DNA from: Bacteroidales bacterium
GTDB lineage: Bacteria; Bacteroidota; Bacteroidia; Bacteroidales; F082
Direction of reading: 5' to 3'
DNA: 52,704 nucleotides
Assembly: GCA_017538795.1 (NCBI GenBank)
Contig: JAFYIE010000024.1
Span: 1 to 52,704, forward strand
Each line of letters begins with the position of its first letter. Within the stretch, counting starts at the first letter, position 1. The translations under genes and the position numbers were made by a program. This document shows, in pieces, positions 1-52,704 of the stretch. The notes beneath the pieces were generated by a model that saw only the letters and a program-made list of their open reading frames with translations, made no database searches and was not told the origin of the DNA.

Positions 1-43
1 GGTTACTTTTTCACCTTTAACTCTACCCCCGCCACTTTACTGT

Positions 44-84
44 ATAAGTAATGCCTACTTATGTTGTTAACGATGCCTACTTAT
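44..84. repeat. inverted plus direct repeat cluster, possible recombinase or regulator binding sites
   Basis: ATAAGTA (44-50) and TACTTAT (56-62) form an inverted repeat around a 5-base spacer. The 12-mer ATGCCTACTTAT at 51-62 recurs exactly at 73-84, 22 bp further on, which is about two helical turns. Spaced identical sites upstream of an integrase gene suggest arm-type or regulator binding sites. That role is inference from position only. Confidence 0.45.
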
Positions 85-390
85 CGGATTTAAACCAGCC
101 ATCGGATAACAAAAGAGGAAAAAAGCGGAAAAATCGTTGCAAATCAGGGGATTGGGATGAAAACTGCGGAATGATGAGAACAGTGGACTGCAACTTGAGT
201 ACGGTATGAAGGAAAGATTTAAGTATCTAATTCGTAACTTGTTTCTGAAATTGTGAAAATCGAGGCAAATAGGTTACTTTCAGACACTGAAACTATTGAT
301 ATTCAATAGGTTTGGCGAAACGAAACGACTTTGGTACGAGTTGCCGAAATTTGAATAGATTTGCGTAGAAATCGGATGCTCGGCATTGAC

Positions 391-398
391 TAATTTTG
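391..398 (+). promoter_or_regulatory. integrase promoter, -7 element
   Basis: TAATTTTG matches the Bacteroidales -7 consensus TAnnTTTG and ends 34 bases before the integrase start codon. No convincing -33 TTTG lies at the usual spacing. The extended form TAATTTTGCA recurs at the promoters proposed for rteA and the excisionase operon. Confidence 0.5.
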
Positions 399-432
399 CA
401 AACTGAAAGTTAAACATAAAATTAGTGTAAAA

Positions 433-1680
433 ATGAAGAGTACCTACAGTATCATTTTCTACCTCAAGAGGGAGAAGTTAAAGAAGGATGGAACGTACCC
501 CGTAATGGGTCGTATCACAGTTGACGGAACACAGTGCCAGTTCAGTTGCAAAGTGGACTGCAAGCCTGACCTCTGGGAAACCAAAGGCGGTCGTGCCACT
601 GGCAAGAGCGTCATGGCCCGCAACGTCAATATGGAGTTGGATAAGATCAAGGCCCGCATCGACAAGTATTACAAGGAAATTGTTGACCGTGACAACTTCG
701 TGACGGCTGAGAAAGTGAAGAATGCCTTCCTCGGTCTGGAGTATCGACAGCAAACGTTGATGACGATGTTTGCCCAGTGGAACGAAGAGTACAAGAAGAT
801 GCACGATGGCGGTCTGCGATCGAAAGCCTCGCTGCACAAGTACCAGGCCGTCTATAAGCATGTCGGGGAGTTCTTGCGCCAACACTATAGAGTGTCGGAT
901 ATGGCGTTAAAGGAAATCCAACCCTCCTTCGTCTCGGACTTCGAAGTCTATCTGAAAACAGAGAGGAACATCTCGCACAATACCTGCATCCTCTACAACA
1001 ATGCCATTATGATGCTGATGCACCGTGCCCATGAGAACGGTTGGGTGTCGCGTTATCCATTCAGTGACTACCACATCCAAAAGGAGGAAACCGAAAAGGG
1101 ATTTCTGACCAAGGAAGAGTTGAACGCCTTAATGAACAATCCGAGGCTCACACCGCGACGTGCCTACATCCGCGACCTCTTCATCTTCTGCTGCTTCACA
1201 GGCTTGGCTCATGCCGACTTGAAGAACCTGAAGAACGAGAACATCGTGAAGAATCCCGCTGATGGCAGTTGGTGGATTCACACTCACCGCCAGAAGACAG
1301 GTGTGGCTGAGAACGTGAAACTGCTACCTATCCCGCTGGCAATCCTCAAGAAGTACAAGGGACTATGCACGGACGGGCATGTCTTCGATGTGCCTAACCA
1401 CAAATCCTGTTGCAAGAGAATTCGTTTTGTTGCCAAGTTGTGCGGAATTACCAAGAATCTGACCTGGCACATGGCCCGCCACACGATGGCAACGGTTGTC
1501 TGCCTGTCGAACGGGATGCCCTTGGAGGTTGTCGGCTCCGTATTGGGCCACAAGTGCATCGAAAGCACTCAGGTGTACGCAAAAATCACCCAAGAGAAAC
1601 TGGGCTGCGAGATTGATACGCTGGCCACGAAACTGGCAAAGATCCAGCAGTTCTCGCCAAATATTGACATGGTAATATAA
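433..1680 (+). CDS. int: tyrosine recombinase (integrase) of a Bacteroidales integrative element
   Basis: This 415-aa protein should catalyse site-specific integration and excision of the element. Residues 1-100 look like the arm-binding domain typical of Bacteroidetes integrases. Residues 105-210 form the SAM-like core-binding domain and 225-390 the catalytic domain. Visible catalytic residues are K288 (in RQKTG), H346 and R349 (in HMARH), H373 (LGHK) and the nucleophile Y382 (in STQVYAKI). The first catalytic arginine is absent: the usual TGLR is TGLA at 256-259. Loss of this arginine is known for IntDOT and its relatives. The start fits a TAATTTTG promoter 34 bases upstream. A small RhuM-like gene follows after 21 bases on the same strand and is probably cotranscribed. 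Confidence 0.93.
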   Translation: MKSTYSIIFYLKREKLKKDGTYPVMGRITVDGTQCQFSCKVDCKPDLWETKGGRATGKSVMARNVNMELDKIKARIDKYYKEIVDRDNFVTAEKVKNAFLGLEYRQQTLMTMFAQWNEEYKKMHDGGLRSKASLHKYQAVYKHVGEFLRQHYRVSDMALKEIQPSFVSDFEVYLKTERNISHNTCILYNNAIMMLMHRAHENGWVSRYPFSDYHIQKEETEKGFLTKEELNALMNNPRLTPRRAYIRDLFIFCCFTGLAHADLKNLKNENIVKNPADGSWWIHTHRQKTGVAENVKLLPIPLAILKKYKGLCTDGHVFDVPNHKSCCKRIRFVAKLCGITKNLTWHMARHTMATVVCLSNGMPLEVVGSVLGHKCIESTQVYAKITQEKLGCEIDTLATKLAKIQQFSPNIDMVI

Positions 1681-1701
1681 ATAAGGTGGGAGGGCAAGGC
1701 T

Positions 1702-2040
1702 ATGATAAAGAGAGACCTCATCGTGTTTGAGCACGAAAGATTTGAACCGACGGGCTACGACGTCTGGATGACTGCGGGCGAGATAGCCAGTCTGCTCGGC
1801 GTCACCATCATGAAGGTGCGCAGCATCATCAACAGGATGCGTAGTCAACCGGCCGTCAACCTCGATTTAATCAGCAAGTACGACCTCTTGGAAAGCGGCT
1901 ACAAAGACGAACTTTACAACCTTGAGTGCATCATCGCCATCTCCTACCACGTCCATACCGGACTCGCCTTCGAGTTCCGCCGTTGGATATGCGATAGGGT
2001 GACGAGACGCAAGGAGCGGGCAATGATAGTCTATCTCTGA
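1702..2040 (+). CDS. short RhuM-like HTH protein
   Basis: This 112-aa basic protein has an N-terminal helix-turn-helix (about residues 23-48, 'MTAGEIASLLGV'). It also has a C-terminal segment resembling the RhuM family signature, in which a 'YNL..II...Y.V' stretch leads into 'FRRW' (about residues 72-102). RhuM proteins usually run to about 330 aa, so this is only the N-terminal DNA-binding part, ending in a clean stop. The gene lies 21 bases behind the integrase on the same strand, suggesting a role in element regulation or recombination directionality. The family link is recognised from motifs only. A stand-alone excisionase-like protein is the alternative. Confidence 0.6.
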   Translation: MIKRDLIVFEHERFEPTGYDVWMTAGEIASLLGVTIMKVRSIINRMRSQPAVNLDLISKYDLLESGYKDELYNLECIIAISYHVHTGLAFEFRRWICDRVTRRKERAMIVYL

Positions 2041-2047
2041 GAAAGTC

Positions 2048-2081
2048 GAAGCCTCGGGCGACTCACATCGTTCGGGGCTTC
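2048..2081. terminator. hairpin between convergent genes
   Basis: GAAGCC (2048-2053) pairs with GGCTTC (2076-2081), with partial further pairing through CG-rich sequence inside. It sits between the plus-strand RhuM-like gene and the minus-strand rteC-like gene. A T run follows at about 2104-2110, 23 bases away, so it is only a moderate rho-independent candidate. It may serve both directions. Confidence 0.45.
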
Positions 2082-2107
2082 TGAATATCGTATGAACAGA
2101 TACTTTT

Positions 2108-2674
2108 TTATTTCCTTCTCAGCGAGATATGAATGTCCTGGTCAATCCTTTCCTCCAGCATGTTCCGCATCCTGCTGAGGAAATACGTGCGGTTGCCGTT
2201 CTTCGTGGCCCGCTGCTTGATGTCGATATAGATACGCGAGTAGATCCTCGGCTGAAGCCCGAACAGGGGGAATATGCGATTGCCGAGTTCCTCAATGGGC
2301 AGTTTTCCGTCGTTCAGGCATTGCATCTCCTGTAGCCCATACATCAGTTCCACAAGGTTCACGATGTCACCAGTCCAGTTCAGTCCCGTCTTGGCCGATT
2401 CCGCTATCTCCGAGGCAGGCATCTGCTCCACCACCTTCTGCATCTCGCCGATGAACGTCACAGCCTTTTCCACCATCCGATTCCCCTTGCCCATTGCCTT
2501 CAGTTCAATCCCAGCGAACAGCAGAGTGGCAACGGCCGTTGTCTTGCCATTCTTGCAACCGCACACATCCACAACCCTTTCGATAAACTCACCATAACAG
2601 GCAGTCATATCATCGAGACTTCCGTTTTGGGCGGCACGGAAGAAAGCCGTTTCAGTCAGAATATTGTATTTCAT
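2108..2674 (-). CDS. rteC: RteC-like regulator of element excision
   Basis: This 188-aa protein has a C-terminal half matching the RteC pattern: 'LNWTGDIVNLVELMYGLQ', then 'IEELGNRIFPLFG', then 'RATKNGNRTYFLSRM'. In CTnDOT, RteB activates rteC, and RteC then activates the xis2c-xis2d-orf3-exc excision operon. All those partners occur here: RteA/RteB-like genes at 20.4-23.9 kb and the excision operon at 30.4-34.5 kb. CTnDOT RteC is somewhat longer than this protein, so the N-terminus is either divergent or shorter. The gene converges on the integrase unit. A TAAGTTTG -7 element at 2892-2899 predicts an unusually long leader of about 210 nt containing two strong inverted repeats. Confidence 0.75.
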   Translation of the reverse strand: MKYNILTETAFFRAAQNGSLDDMTACYGEFIERVVDVCGCKNGKTTAVATLLFAGIELKAMGKGNRMVEKAVTFIGEMQKVVEQMPASEIAESAKTGLNWTGDIVNLVELMYGLQEMQCLNDGKLPIEELGNRIFPLFGLQPRIYSRIYIDIKQRATKNGNRTYFLSRMRNMLEERIDQDIHISLRRK

Positions 2675-3203
2675 CTTTTGTCCTTTTTACTTGTTACTAA
2701 ATGCGTTTGTTTGCGATCGCACTTGTAACATAAACAGGGGTGCAAGCAAAAAGAATATGTTTTCAGACAGGAATTTTGCAACTATCTGAAAACGAGTGCG
2801 ATTAAAAGATGTTAATGAGGATAGAACTAAAAAAGACTCTAACAATTTGTGCAAATTTTGCCCAAATGCCGAAAATTTGCACAAATAATTACAAACTTAA
2901 AGATGAAACAACAGTTTCTTCGACTTTCATTGCGATGCATTAGGAATTTAAGAGCTCCAGAGTTTATCAGTTGTCAGCATATATATAAATAATGTGGGAG
3001 TTGGAACCATGATGATGAATAGATACTTGCCTATGAGGATTTGTGATTGTATTACGAAACGCAAAGAGTAGATTATGGTCGTGTATTTCTGTAGTATTCA
3101 CAAAAATGGTGAAAGATACAGCTAACTTTGGTGAAGAAAAACGAAAATGCAACATTAGGGGAGACAATTACCTCCCCATAATATTATGGCAATGTTTCTA
3201 TGC
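2675..3203. other. non-coding region upstream of rteC
   Basis: No convincing gene is seen. The part next to rteC (2716-2899) contains its proposed promoter and nested inverted repeats, listed separately. From 2900 to 3203 the sequence is AT-rich. It separates rteC from the end of the minus-strand cargo cluster, and I see no terminator or gene in it. Confidence 0.6.
2716..2899 (-). promoter_or_regulatory. rteC promoter with inverted repeats (operator or structured leader)
   Basis: On the minus strand TAAGTTTG (2892-2899) matches TAnnTTTG. Immediately downstream is a perfect 15-bp inverted repeat: ATTTGTGCAAATTTT at 2845-2859 and its complement at 2872-2886, with a 12-base loop. Each arm contains a smaller ATTTG..CAAAT palindrome. 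A second pair, GTTTTCAGA (2759-2767) and TCTGAAAAC (2785-2793), is flanked by ATCGCACT (2716-2723) and AGTGCGAT (2795-2802). In CTnDOT, half-sites upstream of rteC are needed for RteB activation. These repeats could be such sites or hairpins in a roughly 210-nt leader. Confidence 0.55.
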
Positions 3204-3806
3204 TTATTCTGATACCGCTTTCGGCGTTTGACTCTCGCCCTGTTTCAGTTGCGGACGGGGACGCTCCCATATCTGCCAGTCATCGATTTCCTTAAACAGA
3301 CGGGCGAGGACTTCCTTGTAGTCGTCGGGATAGACCATCGTATAGACAAACCAGAGTTTGTGATTGGTCATGACCTTCGAGTAATAACTGTAGCCTTCGA
3401 TAAGACTGCCGTTTTCGTACTGCGGACCAGAGAGGATGAAGTAGTCGCTGCCGAGTTTGCGGTCTGTGGCTTTCAATACTTGGGCCAGCGAGTCCATACC
3501 GTCCTTTAATGACTGGCCGTTGTTGTGCATTACATGGCTCTCAAAGACGATGGTAATCCACTGGTCGCCATACTCGAAGCGCATGCGGCCCTTCTCATCC
3601 TGAAGGGAATCTGCTTGGGCGGTGAAGAACGAGGGAACGCGGACAACGTAATCGTAGTCCGCATCCTTGTACTCGTACATGTCAGCGTAAGTGAGTTCCC
3701 GTCCGAAGACCTCCTTGTGCGACTTCAAACCGCTGCATGAACGGATCCAATCGATGCTGGCAGCCACGAGAACGATGGCGATAAATATGAAGATGGCTTT
3801 TCGCAT
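3204..3806 (-). CDS. membrane-anchored protein of unknown function
   Basis: This 200-aa protein has a hydrophobic N-terminus (about residues 4-20) acting as a signal anchor or uncleaved signal. A soluble domain of about 170 aa follows and should face the periplasm. Its C-terminus is charged and Pro/Gln-rich. I recognise no family, and the Cys at residue 24 does not sit in a proper lipobox. The gene begins 3 bases after the barrel gene at 3810-5867, so it is translationally linked to it and is the last gene of the peptide cluster. By position it could be an immunity protein or a barrel-associated factor, but nothing in the sequence proves this. Confidence 0.6.
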   Translation of the reverse strand: MRKAIFIFIAIVLVAASIDWIRSCSGLKSHKEVFGRELTYADMYEYKDADYDYVVRVPSFFTAQADSLQDEKGRMRFEYGDQWITIVFESHVMHNNGQSLKDGMDSLAQVLKATDRKLGSDYFILSGPQYENGSLIEGYSYYSKVMTNHKLWFVYTMVYPDDYKEVLARLFKEIDDWQIWERPRPQLKQGESQTPKAVSE

Positions 3807-3809
3807 TGC

Positions 3810-5867
3810 TTAGTATGCTTTCATAATGGCGCTGTTGATGCTCTTGTTGATGTCGGTGTCGCCACGCTCCGACTTCTTGCCGTAGCCGAGGCTGTAGGTC
3901 ACGGTTAGGTTGATGTTCCTGCCGTCGGCCTCGCCGTAGTTCCAGATGTCGCGGCGGTAGCAGCCGTAGTCCATCGTTATGTGCTGCTTCGTATAGCGAC
4001 TGAAAGGATTGCGCACCAGTGCTTCAACAGCCCAGTTCTTGTGATTCCAACTGACGAGCCACTCATAGACGGGACGGCGGCTGATGAGGTACGGCTCGCG
4101 GATGTCGAGTGCCGTGTAGGGTGTGCGGTAGTTGAAGCGCAGCATCCAGTCGCCCGTGAGGTAGGTGACGGAGGCTTTCATGCGGAAGATGTTGCGCGAC
4201 ATATCGTAGGTGTCGCCCCGCAGCATGTTGTATTCCTCGATGGCGGTCACGCTGAGGCGCAGTTTGTTAGCCAGTGCGCTGTAGACGTAGGTGGCCGTGA
4301 GCATGTTGCCGTAGTAGGTGCCGTCGTTCGTGCGACTGTCGTAGATGGTCTGTTGGTCGGCATCGTAGCGGTGGAGGATGTTGTCGAAGTAGATGCTGTT
4401 GTCGTAGGATATGGAAATCTTCGACTTGCCCATCTGTCCGTTGTACGACAGCGTATTCCCCAGCACCTTCAGCGGGGCGAGGTCGGGATTGCCCTTGACG
4501 GCCTCGAAGAACGAAATGGGTATGGTCATGTCGTTCTTGTTCGACGGGTCGAAGAGCGTGTGGGTGAAAAGGCCGTCGATTGCGAGGGAATGTTTCTGGC
4601 TTAGGGCGTAGTTGCCGCCGTAGAAGGCCACAGGACTGCAATAGTTGTAGTGATTGTCGTTTAACTTGACGGCAGAGTTCGACACGCCTGCTGACACGTA
4701 GTAGTAATACTTCTGCGACGAGCCGCTGAGTTGCACCAGTCCCATCGTCACGTCGGTGGTCAGCCGCTGATGGCCAGCCGAAGTTCCCGTGTATGTGTCC
4801 TTGTAGTGGTTGTGGTCGTGGGTCAGAGAGCCGGATAGCGTCAGGCCGTTCTTCCACGACTTGTAGTAGCGGGCGTTGCCTCGAATAGCGTTGTTGTCCT
4901 CGGTCACGTCGGAGGTCAACGCGCTCTGGGCGGTCTCCGTGTAGCGGCTGTTGTATCGGTTATGGCCGAACGAGGCCGACGCCGTGAAGTCGAGTGTCTG
5001 ATCCTTGGGCAGCCAGAGCGTGTAGTTGGCATAGGCGGTGGGAGCCAGTCCGCGACTGTCCGACGAGGTGAGCCGTTGGCTTGTGCCGTCGTAGTGTCCT
5101 GTGTAGAGTGCCTTCATCGCCGCCTTCGCATTGGGCACGGCCTGACGGGTCAGGCTGACGTAGGCGTTCAGTCGGTGGCTGTTGCCCGTCGATGTCAGTT
5201 TTAGGCGCACGGCCTGGTTGTTCGTCTTGTGGAGAGAAGACTCGCTTGTAAAGTCCCGTGTCAGCCTCGAACGGTCGGAAAAGATGAAGTCCTCGTGCCC
5301 TTCCGAATAACTATGGTCGTGCGCCCAATCGCCCGATGCCGTCAGCGACAGCGTAAGTCCCTTTTTCGTAAAGTCGGTAAAGGCGAGATAGTCGCCCGAT
5401 TTGTAAGCCAGCCCCTCGGTGGCTGACAGATAGACGTTGCCGCCGTACTCCAATTTATAGGTGATGAAGTTTACCAGTCCCGCCTTACCCGCATACTTGC
5501 CGCTCGGTGTGCGGATGTACTCGATGCTGCGGATGTTCTTGGCCCGTAATGTCGCCACGTCCTCAGTCAGTGCCTCCATGCCATTAATACAAATCACCAC
5601 TTCACCACCGCTGTGTGTCGTGATGCTCCTTGTATGTGGCGACACGTCCAGTTCCGCAGTCTGCATCACGTTCAGCAGGTCGAAGCCGTTGGACGAGTGT
5701 TTCTTCTCCAGCGTTGTCGGCAGCAGCACCGTCTTGTCGGCCATCTCTATCTGCCCATCGGCGTTCACCACCACCTCCGGCAGCGTCTCGGTCTTAATGC
5801 TGTCATTCTGTGCCTGTATGGCTATCACCTGTAGGCACACCATAATATATATACTCAGTCTTTTCAT
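3810..5867 (-). CDS. TonB-dependent-receptor-like outer membrane barrel
   Basis: This 685-aa protein has a Sec signal peptide (about residues 1-19, ending AIQAQ) and a plug-like region (about 25-135, containing 'LPEVVVNADG', 'VVICINGMEAL' and 'IEYIRTPSGKYAG'). A long stretch of alternating, aromatic-rich strands typical of an outer membrane barrel runs to the C-terminus. The N-terminal carboxypeptidase-regulatory-like domain common in Bacteroidetes receptors is missing. It lies directly downstream of the lanthipeptide precursor and may handle uptake, export or immunity for the peptide at the outer membrane. Its base composition looks more GC-rich than the neighbouring lanM, suggesting a different recent history. 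A TAnnTTTG element lies only 7 bases before the start codon. Confidence 0.8.
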   Translation of the reverse strand: MKRLSIYIMVCLQVIAIQAQNDSIKTETLPEVVVNADGQIEMADKTVLLPTTLEKKHSSNGFDLLNVMQTAELDVSPHTRSITTHSGGEVVICINGMEALTEDVATLRAKNIRSIEYIRTPSGKYAGKAGLVNFITYKLEYGGNVYLSATEGLAYKSGDYLAFTDFTKKGLTLSLTASGDWAHDHSYSEGHEDFIFSDRSRLTRDFTSESSLHKTNNQAVRLKLTSTGNSHRLNAYVSLTRQAVPNAKAAMKALYTGHYDGTSQRLTSSDSRGLAPTAYANYTLWLPKDQTLDFTASASFGHNRYNSRYTETAQSALTSDVTEDNNAIRGNARYYKSWKNGLTLSGSLTHDHNHYKDTYTGTSAGHQRLTTDVTMGLVQLSGSSQKYYYYVSAGVSNSAVKLNDNHYNYCSPVAFYGGNYALSQKHSLAIDGLFTHTLFDPSNKNDMTIPISFFEAVKGNPDLAPLKVLGNTLSYNGQMGKSKISISYDNSIYFDNILHRYDADQQTIYDSRTNDGTYYGNMLTATYVYSALANKLRLSVTAIEEYNMLRGDTYDMSRNIFRMKASVTYLTGDWMLRFNYRTPYTALDIREPYLISRRPVYEWLVSWNHKNWAVEALVRNPFSRYTKQHITMDYGCYRRDIWNYGEADGRNINLTVTYSLGYGKKSERGDTDINKSINSAIMKAY

Positions 5868-5874
5868 TTGGGTA

Positions 5875-5882
5875 CAAAGGTA
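5875..5882 (-). promoter_or_regulatory. possible -7 element just before the barrel gene
   Basis: TACCTTTG on the minus strand matches TAnnTTTG, and a TTG lies 22 bases further upstream. It ends only 7 bases before the ATG at 5867. Transcription from it would give a nearly leaderless mRNA, so either this is unusual or the match is chance. Confidence 0.35.
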
Positions 5883-5951
5883 CTACATTTTTAGCAATAA
5901 TCTGCAATTATATCCTGACATTTAGCTTATAATATCTTTCTCTTAATCAAT

Positions 5952-6017
5952 ATTCTTAAGTTGAGAGAAAGCGTCCCCAAATTAGATTGGGTATACTTCC
6001 ACTCAACTTTTAAGAAT
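5952..6017 (-). promoter_or_regulatory. two-level stem-loop downstream of the lanthipeptide precursor
   Basis: The outer arms are 5952-5965 (ATTCTTAAGTTGAG) and 6002-6017, whose complement is identical apart from two extra bases. Inside is a second stem, CCCAA (5976-5980) and TTGGG (5987-5991). It begins 21 bases past the precursor stop codon and precedes the barrel gene. No U-run follows on the minus transcript. A leaky attenuator or mRNA-stabilising structure fits better than a strong terminator. Confidence 0.6.
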
Positions 6018-6037
6018 TGGATTACTACACAGGTTGT

Positions 6038-6259
6038 TTAGATGAAACTCTCCTTTGTAGGCTTTTTAATTGGTCCAATCGGGCACTGGCAATTGCATAC
6101 TGCAGTACCATCACACTCGCTGCTGCTTCTTGATGAGCCACAAGAAGCCCCTGCAGCTACTGTATGCGCCTGCCCACCAAGGATAAGAATTAGTGAATCC
6201 TTGTTCAGAATCGAGAACTCGTCAGTTACAACTGACTTCAATTGACTTAATTTTTTCAT
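6038..6259 (-). CDS. lanA: lanthipeptide precursor peptide with GG leader
   Basis: This 73-aa peptide has a leader of about 29 residues ending in a double glycine (G28-G29), the cleavage signal of C39-peptidase exporters. The predicted core (30-73) is rich in modification targets: Cys 40, 49, 55, 57 and 59; Ser 39, 42, 43, 45, 46, 47 and 71; Thr 33, 52 and 68. Up to five thioether rings are therefore possible, with a CxCxC run at 55-59. The gene lies just downstream of lanM, its presumed modifying enzyme, and a C39 ABC exporter is upstream in the same operon. A 28-bp motif shared with a second peptide gene lies 21 bases before the start codon. The ring pattern cannot be read from sequence. 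Confidence 0.85.
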   Translation of the reverse strand: MKKLSQLKSVVTDEFSILNKDSLILILGGQAHTVAAGASCGSSRSSSECDGTAVCNCQCPIGPIKKPTKESFI

Positions 6260-6280
6260 TTTGTCTAATTTTATTAGTTG

Positions 6281-6308
6281 CCTACTCTATAAGCTTTTCG
6301 GCTTCCGC
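6281..6308 (-). promoter_or_regulatory. 28-bp peptide-gene upstream motif, copy 1
   Basis: This segment matches 17693-17720 at 25 of 28 bases, including CCTACTCT and the 12-base block AGCTTTTCGGCT. It lies 21 bases before the lanA start; the other copy lies 23 bases before a second GG-peptide gene. It contains no TAnnTTTG element. A weak 3-4 bp stem (AGC/GCT around CGAAAA) is possible. It may be a leader RNA element or a protein-binding site. Confidence 0.6.
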
Positions 6309-6315
6309 TTATTTC

Positions 6316-9141
6316 CTAATGTAATAATTTTGTCGTGGGGGCAGTCTCAAGACATATTATACTTGGTACGTTCTCCCAGTCATGGAATCTCAGAAGTTGA
6401 TATCCAATTCCCGCAAATCCCATGAATAATCCTACTTGACTGTTTCTGTTATCATCTCCACAGACAATGTCTTTTCCATTACTAATATATCTGGCTATTG
6501 CATTAATCCATTCTGTGCAACAAATTCTTTCTCTGAAGAACTGACTTGATATTGATTTAAGAACCTCCAGATTCCCCATTGAACCATGACATATGGAAAG
6601 ATTATACCCGATTCGCCTTTCAATCTGCCCTATTGCCAATGACAACTCCTGTTCTATTCCAGAGTCCTCGTAACCTTCAGAACACAAAAAAAGCCTAGAC
6701 AGTGCAATTCCTGTTGCTCCGTGACACCAACTTCCACTGTCCCCTTTTGATGATGGATTCCTACCATCTATCCATCCTTTCACTTCTTCCGAGTAGAAAG
6801 AACGGTCGTGGAGCAGTGACTGACAAAACATATTATAATATCGTCTGTCCTTTAGATGTTTTGCAAGTTGGAACATGGCCAGTGCCATTGAAGAACTGCC
6901 ATGAGCAAATCCACCTAATACCATTTGTTTCTCACCTGTTATTTTATTGCCATCTGTATATGTCCAGTACGTTACATCCTTCTTTGTAGTAGCAAGTTGT
7001 CTGATTCGTTCTGCACACTCCTTAAGAATGGCCTGCTTGTCATCTCCTCCCATGAATTTACATTGTACTACTAAAAGTATTAATCCTGCCAGTCCGGACA
7101 TATAATCATATTGAGTAGTAGTTGGGATAAGTCTTTTCACTTCGTTAATAACAGATGTATAGGTAGAACGGTTATAAAAGTCTGGAAACCTCTCCATTAT
7201 ATAAAGTAATCCCGTAATTCCCGACAACGGCGAAATGGGTACTGTGCTCAGATCAATACCATAATAGCTCTCTTTCCAATTTTTACATAACTGTTTGAAT
7301 ATCCTGCTTGCAATTCTTTTATGATTTATGCTATGGCTATAGTTATATAATGTCCTATAAAACAGGCAGATTCCTAACATCCCATCATACATTGAGTCAT
7401 TCATCAAGCATACTTGGAACTTGCCGTCGAAAGAGTTTTTAGTCCTGCATACAAATCCTATTTCATCGTCAATTTCTATCATTCTCTTCTGAATTTCTTT
7501 GTCAATGCGTTCTACTGCATGTCGTATGTCTTGATGATTTATTTCCCTTTCCTCTGTTGGTGAGAGGCGTTCCTTCTTTGTTTTTTCCCCAATGACATCA
7601 ATGAAAAAATTAACCGTTTCGTCAATAATTAACAATTGCTCCTGCTGCCTTTTTATAGTAAGCAATGACAATCTTTTCTTAATTGGCGTAACCCCATTCA
7701 TGTCTGATGTTGTCCATTTTTCAACAACAGAACTATTTGGTAATGTGTATAATGCCAGGTCGCAAGACTTCGTATAGTAATAAGGAATGTTGCCAGATTC
7801 AATCTGGTTGACAATGGACGTTATAAGTCGTTCACATAAATCGCCATAAGACTCTTTTCTTATGATTGGTTTTACAAGTTCCTTAATGCTCTTAGTACCA
7901 TGAAGATAAGGGGGTGTTACCATTTCCCTTAGAAGGTGTGAATATATGATGGTTGGGTGTAAGAGAATTCTAGCCGACAATCCTGTTGTATCATAAGAAT
8001 TAAGGAATTTCAAGATTTCCCCATTATGGTTTCGAAAGAAATTGCATGATTCCGTAAAACCTTCTTTGAGATCTTGTAGTGTTATTTCTGTAATAGGAAA
8101 TGGTTTCCCGTTAATTTTGGGCAAGTGATTGTTTGTCGTTCCAAATTCAAATAGTACAGATGATATTTGGGTACGTTCATTGGCATCATTAAACATCCAG
8201 TCGGGCAATATACCAGTCTGGAGGACAGACTCCTGCAAGTACATGCTAAGTTTTGAACTATCCATATGTTTGAAAACTTTCGATGTGACAGACTCACAAT
8301 CTATAATATATGGACATCCACCTACACAAAGTAAATTGTCTGGGATAATATCCTGAGTTCCTAATAAGTAGAATAAACCCTGTAGCTTCCCTAAATTCTG
8401 GTAATACCCTTTAATTTCTTTCTTACAGGTCATTTCTTTGGTTGCGATGTGGAGATGCCATGAATATTTACCTTTGTCAAGAAATGAAGGAACCCCCATA
8501 TTTATGGTCAAGCCCATACTGGTTAGGCAAGATATTACATCCAATAAGAATTTTTCATTTGCAGCCCCTCGTGGCTTGTAATATAGCTTAACACCATTCT
8601 GAAAAGTTATTGAGGATACACATTTTCCATTATGCAAATCACCTTCAAGAATACAAATTTCTTTAGCAATTGATTCTTCCAGATAAAAATAGGAATTGAG
8701 TTGCTTGTAATCATTATCTAATGAGTATAGAAGTTCATTCAAATAATCTAAAATTCCCTCGGTATATGACTCAAGCATATTCCCCAATTTTGGGTATTTA
8801 TCAAAGCAATATTGAATCCATTCCTCTTTGGACGAAAGGCTTTGTATAAAAAACTGATTTTGCTCTTTTTCTGTGTGACCTTCCAAAAGACTATTCTCTT
8901 TTGCAAGTCTATACTCATACGGGTAAACGAATTTAAAAAACTTCTCATAGGCATATGATACAATTTGATAGGTAATTTGCTCTACAATATCATCTCCCTG
9001 TATGAATGAATTTTTGAAGATATTTTTCGCAACCCTCTCCCGAACGAGGAAGTAGTATGGATACATGAAAACAAGTTTTCTTTCCTTACTTATATTTTCG
9101 TTTGCAAAAACTTTTGCTTGATAAAGTATTTCTGTAATCAT
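6316..9141 (-). CDS. lanM: class II lanthipeptide synthetase LanM
   Basis: This 941-aa bifunctional enzyme should phosphorylate and dehydrate Ser/Thr of the precursor and then cyclise them with Cys. The N-terminal dehydratase domain (about 50-500) shows the LanM kinase-like motifs GDLHNGKCV (167-175), KLYYKPRG (185-192), GTQDIIPDN (261-269) and IDCES (280-284). The C-terminal LanC-like cyclase domain (about 570-930) shows the zinc ligands C806 (WCHG), C851 and H852 (CHG). Length is normal for the family. The gene is AT-rich compared with the flanking element core, which suggests separate acquisition. It lies between the HlyD-like micro-ORF and lanA on the same strand. LanM enzymes are uncommon in Bacteroidales compared with Firmicutes. 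Confidence 0.93.
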   Translation of the reverse strand: MITEILYQAKVFANENISKERKLVFMYPYYFLVRERVAKNIFKNSFIQGDDIVEQITYQIVSYAYEKFFKFVYPYEYRLAKENSLLEGHTEKEQNQFFIQSLSSKEEWIQYCFDKYPKLGNMLESYTEGILDYLNELLYSLDNDYKQLNSYFYLEESIAKEICILEGDLHNGKCVSSITFQNGVKLYYKPRGAANEKFLLDVISCLTSMGLTINMGVPSFLDKGKYSWHLHIATKEMTCKKEIKGYYQNLGKLQGLFYLLGTQDIIPDNLLCVGGCPYIIDCESVTSKVFKHMDSSKLSMYLQESVLQTGILPDWMFNDANERTQISSVLFEFGTTNNHLPKINGKPFPITEITLQDLKEGFTESCNFFRNHNGEILKFLNSYDTTGLSARILLHPTIIYSHLLREMVTPPYLHGTKSIKELVKPIIRKESYGDLCERLITSIVNQIESGNIPYYYTKSCDLALYTLPNSSVVEKWTTSDMNGVTPIKKRLSLLTIKRQQEQLLIIDETVNFFIDVIGEKTKKERLSPTEEREINHQDIRHAVERIDKEIQKRMIEIDDEIGFVCRTKNSFDGKFQVCLMNDSMYDGMLGICLFYRTLYNYSHSINHKRIASRIFKQLCKNWKESYYGIDLSTVPISPLSGITGLLYIMERFPDFYNRSTYTSVINEVKRLIPTTTQYDYMSGLAGLILLVVQCKFMGGDDKQAILKECAERIRQLATTKKDVTYWTYTDGNKITGEKQMVLGGFAHGSSSMALAMFQLAKHLKDRRYYNMFCQSLLHDRSFYSEEVKGWIDGRNPSSKGDSGSWCHGATGIALSRLFLCSEGYEDSGIEQELSLAIGQIERRIGYNLSICHGSMGNLEVLKSISSQFFRERICCTEWINAIARYISNGKDIVCGDDNRNSQVGLFMGFAGIGYQLLRFHDWENVPSIICLETAPTTKLLH

Positions 9142-9182
9142 TTTCTCTTACTAAATGTCATTTGTAGTTCTTTCCTTATAAA

Positions 9183-9335
9183 TCATTTAATAAATAGATA
9201 TGTGAATACAACGCTTATCAATAATATTAGAGAAATTATAATTGTACCACAACGAATAACCAAAGGTGGTTCTTCTCCCATAATATTCCTCACCTTATCG
9301 CTACGGATTCCTATGTTCTCCAAATCTTTAGCCAT
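9183..9335 (-). CDS. 50-aa HlyD-like membrane stub
   Basis: This short ORF encodes 50 residues: a polar N-terminus of about 27 residues (containing 'IGIRSDKVRNIMGEEPP') and then one membrane helix (about 28-48), ending FIK-stop. The pattern matches the N-terminal cytoplasmic tail and inner-membrane helix of Bacteroidetes HlyD-family adaptors that partner C39 ABC exporters. It stops where the periplasmic hairpin and barrel domains would begin. The start codon is 11 bases after the exporter's stop codon, and lanM begins 41 bases after its own stop. It is either a functional microprotein of the exporter or a remnant of a truncated adaptor. No complete adaptor or TolC-type gene is present in the window. 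Confidence 0.65.
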   Translation of the reverse strand: MAKDLENIGIRSDKVRNIMGEEPPLVIRCGTIIISLILLISVVFTYLFIK

Positions 9336-9346
9336 ATCTCAACTAT

Positions 9347-11542
9347 TTAATTTCCTAATTCTAACTGATTCTTTACAAGATTATAATACGCTCCTCTCTT
9401 TGCTGTCAGGGACTTGTGATTTCCTGTCTCAACCACCTTGCCCTTATCCAAGACGATTATCTGATCCGCATTCTTCACTGTACTCAGACGATGTGCTACT
9501 ACCACAACGGTCTTACCTTTATAGAACTTATCCAAATTATCTACAATGGCACGTTCATTGCTTGCATCCAAAGAATTTGTCGCCTCATCAAGGAAGATAA
9601 ACTTCGGATTCTTATATACTGCACGTGCAATCAAGATACGCTGCTTCTGACCTTGGCTTAATCCCATTCCGTCCCTTCCAATATTTGTATTGAACTTCAA
9701 CGGGAGAACCATAACAAAGTCTTTGACATTAGCGATTTCGGCAGCCATTTCAAGTCTTTCTTCATCTATCTCGCCATCATCAACCGCAATATTCCTTGCA
9801 ATAGACTCAGAGAAGATGACACCATCTTGCATGACAACACCACATTGCCGCCGCCACCATTTCAAGTTGTATTCGGATATGTTGTGGCCAGCAATCGTTA
9901 TTTCACCATTCATTACTGGGTAATACCCCAGCATGAGTTTTATCAGTGTGGTCTTGCCACTTCCTGATGCCCCCACGATGGCTGTAATTTTCCCCTCTGG
10001 GATATGTATGTTCACGCCCTCAATAGTCTTCGACAGGGCATGAGGGTCATACTTGAAGTCAATATTGCTCAATTCTATATCATGACTTTCATTGTCAAAC
10101 TCTGTTCTTGAACGATTGTAATCTTCTTCATTGTCCTTTTTGTGAATCTCATTGATACGCTCAAGGCTTATCTTCACGTCCTGTATAGAGTATATGAAGT
10201 GCATAAGTTGCTCTATAGGGCTGTTTAGCTGGCCTATGATATACTGCACGGCCAACATCATACCAAGTGTAAGGCTTCCATTAATGACTGCAGTAGCTGA
10301 GACAACGGTAATGATGATATTCTTTAATTCATTGATAAAGATGCTCCCAGCCTCCTGCGTCTGTTGGAGTTTCAGACTTTTCATTTGGATGTGGAATAGG
10401 TCTGCCTGTACATCCTCCCATTCCCAGCGTCTGCGCTGCTCACAGTCTTGCAGCTTGATTTCCTGCATCGAGGTCAGGAACTGGTAGGTCTTATTGTTGT
10501 TTGCTGCCTGTTGCTCAAAGAGTTCATAGTCAATAACCTTACGACGTCGCAAAAACAGTGCCATCCATCCACCATACAGAATACTTCCAATAAGAAATAT
10601 TAAGAAGATGAGCCTGTTATAGACCAACAGTACACAACTGAACACAGCGAAGCTAATCAAAGAGAATGCCACATTTAATGTCTGCTGTGTCAGGAATGAG
10701 TTAACCCGTGAATGATCACCGATACGCTGCATCAAATCACCCATCAGTTTTGTATCGAAGAACGACATAGGCAGCTGAAGCAGTTTAATGAAGAAGTCGC
10801 TTACCAATGAAATGTTGATACGCATGGAGATATGCAGCAAGAGCCACCTGCGTATGAAGTCGACAGATGTTCGGCTGAGTGTGATGACAAGTTGCCCTAT
10901 CAAAATAAGCCAGATGAAACCTATATCCTTGTTTTTAATGCCAATATCGACGATGTTCTGGGTAAGGAATGGCAATGCAAGTTGTAGAAGGCTTCCAACA
11001 AGCAAGCCAAGTATTATTTGGAAGAAATACTTACGGTATTGCTTGATATAACCGAACAAGAATTTGAAAGGCTTGTCTGTTCTTGACTCGTATTCGCCAG
11101 AATTCTCATAAAAAGCCTGTGTTGGCTCAAGAAACATGGCAATTCCTTTTCCTTCTTTCCCTTGTCCCATTTCTATCCAATGCTGTTTGAATTCATCTGT
11201 AGTGTAAGTTATCAATCCTTTCCCCGGGTCAGCAACGTAAAATTTGCGCCCTTTCTTTACCTTATATAAAACAACAAAGTGATTCTGGTTCCAGTGAAGA
11301 ATACATGGTAACGTTGCCGAGGATAGTTCATCTATAGTTAAACGACCACTAATGGTATATAATCCAATTTTAACGGCTGCGTCTCTGATGCCGAGAAGGG
11401 ACACACCTTCAGTAGTTGCAAAACAAATATTCGAAAGATAATCCTGACAAAATGTCCTTCCATGATACGCACATATCATTTGTAAGCATGCGATCCCGCA
11501 TTTCATACTGTCATATTGCTTAATATAGTGTATCTTTTTCAT
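9347..11542 (-). CDS. lanT: C39-peptidase-containing ABC exporter for GG-leader peptides
   Basis: This 731-aa inner-membrane transporter should cleave GG leaders and export the mature peptides using ATP. The N-terminal C39 domain (about 1-140) has the catalytic triad C15 (MKCGIACL), H88 (NHFVVL) and D105 (ADPGKG). A six-helix membrane domain follows (about 165-460), then an ABC ATPase with Walker A GASGSGKTT, signature LSQGQKQR and Walker B FLDEATN. It is full length for the family. Being the only exporter in the cluster, it probably serves lanA and both two-cysteine peptides. It begins 6 bases after the upstream barrel gene, and the HlyD-like stub follows after 11 bases. Confidence 0.92.
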   Translation of the reverse strand: MKKIHYIKQYDSMKCGIACLQMICAYHGRTFCQDYLSNICFATTEGVSLLGIRDAAVKIGLYTISGRLTIDELSSATLPCILHWNQNHFVVLYKVKKGRKFYVADPGKGLITYTTDEFKQHWIEMGQGKEGKGIAMFLEPTQAFYENSGEYESRTDKPFKFLFGYIKQYRKYFFQIILGLLVGSLLQLALPFLTQNIVDIGIKNKDIGFIWLILIGQLVITLSRTSVDFIRRWLLLHISMRINISLVSDFFIKLLQLPMSFFDTKLMGDLMQRIGDHSRVNSFLTQQTLNVAFSLISFAVFSCVLLVYNRLIFLIFLIGSILYGGWMALFLRRRKVIDYELFEQQAANNNKTYQFLTSMQEIKLQDCEQRRRWEWEDVQADLFHIQMKSLKLQQTQEAGSIFINELKNIIITVVSATAVINGSLTLGMMLAVQYIIGQLNSPIEQLMHFIYSIQDVKISLERINEIHKKDNEEDYNRSRTEFDNESHDIELSNIDFKYDPHALSKTIEGVNIHIPEGKITAIVGASGSGKTTLIKLMLGYYPVMNGEITIAGHNISEYNLKWWRRQCGVVMQDGVIFSESIARNIAVDDGEIDEERLEMAAEIANVKDFVMVLPLKFNTNIGRDGMGLSQGQKQRILIARAVYKNPKFIFLDEATNSLDASNERAIVDNLDKFYKGKTVVVVAHRLSTVKNADQIIVLDKGKVVETGNHKSLTAKRGAYYNLVKNQLELGN

Positions 11543-11548
11543 ATAGTA

Positions 11549-14098
11549 TTATAACTTATAATATACTGAAAAAAACAACTCCCGTCCACGGATGCGGTTG
11601 GTGGAGGTGCTGCTGGTGAGGTCGCTGGTGATGACGTATGAATAGGTGTCACGGTTCAGCAGATTGTTGAGCGAGAGAGTGAGATCAAGACGCTTTGACT
11701 TGTAACTGGCTTTGATGTCAGCCAGAAAGAAGTCTTTGTAGTTGCCGCTGGTAATCTCGTTGCGGTAATACTCGCCCCGGAGGTCGATAGTGAACGGGCT
11801 TACAGGAATGATGATGGAAAGGTCTTGCTTCCAGCCGTCAGTCTTCAGCGAATAATCCATCGACTGTATCTTCATGCGGTTCTGATTGAACGTGAGACCA
11901 TAGCGCAGATGCATGTCCTTCCAAAAAGAGAAGTCAAGACCTGCGCGAACGTTGAGCATCAGACTGTTGTAGTCGGTCATTATTCCATTTTGAAGCATCG
12001 AGGCATCGCTGTTAAGATACAAGGCACGGAGATTGACAACGCCATTCCATAGGTTGATGCCCTTGCTGGCTATCAGGTTGGCTTGCCAGGAATCCGACTT
12101 GCTTTCCTGCTCTACAGCAGAGAGGATGATGTAATCGCCCACGAACTGACGTGTCGGTGTATAGGGCGAGGTGCTGAAACTACGCGATACGGTCAAGATG
12201 GTGTGCAAGGCTTTCAGTGCATCATTATAGTTGATGCCGCCATGAACGGCCTGCGTATGACTGTGCCGATAGCCCGCATAGCCTCGGTTGATATACTGGA
12301 AGTCCTGCAATATCAGTGAACGGTAGAAACGACTGGCATCCAAAGGCTCCACAGATGCAGAACCACCCAACGAAAGACGCAGACGGGGCGTGACATACCA
12401 TCGGATGCTGAGGTCTGGCGTGAAGAGTATTTGGTGATGACCATTGTCGTGGCTGTATTTCTCGTAAAGGTATTCCGTTGTTGGGCTGAGTTCTACATTG
12501 ATGTCGCGCGTCTTATAAGTCAGATTCGGCTGCACATAAATGCGGGCAAAAGAGAAACGGCTGTTATCTGCCAACAGTCCGATGGTATCGGGAAGTCCTG
12601 TCAGATCAGACTCCAGACGATGCAAGGCTGCATTCACACCCGCTTTCAGTGAGAGGCTGAATCGTCCGAGTTTGATGCCACCCATAGCATAAGTATCGGT
12701 GCTGTATCGCTGACCGCTGACGTACTGATAAAGTGTGTCAACGGACAATGACTGCGGACGGCTGATGATGCGGTTATTGGAATAGAGCGAAACAAGGCTG
12801 TTGCCGTACTTGCGGATGATATACAGATTGTCCTTGATATCGTATTCGGGCTTGCGGGCAAACTGATTATGGTTGGATGAACCCGACTCATTAAGCCACT
12901 GGCGGCTCCATGTGAAATCGCCCGAAAGCGAGTTCTTCAGATATTGGTTGGTGCTGTTGCGCTCATACTTCACCAGTGCGTATAGTTCGTTGTCCTTTTG
13001 CAGATAGTCCTTGCGATTGTCGATGATGCGGTTACCGTCTGGCAGGAAATACTCCGTGCGCCTTTCACCCTCTGCCGTTTCGCGGTTGTTGTTATAGATT
13101 ATCTGTACGTTCATCTGCGATGACTCATTAAACCGTTTCAGTGTGTTGAGCGTGACGGCATGGCTGCGATTGAACAATGTACGGCTTTCGGCAAGGTTGG
13201 GTGTCGTAGGCGGTGACAGTTGGATATAGTCGCCTTGACTTTCCAAATCGTCGAAGTTGAATAGACTCGTTGTTTCCTTGCTGATGTCCTGCCCCGTGTT
13301 GTTGGTCTTGTAGGTGAGCATGGTCTGGAAATCTGACTTCAACCGCAGGCCAAAGCCCTCGAATTTCCATAACCCTGTATGGCTGCTGATGCCTGCCCCG
13401 CCGTTGAACGATGTCACCCAATGGCTCTTGGCTCCCTCTTTCATACGGATGTTCACTGCCGCCTCGTCGGTATAGGTGAAGTCCTCCAGCACGCGGATGG
13501 GCTGATGGTTTTTCATCACCTGCACGGAGCCTACATCCACCTGTGGCAGTGAGTTGGTAGCTATGCCGTATTTGTCGCCCAGCATATCCAGCCCCTCGAT
13601 ATAGAACTTACTGATAGGCTTACCCTCATACTTGATCTGTCCGTTCTGCTTGTTCACCTCGAAACCAGGGATGCGAGCCAGCACGTCACCTATGTTGCGG
13701 TCGTTCTGGTCGGCAAAGGTCGCCACGTTGTATGTCAGTGTGTCGCCATGTTCACGCACCTTACTGGCCTTGACGGTCACTTCCTTTAGAGCAACGGCTT
13801 CCTCTTGCATCACTATTCTCAACGGCTTCTCGTTTGACAGATTATCAATGCGCTGTTTCTTGAAACCAAGCATCGAGACTTCCAGATAACTATCGGCATT
13901 TGCTTCAATAGAGAACGAGCCTTTGCTGTCGGTCTTGCCATAGCTTATCATCTTATTAGTGCCATTGCTGCGCACTTGGATAATGGCACCAGTCAACGGA
14001 TCACCTTTTTTGTCGGTGACCGTTCCCATTATCCGCATCTGCGCCAAGGTCAAGAGCGGAAAGAGGCTGCATAGTATAATAATAAAGTGTCGCTTCAT
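11549..14098 (-). CDS. TonB-dependent-receptor-like barrel with carboxypeptidase-regulatory domain
   Basis: This 849-aa outer membrane protein has a signal peptide (about 1-19), a CarboxypepD_reg-like beta domain (about 20-105, 'MGTVTDKKGDPLTGAIIQV'), a plug-like segment (about 110-220, 'IGDVLARIPGFEV') and a long C-terminal barrel. Its ATG overlaps the stop codon of the preceding GLPGLI gene (ATGA), so the two are translationally coupled. Pairing of GLPGLI proteins with this type of barrel is common in Bacteroidetes, but the function of the pair is unknown. In this cluster it could take part in peptide passage, immunity or receptor functions at the outer membrane. It differs from the downstream 685-aa barrel, which lacks the first domain. 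Confidence 0.82.
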   Translation of the reverse strand: MKRHFIIILCSLFPLLTLAQMRIMGTVTDKKGDPLTGAIIQVRSNGTNKMISYGKTDSKGSFSIEANADSYLEVSMLGFKKQRIDNLSNEKPLRIVMQEEAVALKEVTVKASKVREHGDTLTYNVATFADQNDRNIGDVLARIPGFEVNKQNGQIKYEGKPISKFYIEGLDMLGDKYGIATNSLPQVDVGSVQVMKNHQPIRVLEDFTYTDEAAVNIRMKEGAKSHWVTSFNGGAGISSHTGLWKFEGFGLRLKSDFQTMLTYKTNNTGQDISKETTSLFNFDDLESQGDYIQLSPPTTPNLAESRTLFNRSHAVTLNTLKRFNESSQMNVQIIYNNNRETAEGERRTEYFLPDGNRIIDNRKDYLQKDNELYALVKYERNSTNQYLKNSLSGDFTWSRQWLNESGSSNHNQFARKPEYDIKDNLYIIRKYGNSLVSLYSNNRIISRPQSLSVDTLYQYVSGQRYSTDTYAMGGIKLGRFSLSLKAGVNAALHRLESDLTGLPDTIGLLADNSRFSFARIYVQPNLTYKTRDINVELSPTTEYLYEKYSHDNGHHQILFTPDLSIRWYVTPRLRLSLGGSASVEPLDASRFYRSLILQDFQYINRGYAGYRHSHTQAVHGGINYNDALKALHTILTVSRSFSTSPYTPTRQFVGDYIILSAVEQESKSDSWQANLIASKGINLWNGVVNLRALYLNSDASMLQNGIMTDYNSLMLNVRAGLDFSFWKDMHLRYGLTFNQNRMKIQSMDYSLKTDGWKQDLSIIIPVSPFTIDLRGEYYRNEITSGNYKDFFLADIKASYKSKRLDLTLSLNNLLNRDTYSYVITSDLTSSTSTNRIRGRELFFSVYYKL

Positions 14099-14865
14099 TC
14101 CAGTTCCATGAGAGGTGTTATAATTGTACCTGCCGGGTAGGAACTCGGATTGGTCTTCATTTTCAGATACTTCTTTCTGTCCACAGGTTGATACTTGAAG
14201 TCGGCTAAGTTATAGAATGTCACGGGTGAGATGCCAGTAGTCGAAATACTGTAGGCGGTAATGGTTATATAGCCACTACATTCTGCCTGCAGGATGATAC
14301 CTGGCAGTCCGTTCAGTTTCCAAGGGCCGAGGCTCACGGGGATGCCCTCGGCATACCATACTGCCCACTCTCTTCCCCGAAACTTGGTCGTAGCCTTGTG
14401 GCACTTATAGCCGAGAAGCGTCAACGTAGAATCCTCTTCAATAGTCCACTCCATCGTAGGTATTTCTTCCTCCACAAGATATTTGTTTTCGAAAACCCTT
14501 GTATAGACAGACACTTTGCCTGCCACAAGATTCCAATACAAGTAGTCGCCATGACCAGGAGAAGCAGGCCGCTGTTTAGTAGGATCGTCCCGATGCATGG
14601 CTGCTTCAATCATTTCGTCCAGCACAATATTTCTCATGGAAGGGTCTGGCGAATTCCTCAAAGAATCGTCACGCAGTTTATTCAAACTGAAATATTGGCT
14701 CGCGTTCTTTCCACAACGGAGAGCATACATGTCCTTGTTGTTTGCTTGAACCACGTCGTATCGGACTTCCAGAGTTGAAGGCTCTATTTCGTATGTACTC
14801 TGTGCATTTGCCCCTATCCGTACTAATAGGAGACCCATTCCTGCATATAATATATATTTTTTCAT
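14095..14865 (-). CDS. GLPGLI family protein (second copy)
   Basis: This 256-aa secreted protein has a signal peptide (about 1-21, ending GANAQS) and the family hallmark WKLNGLPGIILQAE near residue 190, preceded by a conserved 'VWYAEGIPVSLGPWK'. GLPGLI proteins are Bacteroidetes-specific, periplasmic or surface proteins of unknown biochemical role. They are often found next to GG-leader peptides and TonB-type barrels. This copy follows a two-cysteine GG-peptide and its stem-loop, and its stop overlaps the start of the 849-aa barrel gene. A homologue lies at 16624-17451 in the same arrangement, after another GG-peptide, so each peptide appears paired with its own GLPGLI protein. Confidence 0.85.
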   Translation of the reverse strand: MKKYILYAGMGLLLVRIGANAQSTYEIEPSTLEVRYDVVQANNKDMYALRCGKNASQYFSLNKLRDDSLRNSPDPSMRNIVLDEMIEAAMHRDDPTKQRPASPGHGDYLYWNLVAGKVSVYTRVFENKYLVEEEIPTMEWTIEEDSTLTLLGYKCHKATTKFRGREWAVWYAEGIPVSLGPWKLNGLPGIILQAECSGYITITAYSISTTGISPVTFYNLADFKYQPVDRKKYLKMKTNPSSYPAGTIITPLMELE

Positions 14866-14884
14866 TTTATTCTGCTTTTTTATA

Positions 14885-14916
14885 GAGTACCCCCATTTTG
14901 ATTAATGGGAGTACTC
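14885..14916 (-). promoter_or_regulatory. stem-loop downstream of the 53-aa peptide gene
   Basis: The arms are 14885-14897 and 14904-14916 (13 bases each) around a 6-base loop. The one non-identical position is a U-G wobble in the minus-strand RNA but a C-A mismatch on the plus strand, so the structure favours the cluster transcript. No U-run follows. It lies between the peptide stop codon (14935) and the GLPGLI start (14865), like the loops after the other two peptide genes. Confidence 0.65.
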
Positions 14917-14934
14917 CAACAATGTTATAGAGGC

Positions 14935-15096
14935 TTAGCAGTTTTTCTCAAAGTCGTCCGCCCATTCCTCCCAATCTTCGGCACTTGCAGTTTTGTCTCT
15001 TATGTAAGCATCTGCAAGTGCTTGAAGTTTCTTGCACTCTTTTTCATTTTTGCCACCATGAACTTCCATGAGTTCTGAAATTGTTAATTTTTTCAT
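14935..15096 (-). CDS. 53-aa GG-leader peptide with two cysteines
   Basis: The peptide begins MKKLTISELMEVHGG. The GG at residues 14-15 marks a short leader of the Bacteroidales natural-product type. The predicted core (16-53) is acidic, with Cys 21 and a C-terminal Cys 53, and contains an acidic tryptophan patch (DWEEWADDF, 41-49). An in-frame ATG at 15144 would add 16 residues, but the start at 15096 gives the standard MKKL leader and avoids extending into the gap after the VKOR gene. With few Ser/Thr and exactly two Cys, a single disulfide is more likely than lanthionine rings. It lies 25 bases after the VKOR-thioredoxin gene. Layout matches the 52-aa peptide at 17511-17669. Confidence 0.8.
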   Translation of the reverse strand: MKKLTISELMEVHGGKNEKECKKLQALADAYIRDKTASAEDWEEWADDFEKNC

Positions 15097-15121
15097 TTTT
15101 TTGATTTTTAAATTGTTAAAC

Positions 15122-16621
15122 TTATTTATTTGGTGGATTTCCACCTTGGGCCCAATCGCTAATAAGTATATTTATATCTGAAATATTATATAATTTAGGG
15201 AATTCCACCCCATTAAATATCACTGTTGGATAATGTTCAATGTGGTTCTTTCGGATATCATCTAACATCCCCATATACTTCCGCATCGTTTCATCTGTTG
15301 CTTCAGAAATTCTATTGTGCTTCCCTTTTGAAATACAATCCAATGACCACTGTTTGTTAATTCTGTATTCCTCTATAATCTGAAGCGGTTGGAGTTTATC
15401 TTTACGTAGTTTTTTGCCTTCTCCGTCTATATACAATCTCCATGTTATAAGCTGATGGTAGCGCCGCATAATGTTCTGCATTTCTTGGACTAAAAACCTA
15501 CAATGTTTACAGTCCAAATCTATAATTGTATCTATTGTGTAAATTCCTTTGTCCGCTCCATAAATCAAGGCATTTTCATTTGCCAGGTAGAACTCCCTTC
15601 CGTTCTTCAGAAATTGCTCAAACATGCCAGGGGTACGTTTAAGTTTCAGTAGGGCAATTTCTTTACTGGCAGACTTTTGTTTATACCGAAGGCTACTGAG
15701 TAGCAGAAATGAGATTGCCCCTGACACGATAGTGGCCAAAATATCATTTAATGTTATCCTCAACGAGATAGTGCTAAATGGGATGGCCGTAGACATGATA
15801 ACAAAAATTGAAATGACAAGAATGCTAATGCCCAAACAATAAATGCAAATTTTCTTCAATATAAAAAACTGGAAGAACATCAAATAGAAAACAACTAACG
15901 CACCAGAAGTACTTATGAAAACATTAAGAAAACAAACACCTTCATGAGATGAAGACAATATAATAAACAGGAAATAGAAACACCCCATAACGGGCAGATT
16001 AAGTTTTGCATTTCGTACAAAGGGATTACTATTTGAAACCGACTCGCAATCTATGAGTTTTCCATGACTGCAAAAGGGTAAATCAACATATTTTAATGTT
16101 GTTTTTAAAAGTAAGAAGTAAGACAATACAAATCCAATACCCCCTATTGTGAGCAGTACGGCATTATGCCTAAATGCTAACATTGCAACTATGTAATATA
16201 TTATAGCAAAGGATAGAGGATTTCTGTGGGGTTTTGATATTCTCTTCTGAGCTATTGGACTGGATGACTCTATAACAAGAACTATCCCTTGCCATATCTT
16301 CAAGAATTCCTGTGTGGTCAATAAATGAGTCGTTCCATCATACAGTGTGATATCACAGGATGTTATTTTCTTAATGAAAAAGAATCTGCCCCCGTTTACA
16401 TTGCAATGTACGACCTTTTCTTTCGTTTCCCGAGTTAGATGTTCAAAATCCGTTTTGTATGCACTCGTATATATTCCCCAAAAGGAAAGGGCTCGTATCA
16501 TGGATATTGCACTTGGATATGCAGGGTCTGAATGGAGAATTTTGCAAATTTCCATTCTATCTCCCTCTATTTTATGAGAGTGCAATATATGTTGCACAAT
16601 AGTTATGAGATAATCCATCAT
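15122..16621 (-). CDS. C39-like / vitamin K epoxide reductase / thioredoxin fusion protein
   Basis: This 499-aa membrane protein has three parts. Residues 1-125 resemble a C39 peptidase fold without a catalytic Cys at the start, so it could be a leader-binding domain. Residues 135-315 form a multi-helix VKOR domain with loop cysteines C184 and C192 (CSHGKLIDC) and the active-site pair C259/C262 (CIYC). Residues 335-495 form a thioredoxin-like domain with C371/C374 (CKHC). VKOR-thioredoxin fusions oxidise protein thiols to disulfides outside the cytoplasm, passing electrons to quinones. It sits between two GG-peptides that each carry two cysteines, so they are its likely substrates. It starts 2 bases after the GLPGLI gene. 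Confidence 0.85.
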   Translation of the reverse strand: MMDYLITIVQHILHSHKIEGDRMEICKILHSDPAYPSAISMIRALSFWGIYTSAYKTDFEHLTRETKEKVVHCNVNGGRFFFIKKITSCDITLYDGTTHLLTTQEFLKIWQGIVLVIESSSPIAQKRISKPHRNPLSFAIIYYIVAMLAFRHNAVLLTIGGIGFVLSYFLLLKTTLKYVDLPFCSHGKLIDCESVSNSNPFVRNAKLNLPVMGCFYFLFIILSSSHEGVCFLNVFISTSGALVVFYLMFFQFFILKKICIYCLGISILVISIFVIMSTAIPFSTISLRITLNDILATIVSGAISFLLLSSLRYKQKSASKEIALLKLKRTPGMFEQFLKNGREFYLANENALIYGADKGIYTIDTIIDLDCKHCRFLVQEMQNIMRRYHQLITWRLYIDGEGKKLRKDKLQPLQIIEEYRINKQWSLDCISKGKHNRISEATDETMRKYMGMLDDIRKNHIEHYPTVIFNGVEFPKLYNISDINILISDWAQGGNPPNK

Positions 16622-16623
16622 TC

Positions 16624-17451
16624 TTATTGGTAATCAGTTTCTAAATAATTACGATGCAACTTGTTGTTTGTTTTGTCCAAATCGAGATTAATTCCTGTTT
16701 GAGATTGAATCAAATGTGCAGAGTTCTCTTCATATTTTCTTTTTGCTTTAAGGAATTTCTTTCGGGTAGTCTTTTTAAATTTTCCGCATTTACTCCTATC
16801 GTAGGCTTCATAAGTTTTTATGGTTTGTATCGCATTAATAACAAAGTGGTGTTGAGAATCAGCATCATACGCCTCCATTATCAAACCGGGCAATCCTCCC
16901 AACTTCCATGGCCCATTAGAAACGGGTATATCATATGTAAACCATACAATCCATAACCTCCCATGATAATACGCTGTGGCCTTTACACATTCGTAATCGA
17001 GCACAATTTTGGCATCTTCACAAATCTTCCATTTCTGGGAATCCAAAGAATCTTCATAGAAATACAAAGAATTATTTATGTCATCGTATATTGTTACCTT
17101 GCCACTCAAAAAGTTCTTGTATATATAGCTAGTGCTTCTTCTAAAATAGAAATTGGATGCGTTAACTCCATCCTTTTGATAGGCAGCTAAGAATGCTTGT
17201 TTCCACTTTTGTTCATAGTCGGGTTCTTGTTTTATGGAATCAGTCTGAAAGGTGTAATAGCTATAAAATGCAGACTCTCTCGTACCAATGATTAGGAACA
17301 TTAAGTCTTCTTTCCGTGAATTATTAAGACTGTCTTTAATACTTGTATAATTATATGAGCACTTCAAACACGGGGCATGCATAGTTGTTTGGCTGTTAAT
17401 ACAACCATTGCCTATCACTAAACCGAAAATAAGAAATATATATTTTCTCAT
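16624..17451 (-). CDS. GLPGLI family protein (first copy)
   Basis: This 275-aa exported protein has the family hallmark WKLGGLPGLIMEA around residue 185 and the preceding 'VWFTYDIPVSNGPWK'. I place the start at 17451 (MRKYIFLIFG), which gives a clean signal peptide; the longer ORF from 17478 adds nine residues in front of it. The Cys in 'GNGC' near residue 17 is a weak lipobox, so lipidation is uncertain. It resembles the second GLPGLI protein at 14095-14865 but is more charged. It lies behind the 52-aa peptide and its stem-loop and directly before the VKOR fusion gene (2-base gap). Function unknown. Confidence 0.82.
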   Translation of the reverse strand: MRKYIFLIFGLVIGNGCINSQTTMHAPCLKCSYNYTSIKDSLNNSRKEDLMFLIIGTRESAFYSYYTFQTDSIKQEPDYEQKWKQAFLAAYQKDGVNASNFYFRRSTSYIYKNFLSGKVTIYDDINNSLYFYEDSLDSQKWKICEDAKIVLDYECVKATAYYHGRLWIVWFTYDIPVSNGPWKLGGLPGLIMEAYDADSQHHFVINAIQTIKTYEAYDRSKCGKFKKTTRKKFLKAKRKYEENSAHLIQSQTGINLDLDKTNNKLHRNYLETDYQ

Positions 17452-17466
17452 AACTTTATTTGTTTT

Positions 17467-17499
17467 TATTGGGAGCAAACATTCAGTATGCCCCCAATA
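17467..17499 (-). promoter_or_regulatory. stem-loop downstream of the 52-aa peptide gene
   Basis: Arms TATTGGGAGCA (17467-17477) and TGCCCCCAATA (17489-17499) pair over 11 positions. One is a G-U wobble in the minus transcript, around an 11-base loop. It lies between the peptide stop codon (17511) and the GLPGLI start (17451), the same arrangement as after the 53-aa peptide. The RNA reads into an A-rich stretch, not a U-run. Confidence 0.6.
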
Positions 17500-17510
17500 T
17501 TAGGTAACTG

Positions 17511-17669
17511 TTAACAGTATTTCTGGTATGCATACGCTGCACTGTGACGGTTGTGATCATCCCAGTTATCCCAGTTGTCAGAGATTATCTGTGTCAGTTG
17601 CGCACAATACTCTTCTTGAGAAATACCTCCCATGATACCATGAAGTTCATTAAATGTCAATTTATCCAT
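17511..17669 (-). CDS. 52-aa GG-leader peptide with two cysteines
   Basis: The peptide begins MDKLTFNELHGIMGG. The GG at residues 14-15 ends a short leader like that of the 53-aa peptide. The core (16-52) has Cys 22 and a C-terminal Cys 52 and a central acidic-tryptophan patch DNWDNWDD (31-38). The spacing of GG, first Cys, Trp patch and last Cys matches the other peptide, although the sequences differ elsewhere, so the two are probably diverged paralogues with one disulfide. It is followed by a stem-loop and a GLPGLI gene and preceded by the 28-bp motif shared with lanA. The export signal fits the C39 exporter at 9347-11542. Activity is unknown: bacteriocin or signal are the main options. 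Confidence 0.78.
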   Translation of the reverse strand: MDKLTFNELHGIMGGISQEEYCAQLTQIISDNWDNWDDHNRHSAAYAYQKYC

Positions 17670-17692
17670 GTTCTGAAGAAATTTAAATTATA

Positions 17693-17720
17693 CCTACTCT
17701 CTTAGCTTTTCGGCTCCCGC
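17693..17720 (-). promoter_or_regulatory. 28-bp peptide-gene upstream motif, copy 2
   Basis: This segment is identical to 6281-6308 at 25 of 28 bases, and both copies keep CCTACTCT and AGCTTTTCGGCT. It lies 23 bases before the 52-aa peptide start, in the 117-base gap after the DUF3244 gene. The 53-aa peptide gene lacks it. No -7 element is nearby, so it is probably an internal operon element: a leader RNA, processing site or regulator site. Confidence 0.6.
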
Positions 17721-17786
17721 TCCTTTTATACAGGTTGGTCTGTCTCAATTATTCCGGAATTATATTGAAGTTCATTTATCGTGTTG

Positions 17787-18194
17787 TCATTCATACATGT
17801 CGAATGTGCCTCCATAAGTATGTTCGTTATATGTCACTGCTATATAATATGTACCAAAGGAGAAAAATCCGAGATTAATACTATAGCAACCGTTGTTGCT
17901 ACAGATCAAAACTCCCTGAGAAACAATCTCGTCACTTTCATTATATATATAGTAGGTGAATTCCCCATCTGCAAGAGCCGTTACCAACAATTGCTGGCTT
18001 TCTTCGTCAAGAACGACGCTTATAGGAATACAAAAGTGAGCCGGAGCTTTCGAGGGCTTTGGGTTGTTTCCCAACAGAGGTCCTTGTCGATAAGTGAGAG
18101 ATACAGGGTACATAGAAGTGGTAGCTGACCACATCGTAACACTTTGCATCGTGAAGGCAAACATGATTGCCAATAATTTGATGTTCTTTCTCAT
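17787..18194 (-). CDS. DUF3244 small secreted protein
   Basis: This 135-aa protein has a signal peptide (about 1-24, ending WSA) and a small beta-rich domain with the DUF3244 pattern: 'PISVVLDEESQQLLVT', 'YYIYNESDEIVSQG' and 'YSINLGFFSFGTYYIAV'. DUF3244 proteins are short, Bacteroidetes-specific, secreted and of unknown function, predicted to adopt an Ig-like fold. Two Cys (about 98 and 103, in 'ICSNNGCY') could form a local disulfide. It is the first gene of the minus-strand peptide cluster, with a good -7 element 34 bases upstream. It lies divergent to the TPR-HTH regulator. A role in immunity or surface display is only a guess. Confidence 0.78.
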   Translation of the reverse strand: MRKNIKLLAIMFAFTMQSVTMWSATTSMYPVSLTYRQGPLLGNNPKPSKAPAHFCIPISVVLDEESQQLLVTALADGEFTYYIYNESDEIVSQGVLICSNNGCYSINLGFFSFGTYYIAVTYNEHTYGGTFDMYE

Positions 18195-18228
18195 AATTTT
18201 GAATTTTAATGTTTGAATTTTCTGGGTG

Positions 18229-18236
18229 CAAAGTTA
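18229..18236 (-). promoter_or_regulatory. promoter of the peptide cluster, -7 element
   Basis: TAACTTTG on the minus strand matches TAnnTTTG and ends 34 bases before the DUF3244 start codon. The -33 region is not clear. All genes from here down to 3204 are on the same strand with short gaps, so this is the likely main promoter of the cluster. Confidence 0.6.
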
Positions 18237-18282
18237 CGAACCTTTATCCATGCATAGAAATATTTGTTGTTTCATTGTGTTT

Positions 18283-18345
18283 CTGATATATGTTAAAATT
18301 TGTTACCCCCCCCCTGTTTGATAAATTTAACCATCTGTATATCAG
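18283..18345. repeat. inverted repeat enclosing a C9 tract in the divergent promoter region
   Basis: CTGATATA (18283-18290) and TATATCAG (18338-18345) are perfect complements. Inside them GTTAAAATTT and AAATTTAAC nearly pair. The centre holds a run of nine C (18306-18314). It lies between the cluster promoter and the regulator promoter. The repeat could be an operator for the divergent HTH regulator. The C tract is a possible slippage site. Confidence 0.5.
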
Positions 18346-18430
18346 TAATTTAAGTAGTATTCCTAAGTAAAATATCTTGGAATATTATGCAAATTTGTGA
18401 GAAACGCAGAGAAACATTTTCTGTCCCAAA

Positions 18431-18462
18431 TTTGGTTGTTTGCTCTATTTTTTCTACCTTTG
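18431..18462 (+). promoter_or_regulatory. promoter of the TPR-HTH regulator
   Basis: TTTG (18431-18434) and TACCTTTG (18455-18462) are separated by 20 bases, an excellent match to the Bacteroidales -33/-7 pair. The -7 element ends 22 bases before the ATG at 18485. This excludes the longer ORF start at 18440, which would lie inside the promoter. Confidence 0.75.
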
Positions 18463-18484
18463 CATCCATAAATCAAGATTCAAT

Positions 18485-20266
18485 ATGAGTATAGTAAGAT
18501 TCATTTTTTGTGTTCTGTGCACATTTGGTATGTTATTTTTGTTCTCATGCTCTGAAGAACAGCATTCTTTAGAAGAATTAGAGAGAATTAAAATGATAGG
18601 TGACGATAACCCTAAGAAAGCACTTGCCATGTTGGATTCTCTGAAAATTTTAATCAGAGAAGAGAGTGATTATGTCAAGAACAAATATGATTTATTACAA
18701 ATCAGACTGAATGACAAGGCTGACAATATACCCAATTCAGATATTATGATTAAGAATCTAATTGGCTATTTTGAAGAAAATGGCTCGATGCTTGATAGAC
18801 AAGAAGTATATTATTACGCAGGTAGTGTATATCGTGACTTACAAGACACCCCCCGATCTTTGGAATATTTCCTCAAGTCTATAGAATATGCCAAGAATGA
18901 AAATGATTGTGACTCGATTATGATGCGCAATGCGTATTCAAATCTAAATGACCTATATTATAAAGTTCAGAATTATAACGATGCTGTAAAAATGGCTCAG
19001 AAAGAACTTGAAATTACCAAGCAGATGAGGAAAAACACAACCCTTCCATACTTGCATATTGGTACAGCATTTCTTGCGCAGGATAACCAACAGCAAGCTT
19101 GTATCGCTTTTGATGCGGCCTTTGATGAAATTGTTCGTTCAAAAAACACTTCAAGACATGAAGATGCACTATTCTATCTGTTGTGTGACTATTCTGTTTT
19201 GAAACAATCTTCTAGTGCTCGAGAATGCTTTTCTCTAATAGAAACTGATCCAATATACGAGTTTTCGGATTTCCATTGCATGGCATTTGCGCAATACTAT
19301 GAATTATGTAATAGAGAAGATTCTGCTATCATATATGCTAAGCTCTTACTTAATAAAGGAAAAGACATATATAATATGTATGACGCATCAAAGCTTCTTT
19401 ATCGGATATATGACAGAATGGGGGATATGAAAAATGCCAATTACTATGCAGGAGTTTATATGCAAATAAGTGATTCTTTGGATTTTGGGAAACGCCAAGA
19501 ATTAGCTGCAACAGTCAATAACGAGTTTCAGTATCATCTTGATCAAAAGAAAGAGCAGACTTTAAAAGATGAGAAAGAAAAGTATAAGAACTCGCTTACC
19601 ATTGTAGTCATGACAACAATACTATTAGCGTGTGTTGCCTACATTTTTTATGTAAGAAGGCGTAACAAACATTTAAAGGAGGTTGTTTCACTTTCGGCAG
19701 AACTACAGCGGGTATCTAATGACGAGCAGCAACTTCGTAAAGATATTGAGCAGAAAGAGAAAGAACTTGAGAGATCAAAGAAATCATTGGAAAAATCATC
19801 TGATGAACTCAGCAACGTGAAACGCGAACTTCAACGAGTTAATACTGAACTGTCTGATTATGACGAGGCATTGAAAGCGAAAGAACAACAGTTGTCGGAA
19901 AAGATGGATCAAAACAAGACTTTCATCAAACTGTTGCATCAATCAGAATTGGAGGGCAAAGCCGAGGATGTGATTTATGCCATCAGGCAATCCTCCAAAG
20001 GAAAGAAAAACATGAAATCGTCTGACTGGAAGCAGTTATACCAAGCCGTAGATGAACTATATCCCTTATTCAAGGATAGGCTATTAAAGGAATTGGGTAA
20101 TTTCACAGAACAGCAGATGCAAGTCTGCTACCTTATGCGTATCGGCCTCTCTAAACCGCAGATACAAAGCATGACTGAACTCTCACGTGTTACAATCTGG
20201 CGATGGGTAAAGAAATACGATTGGATACTGACACCAGATGAAGAGGCAGAAAGTACTAAAGAATAA
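18485..20266 (+). CDS. membrane-anchored TPR protein with C-terminal HTH (transcriptional regulator)
   Basis: This 593-aa protein starts at 18485, just after a strong promoter. The N-terminus is a lipoprotein-like signal (MLFLFSC). Residues about 25-350 are tetratricopeptide-type helical repeats in the periplasm ('YYYAGSVYRDLQDTPRSLEYF'). One membrane helix follows (about 370-392), then a long coiled coil (about 395-490). A C-terminal helix-turn-helix (about 540-580, 'GLSKPQIQSMTELSRVTIWRW') is in the cytoplasm. This layout is a one-component sensor-regulator common in Bacteroides. It is divergent from the peptide cluster and separated from it by a shared intergenic region with an inverted repeat, so the cluster is its likely target. 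A periplasmic peptide signal is an attractive but unproven ligand. Confidence 0.8.
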   Translation: MSIVRFIFCVLCTFGMLFLFSCSEEQHSLEELERIKMIGDDNPKKALAMLDSLKILIREESDYVKNKYDLLQIRLNDKADNIPNSDIMIKNLIGYFEENGSMLDRQEVYYYAGSVYRDLQDTPRSLEYFLKSIEYAKNENDCDSIMMRNAYSNLNDLYYKVQNYNDAVKMAQKELEITKQMRKNTTLPYLHIGTAFLAQDNQQQACIAFDAAFDEIVRSKNTSRHEDALFYLLCDYSVLKQSSSARECFSLIETDPIYEFSDFHCMAFAQYYELCNREDSAIIYAKLLLNKGKDIYNMYDASKLLYRIYDRMGDMKNANYYAGVYMQISDSLDFGKRQELAATVNNEFQYHLDQKKEQTLKDEKEKYKNSLTIVVMTTILLACVAYIFYVRRRNKHLKEVVSLSAELQRVSNDEQQLRKDIEQKEKELERSKKSLEKSSDELSNVKRELQRVNTELSDYDEALKAKEQQLSEKMDQNKTFIKLLHQSELEGKAEDVIYAIRQSSKGKKNMKSSDWKQLYQAVDELYPLFKDRLLKELGNFTEQQMQVCYLMRIGLSKPQIQSMTELSRVTIWRWVKKYDWILTPDEEAESTKE

Positions 20267-20363
20267 ATCTAAATCAAAACATTGAAAATGGCTCAAAACA
20301 TGAAATGAACTAGAGTATGCATATTGTAGTTGTATATGATTGCTATGATGAAAATGGATGGTA

Positions 20364-21695
20364 TCATTTTTGATTATTGCGATGCTTAGGAACCTCAATA
20401 CAATAGTCTTTCATCTTCTGAAACAAGTTACGTCTGCTGATGCCAAGAATGGCAGCGGCGGGTTCTCGCCTGTACCCACATGATTCAAGTGCCTTGACTA
20501 TTTTTGCCTTTTCCTCGTTCTCATCGTTCAGTTTCATCGTAGTGGGTGTTTCCGGCGCTTCTTCAAGAGAAAAGGCAAGTTGTTCTGGTTGGAGCTTGTC
20601 GCAATCATACTTCTTAACCGCCAGTTCTATTACCCTCACAAGTTCACGCACATTCCCCGGCCAGGGATATGCCTCCAGTTTATGTTTGGTTTTACTGCTC
20701 AGTCTGCGTCTTTTGTCAAAGTGTTCCATAAAGAATGTCGCCATTGGAACGATGTCTGTCACCGTTTCCCTTAGCGGTGGAATATTAACTACCTCCTCAC
20801 AGATGCAATCCCGGAAATGCTGCGTCATTAAGCCCTCTTTGACGAGTTCATCGGGAGATTTTGCGGAAGTGCATATAAGCCTGTAATCAACAAAGCGCTT
20901 CTTGCATGAGCCTATGCGACAGTATTCCCCTGTTTCCAACACCTCTTTAAGCAAATTCTGTACACTCAAGGGCATCTCATCGACGTTCTCCAAGAAAAGG
21001 AAACTGTTACGTGCTTTCTCCAGAATGCCGTCTGTTGATTGTACGGCACTGGCGTATGCACCTTTCTGATGCCCAAAGAAATAATCCTCCACATGCTCCA
21101 TTTCTGCCAATGCGCTGCATCTAACGTGGGCATAGTCGCCATAATGGAAGCCCTCCATTGCCATATAGTCCTCTGCCAGATGGCTCCTGCCTGTCCCGCT
21201 CTCACCAACGACTACAAGACGGAGATCCAGACCGACATAGCCCTTCAGCCTCTCATAAAGAGCCAGAAAAGGTTGGCTGTTGCGCCTGAACATCAGGCGG
21301 TTCTTGTGTTTGTCACGAAGATTCTGCTCTTCCATGATGCCTTTAATCCTGGCATAAAACTTCTCGTCCATCTGCGGCTTGGGGATATAGCTTTGGGCGC
21401 CAAGTTCCATCGTCTCAATAGAGTTTTCCATCGTGCCGTAGTTAGTCATCAGGAAGAACAACTGATGATACCCCTGCTCCCGCATCCAACGCAGAATGTC
21501 TGTGCCGTTCTTTCCGCTCTCATCATTCAGCATGAGGTCGGCCAAGATTACGTCGTTCCTGCCAGCCCGTTCAATAAGCCATTTGGCCTTCTTGACCGTC
21601 TGGCAGGCAACAGCCTCTATCCCGAAATCCGCCAGTGTTGCGCAGACGGAATTGCAGTAGGATTTCATGTCGTCAATGACTATTACCTTACTCAT
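20364..21695 (-). CDS. rteB: RteB-like response regulator with AAA+ and Fis-type HTH
   Basis: This 443-aa protein starts at 21695, overlapping the rteA stop codon by 8 bases (ATGAGTAA); the longer ORF from 21752 would add 19 residues inside rteA. The receiver domain (1-120) has D8, D9, phospho-acceptor D53, T84 and K106. The AAA+ domain (about 140-370) has Walker A GESGTGRS (164-171), with Arg in place of the usual Lys, and Walker B FLFLENVDE (232-240). Its GAFTGA loop, which contacts sigma-54, is changed to GAYASA (212-217). A Fis-type HTH ends the protein (about 395-435). In CTnDOT, RteB activates rteC. It probably does the same here via the repeats at 2716-2886. Confidence 0.85.
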   Translation of the reverse strand: MSKVIVIDDMKSYCNSVCATLADFGIEAVACQTVKKAKWLIERAGRNDVILADLMLNDESGKNGTDILRWMREQGYHQLFFLMTNYGTMENSIETMELGAQSYIPKPQMDEKFYARIKGIMEEQNLRDKHKNRLMFRRNSQPFLALYERLKGYVGLDLRLVVVGESGTGRSHLAEDYMAMEGFHYGDYAHVRCSALAEMEHVEDYFFGHQKGAYASAVQSTDGILEKARNSFLFLENVDEMPLSVQNLLKEVLETGEYCRIGSCKKRFVDYRLICTSAKSPDELVKEGLMTQHFRDCICEEVVNIPPLRETVTDIVPMATFFMEHFDKRRRLSSKTKHKLEAYPWPGNVRELVRVIELAVKKYDCDKLQPEQLAFSLEEAPETPTTMKLNDENEEKAKIVKALESCGYRREPAAAILGISRRNLFQKMKDYCIEVPKHRNNQK

Positions 21696-23928
21696 CCCTC
21701 GTGTCCCGTATCTCCTTCGCCTTTGTGATGATGATTTTCGCCATCTTGTCAATCTCAGCCATATAGGACACCAGACGATTATAGGCGTTCATGTCTTTGC
21801 TCCGTGCCACCTCCATGATTGGGTCAACCAATATGCTGACACGATAGAGCAGCCAACTTGTCTTCAGGCAATGCGCCCACTTCCTCATCTCGTAGAAGTC
21901 CATTGTCTTGATGGCATTGTGCAGCCCTGCGACAGCATCCTCGGTCTCTTCTATCAGATACCCTGCTACGGATTTCCGCAGTTTTGTGAAGTCTGGTGTC
22001 ACCGTCTTGCTCTTCTCGGCTATCACTCGGTTCACCACGTTTACCATCTCGCTGATGTCAGCCGTCTTGGGCAGATACTCGTCGAATCCCACCTTCAGCA
22101 GTTCCTCGCGCACTTCCTCGCCTGATGCCGTCGAGACTATCACGGGAACCGTCTGGCTGTTGGCAACCTTACTCTCTCTCATGATGTCGAGCAGTTCCCG
22201 TCCGTTCTTTCCCGGCATCTGCAGATCCATGATGACCGCAGAATAATTGCCCTTCCTGAGCATCGTGAAGAATTTTGCCGTGTCGCTGCACACGTCACAG
22301 TCGAAACCGTTCTGCTGCAGAACGCCTTGTATCATCAACAGCCACACATTGCTGTCGTCAACCACCAGCACACGTTTCCGCTCCTCCGAGGCTTTCATGA
22401 CCTCTGCCACAACTGCATCCCCCTTGCTCTCCGCAATCTTCATTGGCAGACTTACGTAGAATGTGGTCCCCTCGTCCGAAGACTCAAAGTCGATCTTGCC
22501 TTTCATCAGGTCTACGAGCATCTTGGCCGTTGAGAGTCCGATGCCAAAGCCCTCCTTGCCAGTGGCAACGGCATTGGAGAAGCGGGTAAAGGCAGAGAAC
22601 ACCCGTTCCTTGTCCTCATCCTTGATGCCAATGCCAGTGTCGCTCACCTTGATGTTCAGCATATCGTCGGCATACGAAATATCCAGTTCCACACTGCCCT
22701 TCCTGGTGAACTTGAAGGCATTGTCAAGCAGATTGGTCGCTATGTGGCAGATTTTCTCATAGTCGCCATTGAGGACGATGCCCTGCACCTTCGGCTTTAC
22801 GAATTCTATCAGCCGCTCGTCGGCTCTCAATTCGAAGGAATTGGTCAGTTCGTTGGCCAGTTCCATCAGGCTGAAGTCCCTCGGCTTCAGCATCCCCTTG
22901 TTGCTCTCTAAACGGAAGTAGTCCAGCAACTGGTCTATCATCCCCCTGAGCTGCCGGGCGGAGAACGATATGGCACTGATGTACTTTTCATTCTTCGTTG
23001 GGCATTGTTTCGCCATATCGTTGTAGCCGATGACGATGCTCAGCGGGGTGCGTAGGTCATGGACGATGGCATACATCATCTGTCGGCGCTTCTCCACAAG
23101 TTTCTTGTTCTTGTCAGATTCCTTTTCGAGTTCCTTCATCACCTTTGAGCGCCGCCATGTGTTGGCCACATTCAGTAGTGCTACGAAAATAAGAAACAAC
23201 ATACCCCATCTGAACGTGGTCTTTCCGATACCGCTTGCCCTATCCATCAGTTCTTTCTGTTTGCGTTCGGCTTTGGCATCCTCCGCATCAAGCATCTGGC
23301 TGACGTTGATGTCCAGCCAACGGTTGACTTCGGCGAGGCTGTCGCTGAGAACACTGAGACTGATGGTATATAGTTCTTTGTCAAGAAAGGCCAGTTCGTT
23401 GACGGACGGTACGGTGACCGTCCTATTCTTGCTCCTTGAGGTCACTTCTTCCCTGCTGCTCCTGAACACATGCCCAGTGTAATGCTTGACGTAAGTCTCC
23501 GTGTCCTTGACAGTGACCTGTCTGTCCTGTCGCAGATGCTCGTCATTCTCATTCCGCTTTACGATTGTCGCGTAGATCTCGGACAGCAGATGTCCTTTCT
23601 GGTTAAGGATGTTCTGCATGGAGTCAATCTGACTTTTGGAGTAATATTTGCGCAGTCCGTCGAGCGAGTTGTTTGTTTCAACTAGTTTTTGTTGGTAATC
23701 AACGGAATCTGTCGGGGACCATTCTGATACCTGTTCGCCCAAGTGATCTAATTGTATTGTGCTTTTCAGTGCAGCGTGAATGATTCTGTATTGTTCCTGG
23801 CTGTTAGTTGACTCAATAATGATATTCTCCAGTTTCTGCCACCGCCAGTAGCCAAACATAAATACTCCTATAAATAGTAAGATGTTGACAGCATTTGTCA
23901 GCAAGAGGTCAAACTTTGTTCTTTTCAT
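21688..23928 (-). CDS. rteA: RteA-like hybrid sensor histidine kinase
   Basis: This 746-aa inner-membrane kinase has a membrane helix at 10-26, a periplasmic sensor region (about 30-230) and a second helix (about 237-255). A kinase core follows: H box 'AIVHDLRTPLS' (about 285-300), N box 'NLLDNAFKFT', and G boxes 'DTGIGI' and 'GFGIGLSTA'. A receiver domain with 'AVIMDLQMPG' and a C-terminal HPt-like domain with 'HCLKTS' come last. It should phosphorylate RteB, with which it overlaps by 8 bases. In CTnDOT this pair forms an operon behind tetQ and responds to tetracycline. Here tetQ is not upstream, and the gene instead has a leader of about 120 nt with three hairpins, so the inducing signal may differ. 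Confidence 0.88.
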   Translation of the reverse strand: MKRTKFDLLLTNAVNILLFIGVFMFGYWRWQKLENIIIESTNSQEQYRIIHAALKSTIQLDHLGEQVSEWSPTDSVDYQQKLVETNNSLDGLRKYYSKSQIDSMQNILNQKGHLLSEIYATIVKRNENDEHLRQDRQVTVKDTETYVKHYTGHVFRSSREEVTSRSKNRTVTVPSVNELAFLDKELYTISLSVLSDSLAEVNRWLDINVSQMLDAEDAKAERKQKELMDRASGIGKTTFRWGMLFLIFVALLNVANTWRRSKVMKELEKESDKNKKLVEKRRQMMYAIVHDLRTPLSIVIGYNDMAKQCPTKNEKYISAISFSARQLRGMIDQLLDYFRLESNKGMLKPRDFSLMELANELTNSFELRADERLIEFVKPKVQGIVLNGDYEKICHIATNLLDNAFKFTRKGSVELDISYADDMLNIKVSDTGIGIKDEDKERVFSAFTRFSNAVATGKEGFGIGLSTAKMLVDLMKGKIDFESSDEGTTFYVSLPMKIAESKGDAVVAEVMKASEERKRVLVVDDSNVWLLMIQGVLQQNGFDCDVCSDTAKFFTMLRKGNYSAVIMDLQMPGKNGRELLDIMRESKVANSQTVPVIVSTASGEEVREELLKVGFDEYLPKTADISEMVNVVNRVIAEKSKTVTPDFTKLRKSVAGYLIEETEDAVAGLHNAIKTMDFYEMRKWAHCLKTSWLLYRVSILVDPIMEVARSKDMNAYNRLVSYMAEIDKMAKIIITKAKEIRDTRDE

Positions 23929-23945
23929 TTAGCCTAATCGTTTAG

Positions 23946-24020
23946 AGGGTGATACCCTGATATCCTTATATATAAGGGATTCCAATAGGGAACAGACATT
24001 TCCCCTTTTTACTCCCTATT
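23946..24020 (-). promoter_or_regulatory. structured leader upstream of rteA
   Basis: Three inverted repeats follow one another between the promoter and the rteA start. AATAGGGA/TCCCTATT is at 23984-23991 and 24013-24020, the 14-base palindrome CCTTATATATAAGG at 23964-23977, and AGGGT/ACCCT at 23946-23950 and 23954-23958. This fills most of a predicted leader of about 120 nt, far longer than other leaders in the window (about 20-35 nt). Attenuation-type control of rteA is plausible. Confidence 0.55.
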
Positions 24021-24055
24021 GACTTATTTTACAATTCTCTTTTCAATTCGGGGTG

Positions 24056-24063
24056 CAAAATTA
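24056..24063 (-). promoter_or_regulatory. rteA promoter, -7 element
   Basis: TAATTTTG on the minus strand, extended to GTAATTTTGCA, matches TAnnTTTG. The -33 element is weak. The predicted transcript starts near 24052. Confidence 0.5.
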
Positions 24064-24114
24064 CAAAAAAAGACGCAAAAACATACCGACCAGTATTTAA
24101 ATATTCAAAAATTT

Positions 24115-24148
24115 GCCCTATTCCCTTCAAATAAGGAGGAAATAGGGC
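24115..24148 (-). terminator. terminator of the methylase/excision operon
   Basis: AATAGGGC (24141-24148) and GCCCTATT (24115-24122) form an 8-bp GC-containing stem with an 18-base loop. On the minus strand it is followed by AAATTTTTG. It begins 35 bases after the stop codon of the methylase-helicase gene and ends before the rteA promoter, which fits a rho-independent terminator. Confidence 0.6.
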
Positions 24149-24183
24149 TAAAATGGGGTGTATTCACCTTAGAAATTACAGAT

Positions 24184-27100
24184 TTACATTTTCAAGCCTT
24201 TGACCTTTTTCGGCTCATCATCTTTGTCAGGCGCAGGAAGCATGGAAACCTTATGACCATCCTCGTATTCCTTTTTCTCTTCGGGTGTCTCCGGCCTTTC
24301 CTCCTTAGGGGCAAGTTCCATCTGAATCTTGCGGTCAAGGGCGGCAAGTTCGTTCTTCAGGTCGTGAAGTTCCTTCTCCTTCTTCCACTCCTTATTTGCC
24401 GTAGGTGTCAGTTGGTCTATCTTCTTCTGATACCAGTCCACATCCTTCTGGTACTTTTCCACCAAAGAAGGAATCTTTTCCAGTGCGCGGATGAAACTGG
24501 TGGCAGCGGCCTCCTTATCCTTCTTGGCCACCATTCCATTGTTGTGGCGATAGACAATATTGCCATACACTCCGAAGTTGTTTTCACGGAATGGCAAGCC
24601 GCCTTTCTCCACTTCCTCGGTGCGTACCTTGATGGGGAATCCGTAGATTTCGCCAATCTCCTTTGTCTGGCCTTTCGTGTCCATCGTCTCGGCAATGTGC
24701 TGTACCTTGGTACCAAGTTCTTCAAGGTCGTTATAGACCTTACCCTCGATCTTCACTTCTGTAACGATATTACCAAGTGCATCCCGCTTCAGATGTGCGT
24801 CTAACTGTTGCTTGTCGGTATCAAGTTTGACCAGAATCTCTTTAGCAGACTGCACTTCCTTTTGCGCATTCTCGATATCGAATTCAACACTTCGCCTTGC
24901 ATTCATGAAACTCTTGCGCTCACTTTCCAGCGAGGCAATCTTCTTCTCCAGTTTCGCCTTGTCAAGCAGATCGGTATTGCCCGACAGGATGGCCATGTAC
25001 TCCGAGAAGTTCATGCCGTTGGCCTCGTCCATTGCTCCCTCGTCGATGGTTCGTGCGCCCATGGCACCGGACTTCAACTGAGAGATAAACATCTGCTTGC
25101 AGTGCAACAGGTTGAACTTGTAGGCATCCAGCGTTTTCTCAACGGCATAGATGATGCTGTCCACCGTGTTGTTATTGTATTTCTTGGCGACCTCATTGCC
25201 CTTTCTGACGGCCCGGCCATTCCTTTGTTCAAGGTCGCTGGGCCTCCAGGGTATGTCAAGATGATGAATAGCGACAGCCCTTTTCTGGGCATTAACACCC
25301 GTTCCCAACATTGACGTCGAGCCAAAGAGCACGCGCACACGTCCCTCGTTCATGGCCTCAATCACGGCTTTTCGTGCCTTTTCACTCTTGCATTCCTGAA
25401 TGAAACGGATTTCGTCAGCAGGGATGCCGTAGTCCTCAATTAACTTGCGCTTAATCTCGGAATAGACATTCCAAGTATCGCCCGGCTGATACGTTCCTAA
25501 GTCAGAGAAAACGAACTGCGTACCTTTCTGTTCATCGAACTTCTTGTAATACTCCGCTATCTTCATGGCACAGACGCTGGCCTTGTTACCAGCATCGTCA
25601 TCATAGAGCGTCGGATTTATCATGCGCATGTCGAGTGCCATCTTGCGGGCGTAGTCCGTAGCAATCAGCATCTTTGCCTTCTCTTCCGTTTCACTCAGAG
25701 GCAGACGACCGAGGATAGTAGCGTCACCAGATTCCGCAAACTCCATCAGTTTCTTGATAAACACCTCCTGATCAGGCGTCGGCGGGATGTTGTAAAGTAT
25801 CTCGTTCATCTTCGGCCTGTCCACTCCCACGTCCTCAGCGGTTCGGTAATCGGTAATCTCATTATAGAACGTAGCCAGTTCAGGCACCTTGATGAAGTAC
25901 CTGAAACGCTCCTTCTGGATGATGTTGTTAGTCACCGAAAACTCAAAGTCCGTCGATTTCTTTGCGAAGATAGCGGCCCAGGCATCAAAGCACGGAATGT
26001 TCTGTTTCTCCATTTCCTTCGGGCGAAGGTATTTGAACAGCAGATAAAGCTCCGTTAACGAGTTACTGATAGTCGTACCAGAAAGAAAGGTGGCACAGAG
26101 GTCACGACGCGGTTTCGTACCGTCGCCCTCCTGCATCGTTCGGATGGCAAAGAGCAGGTTGAGTGCTTTCTGGCTTCCCTGACTGTTACCCAGTCCCGCC
26201 ACACGGTCGTGACGGGTGTTGAAAATCAGGTTCTTGAATTGGTGGCTTTCGTCAATAAACAGGTGGTCGATGCCCATCTGCCTGAAGTCGATAAAGTCAT
26301 CGGTTCGGCTGTTAATCTTGCTGGAAATCTCAACGAGTTTTGCCTCTAGATTGGCCTTGCGTTTCTCTAAGCCTTTCAGCATCATACCAGAAATATCCTT
26401 ACCGCTCATTCTCAGCGTCTCAAGATTGTCCTCCACACTCTGCAACTCGGCCATCAGGATTTTCTCCTGCATCTCCGGTGACTGCGGTATCTTGCCGAAC
26501 TGGTCGTGCGACATAATCACGCAGTCGAAGTCATTGTTCTTAATCGAATGGAAGAACTTTACCCTGTTCTCCGTCGAGAAGTCTTTTTCGCTGGCATATA
26601 GGATGCGGGCATTGGGATAGGCAGTCTGATACGTTGCCGCTATCTCAGCGACATTGGCTTTCAGTCCTATTATCATCGGCTTCTTAGCCATGCCGAGACG
26701 CTTCATTTCATGGGCGGCAATGCACATGATGAGCGTCTTACCCGTACCCACTTGATGGTCGCATATTCCCCCACCGTTCTGCTTGATCATCCAAACACAA
26801 TCCTTCTGCGAGGGATAGACGCTGCTGATGCCGTAGCGCAACTCCAGTCCTTTCATGTCAAGATCTGGGAAGGTCTGATGACTGCCGTCGTACTTCGGGC
26901 GGACAAAGCAGTTGAACTTCTCGTTATACATCTGTGTTAGTCTATCCTTGAACTCACGGCTCTGACCTTCAAGCCACTCCGTGAAGCCATTGCGAATTTC
27001 ATCAATCTTCGAGTTTGCCAACTGGATGGCCTGTGCATCTGGTACCTTGATGTCGTTGCCGTTTTCATCCGTGCCGTTCGACTTCATGATTTTCGGTGTC

Positions 27101-29832
27101 GTGTTGTGCAGGGCATGACGGAGTAAAGCTATACCGTCATAGCTGCGATACTCGCCCCTGACACAGAACTCGCTCCATATCTTCGCGTTCTTCCTGCTGC
27201 AACTGGCATCAAACTGGTCTATCTGCGGCGAATAGACGATGCTCACATCCGTATCATAGAAGTCCGTCATAAAGGAGGAATAGACATTGGCGGGAATCCA
27301 TCGTTCACCGAAGTTGAAGTCAAGATCCTCGAAGGGAATAGGAGTAGGCACGGCATCTTTCAGGGCGTTCAGCGACTCCATGATGCGGTCGTCCACCTCT
27401 CCGCCACGTTCCTCAATCAGGTTCTCGATGCTCTTCACCTTCTCCACGACGTTTCCTGTAATGAACTTGTCGCGGATTTCGTAAAAGTCCGTCAGCGGAT
27501 TGTAGAATATCTGCCCTTGCAGTTCGTGAATGATGTCGTCCTCGCTCTTGTCCGTGAGATACGACATATAGGGCATGTTCAGCACTCCGTATTTGTTGAG
27601 CGATGCAGAGACGGCTTCCTGCGACGTATCAACGTGCTTCAGTTCCTGCGTGGAGAAGGCCACGGGGTGGTCGAGGAAGTCGGCCTTTACAAACCTGCCG
27701 TTCTCGCCACGTTCCAGGGCCAGCATGTTCCTTCCCGCTGCATCCATCAGGATCATCCGCACGTTTTTCCTTTCGTTCAGGTTGCCGTACATGGCCGTGA
27801 AGGCATCGTAGTAGCCGTTAAGCTTCTCGCGCAATTCGTCATTAGCCTGCTGGTTGTCCTGCTCGTAGGCATATAGTTCCTCATAGACGTCACGCACGGC
27901 GATATACTGGCGGATGCGGTCGGTCTGCTCCTGAGAGACAATCAAGGGGACGAAGGTGGCACCCGAGGAAGTGACCTTCTCCAGATGTCCGATGTTTCCG
28001 TCCTTATCCTCCACCATGGAGCCGTTACGGTAGTATGCCTTCATCTCACCCTCGAAGGGCTTGGGTTCTACCAGTTTTGTCTTGGTGGTACGGTGCTGCT
28101 TTGGCTCAGCCTCTGTCTGTCCCTGCTGCTTGATTTTGGCATCCGCATTGGTCTCGATGCGCTGCTGTCCAGCCTCCAGCAACTGGCGGCGACGCTCAGG
28201 AGTCAGGTCCATCATCATCTCATAGAAGCCGTTGATGGGCGGGTTCTCTTCCCAATCCAGAGAGTCATAGACGGCCAACTGCTGGTCGATATGACTTTTC
28301 TTCTCCATTGCGGCCTTCTTCTCTTGCAGTTCCCTGGCCTGACGCTCCTTCTTACGTTCCTTCTTTGGCTTCTTAGGTACTTCCTTCGGTTTTGGCTGTT
28401 CCTGCACGGTCATGCCCCACAGGTCAAAGAGTGACAGCTGCGGGTTGTTGTCGGGTGTATGCTCAGGTACAGGCTTTTCTTCCTGCTTGGCTGGCTCTGG
28501 CATCGTCACAATCTTGGCCGTCTTTGCTGGCTCATCGTCCATTGTAGGCTGCTGCTCTGTCTCTACTGGCTTTTGCTCTGCTTCCACAGGTTTCTGCTCT
28601 TCCGCTGGTTTATGTTCCTCAACGGGCTTCTGGGTTTTATCTTCCTTTTCCTTGCGGATAAAAGCAGGACTGTCAAGTCCTGTAAACTTACGGAAGTCCA
28701 GATGCCTGGCGAGTTCATCCTGCAGACGCTCACGGAGGTCATGGGCAATGCCTTCGACGCCACCCGTATGCAGATACTCCAGTGCGGGCTTGCCGTACTG
28801 GTCGTGTCCTCTCAGGATGCTTGTGGCAAGTACATTGTCAGGGTTATGCTCAAAATAGTCGTTACGGACGATGTTCTCATCCTCGGCGGAGTACACTCTT
28901 TTCAGCCTTTCCTCATCCTCGGTCAGTCCCTGCTTGGCATAGTTCTTCTGAATGATGATCAGGTCGCTCCCTGCCTCAGTGTTGGCACTGTCCTTGAACA
29001 GATTGTCGGGCAAACGGAATGCGGTAACAAGGTCGGCTTTCTGAAGGAGGTGGTTGATCCTGATACTGTTCTGCTCCCTGTCGAGATAGTTCCTCGTCGT
29101 GATGAATGCCACCATGCCACCATCGCGCACGGCATCCAGTCCTTTCTGCATGAAGTAGCCGTGGATGGATTTGGAAATCACGCGGTTGAACAGGCTCTTG
29201 CTGTCGCTGTAGAAAGGATCGTACACCTTCGTGTCACCAAAGGGAATGTTGGAGATGGCGAGGTCGTAGGTGCCTAACTGTTCCTTGTCAATCATCTCAA
29301 ATCCGGCAGTCCACACCTTAGTGCCGTCATCTTTGTGGAGGGTGGTCAGCAACATGCCCGTCAGTTTGTCCTTCTCGAAGGCGGTCACCTCGGCATCGGG
29401 ATTGACGGTGCGCATGGTGTCGATGAAGACGCCCATACCCGCAGACGGCTCCAACACCTTCTGCGGCTTCAGGTTCATCTCACCGAAGACACTCCAGATG
29501 GCTTCGGGTATCTCCTTCGGGGTGTAGAATGCCGTGAGGACGGACTGCTTCATGCTGACGACGTAGCGTTTGTAGTCGGTCTCGTCCTCGGCATTCTCGC
29601 GTATCACCCTGTGGAGTTCGGCGGTCAGGTCGTACAAAGGAAGGTCGTTCTTCGGCCAAACGGCCTTGTTCTCCACAGGATTCAGCACACATTTCAGCCC
29701 ACCGAAGCCGCAGTAACGGGAAATGGTTTCCCGCTCGGCATCAATGGGGACACCTACCTCCTTCCACACGGCAAAAGCCGTGCGGATGGCATCGATGTTG
29801 GCTTGCAGCCGTGCCTTCCTATTGAACGCCAT
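24184..29832 (-). CDS. giant N6-adenine methylase / SNF2-type helicase fusion
   Basis: This 1882-aa protein starts at 29832 ([10 protein letters not shown]), overlapping the end of the DUF1896 gene by 14 bases. The N-terminal third carries an adenine methylase fold with SAM motif [10 protein letters not shown] (about 130) and catalytic-type motif SNIPFGD (about 200). A long Pro/Glu/Lys-rich linker follows (about 410-560). The helicase part has Walker A '[10 protein letters not shown]', the DEAH-like box 'FIDESHQF', and C-terminal motifs '[11 protein letters not shown]' and '[10 protein letters not shown]'. The C-terminus is coiled coil and charged. Such proteins occur in most Bacteroidales conjugative elements and resemble phage DarB-type antirestriction proteins. 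A role in protecting or remodelling incoming element DNA is likely but not shown. Confidence 0.88.
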
Positions 29833-30268
29833 ACTGCTCAATGTAAAGTACCACGGCACCCGTCAATTCGGTATAGAGCCGCATGTAGTCAGGCGTCAGT
29901 TCAAACTCTGGTTCGGCGAGGTCGTAAGGCTCGAAGACAGGGGCCAGTAAAGGAAGCAGTTTCTCGGCAAATGTCAGGCGCTGCCCATCGTCCAGTTCGC
30001 GGGCAAATTCTTTCTCCAGCACCTCAATGAGAATGCTCCACTGCGAGAGGCCCAGGTCTTTCGTCAGTACGGACATCGCCAGTTCGTGTGCTCCCTCCAC
30101 GGGATAGCCGTCGAGTCGGGCCTGTTCAAAGGTTTCTGCTGCCAACTGCTCACGGCTATAGATGAAACTCAGGTCTTTGGCCTTGCGGGAATGCTGCTCC
30201 AGCAGGTAGCGGAGCAGATACAGTCCATAGTAGGACAACTCTGGTTGTTCTTTCTTATTCATTTTCAA
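29819..30268 (-). CDS. DUF1896 protein
   Basis: This 149-aa acidic, mostly helical protein matches the DUF1896 pattern seen in Bacteroidales conjugative elements: '[14 protein letters not shown]', '[15 protein letters not shown]' and 'YIEQYGVQ' at the end. Function is unknown. Its 3' end overlaps the start of the methylase-helicase gene by 14 bases, so the two are translationally coupled and may form a complex. It lies 134 bases behind the topoisomerase gene, with a strong hairpin between them. Confidence 0.82.
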
Positions 30269-30306
30269 ATACGTTTAAGTGGTTATAGAATCAGCGTACA
30301 AGTAAA

Positions 30307-30333
30307 GCACCCCGGGTATCCCTCCCGAGGTGC
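30307..30333 (-). promoter_or_regulatory. hairpin between topoisomerase and DUF1896 genes
   Basis: GCACC (30307-30311) pairs with GGTGC (30329-30333), and CGGG (30313-30316) with CCCG (30324-30327). There is one mismatch in between and a 7-base loop. The transcript continues with UUUACUU, a weak U-run. It could be a leaky terminator or processing point lowering expression of the downstream genes. Confidence 0.5.
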
Positions 30334-30402
30334 GACCACTGAATCCATTTCAAAAATCGTGTAAACGATGTATGAAAATGAAATCGGTGGCGAAGTTACG
30401 CA

Positions 30403-32481
30403 TTATTTTCGGGATTTACCTTTCTTTGACTGACTTTTTCGCTCTGGGAACGAAAATTCTGTCTGGAAGGTCTCGCGGTTGAGGGTGACAACGGCATCGA
30501 AGGAATTGCCTTGTTTGCTCTTGAAGCCCTTGATGATTCCCGTCCTGCCCTCGGTCAGCAGAGCCTTCAACTGGTCGTTGGTCAGTTCCTTGCCAGCCTT
30601 CTCGCGGAACACATGGCAGTCACAGGCGGGATTGTCGCACTTGACGACCTTTTTGTAGAACTGCATCGTGCCTTTCCCGCACTTGGGGCATGGGATACCG
30701 ATACCGTTGTGTTCAAACCTGTCCTCCAAGGAGAGAAGTTCACTGACGATGCTGCCCGTATAGTCCTCGATGCCCTTGCGGAAGTCCTCGGCACTGTACT
30801 CGCCCCGCTCGATCCTGGCAAGCGACTGTTCCCACTGGCCCGTCATGGCGACATCGGCAATCTGCTTGTCTTTCAGCAGGTCGTAGATGAACAGCCCTTT
30901 CTCGGTCGGGATAAGCTGCTTGTTCAGGCGGATCATATACTCGCGGTTGATAAGCGTTTCGATGATGGCGGCACGGGTGGCTGGGGTTCCGATGCCACAG
31001 TCCTTGATGGCCTGTGCCAGTTCCTCATCATCAATGCTCTTGCCGCAGTGTTCCATCTCAGACAGCAGCGTAGCCTCTGTGTGGATGGCAGCGGGTTTGG
31101 TCTTGCCCTCGGCCAGTCCCCATCCCGTGACGTGCAGTTCCTGACCTTCCTTCCAGTTGGGCAAGCGGTCTGCATCTGTGTCCTCGCTCATGATAAACCG
31201 CCAACCCTGCTGACGGATGACAGTGCCCTTGGCAACAAACGGTATTCCGTCCACATCAACGGTAACAGTGGTCAGTTCCTTGACGCACTTGTCAGAGAAG
31301 GCTTCAAGCATACGGGCGACAATGAGGTTGTAGATCTTCTTGTCGTCGTTGGACGGGTACTGCGGCTTTTCGCCTGTAATCAGCAGGGCATGGTGGTCGG
31401 TGACCTTCGAGGCATCGACGCTGTGACGGTTGGGCTTGTGAATGGTCATGGAGAGTGCGCCCCACTGATCATTGTCGGCCAGTGTGCGGAGTAGTTTGGG
31501 TATCTCATCGTACACGTCATCGGGGATGTAGCGGCTCGACGTGCGGGGATAGGTGATGGCCTTGGCCTCATAGAGTTTCTGCGCGATGGCCAGTGTATGT
31601 TCGGCGGTGAAGCCATACCTGACGTTGGCATCCTTCTGCAGCGTGGTGAGGTCATAGAGCAAGGGCGGTTCCTCCGTCTTTTCCCTGCACTCCACCTTGG
31701 CGATGGCTACGCTGTTGGCAGACTTCAACTTCTGATAGACGGCTTCGGCATCAGCCTTATCTTTCCATCGGTCTGCGGTCAGGAACTTGACGGCTCCGCC
31801 GTCACCTTCGGTAGTGAAGTGCATCTGCCAGAACGGAGTCGGCACAAAATTCTTGTTCTCCAGAAAACGGCGGCAGACCATTGCCAGTGTGGGTGTCTGC
31901 ACACGTCCGAGGGAGTACGTTCCCTTTCCCGCTGCAATGGTCAGGGTCTGGGTAGCATTGATGCCTACAAGCCAGTCGGCTTCGCTTCTGGCCTTGGCAG
32001 AAAGGAAAAGGTTGTCATAGTCATGGCCGTCCTTAAGATTCTTCAGTCCTTCCTTGATGGCCTTGTCGGTCAGTGAACTGATCCAGAGGCGCTGAAACGG
32101 GACGTGACAGCCGAGGTACTGGTATAGGTAGCGGAAAATCAGTTCGCCCTCGCGTCCGGCATCTGTGGCAACGATGATCTTTTCGGTATGCTCGAAGAGG
32201 TTCTTGATGACGCGAAGCTGCTCCTTCACCCCGTCATCCTCTTTACCCTTGGCTTCCTTGCGGCTGACGAGCTGGAATACGTCGGGGATAATGGGCAGGG
32301 ACTCGCGACGGAATCCCGTCACTCCGTAGGCTTCGGGCATGGCCAGTTGTATCAGGTGACCGAAGGCCCAGGTGACGCAGTAGTTGTTGCCTCCATAGTA
32401 GCCGACTTTCCTTTCCATGGCGCCCACGACACGGGATATTTGTCGTGCGACGCTCGGTTTCTCTGCGATAATGGTAATCAT
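30403..32481 (-). CDS. exc: type IA topoisomerase III (Exc)
   Basis: This 692-aa enzyme should relax or decatenate single-stranded DNA. The N-terminal Toprim domain starts 'ITIIAEKPSVARQI' and has 'VATDAGREGELIF' (about 106-118). The active-site tyrosine lies in 'AITYPRTSSRYIP' (about 310-322). A C-terminal zinc ribbon has paired cysteines ('CPKCGKG', 'CDNPACDC', about 605-635), followed by a basic tail. In CTnDOT the homologous gene exc is the last gene of the xis2c-xis2d-orf3-exc operon. The gene order here is the same: two HTH genes, the DUF3945 gene, then this gene. It lies 102 bases behind the DUF3945 gene, with a perfect 11-bp hairpin in the gap. Confidence 0.92.
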   Translation of the reverse strand: MITIIAEKPSVARQISRVVGAMERKVGYYGGNNYCVTWAFGHLIQLAMPEAYGVTGFRRESLPIIPDVFQLVSRKEAKGKEDDGVKEQLRVIKNLFEHTEKIIVATDAGREGELIFRYLYQYLGCHVPFQRLWISSLTDKAIKEGLKNLKDGHDYDNLFLSAKARSEADWLVGINATQTLTIAAGKGTYSLGRVQTPTLAMVCRRFLENKNFVPTPFWQMHFTTEGDGGAVKFLTADRWKDKADAEAVYQKLKSANSVAIAKVECREKTEEPPLLYDLTTLQKDANVRYGFTAEHTLAIAQKLYEAKAITYPRTSSRYIPDDVYDEIPKLLRTLADNDQWGALSMTIHKPNRHSVDASKVTDHHALLITGEKPQYPSNDDKKIYNLIVARMLEAFSDKCVKELTTVTVDVDGIPFVAKGTVIRQQGWRFIMSEDTDADRLPNWKEGQELHVTGWGLAEGKTKPAAIHTEATLLSEMEHCGKSIDDEELAQAIKDCGIGTPATRAAIIETLINREYMIRLNKQLIPTEKGLFIYDLLKDKQIADVAMTGQWEQSLARIERGEYSAEDFRKGIEDYTGSIVSELLSLEDRFEHNGIGIPCPKCGKGTMQFYKKVVKCDNPACDCHVFREKAGKELTNDQLKALLTEGRTGIIKGFKSKQGNSFDAVVTLNRETFQTEFSFPERKSQSKKGKSRK

Positions 32482-32533
32482 ATTGTAAAAATGGATTCAG
32501 TGGTTTTATACTTATTATATACGCGCGTGAGAG

Positions 32534-32566
32534 GTGGACAGCCGACAGCCATCTGCGGCTGTCCAC
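32534..32566 (-). promoter_or_regulatory. perfect hairpin between orf3 and exc
   Basis: GTGGACAGCCG (32534-32544) and CGGCTGTCCAC (32556-32566) are perfect 11-base complements around an 11-base loop. No U-run follows on the minus transcript. It probably acts as an RNA processing or stability element between the two cistrons. A DNA site for recombination proteins is an alternative. Confidence 0.55.
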
Positions 32567-32583
32567 ACATTGCGCTTCTCTAA

Positions 32584-33669
32584 TCAGAGTTTCGGGCCTC
32601 GCTTCTTCTCTTCCTTCTGCTCCTGCTTCTCTCCCTCGGGCTTCTGCTCGTTTTTATGGTGTTCGTTCTTGGGCGCGACCTGTCCCTTCTGCAGTGGCTC
32701 GTCCACCTTTTTGGTGGCCTCGTTGGTCTTGCCCTGATGGTTGACTGCCACCTGTGTCTCGCTCTCGTTGGCTGGGGCTACAACCTTACCCTGCATCGGG
32801 TCGTTCTTCGAGACAAACGGCTGATTCTTGTCGGGATAGAACATCAGGTACATCGTGGCTGTTGTTCCGTCCTTCAGCGGGTAGTTGTCGAGTTTCACCG
32901 AATTGCCTTCACGGTAGTCCTTCTGCTGCTCTTCAGTCAGGGGAATGCCCTTCCACTTGGTCAGGTTCTTGATGCTGCCATCCTCGTTGGTCCAGTTCAT
33001 CTTGGCTTTCTGGTTCTGTTCCTGCACCTCTTCCTCCTTGCGGCTACTGCCTGGGACAAACGAAACGTTCTTGCGGTCGGCGTTCACCTGGAAGTCCACG
33101 GTGAACTTCTGTCCGTTCTCGCCCTCAAAGAACTTGTCCTTCACGATGCCACCCTGCTTGAGAAGTTCCATCTCTTCGGGAGTGAACTTCACGTTACCCA
33201 CACTCTCACGGAGATGCAGCTTGCTCACGGGATAGTGTACCAGTTCGTTGGTCTGCTTGTCGTAAGACACGAAGCAATTCTGCATGGTGTTGTCTTTCAC
33301 GTTGAACAGCGGAACAACCTTGCCGAGGTTGCCAGTCTCTTTCAGTGCCTTGGCATCCTCTTTGGTGAAGGTGTAGCCCATGTACTCCGCATTCTCCAGC
33401 TTCTGCTCCTTGCGCACGAAATGAGGCAGTACACTATAAGTGCCATCCTGCAGACGTGTCAGTTGCAGGCGTGCAGCGGCCTTCACCTTCTGGTCGTAGA
33501 TGAGCATTGTCACATCGAGAAGGCCGGACTTGCCAAAGTTCAGCATATTGTCCTTCGCTCCCGTTCGTTCCAGTACCTCTTTCGAGATGCCGAACTTCTC
33601 TTCAATCTGGTCCCAGTTAACCTTGGACTCGTCGATGGGCTGATAGCCCTGATTTTGGTTTTGTACCAT
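32584..33669 (-). CDS. DUF4099/DUF3945 protein (orf3 position of the excision operon)
   Basis: This 361-aa soluble protein has an N-terminal DUF4099-like region (about 10-90, 'KFGISKEVLERTGAKDNMLNFGKSGLL'). Two DUF3945-like repeats follow: 'KFTPEEMELLKQGGIV' (about 160-215) and 'GIPLTEEQQKDYREGNSV' (about 235-290). The tail is Lys/Glu/Gln-rich and disordered. Such proteins are common in Bacteroidales conjugative elements and their function is unknown. In CTnDOT the gene between xis2d and exc is orf3, and this gene occupies the same place. It follows the HTH pair after 34 bases. Confidence 0.8.
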   Translation of the reverse strand: MVQNQNQGYQPIDESKVNWDQIEEKFGISKEVLERTGAKDNMLNFGKSGLLDVTMLIYDQKVKAAARLQLTRLQDGTYSVLPHFVRKEQKLENAEYMGYTFTKEDAKALKETGNLGKVVPLFNVKDNTMQNCFVSYDKQTNELVHYPVSKLHLRESVGNVKFTPEEMELLKQGGIVKDKFFEGENGQKFTVDFQVNADRKNVSFVPGSSRKEEEVQEQNQKAKMNWTNEDGSIKNLTKWKGIPLTEEQQKDYREGNSVKLDNYPLKDGTTATMYLMFYPDKNQPFVSKNDPMQGKVVAPANESETQVAVNHQGKTNEATKKVDEPLQKGQVAPKNEHHKNEQKPEGEKQEQKEEKKRGPKL

Positions 33670-33703
33670 AATAGCTAAAAAATTAAATTGTTAATGAATA
33701 ATG

Positions 33704-34123
33704 TTATTTGTTGGCGAGAATATCGCCGTTCTTGTTTTTGTTCATATTGGTAAGGAACTCAGCAACTGCTTTCTTGTCGAGCCTGTTTCCGTATTGGGTG
33801 ATTAGTTTCTCTACGTCAGACTCCTTATAGTAGGCACTGTTACGCAGGATGATATAAGGAAGATTCCCTGCATTTCGATATCGCATGAGCGTTTTTCTAC
33901 TGACTCGCAAGCTGTTTGCCAGTTCCTGTGTGCTATACATTCTCTCGCCTCTTAGGTAAAGTACTCCTTCGTGGTTACGCATCCTCAGATCATCCACCAG
34001 TACCTGTATCATCTGTTCCTGTTTCTGCATCCTTTTAACTACGCTACGCATACACTCAAGGAAGAAATCCCTATCCAGAACTTCACTCTGCTGCTTCTCT
34101 TCTGTTATGTCTGTTCCGTTCAT
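33704..34123 (-). CDS. Xis2d-like small HTH protein (excisionase candidate)
   Basis: This 139-aa basic protein has a MerR/excisionase-type helix-turn-helix (about 64-112: 'MYSTQELANSLRVSRKTLMRYRNAGNLPY' and then 'YYKESDVEKLI'). The N-terminal 50 residues are predicted helical. It overlaps the preceding HTH gene by 4 bases (ATGA). In CTnDOT two such proteins, Xis2c and Xis2d, are needed for excision together with the integrase and Exc; order and size suggest this is the Xis2d equivalent. It closely resembles the 101-aa protein at 34989-35294 in the HTH region ('RNDGILPYI', 'LYKESDIEK'), so the window carries two related pairs. Confidence 0.75.
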   Translation of the reverse strand: MNGTDITEEKQQSEVLDRDFFLECMRSVVKRMQKQEQMIQVLVDDLRMRNHEGVLYLRGERMYSTQELANSLRVSRKTLMRYRNAGNLPYIILRNSAYYKESDVEKLITQYGNRLDKKAVAEFLTNMNKNKNGDILANK

Positions 34124-34482
34124 AGTCTGTCCTCCATGTTTTCAAGGATTCTCTTTTTCTCTTCAATGCATTCCTGACGTATGGATGCAAGTAGTTTCTT
34201 GCTCAACGGACGCATGGTGACATGTGCGAACTCTTCAATGTCAGACAGACGGTAGCGTAATTGCTTCGCATAGCGGCGATAAGCAATCTTTCCTTCTGAT
34301 CGGTAATACTGCATCGTCCGCTTCTCCACACAGAGCAATCGGCAAGCCTGATCATTGTTCAGGATGATGTCCTCATCGCTGATGTTGACAGGAGCCGTAG
34401 CCTCCTTTACATATGTTTCTATTCTCTCTATGCGGTTTAGCAACTGCTGCCAGAGACCGCTTTCAATGGTGATGACTTCCAT
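34120..34482 (-). CDS. Xis2c-like small HTH protein (excisionase candidate)
   Basis: This 120-aa basic protein has an N-terminal helix (about 5-30) followed by a helix-turn-helix of the excisionase type (about 40-88, 'ILNNDQACRLLCVEKRTMQYYRSEGKIAY' and 'YRLSDIEEF'). It is the first gene of the minus-strand excision operon and overlaps the next HTH gene by 4 bases. By position it corresponds to CTnDOT xis2c, whose promoter is activated by RteC. A TAATTTTG -7 element lies 32 bases upstream, and a 10-bp palindrome ATAATATTAT lies a further 47 bases up, near where an activator could bind. Confidence 0.75.
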   Translation of the reverse strand: MEVITIESGLWQQLLNRIERIETYVKEATAPVNISDEDIILNNDQACRLLCVEKRTMQYYRSEGKIAYRRYAKQLRYRLSDIEEFAHVTMRPLSKKLLASIRQECIEEKKRILENMEDRL

Positions 34483-34513
34483 TCTTATTTCTTTTCTTGT
34501 TTGATTTCGGCTG

Positions 34514-34577
34514 CAAAATTACTGCAAGCCAAAAACATTGTTTCCCACCGTTGTAACACCTTGGAAGATAATATTAT
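34514..34577 (-). promoter_or_regulatory. excision operon promoter and possible activator site
   Basis: TAATTTTG on the minus strand (34514-34521) matches TAnnTTTG. The palindrome ATAATATTAT (34568-34577) starts 47 bases upstream of the -7 element. In CTnDOT, RteC binds an inverted repeat upstream of the xis2c promoter. Calling this palindrome the RteC site is inference from position. Confidence 0.4.
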
Positions 34578-34660
34578 TGAAATGGCTCCAATGTCCCCGA
34601 TTATTAGAGACTTTGTGGGACTTCTTCACTCTCGATGTGCTCGTTTTGATGCAATCCGAC

Positions 34661-34668
34661 TACCTTTG
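34661..34668 (+). promoter_or_regulatory. promoter of the plus-strand HTH pair, -7 element
   Basis: TACCTTTG matches TAnnTTTG and ends 30 bases before the ATG at 34699. This supports that start over the TTG at 34501 of the longer reading frame. Confidence 0.55.
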
Positions 34669-34698
34669 CAGTTGTTTGAACCAAACCGATTTAAGAAC

Positions 34699-34986
34699 AT
34701 GGATATAGTAATATTGGAAAAGAGTGCGTTTGAGCAATTGTTGGCGGAGGCACGCCAACTGGCTCAGCGGGTGGAATCGCTTTCCCGCAAGTGTCAGGAC
34801 AAGCGTTTCCAGAAATGGCTAACCGGTGAGGAAGTTTGTGCTATCCTCAAGATCAGTCAACGGTCATTGCAGACTCTGCGTAGCAAGCATAAAATATGCT
34901 ATGCTCAGTTAGGGCGTAAGTTCTACTACCGTCCCGAAGAAGTGGAGTTGGTTATCCGTCAGTCGGGCAAGTATCATAATATATAA
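34699..34986 (+). CDS. small HTH protein, first of a plus-strand pair
   Basis: This 95-aa protein, from the ATG after a TACCTTTG promoter, has an N-terminal helix (about 5-35) and an excisionase-type helix-turn-helix (about 41-88, 'WLTGEEVCAILKISQRSLQTLRS' then 'KFYYRPEEVELVI'). It is divergent from the xis2c-like gene and followed after 2 bases by another HTH gene. It is similar in design to the 120-aa protein across the promoter region. Such second pairs occur in related elements; they may act as regulators of, or alternatives to, the excisionases. Confidence 0.72.
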   Translation: MDIVILEKSAFEQLLAEARQLAQRVESLSRKCQDKRFQKWLTGEEVCAILKISQRSLQTLRSKHKICYAQLGRKFYYRPEEVELVIRQSGKYHNI

Positions 34987-34988
34987 TA

Positions 34989-35294
34989 ATGAATAAGGAA
35001 ATGGAAGAAAGAATACTCACAATCAAAGATGATTTGATAGCAGAGACATTGGAGTCACTGCGCAAGGCTAGCCGAAAAGCAAATAGGTTAATGGATGATT
35101 ATAAACTTGTCCTTCATGGTGAACGGCTGATGACGGATGGGGAGCTGGCAACAGTCCTCCGCGTCAGTCCAAGAGCGTTGCGTGATTACCGTAACGACGG
35201 CATCTTACCTTATATCCGTATGAAAGGAAACATTCTCTATAAGGAATCAGATATTGAAAAAGTGCTCAAGACCCATGAGCATAAGGAAATATAA
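34989..35294 (+). CDS. small HTH protein, second of a plus-strand pair
   Basis: This 101-aa protein begins MNKEMEERIL with a helical N-terminus. It has an excisionase-type helix-turn-helix (about 47-95, 'LMTDGELATVLRVSPRALRDYRNDGILPYI', then 'ILYKESDIEKVL'). It begins 2 bases after the previous HTH gene and resembles the 139-aa Xis2d-like protein but lacks its C-terminal 30 residues. I see nothing that separates a regulatory role from a recombination role. Confidence 0.72.
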   Translation: MNKEMEERILTIKDDLIAETLESLRKASRKANRLMDDYKLVLHGERLMTDGELATVLRVSPRALRDYRNDGILPYIRMKGNILYKESDIEKVLKTHEHKEI

Positions 35295-35357
35295 CCAGGT
35301 ATTTACAACTCGTTGTGTTTCAATATGTTTAGATTAAAACGGTAGAAAAGCGATTAC

Positions 35358-35519
35358 ATGGTTTTTATGGAGGATGAAAATAACGAAGATTTAACGGATT
35401 TAACTTTTGTAAACCAAAAATGGAGATGGTGTGCAAATTTTGTGCGGCAGTTATTCTTGCAAGGAATAACTCTGGCTATATCCGCTCTTATATTGCCTAC
35501 TAGGCACAAAAACTCTTAA
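35358..35519 (+). CDS. doubtful 53-aa ORF with a possible membrane helix
   Basis: The ORF encodes an acidic N-terminus (about 1-16) and a hydrophobic stretch (about 31-46, 'LFLQGITLAISALIL') ending with basic residues. A small membrane peptide is possible. There is no recognisable promoter or family, and a second ATG follows 9 bases after the first. It could be chance. Confidence 0.2.
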   Translation: MVFMEDENNEDLTDLTFVNQKWRWCANFVRQLFLQGITLAISALILPTRHKNS

Positions 35520-35568
35520 TAATCTCAAAAAACACATTCATAAGTGTCATTTATTGAATGAAAGTTTT

Positions 35569-35597
35569 TTTGTTATCGATTATTTTGTATATCTTTG
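35569..35597 (+). promoter_or_regulatory. promoter of the XRE-DUF1016 unit
   Basis: TTTG (35569-35572) and TATCTTTG (35590-35597) are 17 bases apart, close to the Bacteroidales spacing. The -7 element ends 24 bases before the XRE start codon. Confidence 0.6.
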
Positions 35598-35621
35598 CGT
35601 TCAAATTAAAGATATTCGCAA

Positions 35622-35822
35622 ATGAAAGATTTAAATCGTATTAAAGTGGTACTCGTTGAAAAGAAGCGAACAGCAAAATGGCTTGCTGAGGAATTAGGCA
35701 AGAACCCTGCTACTGTGAGTAAGTGGTGTACCAACGTATCTCAGCCAGATTTGTACACATTAGACAAGATAGCAATATTGCTTGACATTGACAAACGAGA
35801 CCTCATAACAGGTAAAGATTAA
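35622..35822 (+). CDS. small XRE-family transcriptional regulator
   Basis: This 66-aa protein is a single Cro/C1-type helix-turn-helix (about 6-60): 'RTAKWLAEELGKNPATVSKWCTN' and 'LYTLDKIAILLDIDKRDLI'. It lies 4 bases before the DUF1016 nuclease gene behind its own promoter. It probably controls expression of that nuclease, and perhaps the genes further on. Confidence 0.82.
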   Translation: MKDLNRIKVVLVEKKRTAKWLAEELGKNPATVSKWCTNVSQPDLYTLDKIAILLDIDKRDLITGKD

Positions 35823-35826
35823 AGGT

Positions 35827-36882
35827 ATGACAGATATTATACAAATTCAAGAATCAGAGTATGATGCAATACTGCGACAGGCTGTCGCAGTTATTGACAG
35901 GACAAGAGTTATGGTGGCAACAACGATATGTTCTGCCATCGGTACAGCTCATTGGGAAATAGGAAAATTGCTTCACGACAAGAAACTTGAAAGCAAACAT
36001 GGTAGTGGTGTAGTCAACCGCCTGTCCTATGATTTGAAACAACGTTATCCACAGATGGGTGTTTCTCCAAGGAACCTGTGGGACATGAAGAAGTTTTATG
36101 AACGTTTCTGTGAAAGCGAGCCAAAACTGCGACAGGCTGTCGCAGTTTTACCATGGGGACATACTTTGACCTTGATGCGCAAGTTCGGCGAGGATGATAA
36201 TACCATATTATATTACGCGCAAGAAACTGCGTCAAAAGGTTGGAATCGTGAGCTTCTATCTAGTGCCATTTCTATGCAAATGCACAAAAGGAAGAATGAA
36301 CCATCGGATAACAACTTCGAGCAGACACTACCTGCCACACAGGCGATGTTTGCCAATGAGGTGTTCAGAAGCGGTTATAATTTAGGATTCCTTGGTGTAA
36401 AAGACCCCATATTGGAAACAGAACTTGAAGCACGACTAGTAGAGAAGATTAAGCAGTTCCTTCTGGAACTTGGCAAAGGCTTCACTTATATTGGCAACCA
36501 GCATGTACTTGAATACAACGGGAAACGGAGCAAGGTTGATATGCTTTTCTTCCATCGTGGACTGCATTGCCTTGTTGCAATTGATTTGAAGATTGGCGAG
36601 TTCAGGCCAGAATATGCAGGTAAGATGAACTACTACTTGTCATTGCTCGACCGCTTGGAACGTAGGGATGATGAGAATCGTTCCATTGGTATCATTCTAT
36701 GTGCTGAAAAAGATCGTGTAGAAGTCGAATTGGCATTGGAAGATATGGGCAAGCCTATTGGCGTAGCAGATTACCAGTTGATTGTTCCACAAGAGGAGCT
36801 AAAGAAAATAGTAGCTGAAGAAGTAGAAGCTTTTGGTAAGGAAATTCCTCTTCGTACGGAAACAGAGGAGGATTCAAAATAG
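35827..36882 (+). CDS. DUF1016 (YhcG-type) PDDEXK nuclease protein
   Basis: This 351-aa protein has an N-terminal helical DUF1016_N domain (about 10-160) containing 'AHWEIGKLLHD' and 'LPWGHTLTLM'. The C-terminal PD-(D/E)xK nuclease-like domain (about 170-335) has the catalytic pattern 'SKVDMLFF' (D near 238) and 'VAIDLKIGEF' (D-x-K near 254-257). YhcG-type proteins occur with restriction-modification and other mobile or defence genes. The coding sequence contains the same 22-base palindromic segment twice, giving LRQAVAV at residues 16-22 and again near 100-106. It sits behind an XRE gene and 142 bases before the STAND gene, and may be cotranscribed with both. Confidence 0.85.
   Translation: MTDIIQIQESEYDAILRQAVAVIDRTRVMVATTICSAIGTAHWEIGKLLHDKKLESKHGSGVVNRLSYDLKQRYPQMGVSPRNLWDMKKFYERFCESEPKLRQAVAVLPWGHTLTLMRKFGEDDNTILYYAQETASKGWNRELLSSAISMQMHKRKNEPSDNNFEQTLPATQAMFANEVFRSGYNLGFLGVKDPILETELEARLVEKIKQFLLELGKGFTYIGNQHVLEYNGKRSKVDMLFFHRGLHCLVAIDLKIGEFRPEYAGKMNYYLSLLDRLERRDDENRSIGIILCAEKDRVEVELALEDMGKPIGVADYQLIVPQEELKKIVAEEVEAFGKEIPLRTETEEDSK
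35871..35892. repeat. intragenic palindrome, copy 1
   Basis: ACTGCGACA and TGTCGCAGT are perfect 9-base complements around GGC. The 22 bases are identical to 36126-36147. Here they encode LRQAVAV in the N-terminal helix of the DUF1016 protein. Confidence 0.8.
36126..36147. repeat. intragenic palindrome, copy 2
   Basis: This is an exact copy of 35871-35892 in the same codon phase, 255 bases downstream. Here LRQAVAV precedes LPWGH, a context that looks native to the DUF1016 family, so the other copy may be the derived one. Confidence 0.8.
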
Positions 36883-37024
36883 AATGACAATGAACAGCAG
36901 GTAAATAAGCATTTCGACATCTATATAAAGAGGAATTGGATTGGCTGTTCTTGTTGGATACTGTATGGATAAAAACAATAATAAGAAAAACGGTTTGACA
37001 ATTGAACAAAAATAGACAGGTATT

Positions 37025-40000
37025 ATGGTGTACCCATCATGGAATGAATTTTTAGGTAAAAATCCAAAAGACCCAGAAGGGGCTTTTGAAGCGTTGTGCC
37101 GTTTGTTGTTTAGGAATAGATTTGGTATTGCAGATTCGTTGCCCTATTTTTATAATCATCCTGGTATTGAGACCTCACCTGTAGAAGTTGGTAGCGACAT
37201 TATCGGATTTCAGTCAAAATTTTTGACGGGGGAAACCATTGATGATTCCCAAGCAGAACTGATAATTAAATCCATAAAGACGGCTCGGAAACATAATTCA
37301 ACATTAACAAAAATCATATTATATACCAACTCTGTCTTTTGGTTTCCTAAAGCAGATGAGGCCGCTATTAAGCGTCAACGGAATATTGAAGCTATAGCCC
37401 AAAATAACAATATAGAATTAGAATGGATGTTTGGCGACAATATCTTGGATCTTGTTTCAAAGAATGAATTGGCATACAACCTGTTTTTTAACTTAGAATC
37501 CAATATTGGAAATCTTCCTAAATCTGTTGCACTTTTCAATCGCATACACTTTTCAAATATAGATTGTTCCATAAAATATGGATTACAGTCGATAGAATTA
37601 AACAGGGAGAACTATGTTTCACGACTGAAGGAACTTATATATCATAAAAAGAACGTTATTATAAGTGGAGAGAGTGGTTCTGGAAAATCTGCTATTTCTA
37701 AGTTGTTTTGGGAAAAGATTAAGGAACAAGAGGATTTGGCTTTTTATTTTGTCCCTGCACAACAACTCAATGCTCGTTCTGTAAATGATGCGTTCTTGAT
37801 GGATAAAAACTATTCTTATGCTGCATTTAAAAACTTCTATAGTGGGCATACAACCAAGATAATAGTTGTGGATTCGGCAGAAAAGCTTTTGGAGCAGCAT
37901 GATTGTATAACACCCCAACTATTATTGGAAGGTTTGGCAGAACAAGATTGGCAATTTATCTTCACTTGCAAGAGTAATTGTGTAGACGAATTGCTCAATA
38001 AGTTGAATAGTTATTCTATAGAAACGGAGGGTATCAGGGTAGAAGGGCTGTCGGAAGAAGAACTTAATGAGGTCTCAAAAAAATATGTCATAAGCTTGCC
38101 AACTCATGATAAGATAAAACAATATATTAGAATTCCTTTCTATCTAGCTCGGTATTGTGAGTTGGGTGATAGTGGACTGGCAACCGTGGCGTCTTTTCGC
38201 GAAAGTGTATGGAATCAGAAGGTTAGGGGCATCGTTCGCGGTGGTGAGCAATTGAAAAGAGAAGAGTGCTTAATAAGTGTAGTAAAAGAGTTGCAACAGA
38301 AAGGACTATATATCGCAAGTCCACAAGGATTAGATTATGATATTGCCTATAAACTTGTGAAAGAGGATATTCTTGTGGAACATCCTCACAAAGGTTATTC
38401 CGTGAAGCATGATCTTTATACGGATTGGGCCTTGGATTATGTTGTTGAGAGGGATTTTGAAACGCCATCCACCATTATAAAGACATTGGCAGAGGTGCCA
38501 GTTAGTTTGTCATACTCCAACTCTTTCAGGCGTTGGCTGGATGGTATTATAGACCAGAACGACCCAAGGGTTAACGAAATAATAAATACATATGTTAATG
38601 GAAGGATTCATCAGAAATGGGAGCACTATATTTTAGCGAGTATAGGGCAATCAGAACAATATGCCACAATATTTTTCAACTCATTTGAAGACCAATTAAC
38701 AAAGAATGACTATATTTTGTTTGATAAGTTTGTAGATGTGCTGTATGTCGCCTGCCAGAAAGTTGACCAGACCATTATTTACAAAGGCGAACAGATACAA
38801 CTGATGAAACCAATAGGACAAGGATGGGACGAAGCTGTATTATTTGTGGATAGCCACCAAAAAAGCTACTATATGGATCATCTAGCCTCTGTTCTCAAAC
38901 TCCTGACCACATATAGTCGCATGGGTAAAAATGCACAGGCAATGAAGCAAGCAGCATTGTTGACTCTTCGCTTATATAATGAAGTAGCCCAAAAGAGACA
39001 GCAGGGCGAATCATTTTGGATTCAGAAACCACGGCCATGGAGCGAATTGATTTGCAAGTATGCTTACGGCATAAGGATCGAACTAGAACAGATATTCAAA
39101 CAAATTATAGTAAATAAATGGACCAGGCATACTTCGCCATACGCTGAATTAGTGGCTTATATCCTTAAAGAAGCCAATACTATATCCTTATATACAATAT
39201 GTTTATGCTGCAAAGATTATATACTGGAATTGTTAAATCTGTTTTGGCTTGAAATTCCAGAAGAAGAGAAAAATGATGGTTTCTATTTTGGAAGGCGACA
39301 TAGCGGCTTTGATAGGGAGTATGTGTTTGGATTGAATGGTGAATTTGGTGTTGATATGGGTTATTTCCCTGTAAGTGCTCAACAAACACCACTATATGCC
39401 TTGTTTTCGGCAGAGCACGTTTTGGATAATAAGGGGATGAAGGTGTTGGATTTTGTCATAAAATTCATGAATACCTGTGTTGGAACCTACACGAAAAGAA
39501 ACGATGTAGATAAACTTAGGAATATAACTGTAATGCTGCCAGATGGAACGAAGCATGATGTAATAGCCTCCACATCACTATGGAACTTGTACAGAGGTAC
39601 TCCCAGTATTTCGATGCCTAATTTGCTAGAATGCATGCACATGGCGTTAGAATCTTTCTTGTTTAGTTTGGTTGAAAACGAAAAGCAGCCGGATTGGGAT
39701 TATGTTGAGAAAGCTCTTTGGATGATTCTACTTCATTCAAAGTCGGCTTCGCTTTATGCCGTTGCTGCAAGCCTCGCAGTAGCATATCCTGTCCGTTTGT
39801 ACGACATATTATTGTTCCTCTGTCAAGATATACGTTTTATATCAATGGACTTGACAAGAAGTATCAGCGAACAACATGCAACATCAATAGAATTTGCTTA
39901 TCACCGGCATCCATCTTTGCTTGAAGAAAGAAAGAAATCAAACAAACAGCCCCACCGTCAGCGATGTCTAGAAACGACTCTGTTCAGTTGTCAGGTTGCC

Positions 40001-41593
40001 TTTGACCAGAATAATGATGTGGATTCGAAAGAAAAACTAGCAAGTGCCTATGCAGTCGTAGATCGGTTGAGGGAGCAGAAAGATGAGTTGAAGGAGATAG
40101 ACAGTACCTATAAGTTTATTTTTGAGCGCATAGACTATCGTTCGATGAAGAAAGAGGACGTTGAATTGAAGAATGGTCAGAAAGGCATTTTACTGACTCC
40201 TAATTCAACACCAGAAATGGAAAAAGAACGTGCAGAACTACAAGCTTTCTCCAAGAATATGGAAGCAGTATCACTGCGTGTATGGGCAGACAAGAAATAT
40301 AAGAACGGAGGTGGGGAAGTTCCAGAATACCGCTATGATAAAGATACACGATATACACTTGAAATTGTAAGAGCCGTAGAAAAACAGGTTACGGAAAGAG
40401 ATGGAGATTTTTTATTGATGCCAGGTGATGAATATGTCCCGTATATAGGAAGTGCTATGCTCTTATTGTACTATGCCGACCAACTATCTATTGAGGAGAA
40501 AGAAGAATGCTGGCAACGTTTGATGGAAGCATTGTGCTCGCCAAGTGCCATGATATCGAATAGTTTGTCAGAGGTTGGCTTATGTATGTCAGCGCTCCCT
40601 GCTGCGATGAATGTTTTTCCTGAAAGGAAGGATGAGTATGCTCAACTTATAGCAGGATATGTGGGTATTAAGGATGAGGCTGTGAACAAACGACTATGCG
40701 ACATTATGTCATATGTTATAGCTGAAAACGATATGTGGCATACGCAACCAGACGTAATGGAGATCTCCTTGGAAAGATTGCGCTTAGGACTACCAGAAGA
40801 AGATTTCGCTCTAATGGATGAGAATCAAGCCGATGCAGTGTTGTGTCTATTGACTCATAAAACAGAAAAGCGTAACCTTGGAAGAATGTGCATAGAGAAG
40901 ATGTCATATAAATGGCAAACAAAAGATCATGATAACTTTTTTGTACATAAGAGTCATGAAGCGGATCAAATTGCCATGTATTTGCTTCATGCTCCCAAGG
41001 ATGATGTCCCTTCTCTGATAGCTCCATATGTTAAGTTAGTAGGACGAAATAATTATGATGAGCCTTTAATGACAAGTTTACTGTTATGTGCCGCCCAGTA
41101 CGAGAAGTATGAAAATTTCTGGATAGCATGGTATGAACTATATCCTACCATCATTTATTATGGTAAGGCTTGTTATTATGATCGTGTTCTAAATGAATAT
41201 CTGTTCAATCCGATGTTTCTCATGCAAAACTATGATGATTGGTTCCGCTTAGAAGAGAAGGATCTAGATTTCTTTAAAAGAGTGGTACATGATATTGGGA
41301 ATAATCCTCTTGTACTGTTTGATTTATCGAAGGTTTTTGCTACTATAGGAAGAAACTTGCAGAAACAATCGATATCATTATTTGCTAATATTGTGGAAAA
41401 CCACCAGATCAAGCTGATGGACGAGAAAGAAACTATAGTATTCTATCTTGAAAAAATTGTCAAGAGAGTTAGAACGGACTATGCTGATGAGATTAATAAG
41501 AATCAAACGCTCAGAAATGATTTGATAACAGTGTTAGAATTTTTAAGAGAAAATGATTCGACAGACTCTCAGCTTTTACTAAATAATTTGTAA
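37025..41593 (+). CDS. large REase-like / STAND-type P-loop ATPase, putative defence protein
   Basis: This 1522-aa protein has an N-terminal restriction-endonuclease-like fold (about 1-165), with E22 in 'FEALCRLLF', E49 in 'GIET' and 'IGFQSKF' (Q63-x-K65 in place of ExK). A STAND-like NTPase domain follows (about 190-470), with Walker A GESGSGKS (215-222) and Walker B 'KIIVVDSAEKL' (278-288). About 1000 residues of helical C-terminal sequence are unrecognised and would fit a sensor. A nuclease-ATPase-sensor layout is that of Avs-like antiviral STAND proteins, but I cannot assign a known subtype. The next gene starts 2 bases after its stop, so the two form a unit. Composition is AT-rich, unlike the element core. 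Confidence 0.72.
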   Translation: MVYPSWNEFLGKNPKDPEGAFEALCRLLFRNRFGIADSLPYFYNHPGIETSPVEVGSDIIGFQSKFLTGETIDDSQAELIIKSIKTARKHNSTLTKIILYTNSVFWFPKADEAAIKRQRNIEAIAQNNNIELEWMFGDNILDLVSKNELAYNLFFNLESNIGNLPKSVALFNRIHFSNIDCSIKYGLQSIELNRENYVSRLKELIYHKKNVIISGESGSGKSAISKLFWEKIKEQEDLAFYFVPAQQLNARSVNDAFLMDKNYSYAAFKNFYSGHTTKIIVVDSAEKLLEQHDCITPQLLLEGLAEQDWQFIFTCKSNCVDELLNKLNSYSIETEGIRVEGLSEEELNEVSKKYVISLPTHDKIKQYIRIPFYLARYCELGDSGLATVASFRESVWNQKVRGIVRGGEQLKREECLISVVKELQQKGLYIASPQGLDYDIAYKLVKEDILVEHPHKGYSVKHDLYTDWALDYVVERDFETPSTIIKTLAEVPVSLSYSNSFRRWLDGIIDQNDPRVNEIINTYVNGRIHQKWEHYILASIGQSEQYATIFFNSFEDQLTKNDYILFDKFVDVLYVACQKVDQTIIYKGEQIQLMKPIGQGWDEAVLFVDSHQKSYYMDHLASVLKLLTTYSRMGKNAQAMKQAALLTLRLYNEVAQKRQQGESFWIQKPRPWSELICKYAYGIRIELEQIFKQIIVNKWTRHTSPYAELVAYILKEANTISLYTICLCCKDYILELLNLFWLEIPEEEKNDGFYFGRRHSGFDREYVFGLNGEFGVDMGYFPVSAQQTPLYALFSAEHVLDNKGMKVLDFVIKFMNTCVGTYTKRNDVDKLRNITVMLPDGTKHDVIASTSLWNLYRGTPSISMPNLLECMHMALESFLFSLVENEKQPDWDYVEKALWMILLHSKSASLYAVAASLAVAYPVRLYDILLFLCQDIRFISMDLTRSISEQHATSIEFAYHRHPSLLEERKKSNKQPHRQRCLETTLFSCQVAFDQNNDVDSKEKLASAYAVVDRLREQKDELKEIDSTYKFIFERIDYRSMKKEDVELKNGQKGILLTPNSTPEMEKERAELQAFSKNMEAVSLRVWADKKYKNGGGEVPEYRYDKDTRYTLEIVRAVEKQVTERDGDFLLMPGDEYVPYIGSAMLLLYYADQLSIEEKEECWQRLMEALCSPSAMISNSLSEVGLCMSALPAAMNVFPERKDEYAQLIAGYVGIKDEAVNKRLCDIMSYVIAENDMWHTQPDVMEISLERLRLGLPEEDFALMDENQADAVLCLLTHKTEKRNLGRMCIEKMSYKWQTKDHDNFFVHKSHEADQIAMYLLHAPKDDVPSLIAPYVKLVGRNNYDEPLMTSLLLCAAQYEKYENFWIAWYELYPTIIYYGKACYYDRVLNEYLFNPMFLMQNYDDWFRLEEKDLDFFKRVVHDIGNNPLVLFDLSKVFATIGRNLQKQSISLFANIVENHQIKLMDEKETIVFYLEKIVKRVRTDYADEINKNQTLRNDLITVLEFLRENDSTDSQLLLNNL

Positions 41594-41595
41594 CT

Positions 41596-43161
41596 ATGGC
41601 TGTACCTATCCGACATAAAGATATTTTAAAAAACTACGTGGACAATGCATCGAATGCTGCATGGGCACGTGATTTAGTCAGTCTTGCTGTTAAAACAGGT
41701 GGTGTTATGACCGACGCAGAACACATGATGGTGCTGACCGAATTTGAAAATGGAACAACTGTTCCAACTATCCCATTGCCATCGAATTATGTGGATGATG
41801 ACCCGAAACTTAAGTTGCTAAAACTAACACATGTACAAGGGGTGAATGCTCTGGCTGATAATCAGGACATCATTTTCTGCGATGAAGGTATTACTCTTAT
41901 TTATGGCCAGAACCGTTCTGGTAAAAGTGGGTATTTTAGAATACTGAATCAGATAGCACGGGGCGAGATAAACCATACACTATATCAGAATGTTCATGTT
42001 CCGACACCATCACCAATAGAGGTGAAACTAGAGTATTCCTTGGCAGGAATATCAATACCAGTTTTTGTGTGGAATGGAGTAAGTGTTGGACCTGCAGAAG
42101 TAAGACATTTGAAGTTTTTTGATTCACGTTATGCTACCACCTATTTAAGTACCAGGGATGGCAACACATTCTTCTTCAGGAGTCAGAATCTGATGGTCTA
42201 TAAGGCAATCAATGACACATTAGATATTCTGAAAGGGGCAGGAGCGCAGTTATCCCCTACCGTTGAGGCAGGATTACGTAGCCTTTGTTCTACATCATAT
42301 AGGGATAATCTGACACATGCCCTGATTGATGCTTTTCAAGATGAACTAAAAGAACTTGGCATGGAAGACCTCCAAGTATCTTTGAGTGTAGGCAACCTAC
42401 TTGATGACAGTTCGATAGTAGCTATTAAGATGAGTAATGCTATGAACATTCATGGCATCCTTAGTGAGGCTGAGCTAAAATGTGCGGCATTGGCTTTATT
42501 TTTTGCTGAATGTGATTTGATGGCAGTAAAGCAGCCTATTGTGCTGGATGATCCAGTAAACAGTCTAGATGACATTTTTATTGAGCGTTTTGTTCATAGG
42601 CTTAGTAAGATAGAGAACCAAATAGTGGTATTTACGCATAGTGTACTATTTTTAGAGGCATTGACGGATATGAGACGATTTAAAGTCTATAACAGTCCCC
42701 AAGTACCAAGAAATGGTGCCACTACAAATAAAACTCACGTTCTTGTATACGATGTGTTGACCAGTGGAACAGCATTTGGCTATATACAGGGGCATGTTGA
42801 GAAGAAGACTTTGTTTTACCTTGACAAGGCAAAAGAAAAGTTGTCAGCAATGCCCGTAACAAATGAGAAAGATATTGTTGACGATTTGAGAATGGCCGTA
42901 GAATGGGCAATAGACGAAGTAGTATTCAGGGGATTGGCTCCAAGAAGATTCAAAGGTAGTGACCTAACAGATTGGGCAACAATGGAAGCTATGACAAGTA
43001 TAGGCAACAATAATGTGATAGAATTGCATGATGTTTATGATCAGTTGTCTGGCATAGGTAGTCATCTGGGATATATGTCTTATGTATCAACGGCAACTGT
43101 TAGTAAGCTTCAGAATCTATATAGTAAGATAGAAACAGTTTATAGAACTGTTTATCCTTAG
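41596..43161 (+). CDS. RecF/SMC-type ABC ATPase without coiled-coil arms
   Basis: This 521-aa protein has Walker A GQNRSGKS (104-111), a signature-like 'LSEAELKCAAL' (289-299), Walker B 'PIVLDDPVNSLD' (314-325) and an H-loop 'FTHS' (346-349). These are features of AAA_13/RecN-like ATPases such as PrrC and RloC. The usual long coiled-coil insertion is replaced by about 170 residues of globular sequence. The C-terminal 150 residues are unassigned and show no HNH or HEPN motif I can recognise. It is coupled to the REase-STAND gene with a 2-base gap. Both proteins probably act together, with this one as a DNA-end or nucleotide-state sensor, which is inference. Confidence 0.78.
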   Translation: MAVPIRHKDILKNYVDNASNAAWARDLVSLAVKTGGVMTDAEHMMVLTEFENGTTVPTIPLPSNYVDDDPKLKLLKLTHVQGVNALADNQDIIFCDEGITLIYGQNRSGKSGYFRILNQIARGEINHTLYQNVHVPTPSPIEVKLEYSLAGISIPVFVWNGVSVGPAEVRHLKFFDSRYATTYLSTRDGNTFFFRSQNLMVYKAINDTLDILKGAGAQLSPTVEAGLRSLCSTSYRDNLTHALIDAFQDELKELGMEDLQVSLSVGNLLDDSSIVAIKMSNAMNIHGILSEAELKCAALALFFAECDLMAVKQPIVLDDPVNSLDDIFIERFVHRLSKIENQIVVFTHSVLFLEALTDMRRFKVYNSPQVPRNGATTNKTHVLVYDVLTSGTAFGYIQGHVEKKTLFYLDKAKEKLSAMPVTNEKDIVDDLRMAVEWAIDEVVFRGLAPRRFKGSDLTDWATMEAMTSIGNNNVIELHDVYDQLSGIGSHLGYMSYVSTATVSKLQNLYSKIETVYRTVYP

Positions 43162-43477
43162 TTTTTTAACATGGAACTAAACCTCTAAACTATTGTATTA
43201 ATAGTAAATAGATTAGATACAAGGTACAATGAAACTTGGGCGGAAACTACATTTTTCATCAGTTTCCGCTCGAAATCTAATTCCTCAATTTTTTAATCCT
43301 CAGTTGTTTCCATCATGGTATGTGAGATTCATTTTGGGAACTATTAACCCTCAGGCAATCGACATTGCATTGAAAATCAGTGGGGTTATTTATTACGTTG
43401 TCAATCTTGAAAAGATGAATATGACGAATATTAAAGTTGTCTTGTATAACTCTAATTTAGTAATGAAAAATAGCCAA
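43162..43477. other. intergenic region between convergent accessory genes
   Basis: The sequence is AT-rich and lies between the end of the ATPase gene and the end of the minus-strand YiiX-like gene. A 100-codon plus-strand ORF (43229-43531) runs antisense into the latter and has no recognisable features. No clear terminator is seen. Confidence 0.5.
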
Positions 43478-44506
43478 CTATTCATTTATCACCCATGGAA
43501 ATGGGATTTTGACGATTTGGTTCTTTTCTAGATAGAGATTAGCGACTTTAATTCTTTCATTTGCAGTGCTGATAATGTTATCTTGTAGCTCCGACATTTT
43601 TTTATAATACACCAATGGACCGACCTCGCAAATTAGGTTATTATAATATGACTTATTTATAGATCTTTCTTCGATAATTCGTTTACAGTCTTTTTTCATT
43701 TGTAAAGCTATAAAAACTTTATTATCAAGCCAAAAACTATCAAATTTGTCAATATCATATAAGTATGGGCAGCATTCGTGTTCAATTTGCCATAAATTAA
43801 AGTATTGTGTACTATCCATTATATCAACAACATGTGGGTCTTGTTCAGGGTGAGCTTTCAAAAAGAGATCAAGTTGTTTTAGGGACATTATATCCTCTTT
43901 AGGGAACTCATTATACAATGTCTTGATAATATTTAATACTGCATCAAATTGGAGTTTTGTTACGTCCGGACTGTTTGCGAATTTTTCATCTTGTGCTGTT
44001 GCTTCTATTAATATATCTTCTATTTTATTAACAATCATAGGATTGATTAAATCTTGCGGTGAACATTTCTCATAATCATCTACAAGGTCAGCACAAACAT
44101 ATTCAAAACACTGGGCTATAAATTTTGCGCACATCTGTCTATTTTTATTCGGAATGAACTCCCGGCCTTTTGCCATCGCAATAAGGGAAGAGTTATCATA
44201 TAAAGTACCAACAAATCCCCTTGCGTAATCTATAAGTTGTTTAATACGAAGAGGTTGTTGATATTCCTCTTTAAGGCGAAGCACACACACATGCTCTCCC
44301 TCTTCATACAATTGTCTACTAGGATTTTCCGTAATTACTATATCACTTGCATGTATTATTGAACCATACCAATATAACATTGCATGAGAATACTGGCTAT
44401 TAGTTCTATCTTGAATGCATTTGGACAATTTATCGTTGTAACCTGCTAGAATAATATCCCCTGGTTGTAATCTATTTATGTCTAACTTATATTTCATTGT
44501 AAACAT
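43478..44506 (-). CDS. YiiX/YaeF-like permuted papain-fold protein
   Basis: This protein is 342 aa (339 from the ATG at 44497). Its N-terminal half has the permuted NlpC/P60-like pattern: 'LQPGDIILAGY' near residue 13, H41 in 'YSHAMLYW', and then C126 in 'QMCAKFIAQCF'. The catalytic His comes before the Cys, as in the YiiX group. Such enzymes are thioesterases, amidases or acyltransferases acting on lipids or peptidoglycan. No signal peptide is seen, so it should act in the cytoplasm. The C-terminal 170 residues are helical and unassigned. It stands alone on the minus strand between the ATPase pair and the PfkB gene. Confidence 0.7.
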   Translation of the reverse strand: MFTMKYKLDINRLQPGDIILAGYNDKLSKCIQDRTNSQYSHAMLYWYGSIIHASDIVITENPSRQLYEEGEHVCVLRLKEEYQQPLRIKQLIDYARGFVGTLYDNSSLIAMAKGREFIPNKNRQMCAKFIAQCFEYVCADLVDDYEKCSPQDLINPMIVNKIEDILIEATAQDEKFANSPDVTKLQFDAVLNIIKTLYNEFPKEDIMSLKQLDLFLKAHPEQDPHVVDIMDSTQYFNLWQIEHECCPYLYDIDKFDSFWLDNKVFIALQMKKDCKRIIEERSINKSYYNNLICEVGPLVYYKKMSELQDNIISTANERIKVANLYLEKNQIVKIPFPWVINE

Positions 44507-44807
44507 TATTCGGTAAGAACTTATTTTATTTTGTAAACTTTCAATTATAATCAGATGATTAATGCTATGTGATAATGGATACGGCTTAAATATTTACGTG
44601 TTTGTAGAAACTGGGTATATTATTCATGCCCCATCATCGTCTTTGTCTTCATGCTTCAGAACACCTTTCTTTTGTAAGACTAGAATTGCAACTTATAATG
44701 TGTCAGCTAATTATAATGTAAACGGTAGAAAAGTGCTTTTGTGAATTTTGAAGAAGTGAAGATATATAAAGATTAACGTTTTAAAATATCTCTGTTCTTT
44801 AGTTGTT
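44507..44807. other. intergenic region with no recognised feature
   Basis: The sequence is AT-rich and lies between the start of the YiiX-like gene and the end of the PfkB gene. No TAnnTTTG element for the YiiX-like gene and no clear hairpin were found. Confidence 0.5.
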
Positions 44808-45704
44808 TCATTGCTGCATCATGCCACGCGCCCCTTCATAAGAGCAACTCTCAGCACCTACTTTCTGCGCTTCTTTCAGAGCTGTTTCCAAATCTGATTC
44901 TAAGAGATCGCATATTCCAAACATTATTTTGTCTTTGAACAAATTATTAATCAAAGCAGCCGCTGTCCAATCACCAGCACCAGCGGTATCCACCACTTTT
45001 TTATTTGCAACAGGTTCCAAGTGCTTCCAATCGCCACTCAAGCGGTAGTTCAAACCCTTTGCCCCTTGCGTCTGGATAAACAGCTTATCCTTATAGTCTT
45101 TAAACTGGTTAATGTCTTTTATCCTCTGTTCCGAGAACTTGACTATATCAGATACCTCAACACATTTGTTGAATAGGAAGACATTACCTCCTCTGCTGGA
45201 AGGCTCAAAGAATATCACCGCCCCCTTTTCCTTAAATGTACTGGCTAGCTTCAAAATGGCAGGTGAAACCCTGTCAAAGAAGAATACCTTTGGCACAAAG
45301 TCTATTCTCTCAATCACCTCATTCGCCTGTTTCAGTGTCAGCGACTTGAAGTCCAGATAGAACCGCCCGATATTGTTGCGCGATTCAAACTTGTGTGTGG
45401 GAACACCATCCTTATTAATGAAGTTACGCTGCACGATCACCGGTGTCTTACCGTCTTGGGTAGAAATAAAATCAGTATGTACACGGTGCTTTTTCATGTC
45501 ATCCAACACTCTCACCCCGTCTTTCGTGCCATCTAGACGGGCTATGGGATAGGCATCCCAACCCATATGGGAGAGGATCATCATCACATTACCGCATGTG
45601 CCACCCACATAAAATGACACAGGGATGCGGTTTCCTTCCCAAATCAACACATCCAGACTGATCAGGCCTGCACCTACTATGATATTATTTGTTTCAAGTT
45701 CCAT
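44808..45704 (-). CDS. PfkB-family sugar or nucleoside kinase
   Basis: This 298-aa cytoplasmic kinase has the N-terminal glycine pattern 'YVGGTCGNV' (32-40) and the C-terminal anion-hole motif DTAGAGD (239-245) with catalytic base D245. The family phosphorylates ribose, fructose, adenosine and similar substrates. The substrate cannot be read here. It lies 17 bases after the AbiEii toxin gene on the same strand and is probably cotranscribed with it. A kinase next to a nucleotidyltransferase toxin is unexpected for a plain toxin-antitoxin pair and suggests a nucleotide-related activity. It also lies downstream of a phosphoribosyltransferase/HAD unit. Confidence 0.85.
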   Translation of the reverse strand: MELETNNIIVGAGLISLDVLIWEGNRIPVSFYVGGTCGNVMMILSHMGWDAYPIARLDGTKDGVRVLDDMKKHRVHTDFISTQDGKTPVIVQRNFINKDGVPTHKFESRNNIGRFYLDFKSLTLKQANEVIERIDFVPKVFFFDRVSPAILKLASTFKEKGAVIFFEPSSRGGNVFLFNKCVEVSDIVKFSEQRIKDINQFKDYKDKLFIQTQGAKGLNYRLSGDWKHLEPVANKKVVDTAGAGDWTAAALINNLFKDKIMFGICDLLESDLETALKEAQKVGAESCSYEGARGMMQQ

Positions 45705-45721
45705 GTTTCAAGTATCAATAT

Positions 45722-46525
45722 TCATACTTCAGGATTAAGCCTCTCCACCAACTCCGCTTTCACCTTTTTCCACGCCACCTTAGGATCATACTCCACCTGT
45801 GGCCCAAGAATCATTTCCGTGTCTGTCAAGAATTCCTCATCTTGTAGTTTTCCGTCCATATTCAACAAATACTCTTTGTATGTTGGCAAGTGAGACGCTG
45901 TGAAGCCCAGATACCGCTCATAGCTCTCCATCACTTTCCCTTTATCCAACTCGGGGTGCATTGACAGAATCTTCCACAGGTCAAACAAATCACGTCCTTT
46001 TCTCCGCTGATACACAGCCCTCAGTTTCGTTCCTGTCAGCTCTGCCAACTCATACGTCAGCACCTCGCAAGCACCTTTGAACCACGAACTGTTCACCGCA
46101 AAAGTTACCCTAACCATCGGATATACCGAGAAATGCTCCTTGCAGTTAATCTCCACCTTCAAGTGAATCTCGCCCGCATCCATATCAGTCGGCTGCACCT
46201 TGAACACCAGCGTATTGTTGTGCTTCTTTTGCTTCACCACCGGTTCACCCAGCCAAGCCAAAGCATCCCGCAGATGGTCTATCGTTTCTTTTATGGGCTC
46301 TGCCTTCACTTGTACCAAGTCGATGTCTTCCGAGTATCTGGGCTGCGGCTTCAGATACAGCTTACCTAATGCCGTGCCGCCTCTGAACGCCAGATGCTCC
46401 GCAAGAAATGTATCGCTATAAATAGACACTAATGCACGGCAGACTATCAAATCCTGTTCGATGAATTTATTCACCACCCACGGAGCCTGCTCACTCCATT
46501 CCGTAATATATCGCTCTGGTATCAT
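45722..46525 (-). CDS. abiEii: AbiEii-type nucleotidyltransferase toxin
   Basis: This 267-aa protein has the AbiEii/AbiGii nucleotidyltransferase motifs: FRGGTALGK (47-55), SEDIDL (65-70) and 'KLRAVYQRRKGRDLFDLW' (about 172-189). Characterised members transfer nucleotides and block growth until neutralised, giving abortive-infection-type phage resistance. The start codon overlaps the stop of the AbiEi antitoxin gene by 4 bases, the normal order for this type IV system. A PfkB kinase gene follows after 17 bases. Confidence 0.9.
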   Translation of the reverse strand: MIPERYITEWSEQAPWVVNKFIEQDLIVCRALVSIYSDTFLAEHLAFRGGTALGKLYLKPQPRYSEDIDLVQVKAEPIKETIDHLRDALAWLGEPVVKQKKHNNTLVFKVQPTDMDAGEIHLKVEINCKEHFSVYPMVRVTFAVNSSWFKGACEVLTYELAELTGTKLRAVYQRRKGRDLFDLWKILSMHPELDKGKVMESYERYLGFTASHLPTYKEYLLNMDGKLQDEEFLTDTEMILGPQVEYDPKVAWKKVKAELVERLNPEV

Positions 46526-47328
46526 AACTCGTCAATCTCGATGGTTTCGTTCACAATAATTCTCCACTTGGCGTTCCTTTCGCACCCCTCGCTGCTCTTT
46601 CCTGCCTTTAAAGGCGCATACCGGAGCACGAACCCGGAACACTTCAACAGACTGTACACTGACTCTGCCACTTCCCCTTCTTCCAACACCTCGTCCAGAA
46701 TATAGCCCAGACGCTGCAGACTGGTTACCGGCACCTCCTTCACGAAGTCTGTCGCCAAACGCCCGAAATCCAGTTTCTCTGCCAGTTCAGCCAGAACAGT
46801 GGCTGCCCGCGAAACGCTGCCTGTCTTAGCCTGATACGTCAGCAAATCCACTGCCGTCAGTTCAGGACACGACACGTTAATGTAGCCCGTCCGCGTCTGT
46901 CGTCTCTCCACGTATGCCTCAGGAATATGGCTCTTGCAGAAATAATGCGTAAGGTACTTCTCTCCCTTCTTGTCACGCATGGCGGGAGGCTCTATCATCA
47001 CGCTGAACCGCAGCGGGACCTGATGCGAAGCTCCGTGATAGCTTGCCGCACTCAACAGGGCCACATAGTATTTGCGTCCCAGGTGGAGCATCATGTCATC
47101 CAAGTAAAACGACTGCGGCACAGCCCCGCGTAGCACATACTCATCCGGCACTATGACATAGAAGCCTCGCAGGGGCGACATAATCCGTCCCTTGCTCACC
47201 TCTCTGGTCAGCGCTCGTGCAATGCTGCCGGCACTCATGTCAGGGAACGCCTGCGCCACCTCATCGTGTGTGAAGGTGTAATTGCCTCTAAGCGGCTTAT
47301 CGTATATCCAGCTTGCTATGCTCGCCAT
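46522..47328 (-). CDS. abiEi: AbiEi-type antitoxin and autorepressor
   Basis: This 268-aa protein has an N-terminal winged helix (about 10-65, 'TFTHDEVAQAFPDMSAGSIARAL'), then the AbiEi_4-like domain with 'YYVALLSAASYHGA' (about 87-100) and 'LTAVDLLTYQ' (about 152-161). AbiEi antitoxins neutralise AbiEii and repress their own promoter by binding inverted repeats. Here a 16-base inverted repeat (14 of 16 matching) coincides with the -33 and -7 elements 22 bases upstream, which fits that mechanism well. The gene overlaps abiEii by 4 bases. Confidence 0.87.
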   Translation of the reverse strand: MASIASWIYDKPLRGNYTFTHDEVAQAFPDMSAGSIARALTREVSKGRIMSPLRGFYVIVPDEYVLRGAVPQSFYLDDMMLHLGRKYYVALLSAASYHGASHQVPLRFSVMIEPPAMRDKKGEKYLTHYFCKSHIPEAYVERRQTRTGYINVSCPELTAVDLLTYQAKTGSVSRAATVLAELAEKLDFGRLATDFVKEVPVTSLQRLGYILDEVLEEGEVAESVYSLLKCSGFVLRYAPLKAGKSSEGCERNAKWRIIVNETIEIDEL

Positions 47329-47349
47329 TATCTCGCATTTAGTATTTTG

Positions 47350-47386
47350 TTTGCAAAGATAGACATTTTTTGTCTAACTTCGCAAA
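47350..47386 (-). promoter_or_regulatory. abiEi promoter overlapping an inverted-repeat operator
   Basis: On the minus strand, TTTG (47383-47386) and TATCTTTG (47354-47361) are 21 bases apart, a strong Bacteroidales promoter. The arms TTTGCAAAGATAGACA (47350-47365) and TGTCTAACTTCGCAAA (47371-47386) are complementary at 14 of 16 positions around 5 bases. The operator therefore covers the whole promoter. AbiEi is the expected ligand. Confidence 0.75.
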
Positions 47387-47440
47387 TTAATAACGAACAA
47401 TCTCGTTTTTTATTGTATCTTAACTTTTCTATTATGGGAA

Positions 47441-48517
47441 TCAGTCATTATATGCATCACCTTTTATCCACATTAAAAAAGTCGTACTCTTTTTGTTCAG
47501 TTCATCAAAATCTATGCTGTCTTTGTCTATGACATAATCACGGCTGATAACGTTATAAATAGCAACTTCATTCTCATTCTCCATCGCAGTCAGAAGCGCA
47601 CCAACCGACAGGAGTTTGCTAGATAACAGAGCTATCCCATAACAAGCCATCTGCTTCACCTTTCCCAAAATTTCGTCTTCCGACTGGATAAACCTCGTCA
47701 GCAATCTATACAATTCAAAGGGATTACGTTCGTGAGCATAAATGATATTGTCCTTGGCATCTTCTTGTTTAAATAGTTCTTTATACTCCTTGATAATCGA
47801 ATCTGTTCTGAAAGGGTCCAATGAAGGATAAGGAACGACGGGGAAATCTTCATCCGGATTGAAATGTCCCAGGATCTTGTTCCACTTCTCCATTCCGTTC
47901 TCTCCCAGCAATGAGATCTGAATCCTTATTCTGTCAGGTTCCGCCTCCAGTCCGATACCGGGATTAAACTTCACCATCGGTTCTATATCATCTGCCAGAT
48001 TGATGTATTTAATACGTCTGTCAATTTCTGCATTTTCAGAAACCACAATAAACAGGTTTTTATTATTTTGACTTTTGTAGATAGATCTGACCAGATTGAA
48101 GTACAACACTTTGGGCAAAGCACTGATGTCCACGATAATGTTATCATAACCGTTTATCAGACTCTCTACCTCCTTGTTCATTAACTTCACGCCCCTGTTC
48201 AAATCTTTTTTTGCACCAATTTTCAATTGGTAGACTGAGGATGGCACCGCACCTTTTTCAAGCAATATCTTTCTGACTTCGATATTCCGCTCTATCATTG
48301 ACGCATTCGGAGATTTCGTATAGTCGCCAAAAACGATGATTTTGCAGTCAATCTCCGTTTTTGTTTCCACAAAAGCCCTGAGAACGTTATTCATACGTGG
48401 GTCAAAGCCCTCACCTATGATGAGCAGGGTTTTACCTTGTGGACGGTCAGCGTCACACCAGAATTGGGTGACTTGTTTGTCACCCTCAACCATTACATAC
48501 GAATCCCAATTTCCCAT
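47441..48517 (-). CDS. Rossmann-like protein of unknown function in the PRTase/ORC unit
   Basis: This 358-aa cytoplasmic protein shows alternating strand-helix sequence in its first 180 residues: 'TLLIIGEGFDPRMNNVL' (about 30-46), 'CKIIVFGDYT', 'NIIVDISALPKVLYF' (about 125-139) and 'LFIVVSENAEID'. The C-terminal half is helical. I recognise no family. The start at 48517 overlaps the ORC-like gene by 25 bases. An alternative ATG at 48493 would give the tight TAATG coupling and is as likely. It is the last gene of a four-gene minus-strand unit. A ligand-binding or effector role is only a guess. Confidence 0.65.
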   Translation of the reverse strand: MGNWDSYVMVEGDKQVTQFWCDADRPQGKTLLIIGEGFDPRMNNVLRAFVETKTEIDCKIIVFGDYTKSPNASMIERNIEVRKILLEKGAVPSSVYQLKIGAKKDLNRGVKLMNKEVESLINGYDNIIVDISALPKVLYFNLVRSIYKSQNNKNLFIVVSENAEIDRRIKYINLADDIEPMVKFNPGIGLEAEPDRIRIQISLLGENGMEKWNKILGHFNPDEDFPVVPYPSLDPFRTDSIIKEYKELFKQEDAKDNIIYAHERNPFELYRLLTRFIQSEDEILGKVKQMACYGIALLSSKLLSVGALLTAMENENEVAIYNVISRDYVIDKDSIDFDELNKKSTTFLMWIKGDAYND

Positions 48518-50352
48518 TTTTCTTCTTTTTTTATCCAGTCAGTCAACTCCCTGATGGTTCTTTTTCTCCAACCACCATAGCCTAAGGGCAAAGAGAAAGC
48601 GGCACAAATCCAGCGGTTCAGGTAGAATACTGTCCACTCTTTATCCTTCTCGCCTTGCTTTGTTTCTCTGGTAAACAGCAGATTATTGGCCAGACATATT
48701 CTTAATACGCTTTCAAGTTGGGTGTCATCTATCATATTGGTAGTCTTGCCAAAGAGCGTGTCCACTTCCTTGATGGCAAAACCATTTACTGTACCGTATG
48801 AACTACCCAATTGCAACGTCTGGCTCTTACAGAACCCTCCCAGATTGTTGATAAAAGTAAATACTCCTCTACCGTACTCTGTCAGCATCCGCTTCAATTT
48901 TTTCTTGCACTCGTCTTTGATGAGCCTATCCTGTGTAGCAGCAGACAAAAGTAAGGCTTTACGGGGATGCAACAGTTTCTGGGTGAGCAATTGTTCATAA
49001 AGCACATTGCAGAAGCTGATAAACTGTTCTGTATTATTCGGGGACAATTCTTTCAATGTGTCCGTACCGAAATACATCGGATGATTGAAAACTGCAGGTA
49101 TGATATCTCGGCTTATCTTTATAAGGTCAGCCTTGATATGCTCATTATAAGAAGATTGTTCATGCGGGAACATCGGGAACGACGTTTTGAATTCTCGTTG
49201 TGCGAACAACATAAGGGCAAAGGTCTGTTCAGCCATGTCCTTGGACGTATCAAAGTTTTTATCTATATAGCTCAATAATTCATCATAAAGACCAAATTTC
49301 GTAGCAAGGTCTTTCCTGCTGTAATCAATGATTGTCTGATACTGATCGTCAGAAAGTATAGACAACTGTTCCAATGAGTTGTTCAATTTGATGTCATGTC
49401 TGGACAGATTGGAACGCTTCTCCATTATACTTCCCAGCATTTTCTCGAACTTGTTGTCCGTTCCCAGATGAATGCTGTTATAGTCACGACCTATCATGTC
49501 TGTCTTTGGCATCAACTCCTCATAGGTAAACTTATCGTACCGCATGGCCAGCCAAACGGTATTGCTGATACGCGTCTCTACCAGTTCCTGCCGCAGAAAG
49601 TCAAGCTGCATCCTAGACAACTTGTGACAATCGTCCAGTTGGAAAATAAAGTCATCTACAATGGTTTTGCCCGATATAGTAAAATCCGACGCATGGAGTT
49701 CATTCAAAATGAATAATGAATTGTGACCGTGCTTCTCGTCAGTGTTTTCATATGTTTCTATGATGTCCGTTATTTGTCGTTCTATTCCAGCAGCCCAGTC
49801 AAACAGCTCCTTGGCTGTATGGGGTGTCGGGTTGGGGGCAAACCTGTTCGACAGTTCCAGCGAGGGACTGAATGCCACTTGTCCCAGCTGTTCATATGTC
49901 AGATTCTTCAATTGCTGCAAAGCCTTAATAGCCACCAATGTAAACCGGGCATTCAACAAGGCAAAAAGCAGCCGTCTGGCCTGTGGTTTGGTGAACACCT
50001 CTTCATCTTCCAGATCTGCATAACTCCTGTTCGTCAGCAGATATGCTCCGCATTTCAGTATTCTATTGGAAGTGACTACACCCATACTCTTCAGGGCTTT
50101 GAACATCTTATCGTTGTCCTTCTTGTTGTTATGAACCCTGAATACGACTGACGGGGAGAAACAACGCATCATCGTTGTCTTTCCACCACCTGGAGCACTG
50201 CAAATGTAGGTTAAGTTTCCCCACAATGAGCCCCTGTCACTGTATTCCTTCAGAGGATACAGCGAATCATCAGACAAGAGACTGACGAATACATCATCCG
50301 CTGTCATCTTCTCTGAAGCTCTCATGCTAAATGGATTCTCATACTGCTGCAT
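48493..50352 (-). CDS. ORC/CDC6-like AAA+ ATPase
   Basis: This 619-aa protein opens with 'NPFSMRASEKM' (6-16). It then shows Walker A 'SAPGGGKTT' (52-60) and a Walker B-like 'FQLDDCHKLS' (about 236-245), with a preceding 'FILNELHAS'. The remainder is helical with a probable winged-helix end. ORC/CDC6-like ATPases of this kind occur in prokaryotic conflict operons with a phosphoribosyltransferase. It begins 2 bases after that gene and is coupled to the downstream Rossmann-like gene. It may act as a DNA- or partner-binding switch. Its exact role is unknown. Confidence 0.72.
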   Translation of the reverse strand: MQQYENPFSMRASEKMTADDVFVSLLSDDSLYPLKEYSDRGSLWGNLTYICSAPGGGKTTMMRCFSPSVVFRVHNNKKDNDKMFKALKSMGVVTSNRILKCGAYLLTNRSYADLEDEEVFTKPQARRLLFALLNARFTLVAIKALQQLKNLTYEQLGQVAFSPSLELSNRFAPNPTPHTAKELFDWAAGIERQITDIIETYENTDEKHGHNSLFILNELHASDFTISGKTIVDDFIFQLDDCHKLSRMQLDFLRQELVETRISNTVWLAMRYDKFTYEELMPKTDMIGRDYNSIHLGTDNKFEKMLGSIMEKRSNLSRHDIKLNNSLEQLSILSDDQYQTIIDYSRKDLATKFGLYDELLSYIDKNFDTSKDMAEQTFALMLFAQREFKTSFPMFPHEQSSYNEHIKADLIKISRDIIPAVFNHPMYFGTDTLKELSPNNTEQFISFCNVLYEQLLTQKLLHPRKALLLSAATQDRLIKDECKKKLKRMLTEYGRGVFTFINNLGGFCKSQTLQLGSSYGTVNGFAIKEVDTLFGKTTNMIDDTQLESVLRICLANNLLFTRETKQGEKDKEWTVFYLNRWICAAFSLPLGYGGWRKRTIRELTDWIKKEEKWEIGIRM

Positions 50353-50354
50353 AA

Positions 50355-51488
50355 TCAGTGACGTGTAATTCTGTAGAACAAAGGGTATAGTCTATCTCCC
50401 GCCTCTCTCTTGGGTTGCCAGATGATGGGGAGGGAGTTGTTGGGTGTGTTATGGTTCAAAACAATCGTTAGGGCGCATTGCCTATAACCGAGATGATAGT
50501 CAGTATTGCCTGCCGGATAACTTTCCTTATAGGCCCTGGTCAATGCAGGCTCATTGATATATCGTTTCTGGCTGATGATTTTTTGGATAGCCAACGCTTC
50601 CGTTCCTGTGTGACTAGTAAATTTCGCATCTTCATAAAGCATTTGGACACACTCCAACGTTACATTCAAGTCACGGTGCTGCTTCTTATACTGTTCCAAC
50701 ATAGCATTAATATGATCCAGAGCACTTTTAGTCGCTATTAGGAAATACAAATGAATGTCAAAACCGTCAACCAAAAGTTTTTTGAATTCCTCTTTACCGT
50801 AAATAGCTTCAAAGAATTTGGGCAACTTCCCTGCAAAGGTTCCGTCATTCTTTATCCGGATAAACGAGGAGCCACTGGCCGTGAAGTCATCAATCAATGC
50901 GATAGATTCGAATTTCTTTTCCGAACCCTCTACCAAATCTTTACTTTTCTCAAGTTCCTCAGCCAGTTCTTTGATTTTTGTGTCATCAGGATAATAATTT
51001 GTCAGCACCTGGTCATTGTCCAGATAGCTATTTCTGCGGATAATATCAATATGCGAACCATCACTAAGACCGATGAACAGGGTCTTTCGTTTGTGTGACT
51101 TAAACTCTGCCGCGTTGTCAAGCCGCTTGTAGTTGTATTTATTCACAGTCAAGCCATGATTCCTAAAATCCTCTACCACTTTCTGTCTAATGGCAGGTAT
51201 AATCTTGGTGCTATAAAGCAAATCAATGAGATGTGAAATCTGGGTTGAGTTAATATAGATGATATACTTCTTCACAAACTCATACATAAGTTTCCTGTCA
51301 TCAATATCTTCAAACTGACTCAGCCAAAGATAAAAGTTCCCCACGAACTTTATGCCAGGCATAAACTGGTCATAGGAGTCATACTTGATGTCTGACATCA
51401 AATCTATCTCCTTCAGATGCTCCGTAGCCTCAATATCGTCCCATTTCATCAGCTGGGTAAGGAACTGTTTTGCCAGATTAAATCGCAT
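50355..51488 (-). CDS. phosphoribosyltransferase-like protein
   Basis: This 377-aa protein has a PRPP-binding-type loop 'IALIDDFTASGSSF' (about 196-209) with the paired acidic residues D200 and D201. An upstream strand-loop 'LFIGLSDGSH' (about 137-146) completes a type I PRTase core. N-terminal (1-110) and C-terminal (about 280-377) helical extensions are unassigned. Type I PRTases move phosphoribose to bases, but the substrate is unknown. It lies 4 bases after the SIS-HAD gene and 2 bases before the ORC-like gene. PRTase plus HAD phosphatase suggests a pathway making or removing a nucleoside-like compound. Confidence 0.75.
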   Translation of the reverse strand: MRFNLAKQFLTQLMKWDDIEATEHLKEIDLMSDIKYDSYDQFMPGIKFVGNFYLWLSQFEDIDDRKLMYEFVKKYIIYINSTQISHLIDLLYSTKIIPAIRQKVVEDFRNHGLTVNKYNYKRLDNAAEFKSHKRKTLFIGLSDGSHIDIIRRNSYLDNDQVLTNYYPDDTKIKELAEELEKSKDLVEGSEKKFESIALIDDFTASGSSFIRIKNDGTFAGKLPKFFEAIYGKEEFKKLLVDGFDIHLYFLIATKSALDHINAMLEQYKKQHRDLNVTLECVQMLYEDAKFTSHTGTEALAIQKIISQKRYINEPALTRAYKESYPAGNTDYHLGYRQCALTIVLNHNTPNNSLPIIWQPKREAGDRLYPLFYRITRH

Positions 51489-51492
51489 AGAC

Positions 51493-52704
51493 TCAGAATT
51501 TGATTTTGAAACCTTTATTTGTCTTTTTTATCTTACGCAGATAATACTTCACGACATCCAACCCTCTCAGGTCCTTGGGTGCCAGATTCCAGCAACTATT
51601 AGGGTTGCGAGACACACCATCAACACTTAGGGAATAAGGCATGGAAAGCATCTCAAAATCATTACCCTCATAATCGCCGCGGTCTCCTATCGCCAACACA
51701 TCTTCGGAAATATCCTTTACAGCCGACTTGCTTGCCCTAGTGCTGACTACAATATCCATAGAGTGGCTTGAACTCCACACATGAAGCTTATCCAGTTTAT
51801 TGGCAAGAATAATTTCATTGCATATTTCGTATGCCTTCATTTTGTCCATACAAGTAAATGACAGTTGGGTGCTGTATCTTCTGACGGTTGGCGCGAAAGA
51901 ATAATACTTGATTTCTTTTTCTAGCTTCACCAATTGTTCATCCAACGGAGCGTCCTTAATTGCTTCAATGGCGGTAGCGTCATCAGACAGAGTAACAATA
52001 ACTGCGCCATTATAGCAGCCCAAATAAACTTGCTGCCAATATTCCTTCTGGATAGACTTTCTCAACAGTTCATGAACAGAACCACCCCGTCCAGTCATAA
52101 TGGCAATCTTTATTCCATCTGATAGTAACTTGTTCAGCTTTTTGGCAATTGAATCCTCCAACTTTTCATTATATCTTGATTTCCTATCCACATTGCAAAT
52201 GGTTCCGTCATAATCCAGAGCTAAAAGATCGAATTCCTTCTCCCTCAACATTGAAATAAACCCATCATACGCCTTTGAATACTCTTCATATTCTTTAGCA
52301 GGTATCAAAGCCTTGCTTCCAAGCCTTAGTTTCCTACATATTGCCAATTCTTTAGCTGGTAGTTTAATGCAATCATCACTAATTAGTTTAACGTAATTCA
52401 GATGATATAATTCATTTCCATAGTCAGGGACACCCGGACGTCCGGGGTCTATCCCTCTCATGTTTCCAATGGTAGCAACCAACTGAAACGACTTCACCAA
52501 CAAGTCAATGGTAGCAAGTGGCGTACTGAGTTCTGTTTCAATACGAACCACATTGACATCATCAGGCATCTTGCTTAAAGTCTTATCTGACAACGGACGG
52601 TCATTCTCGTTCACCAAAGCCACAATGCAAGAATTTGCCCCCTTTTTGTCAAACCACTGATGCCTACCATGTCCAAAGTTACGGTAGTCTGCCATCAAGA
52701 CAGA
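51493..52704 (-). CDS. SIS-like/HAD fusion protein, 5' end outside the window
   Basis: At least 401 residues are visible. The reading frame stays open to the right edge, so the N-terminus is missing; the TTG and ATG near 52698 are probably internal. Visible residues 1-110 resemble the second half of a sugar-isomerase (SIS) fold ('RNFGHGRHQWF', 'LSTPLATIDLLVKSFQL'). Residues about 158-385 are a HAD phosphatase: motif I LDYDGT (D162, D164), motif II 'IMTGRGG' (T202) and motif IV 'AIGDRGDYEGND' near the end. It should hydrolyse a sugar or nucleotide phosphate. It is the first visible gene of the PRTase/ORC unit. Confidence 0.75.
   Translation of the reverse strand, partial: SVLMADYRNFGHGRHQWFDKKGANSCIVALVNENDRPLSDKTLSKMPDDVNVVRIETELSTPLATIDLLVKSFQLVATIGNMRGIDPGRPGVPDYGNELYHLNYVKLISDDCIKLPAKELAICRKLRLGSKALIPAKEYEEYSKAYDGFISMLREKEFDLLALDYDGTICNVDRKSRYNEKLEDSIAKKLNKLLSDGIKIAIMTGRGGSVHELLRKSIQKEYWQQVYLGCYNGAVIVTLSDDATAIEAIKDAPLDEQLVKLEKEIKYYSFAPTVRRYSTQLSFTCMDKMKAYEICNEIILANKLDKLHVWSSSHSMDIVVSTRASKSAVKDISEDVLAIGDRGDYEGNDFEMLSMPYSLSVDGVSRNPNSCWNLAPKDLRGLDVVKYYLRKIKKTNKGFKIKF

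Follow-up and report, generated by a model that had tools for sequence, protein, structure and literature searches.

Bacteroidetocin loci, as described in the main text of their report (PMC6671954), combine a 15-16-aa GG-leader, cysteines, a thiol oxidoreductase and a PCAT, a C39 peptidase joined to an ABC transporter, all features that recur in the locus reported here. Bacteroidetocins A and B have four cysteines, somewhat basic cores and a 5-TM protein, whereas the peptides considered below are acidic with two cysteines; the terms 'GLPGLI' and 'TonB' are absent from that main text. Additionally, the main text of a survey of gene clusters describes PCATs with outer-membrane proteins and no adaptor in four clusters, and asks whether a distinct mechanism is at work (PMC10352776). 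A VKOR gene adjoining a PCAT is already annotated in Emticicia and Aureibacter plasmids, there with full-length adaptors, so this pairing is not new in itself.

Here we describe a Bacteroidales gene run that joins a disulfide-peptide module to a lanthipeptide module. We favour, with some reserve, its interpretation as a composite secreted-peptide cassette on a CTnDOT-like element, in which a single PCAT would export both peptide classes.

Results

The window, the whole stretch of DNA analysed, comprises 52,704 nucleotides. Contig positions 3204-18194 hold a single minus-strand gene run inside the CTnDOT-like element (Table 1). The first-pass annotation had placed LanM/LanA, GG-peptides, a VKOR oxidase, GLPGLI proteins, barrels and a C39 exporter here, and every one of these parts was found, in the order and place that it gave and on the minus strand. 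The adaptor stub, the DUF3244 protein, the divergent TPR gene, the 200-aa protein and the two DUF805b motifs are additional to it.

Table 1. Features of the gene run and its flank
Feature	Positions	Strand	Evidence
Divergent TPR protein	18440..20266	+	TPR_12 over cut-off
DUF3244 secreted protein, first gene of run	17787..18194	-	PF11589, 25.6 bits vs 25
DUF805b RNA motif, 21 nt before GG-peptide 2 ATG	17691..17723	-	RF02914, 34.6 bits, just below gathering score of 35.6
GG-peptide 2, 52 aa, 37-aa core, net -4, two Cys	17511..17669	-	Sequence
GLPGLI protein 2	16624..17478	-	TIGR01200, 183.7 bits
C39-like/VKOR/thioredoxin-like oxidase	15122..16621	-	Pfam domains
GG-peptide 1, 53 aa, 38-aa core, net -4, two Cys	14935..15096	-	Sequence
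GLPGLI protein 1	14095..14865	-	TIGR01200, 140 bits
TBDT849, TonB/SusC-type barrel of disulfide cassette	11549..14098	-	CarbopepD_reg_2 over cut-off
PCAT, C39 peptidase and ABC transporter	9347..11542	-	Peptidase_C39, ABC_membrane, ABC_tran over cut-off
HlyD-type adaptor stub, 50 aa	9183..9335	-	50.6 bits to adaptor N-terminus model
LanM class II lanthipeptide synthetase	6316..9141	-	TIGR03897, 467 bits vs curated 304
DUF805b RNA motif, 19 nt before lanA ATG	6279..6311	-	RF02914, 47.8 bits
LanA precursor, 73 aa, GG-leader, 44-aa core with 5 Cys	6038..6259	-	Homology to Hoylesella timonensis LanA
Gap with long hairpin and Bacteroides-type promoter match at 5875-5907	5868..6037	-	
OMB685, TonB-type barrel linked to lanthipeptide half	3810..5867	-	63% homologue in H. 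timonensis L070; profile match
200-aa protein of unknown kind, last gene of run	3204..3806	-	No family over cut-off

The element encodes an integrase (Phage_integrase) and RteC, both over cut-off, a hybrid kinase and a sigma-54-type regulator, which we take to be RteA/RteB-like, as well as topoisomerase III and DUF4099/DUF3945. The label 'conjugative' rests on these integrase/rte-type hallmarks, as no mobilisation or transfer genes were recognised among those ORFs of the window that were annotated. A plasmid megablast of window positions 1-25000 gave no match, and pattern scans of viral contigs found no LanM or VKOR relatives.

The TPR protein that diverges from the run is weakly similar to NCBIfam BT3442 (BT3442_fam 27.6 bits, far below its cut-off) and is possibly a regulator; similar genes also head three other loci (L064, L154 and L155).

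Both disulfide peptides carry 15-aa GG-leaders and two cysteines, within the bacteroidetocin pattern of a 15-16-aa GG-leader and at least two cysteines, and homologues of GG-peptide 1 adjoin VKOR in L063 and L064. The VKOR protein has VKOR (49.8 bits) and C39-like (28.2 bits) domains that pass their cut-offs, and a thioredoxin-like match that does not (17.6 vs 23.2). Six cysteines are invariant across six homologues of this protein, and no CG motif was found in the C39-like part of the six. The lanM-lanA pair has the sequence attributes of a class II lanthipeptide system: LanM scores over the curated cut-off and resembles LicM2 and CylM, and the adjoining precursor, with its GG-leader and a Ser/Thr/Cys-rich core holding five cysteines, is conserved in H. 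timonensis. Hydrophobic residues occupy positions -4, -7 and -12 before GG in the leaders of LanA and both GG-peptides (3/3), and thus a single PCAT could cut all three.

TonB-type barrels are usually importers, which counts against the exit role proposed below. In TBDT849 the CarbopepD_reg domains exceed their cut-off and a Plug match stays under its own; its profile matches SusC homologues in the N-terminal part, and relatives at 43-65% occur in L062-L064 and L145. OMB685 alone has no match in Pfam, but a profile built from this protein together with 11 relatives hits solved receptors of the TonB/SusC type.

From DUF3244 to lanA the gaps are at most 117 nt, and from PCAT to lanA they measure 11, 41 and 56 nt, the 41 nt lying between stub and lanM. 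The minus strand from 2600 to 18700 has a single full Bacteroides-type promoter match, located behind lanA and before OMB685; the interior from DUF3244 to lanA has none. Judged from this layout, a common transcript from DUF3244 to lanA is plausible, OMB685 probably has its own promoter, and the last two genes of the run probably form a second transcript. Scanning for sigma-70-type promoters and terminators gave no more matches than in shuffles.

The two halves have separate histories. Three related genomes (L062, L063 and L064) have VKOR, GG-peptide, GLPGLI, TBDT849 and PCAT in collinear order, with no lanM. LanM matches were absent from all 8 VKOR-bearing genome regions (18-20 kb), VKOR matches from all 5 loci having a LanM match (3.4-20 kb) and from the H. 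timonensis assembly with the closest LanM-LanA pair. The LanM and VKOR halves as an ancestral unit were therefore rejected, because each is found apart from the other in relatives. The first-pass annotation had named independent occurrence of the halves as evidence against a combined system; this holds for ancestry, yet here the joint is tight, with no promoter match before the far side of lanA. On these comparisons, the gene run combines two cassettes that are found separately elsewhere. By descent the exporter is part of the GLPGLI cassette: on the exporter tree it is sister to the PCAT of L145 (SH-aLRT 99), its nearest relative at 81%, where GLPGLI, TBDT849, PCAT and a 53-aa stub stand together.

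LanM searches found the composite in no second genome, and the assembly is a draft in 122 contigs whose contamination is estimated at 6.6%, as might be expected if two pieces had been wrongly joined between stub and lanM. Such an error seems highly improbable to us, however, given genes on one strand with short gaps from PCAT to lanA and a G+C content of 36-40% across the joint.

The modules might also be accidental neighbours, the lanthipeptide genes being cargo collected behind the disulfide cassette, with their product exported by another transporter or not made at all. The occurrence of the halves apart and the probable separate promoter of OMB685 would suit this account, as would a second PCAT with a full HlyD on host contig C20, which could act in trans and counts against the shared-exporter explanation. 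We nevertheless regard the account as unlikely, since stub and lanM share a strand and are separated by 41 nt that hold no promoter match, and the C20 exporter shares only 30% identity with that of the window.

A DUF805b motif (Rfam) precedes both lanA and one disulfide peptide, GG-peptide 2, in the window. Among 12 chosen genomes, 8 of 17 DUF805b hits precede a GG-peptide. An order-wide sample gave a GG-peptide after the motif in only 2 of 29 loci (one by a script that used the best pattern match per locus, in a few loci not the listed hit, and L195 by eye). The motif is widespread, and we rejected it as a general marker of GG-peptide genes.

Of the canonical tripartite exporter, the run encodes the C39-ABC component; beside it, in place of a periplasm-spanning adaptor, is only the 50-aa stub after PCAT, and an adaptor encoded elsewhere, for example on contig C20, is possible. 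No TolC-type channel was noticed among the annotated ORFs of the window. The stub scores 50.6 bits against a model built from 41 other adaptor N-termini and comprises the cytosolic segment and one membrane helix of an HlyD-type adaptor. We surveyed PCATs drawn by similarity to the window's exporter, leaving out those below 650 aa or 40% identity and merging near-identical copies, which left 78 with the window counted once (L065 gave no match at threshold). Stubs follow 14 of these 78, of which 11 are sound; L104 (38 aa), L114 (13 bits) and L136 (62 aa, with a start resembling that of a full adaptor) are doubtful. The exporter tree shows stubs recurring, and its counts of changes include these three. 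A 35-aa cut fragment before the H. timonensis lanM (L002) scores only 2.4 bits, and we do not claim a similar stub there.

Decay could also produce a short adaptor, if lanM insertion had cut it to 50 aa and left a broken exporter, and related adaptors of 157-167 aa do exist. We give this scarcely any weight: L145, the nearest relative, has its stub without lanM, by which creation of the stub through lanM insertion is rejected, and stubs after PCATs recur across the survey.

Of 35 loci with short adaptors (stub or mini), 25 have a barrel gene immediately upstream of the PCAT; among 30 loci with full adaptors, 2 do. This comparison leaves out 9 PCATs for which no adaptor was recognised and 4 whose adaptors were classed as 'mid'. 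The barrel model favours the short-adaptor class, because 16 of its 17 training barrels adjoin stub or mini adaptors and one adjoins a mid adaptor; when 10 of the 30 upstream genes in the full class were checked with Pfam, 2 came out as barrels and 8 did not, in line with the model. In small loci the upstream genes were cut by the 1.5-kb flank. Short adaptors with an upstream barrel suggest TolC-independent exit. On the exporter tree, the link reflects mainly one deep clade and not many independent events, and repeated co-evolution of barrels and short adaptors is unsupported beyond that clade.

Discussion

We propose that the disulfide module (DUF3244, GG-peptides, GLPGLI, VKOR oxidase, TBDT849, exporter and stub) would make and export small disulfide peptides, and that the lanthipeptide module (lanM-lanA and OMB685), here without an exporter of its own, was joined directly behind the stub. 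LanM would place thioethers on LanA in the cytosol. The VKOR protein probably uses its inactive C39-like domain to hold the GG-leaders at the membrane, and its VKOR-thioredoxin part would oxidise the cysteine pair of the emerging peptide. All three leaders would be cut after GG by the one PCAT, which would deliver the cores, whatever their biological activity may be, to the periplasm. One exporter for two peptide classes is the best explanation that we can infer. Since the adaptor lacks the length to reach TolC, the TonB-type barrels would be the probable exit, possibly with one for each peptide class.

Alternatively, the peptides may be signals and the barrels receptors or uptake proteins for self-recognition or immunity, with an unlinked adaptor and TolC carrying out secretion. 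Profiles of both barrels match receptors of the TonB/SusC type, the run is headed by a TPR gene, and the disulfide cores are acidic, whereas the bacteroidetocins characterised in the main text of PMC6671954 are somewhat basic. We hold this reading to be possible but doubtful, because the upstream barrels of the short-adaptor class are read more easily as an export link, although at clade level only.

More broadly, and tentatively, the short-adaptor loci may represent a TolC-independent route for Bacteroidales GG-peptides, in which a PCAT with a reduced adaptor leads to exit by an export-direction TonB-type barrel, one exporter here feeding two barrels. If so, this element would have one barrel for disulfide peptides and one for the lanthipeptide. 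The recurrent stubs and their link to an exporter-side barrel offer a concrete, testable answer to how Bacteroidales peptides pass two membranes. Additionally, the composite suggests an exchange of maturation modules (VKOR, LanM, radical SAM) among export cassettes that are otherwise alike, some of them carried by mobile elements, and suggests that a single exporter may need to take disulfide and thioether peptides together.

The genomes L062, L063 and L064, of the H. timonensis genus, share the gene order of the window's disulfide cassette and have no LanM match. The RiPP cluster BGC9 of a Prevotella, likened here from its description in the main text of PMC10352776, differs in its glycosyltransferase and methyltransferase genes, and that main text names neither VKOR nor GLPGLI; like the window, it has LanM, a PCAT, an outer-membrane protein and a TPR gene, and no adaptor was found. 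In H. timonensis L070 the OMB685 homologue precedes its own PCAT and a 167-aa adaptor, unlike in the window, and thus the lanthipeptide system may need a matched exporter. The H. timonensis loci (L002 for LanM-LanA, L070 for OMB685 and PCAT) share with the window LanM at 59%, OMB685 at 63%, PCAT at 75%, LanA at 69% over its full length (75% over 67 aa) and a DUF805b motif before lanA.

Composition and setting of the run

Sequence and family models uphold the parts of the minus-strand run at 3204-18194, and their order, as the first-pass annotation had reported them. Read from 18194 downwards, it holds DUF3244, GG-peptide 2, GLPGLI 2, a C39-like/VKOR/thioredoxin-like protein (the VKOR protein), GG-peptide 1, GLPGLI 1, a TonB-type barrel of 849 aa (TBDT849), the C39 peptidase-ABC exporter (PCAT), a 50-aa ORF, LanM, LanA, a second barrel of 685 aa (OMB685) and, ending at 3204, a 200-aa protein with no family match, all separated by gaps of -4 to 170 nt. 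The element around it is CTnDOT-like and carries an integrase, RteC, RteA/RteB-like regulators and topoisomerase III. The host assembly is a draft (2.48 Mb, 122 contigs, 6.6% estimated contamination).

Defence-like cargo recognised by PADLOC models occupies 35827-52698. Additionally, the genome encodes a second PCAT (L160, host contig C20: 14001-34000; 30% identity) with a full HlyD; ORFs adjoining it resemble mobilisation genes by eye, and a GG-peptide ORF there is preceded by a DUF805b motif.

Features flanking the run in the window
Feature	Position	Remark
TPR gene	18440-20266	divergent, in front of the run
PDC-S02	35827-36882	PADLOC model
Avs4-like, 1522 aa	37025-41593	PADLOC model, 785 bits
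PDC-S06	41596-43161	PADLOC model
AbiEii/AbiEi	45722-47328	PADLOC model
CARF6-like	47441-48517	PADLOC model
PRTase	50355-51488	PADLOC model, weaker match

Separate occurrence of the two halves

We read the run as a composite of two module kinds sharing one exporter, a new variant in which shared export is the best inference. The suggestion that the LanM and VKOR halves form a linked unit in relatives was not borne out: in the regions searched, each occurs without a match to the other. The parts and their order stand; joint ancestry is not supported. The window's VKOR protein matched only its own genome among the 99 of the host genus, 11 of 393 across the order (window's genome included) and 7 of 299 in the Hoylesella timonensis genus, three of these seven at 29-31% over full length. 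Those three cassettes (L062, L063 and L064) carry VKOR, GG-peptide, one or two GLPGLI, TBDT849 (43-48%) and PCAT (73-74%) in the window's order. In L064 a TPR gene (BT3442-like, 75.5 bits, below cut-off) and DUF3244 precede the cassette, and a 157-aa adaptor follows it. Further VKOR-bearing regions are more distant (L065, L066, L074, L161 and L162). LanM at E 1e-3 had no match in these eight regions (18-20 kb each), nor in the Emticicia / Aureibacter regions L081 and L082.

Relatives of LanM turned up rarely: at one locus in the genome-contig search, in 1 of the 299 genomes from the H. timonensis genus, in 5 of the 393 from the order (window's included) and, over the model's cut-off, in 2 of 173 from the host family, one being the window's. 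VKOR had no match in LanM loci L002, L067, L068, L069 and L076, of which L002, L069 and L076 span only 3.4-7.5 kb, nor in the searched assembly of H. timonensis, where LanM (59%) adjoins LanA. A second, distant LanM (~26%) in H. timonensis (L076, contig C164) has an 89-aa candidate precursor in front.

Descent of the exporter

The closest PCAT (81%) lies in cassette L145, with GLPGLI (56%) and TBDT849 (65%) before it, a 53-aa ORF behind and no lanM; the contig begins at the cassette, so the ground where VKOR might precede is off contig. On a tree of 78 PCATs, made by a quick method, the window's PCAT and that of L145 are sisters (SH-aLRT 99), and the PCAT beside the H. timonensis OMB685 homologue (L070) falls in a neighbouring group. 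By descent, the exporter belongs to the disulfide module (DUF3244 to the 50-aa ORF), so the lanthipeptide half (lanM, lanA and OMB685) most likely joined an exporter already in place.

The H. timonensis homologue of OMB685 (63%) precedes its own PCAT and then a 167-aa adaptor. Just upstream of this homologue the contig stops in a group II intron (RF00029, 47 bits; L070 5756-5855). The LanA contig stops ~170 nt behind lanA, at an end that by eye resembles the start of a group II intron and has no Rfam match. Linkage of LanA and OMB685 in this species is plausible.

Adaptor stubs and the neighbouring barrel

The window's 50-aa ORF is the N-terminus of an HlyD-type adaptor, a cytosolic segment with a membrane helix (50.6 bits against a model trained on 41 other sequences). 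Behind the 78 PCATs we found 30 full adaptors, 4 'mid' (226-240 aa), 21 'mini' (153-180 aa) and 14 stubs (38-81 aa; L104, L136 and L114 doubtful), with 9 unrecognised. Sound stubs include those of L062 (55 aa), L145, L153 and L163 (49 aa), L155 (65 aa) and L164 (47 aa). Another, of 62 aa, is encoded on a Parabacteroides plasmid and carries the annotation hypothetical (WP_005859114.1).

The gene immediately upstream of PCAT is barrel-like for 25 of 35 stub or mini adaptors versus 2 of 30 full ones (Fisher p 6e-8), or 12 of 17 versus 0 of 20 with PCATs merged at 70% identity (p 3e-6). Of the 30 genes upstream of PCATs with full adaptors, ten were run against Pfam: two were barrels and eight were not, the latter including VKOR, thioredoxins and the ends of lantibiotic dehydratases. 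The association is limited because short adaptors sit mostly in one clade (28 of the 35, in a clade of 35 PCATs without full adaptors: 19 mini, 9 stub, 1 mid, 6 unrecognised) and the short versus full state needs only four changes on the tree; an independent-pairs test lacked the number of pairs needed for significance. The stub state takes seven changes, doubtful rows counted. Adaptor stubs and their link to the barrel are the most interesting lead from this analysis.

A P. distasonis plasmid locus (L084 5927-12386; NZ_OY725790.1) encodes small GG-type ORFs, a radical SAM protein, an outer-membrane barrel, PCAT and the 62-aa stub, an export layout as in the window with a different maturase. 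Two records from human faeces deposited as 'Bacteriophage sp.' (L077, MT836930.1; L078, MT836455.1) hold PCAT cassettes (PCATs 74-76%) with barrel-type genes, and look like bacterial or mobile-element DNA.

Transcription and the DUF805b element

Bacteroides-type promoters follow TTG-N18..23-TAnnTTTG. The single full match on the minus strand of 2600-18700 lies 8 nt before OMB685, and a -7 box without the rest of the promoter lies 35 nt before DUF3244. The lanA-OMB685 gap folds into a long hairpin, with an energy of -42.3 kcal/mol over the gap as a whole (z -3.66; 1 of 200 shuffles did as well); a scan for sigma-70-type promoters and terminators gave no excess over shuffles. The best reading of these signals is two transcripts, one probably running from DUF3244 to lanA and the other covering OMB685 and the 200-aa protein.

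The Rfam element DUF805b occurs upstream of the ATG of lanA (at 19 nt, 47.8 bits) and of peptide 2 (at 21 nt, 34.6 bits, slightly below the gathering score), and also ahead of H. timonensis lanA. A GG-peptide follows it in 8 of 17 matches from 12 chosen genomes; across the order, 64 of 87 genomes have the element, with a GG-peptide behind it in only 2 of 29 inspected loci. Thus, it is a feature common to both halves, not proof of joint control.

Elsewhere, the L195 locus (G254 contig C104 6134-8212) has four DUF805b motifs in ~2 kb and could represent a peptide-gene array; the ORF behind the inspected motif is a GG-type peptide. PCAT cassettes L146 and L071 have DUF805b before GG-peptides and several ORFs of 418-505 aa, one of which was checked and matched no NCBIfam family.

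Proposed mechanism

LanM enzymes modify LanA in the cytosol, and the window's LanA would be modified there. The VKOR protein retains six cysteines that do not vary across six homologues: two in a loop, those of the VKOR CxxC and those of a thioredoxin-like CxxC. The peptidase-site CG of its C39-like part (first 125 residues) is absent in all six, and therefore we infer that holding leaders is a likelier role for this domain than cutting them. Such leaders have hydrophobic residues at -4, -7 and -12. Here all three end in GG with I/L/L (LanA), V/L/L (peptide 1) and I/L/L (peptide 2) at these positions, so a single PCAT could plausibly process them all. The peptides would then exit through the barrels, and may serve competition or signalling.

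Relation to known systems

Open-access journal literature (titles, abstract starts and passages) yielded no description of VKOR, GLPGLI and LanM together, or of adaptor stubs. Passages of one report describe a Prevotella LanM cluster with PCAT, an outer-membrane protein and a TPR gene, in which no adaptor was found (PMC10352776). The abstract of another (PMC12715929) places class II lanthipeptide clusters close to genes for phage defence; the window likewise has lanM and defence-like genes, at least 28 kb apart. Bacteroidetocin loci, according to passages of PMC6671954, combine a thiol oxidoreductase with PCAT; bacteroidetocins A and B are somewhat basic, whereas both disulfide cores of the window are acidic, at net -4.
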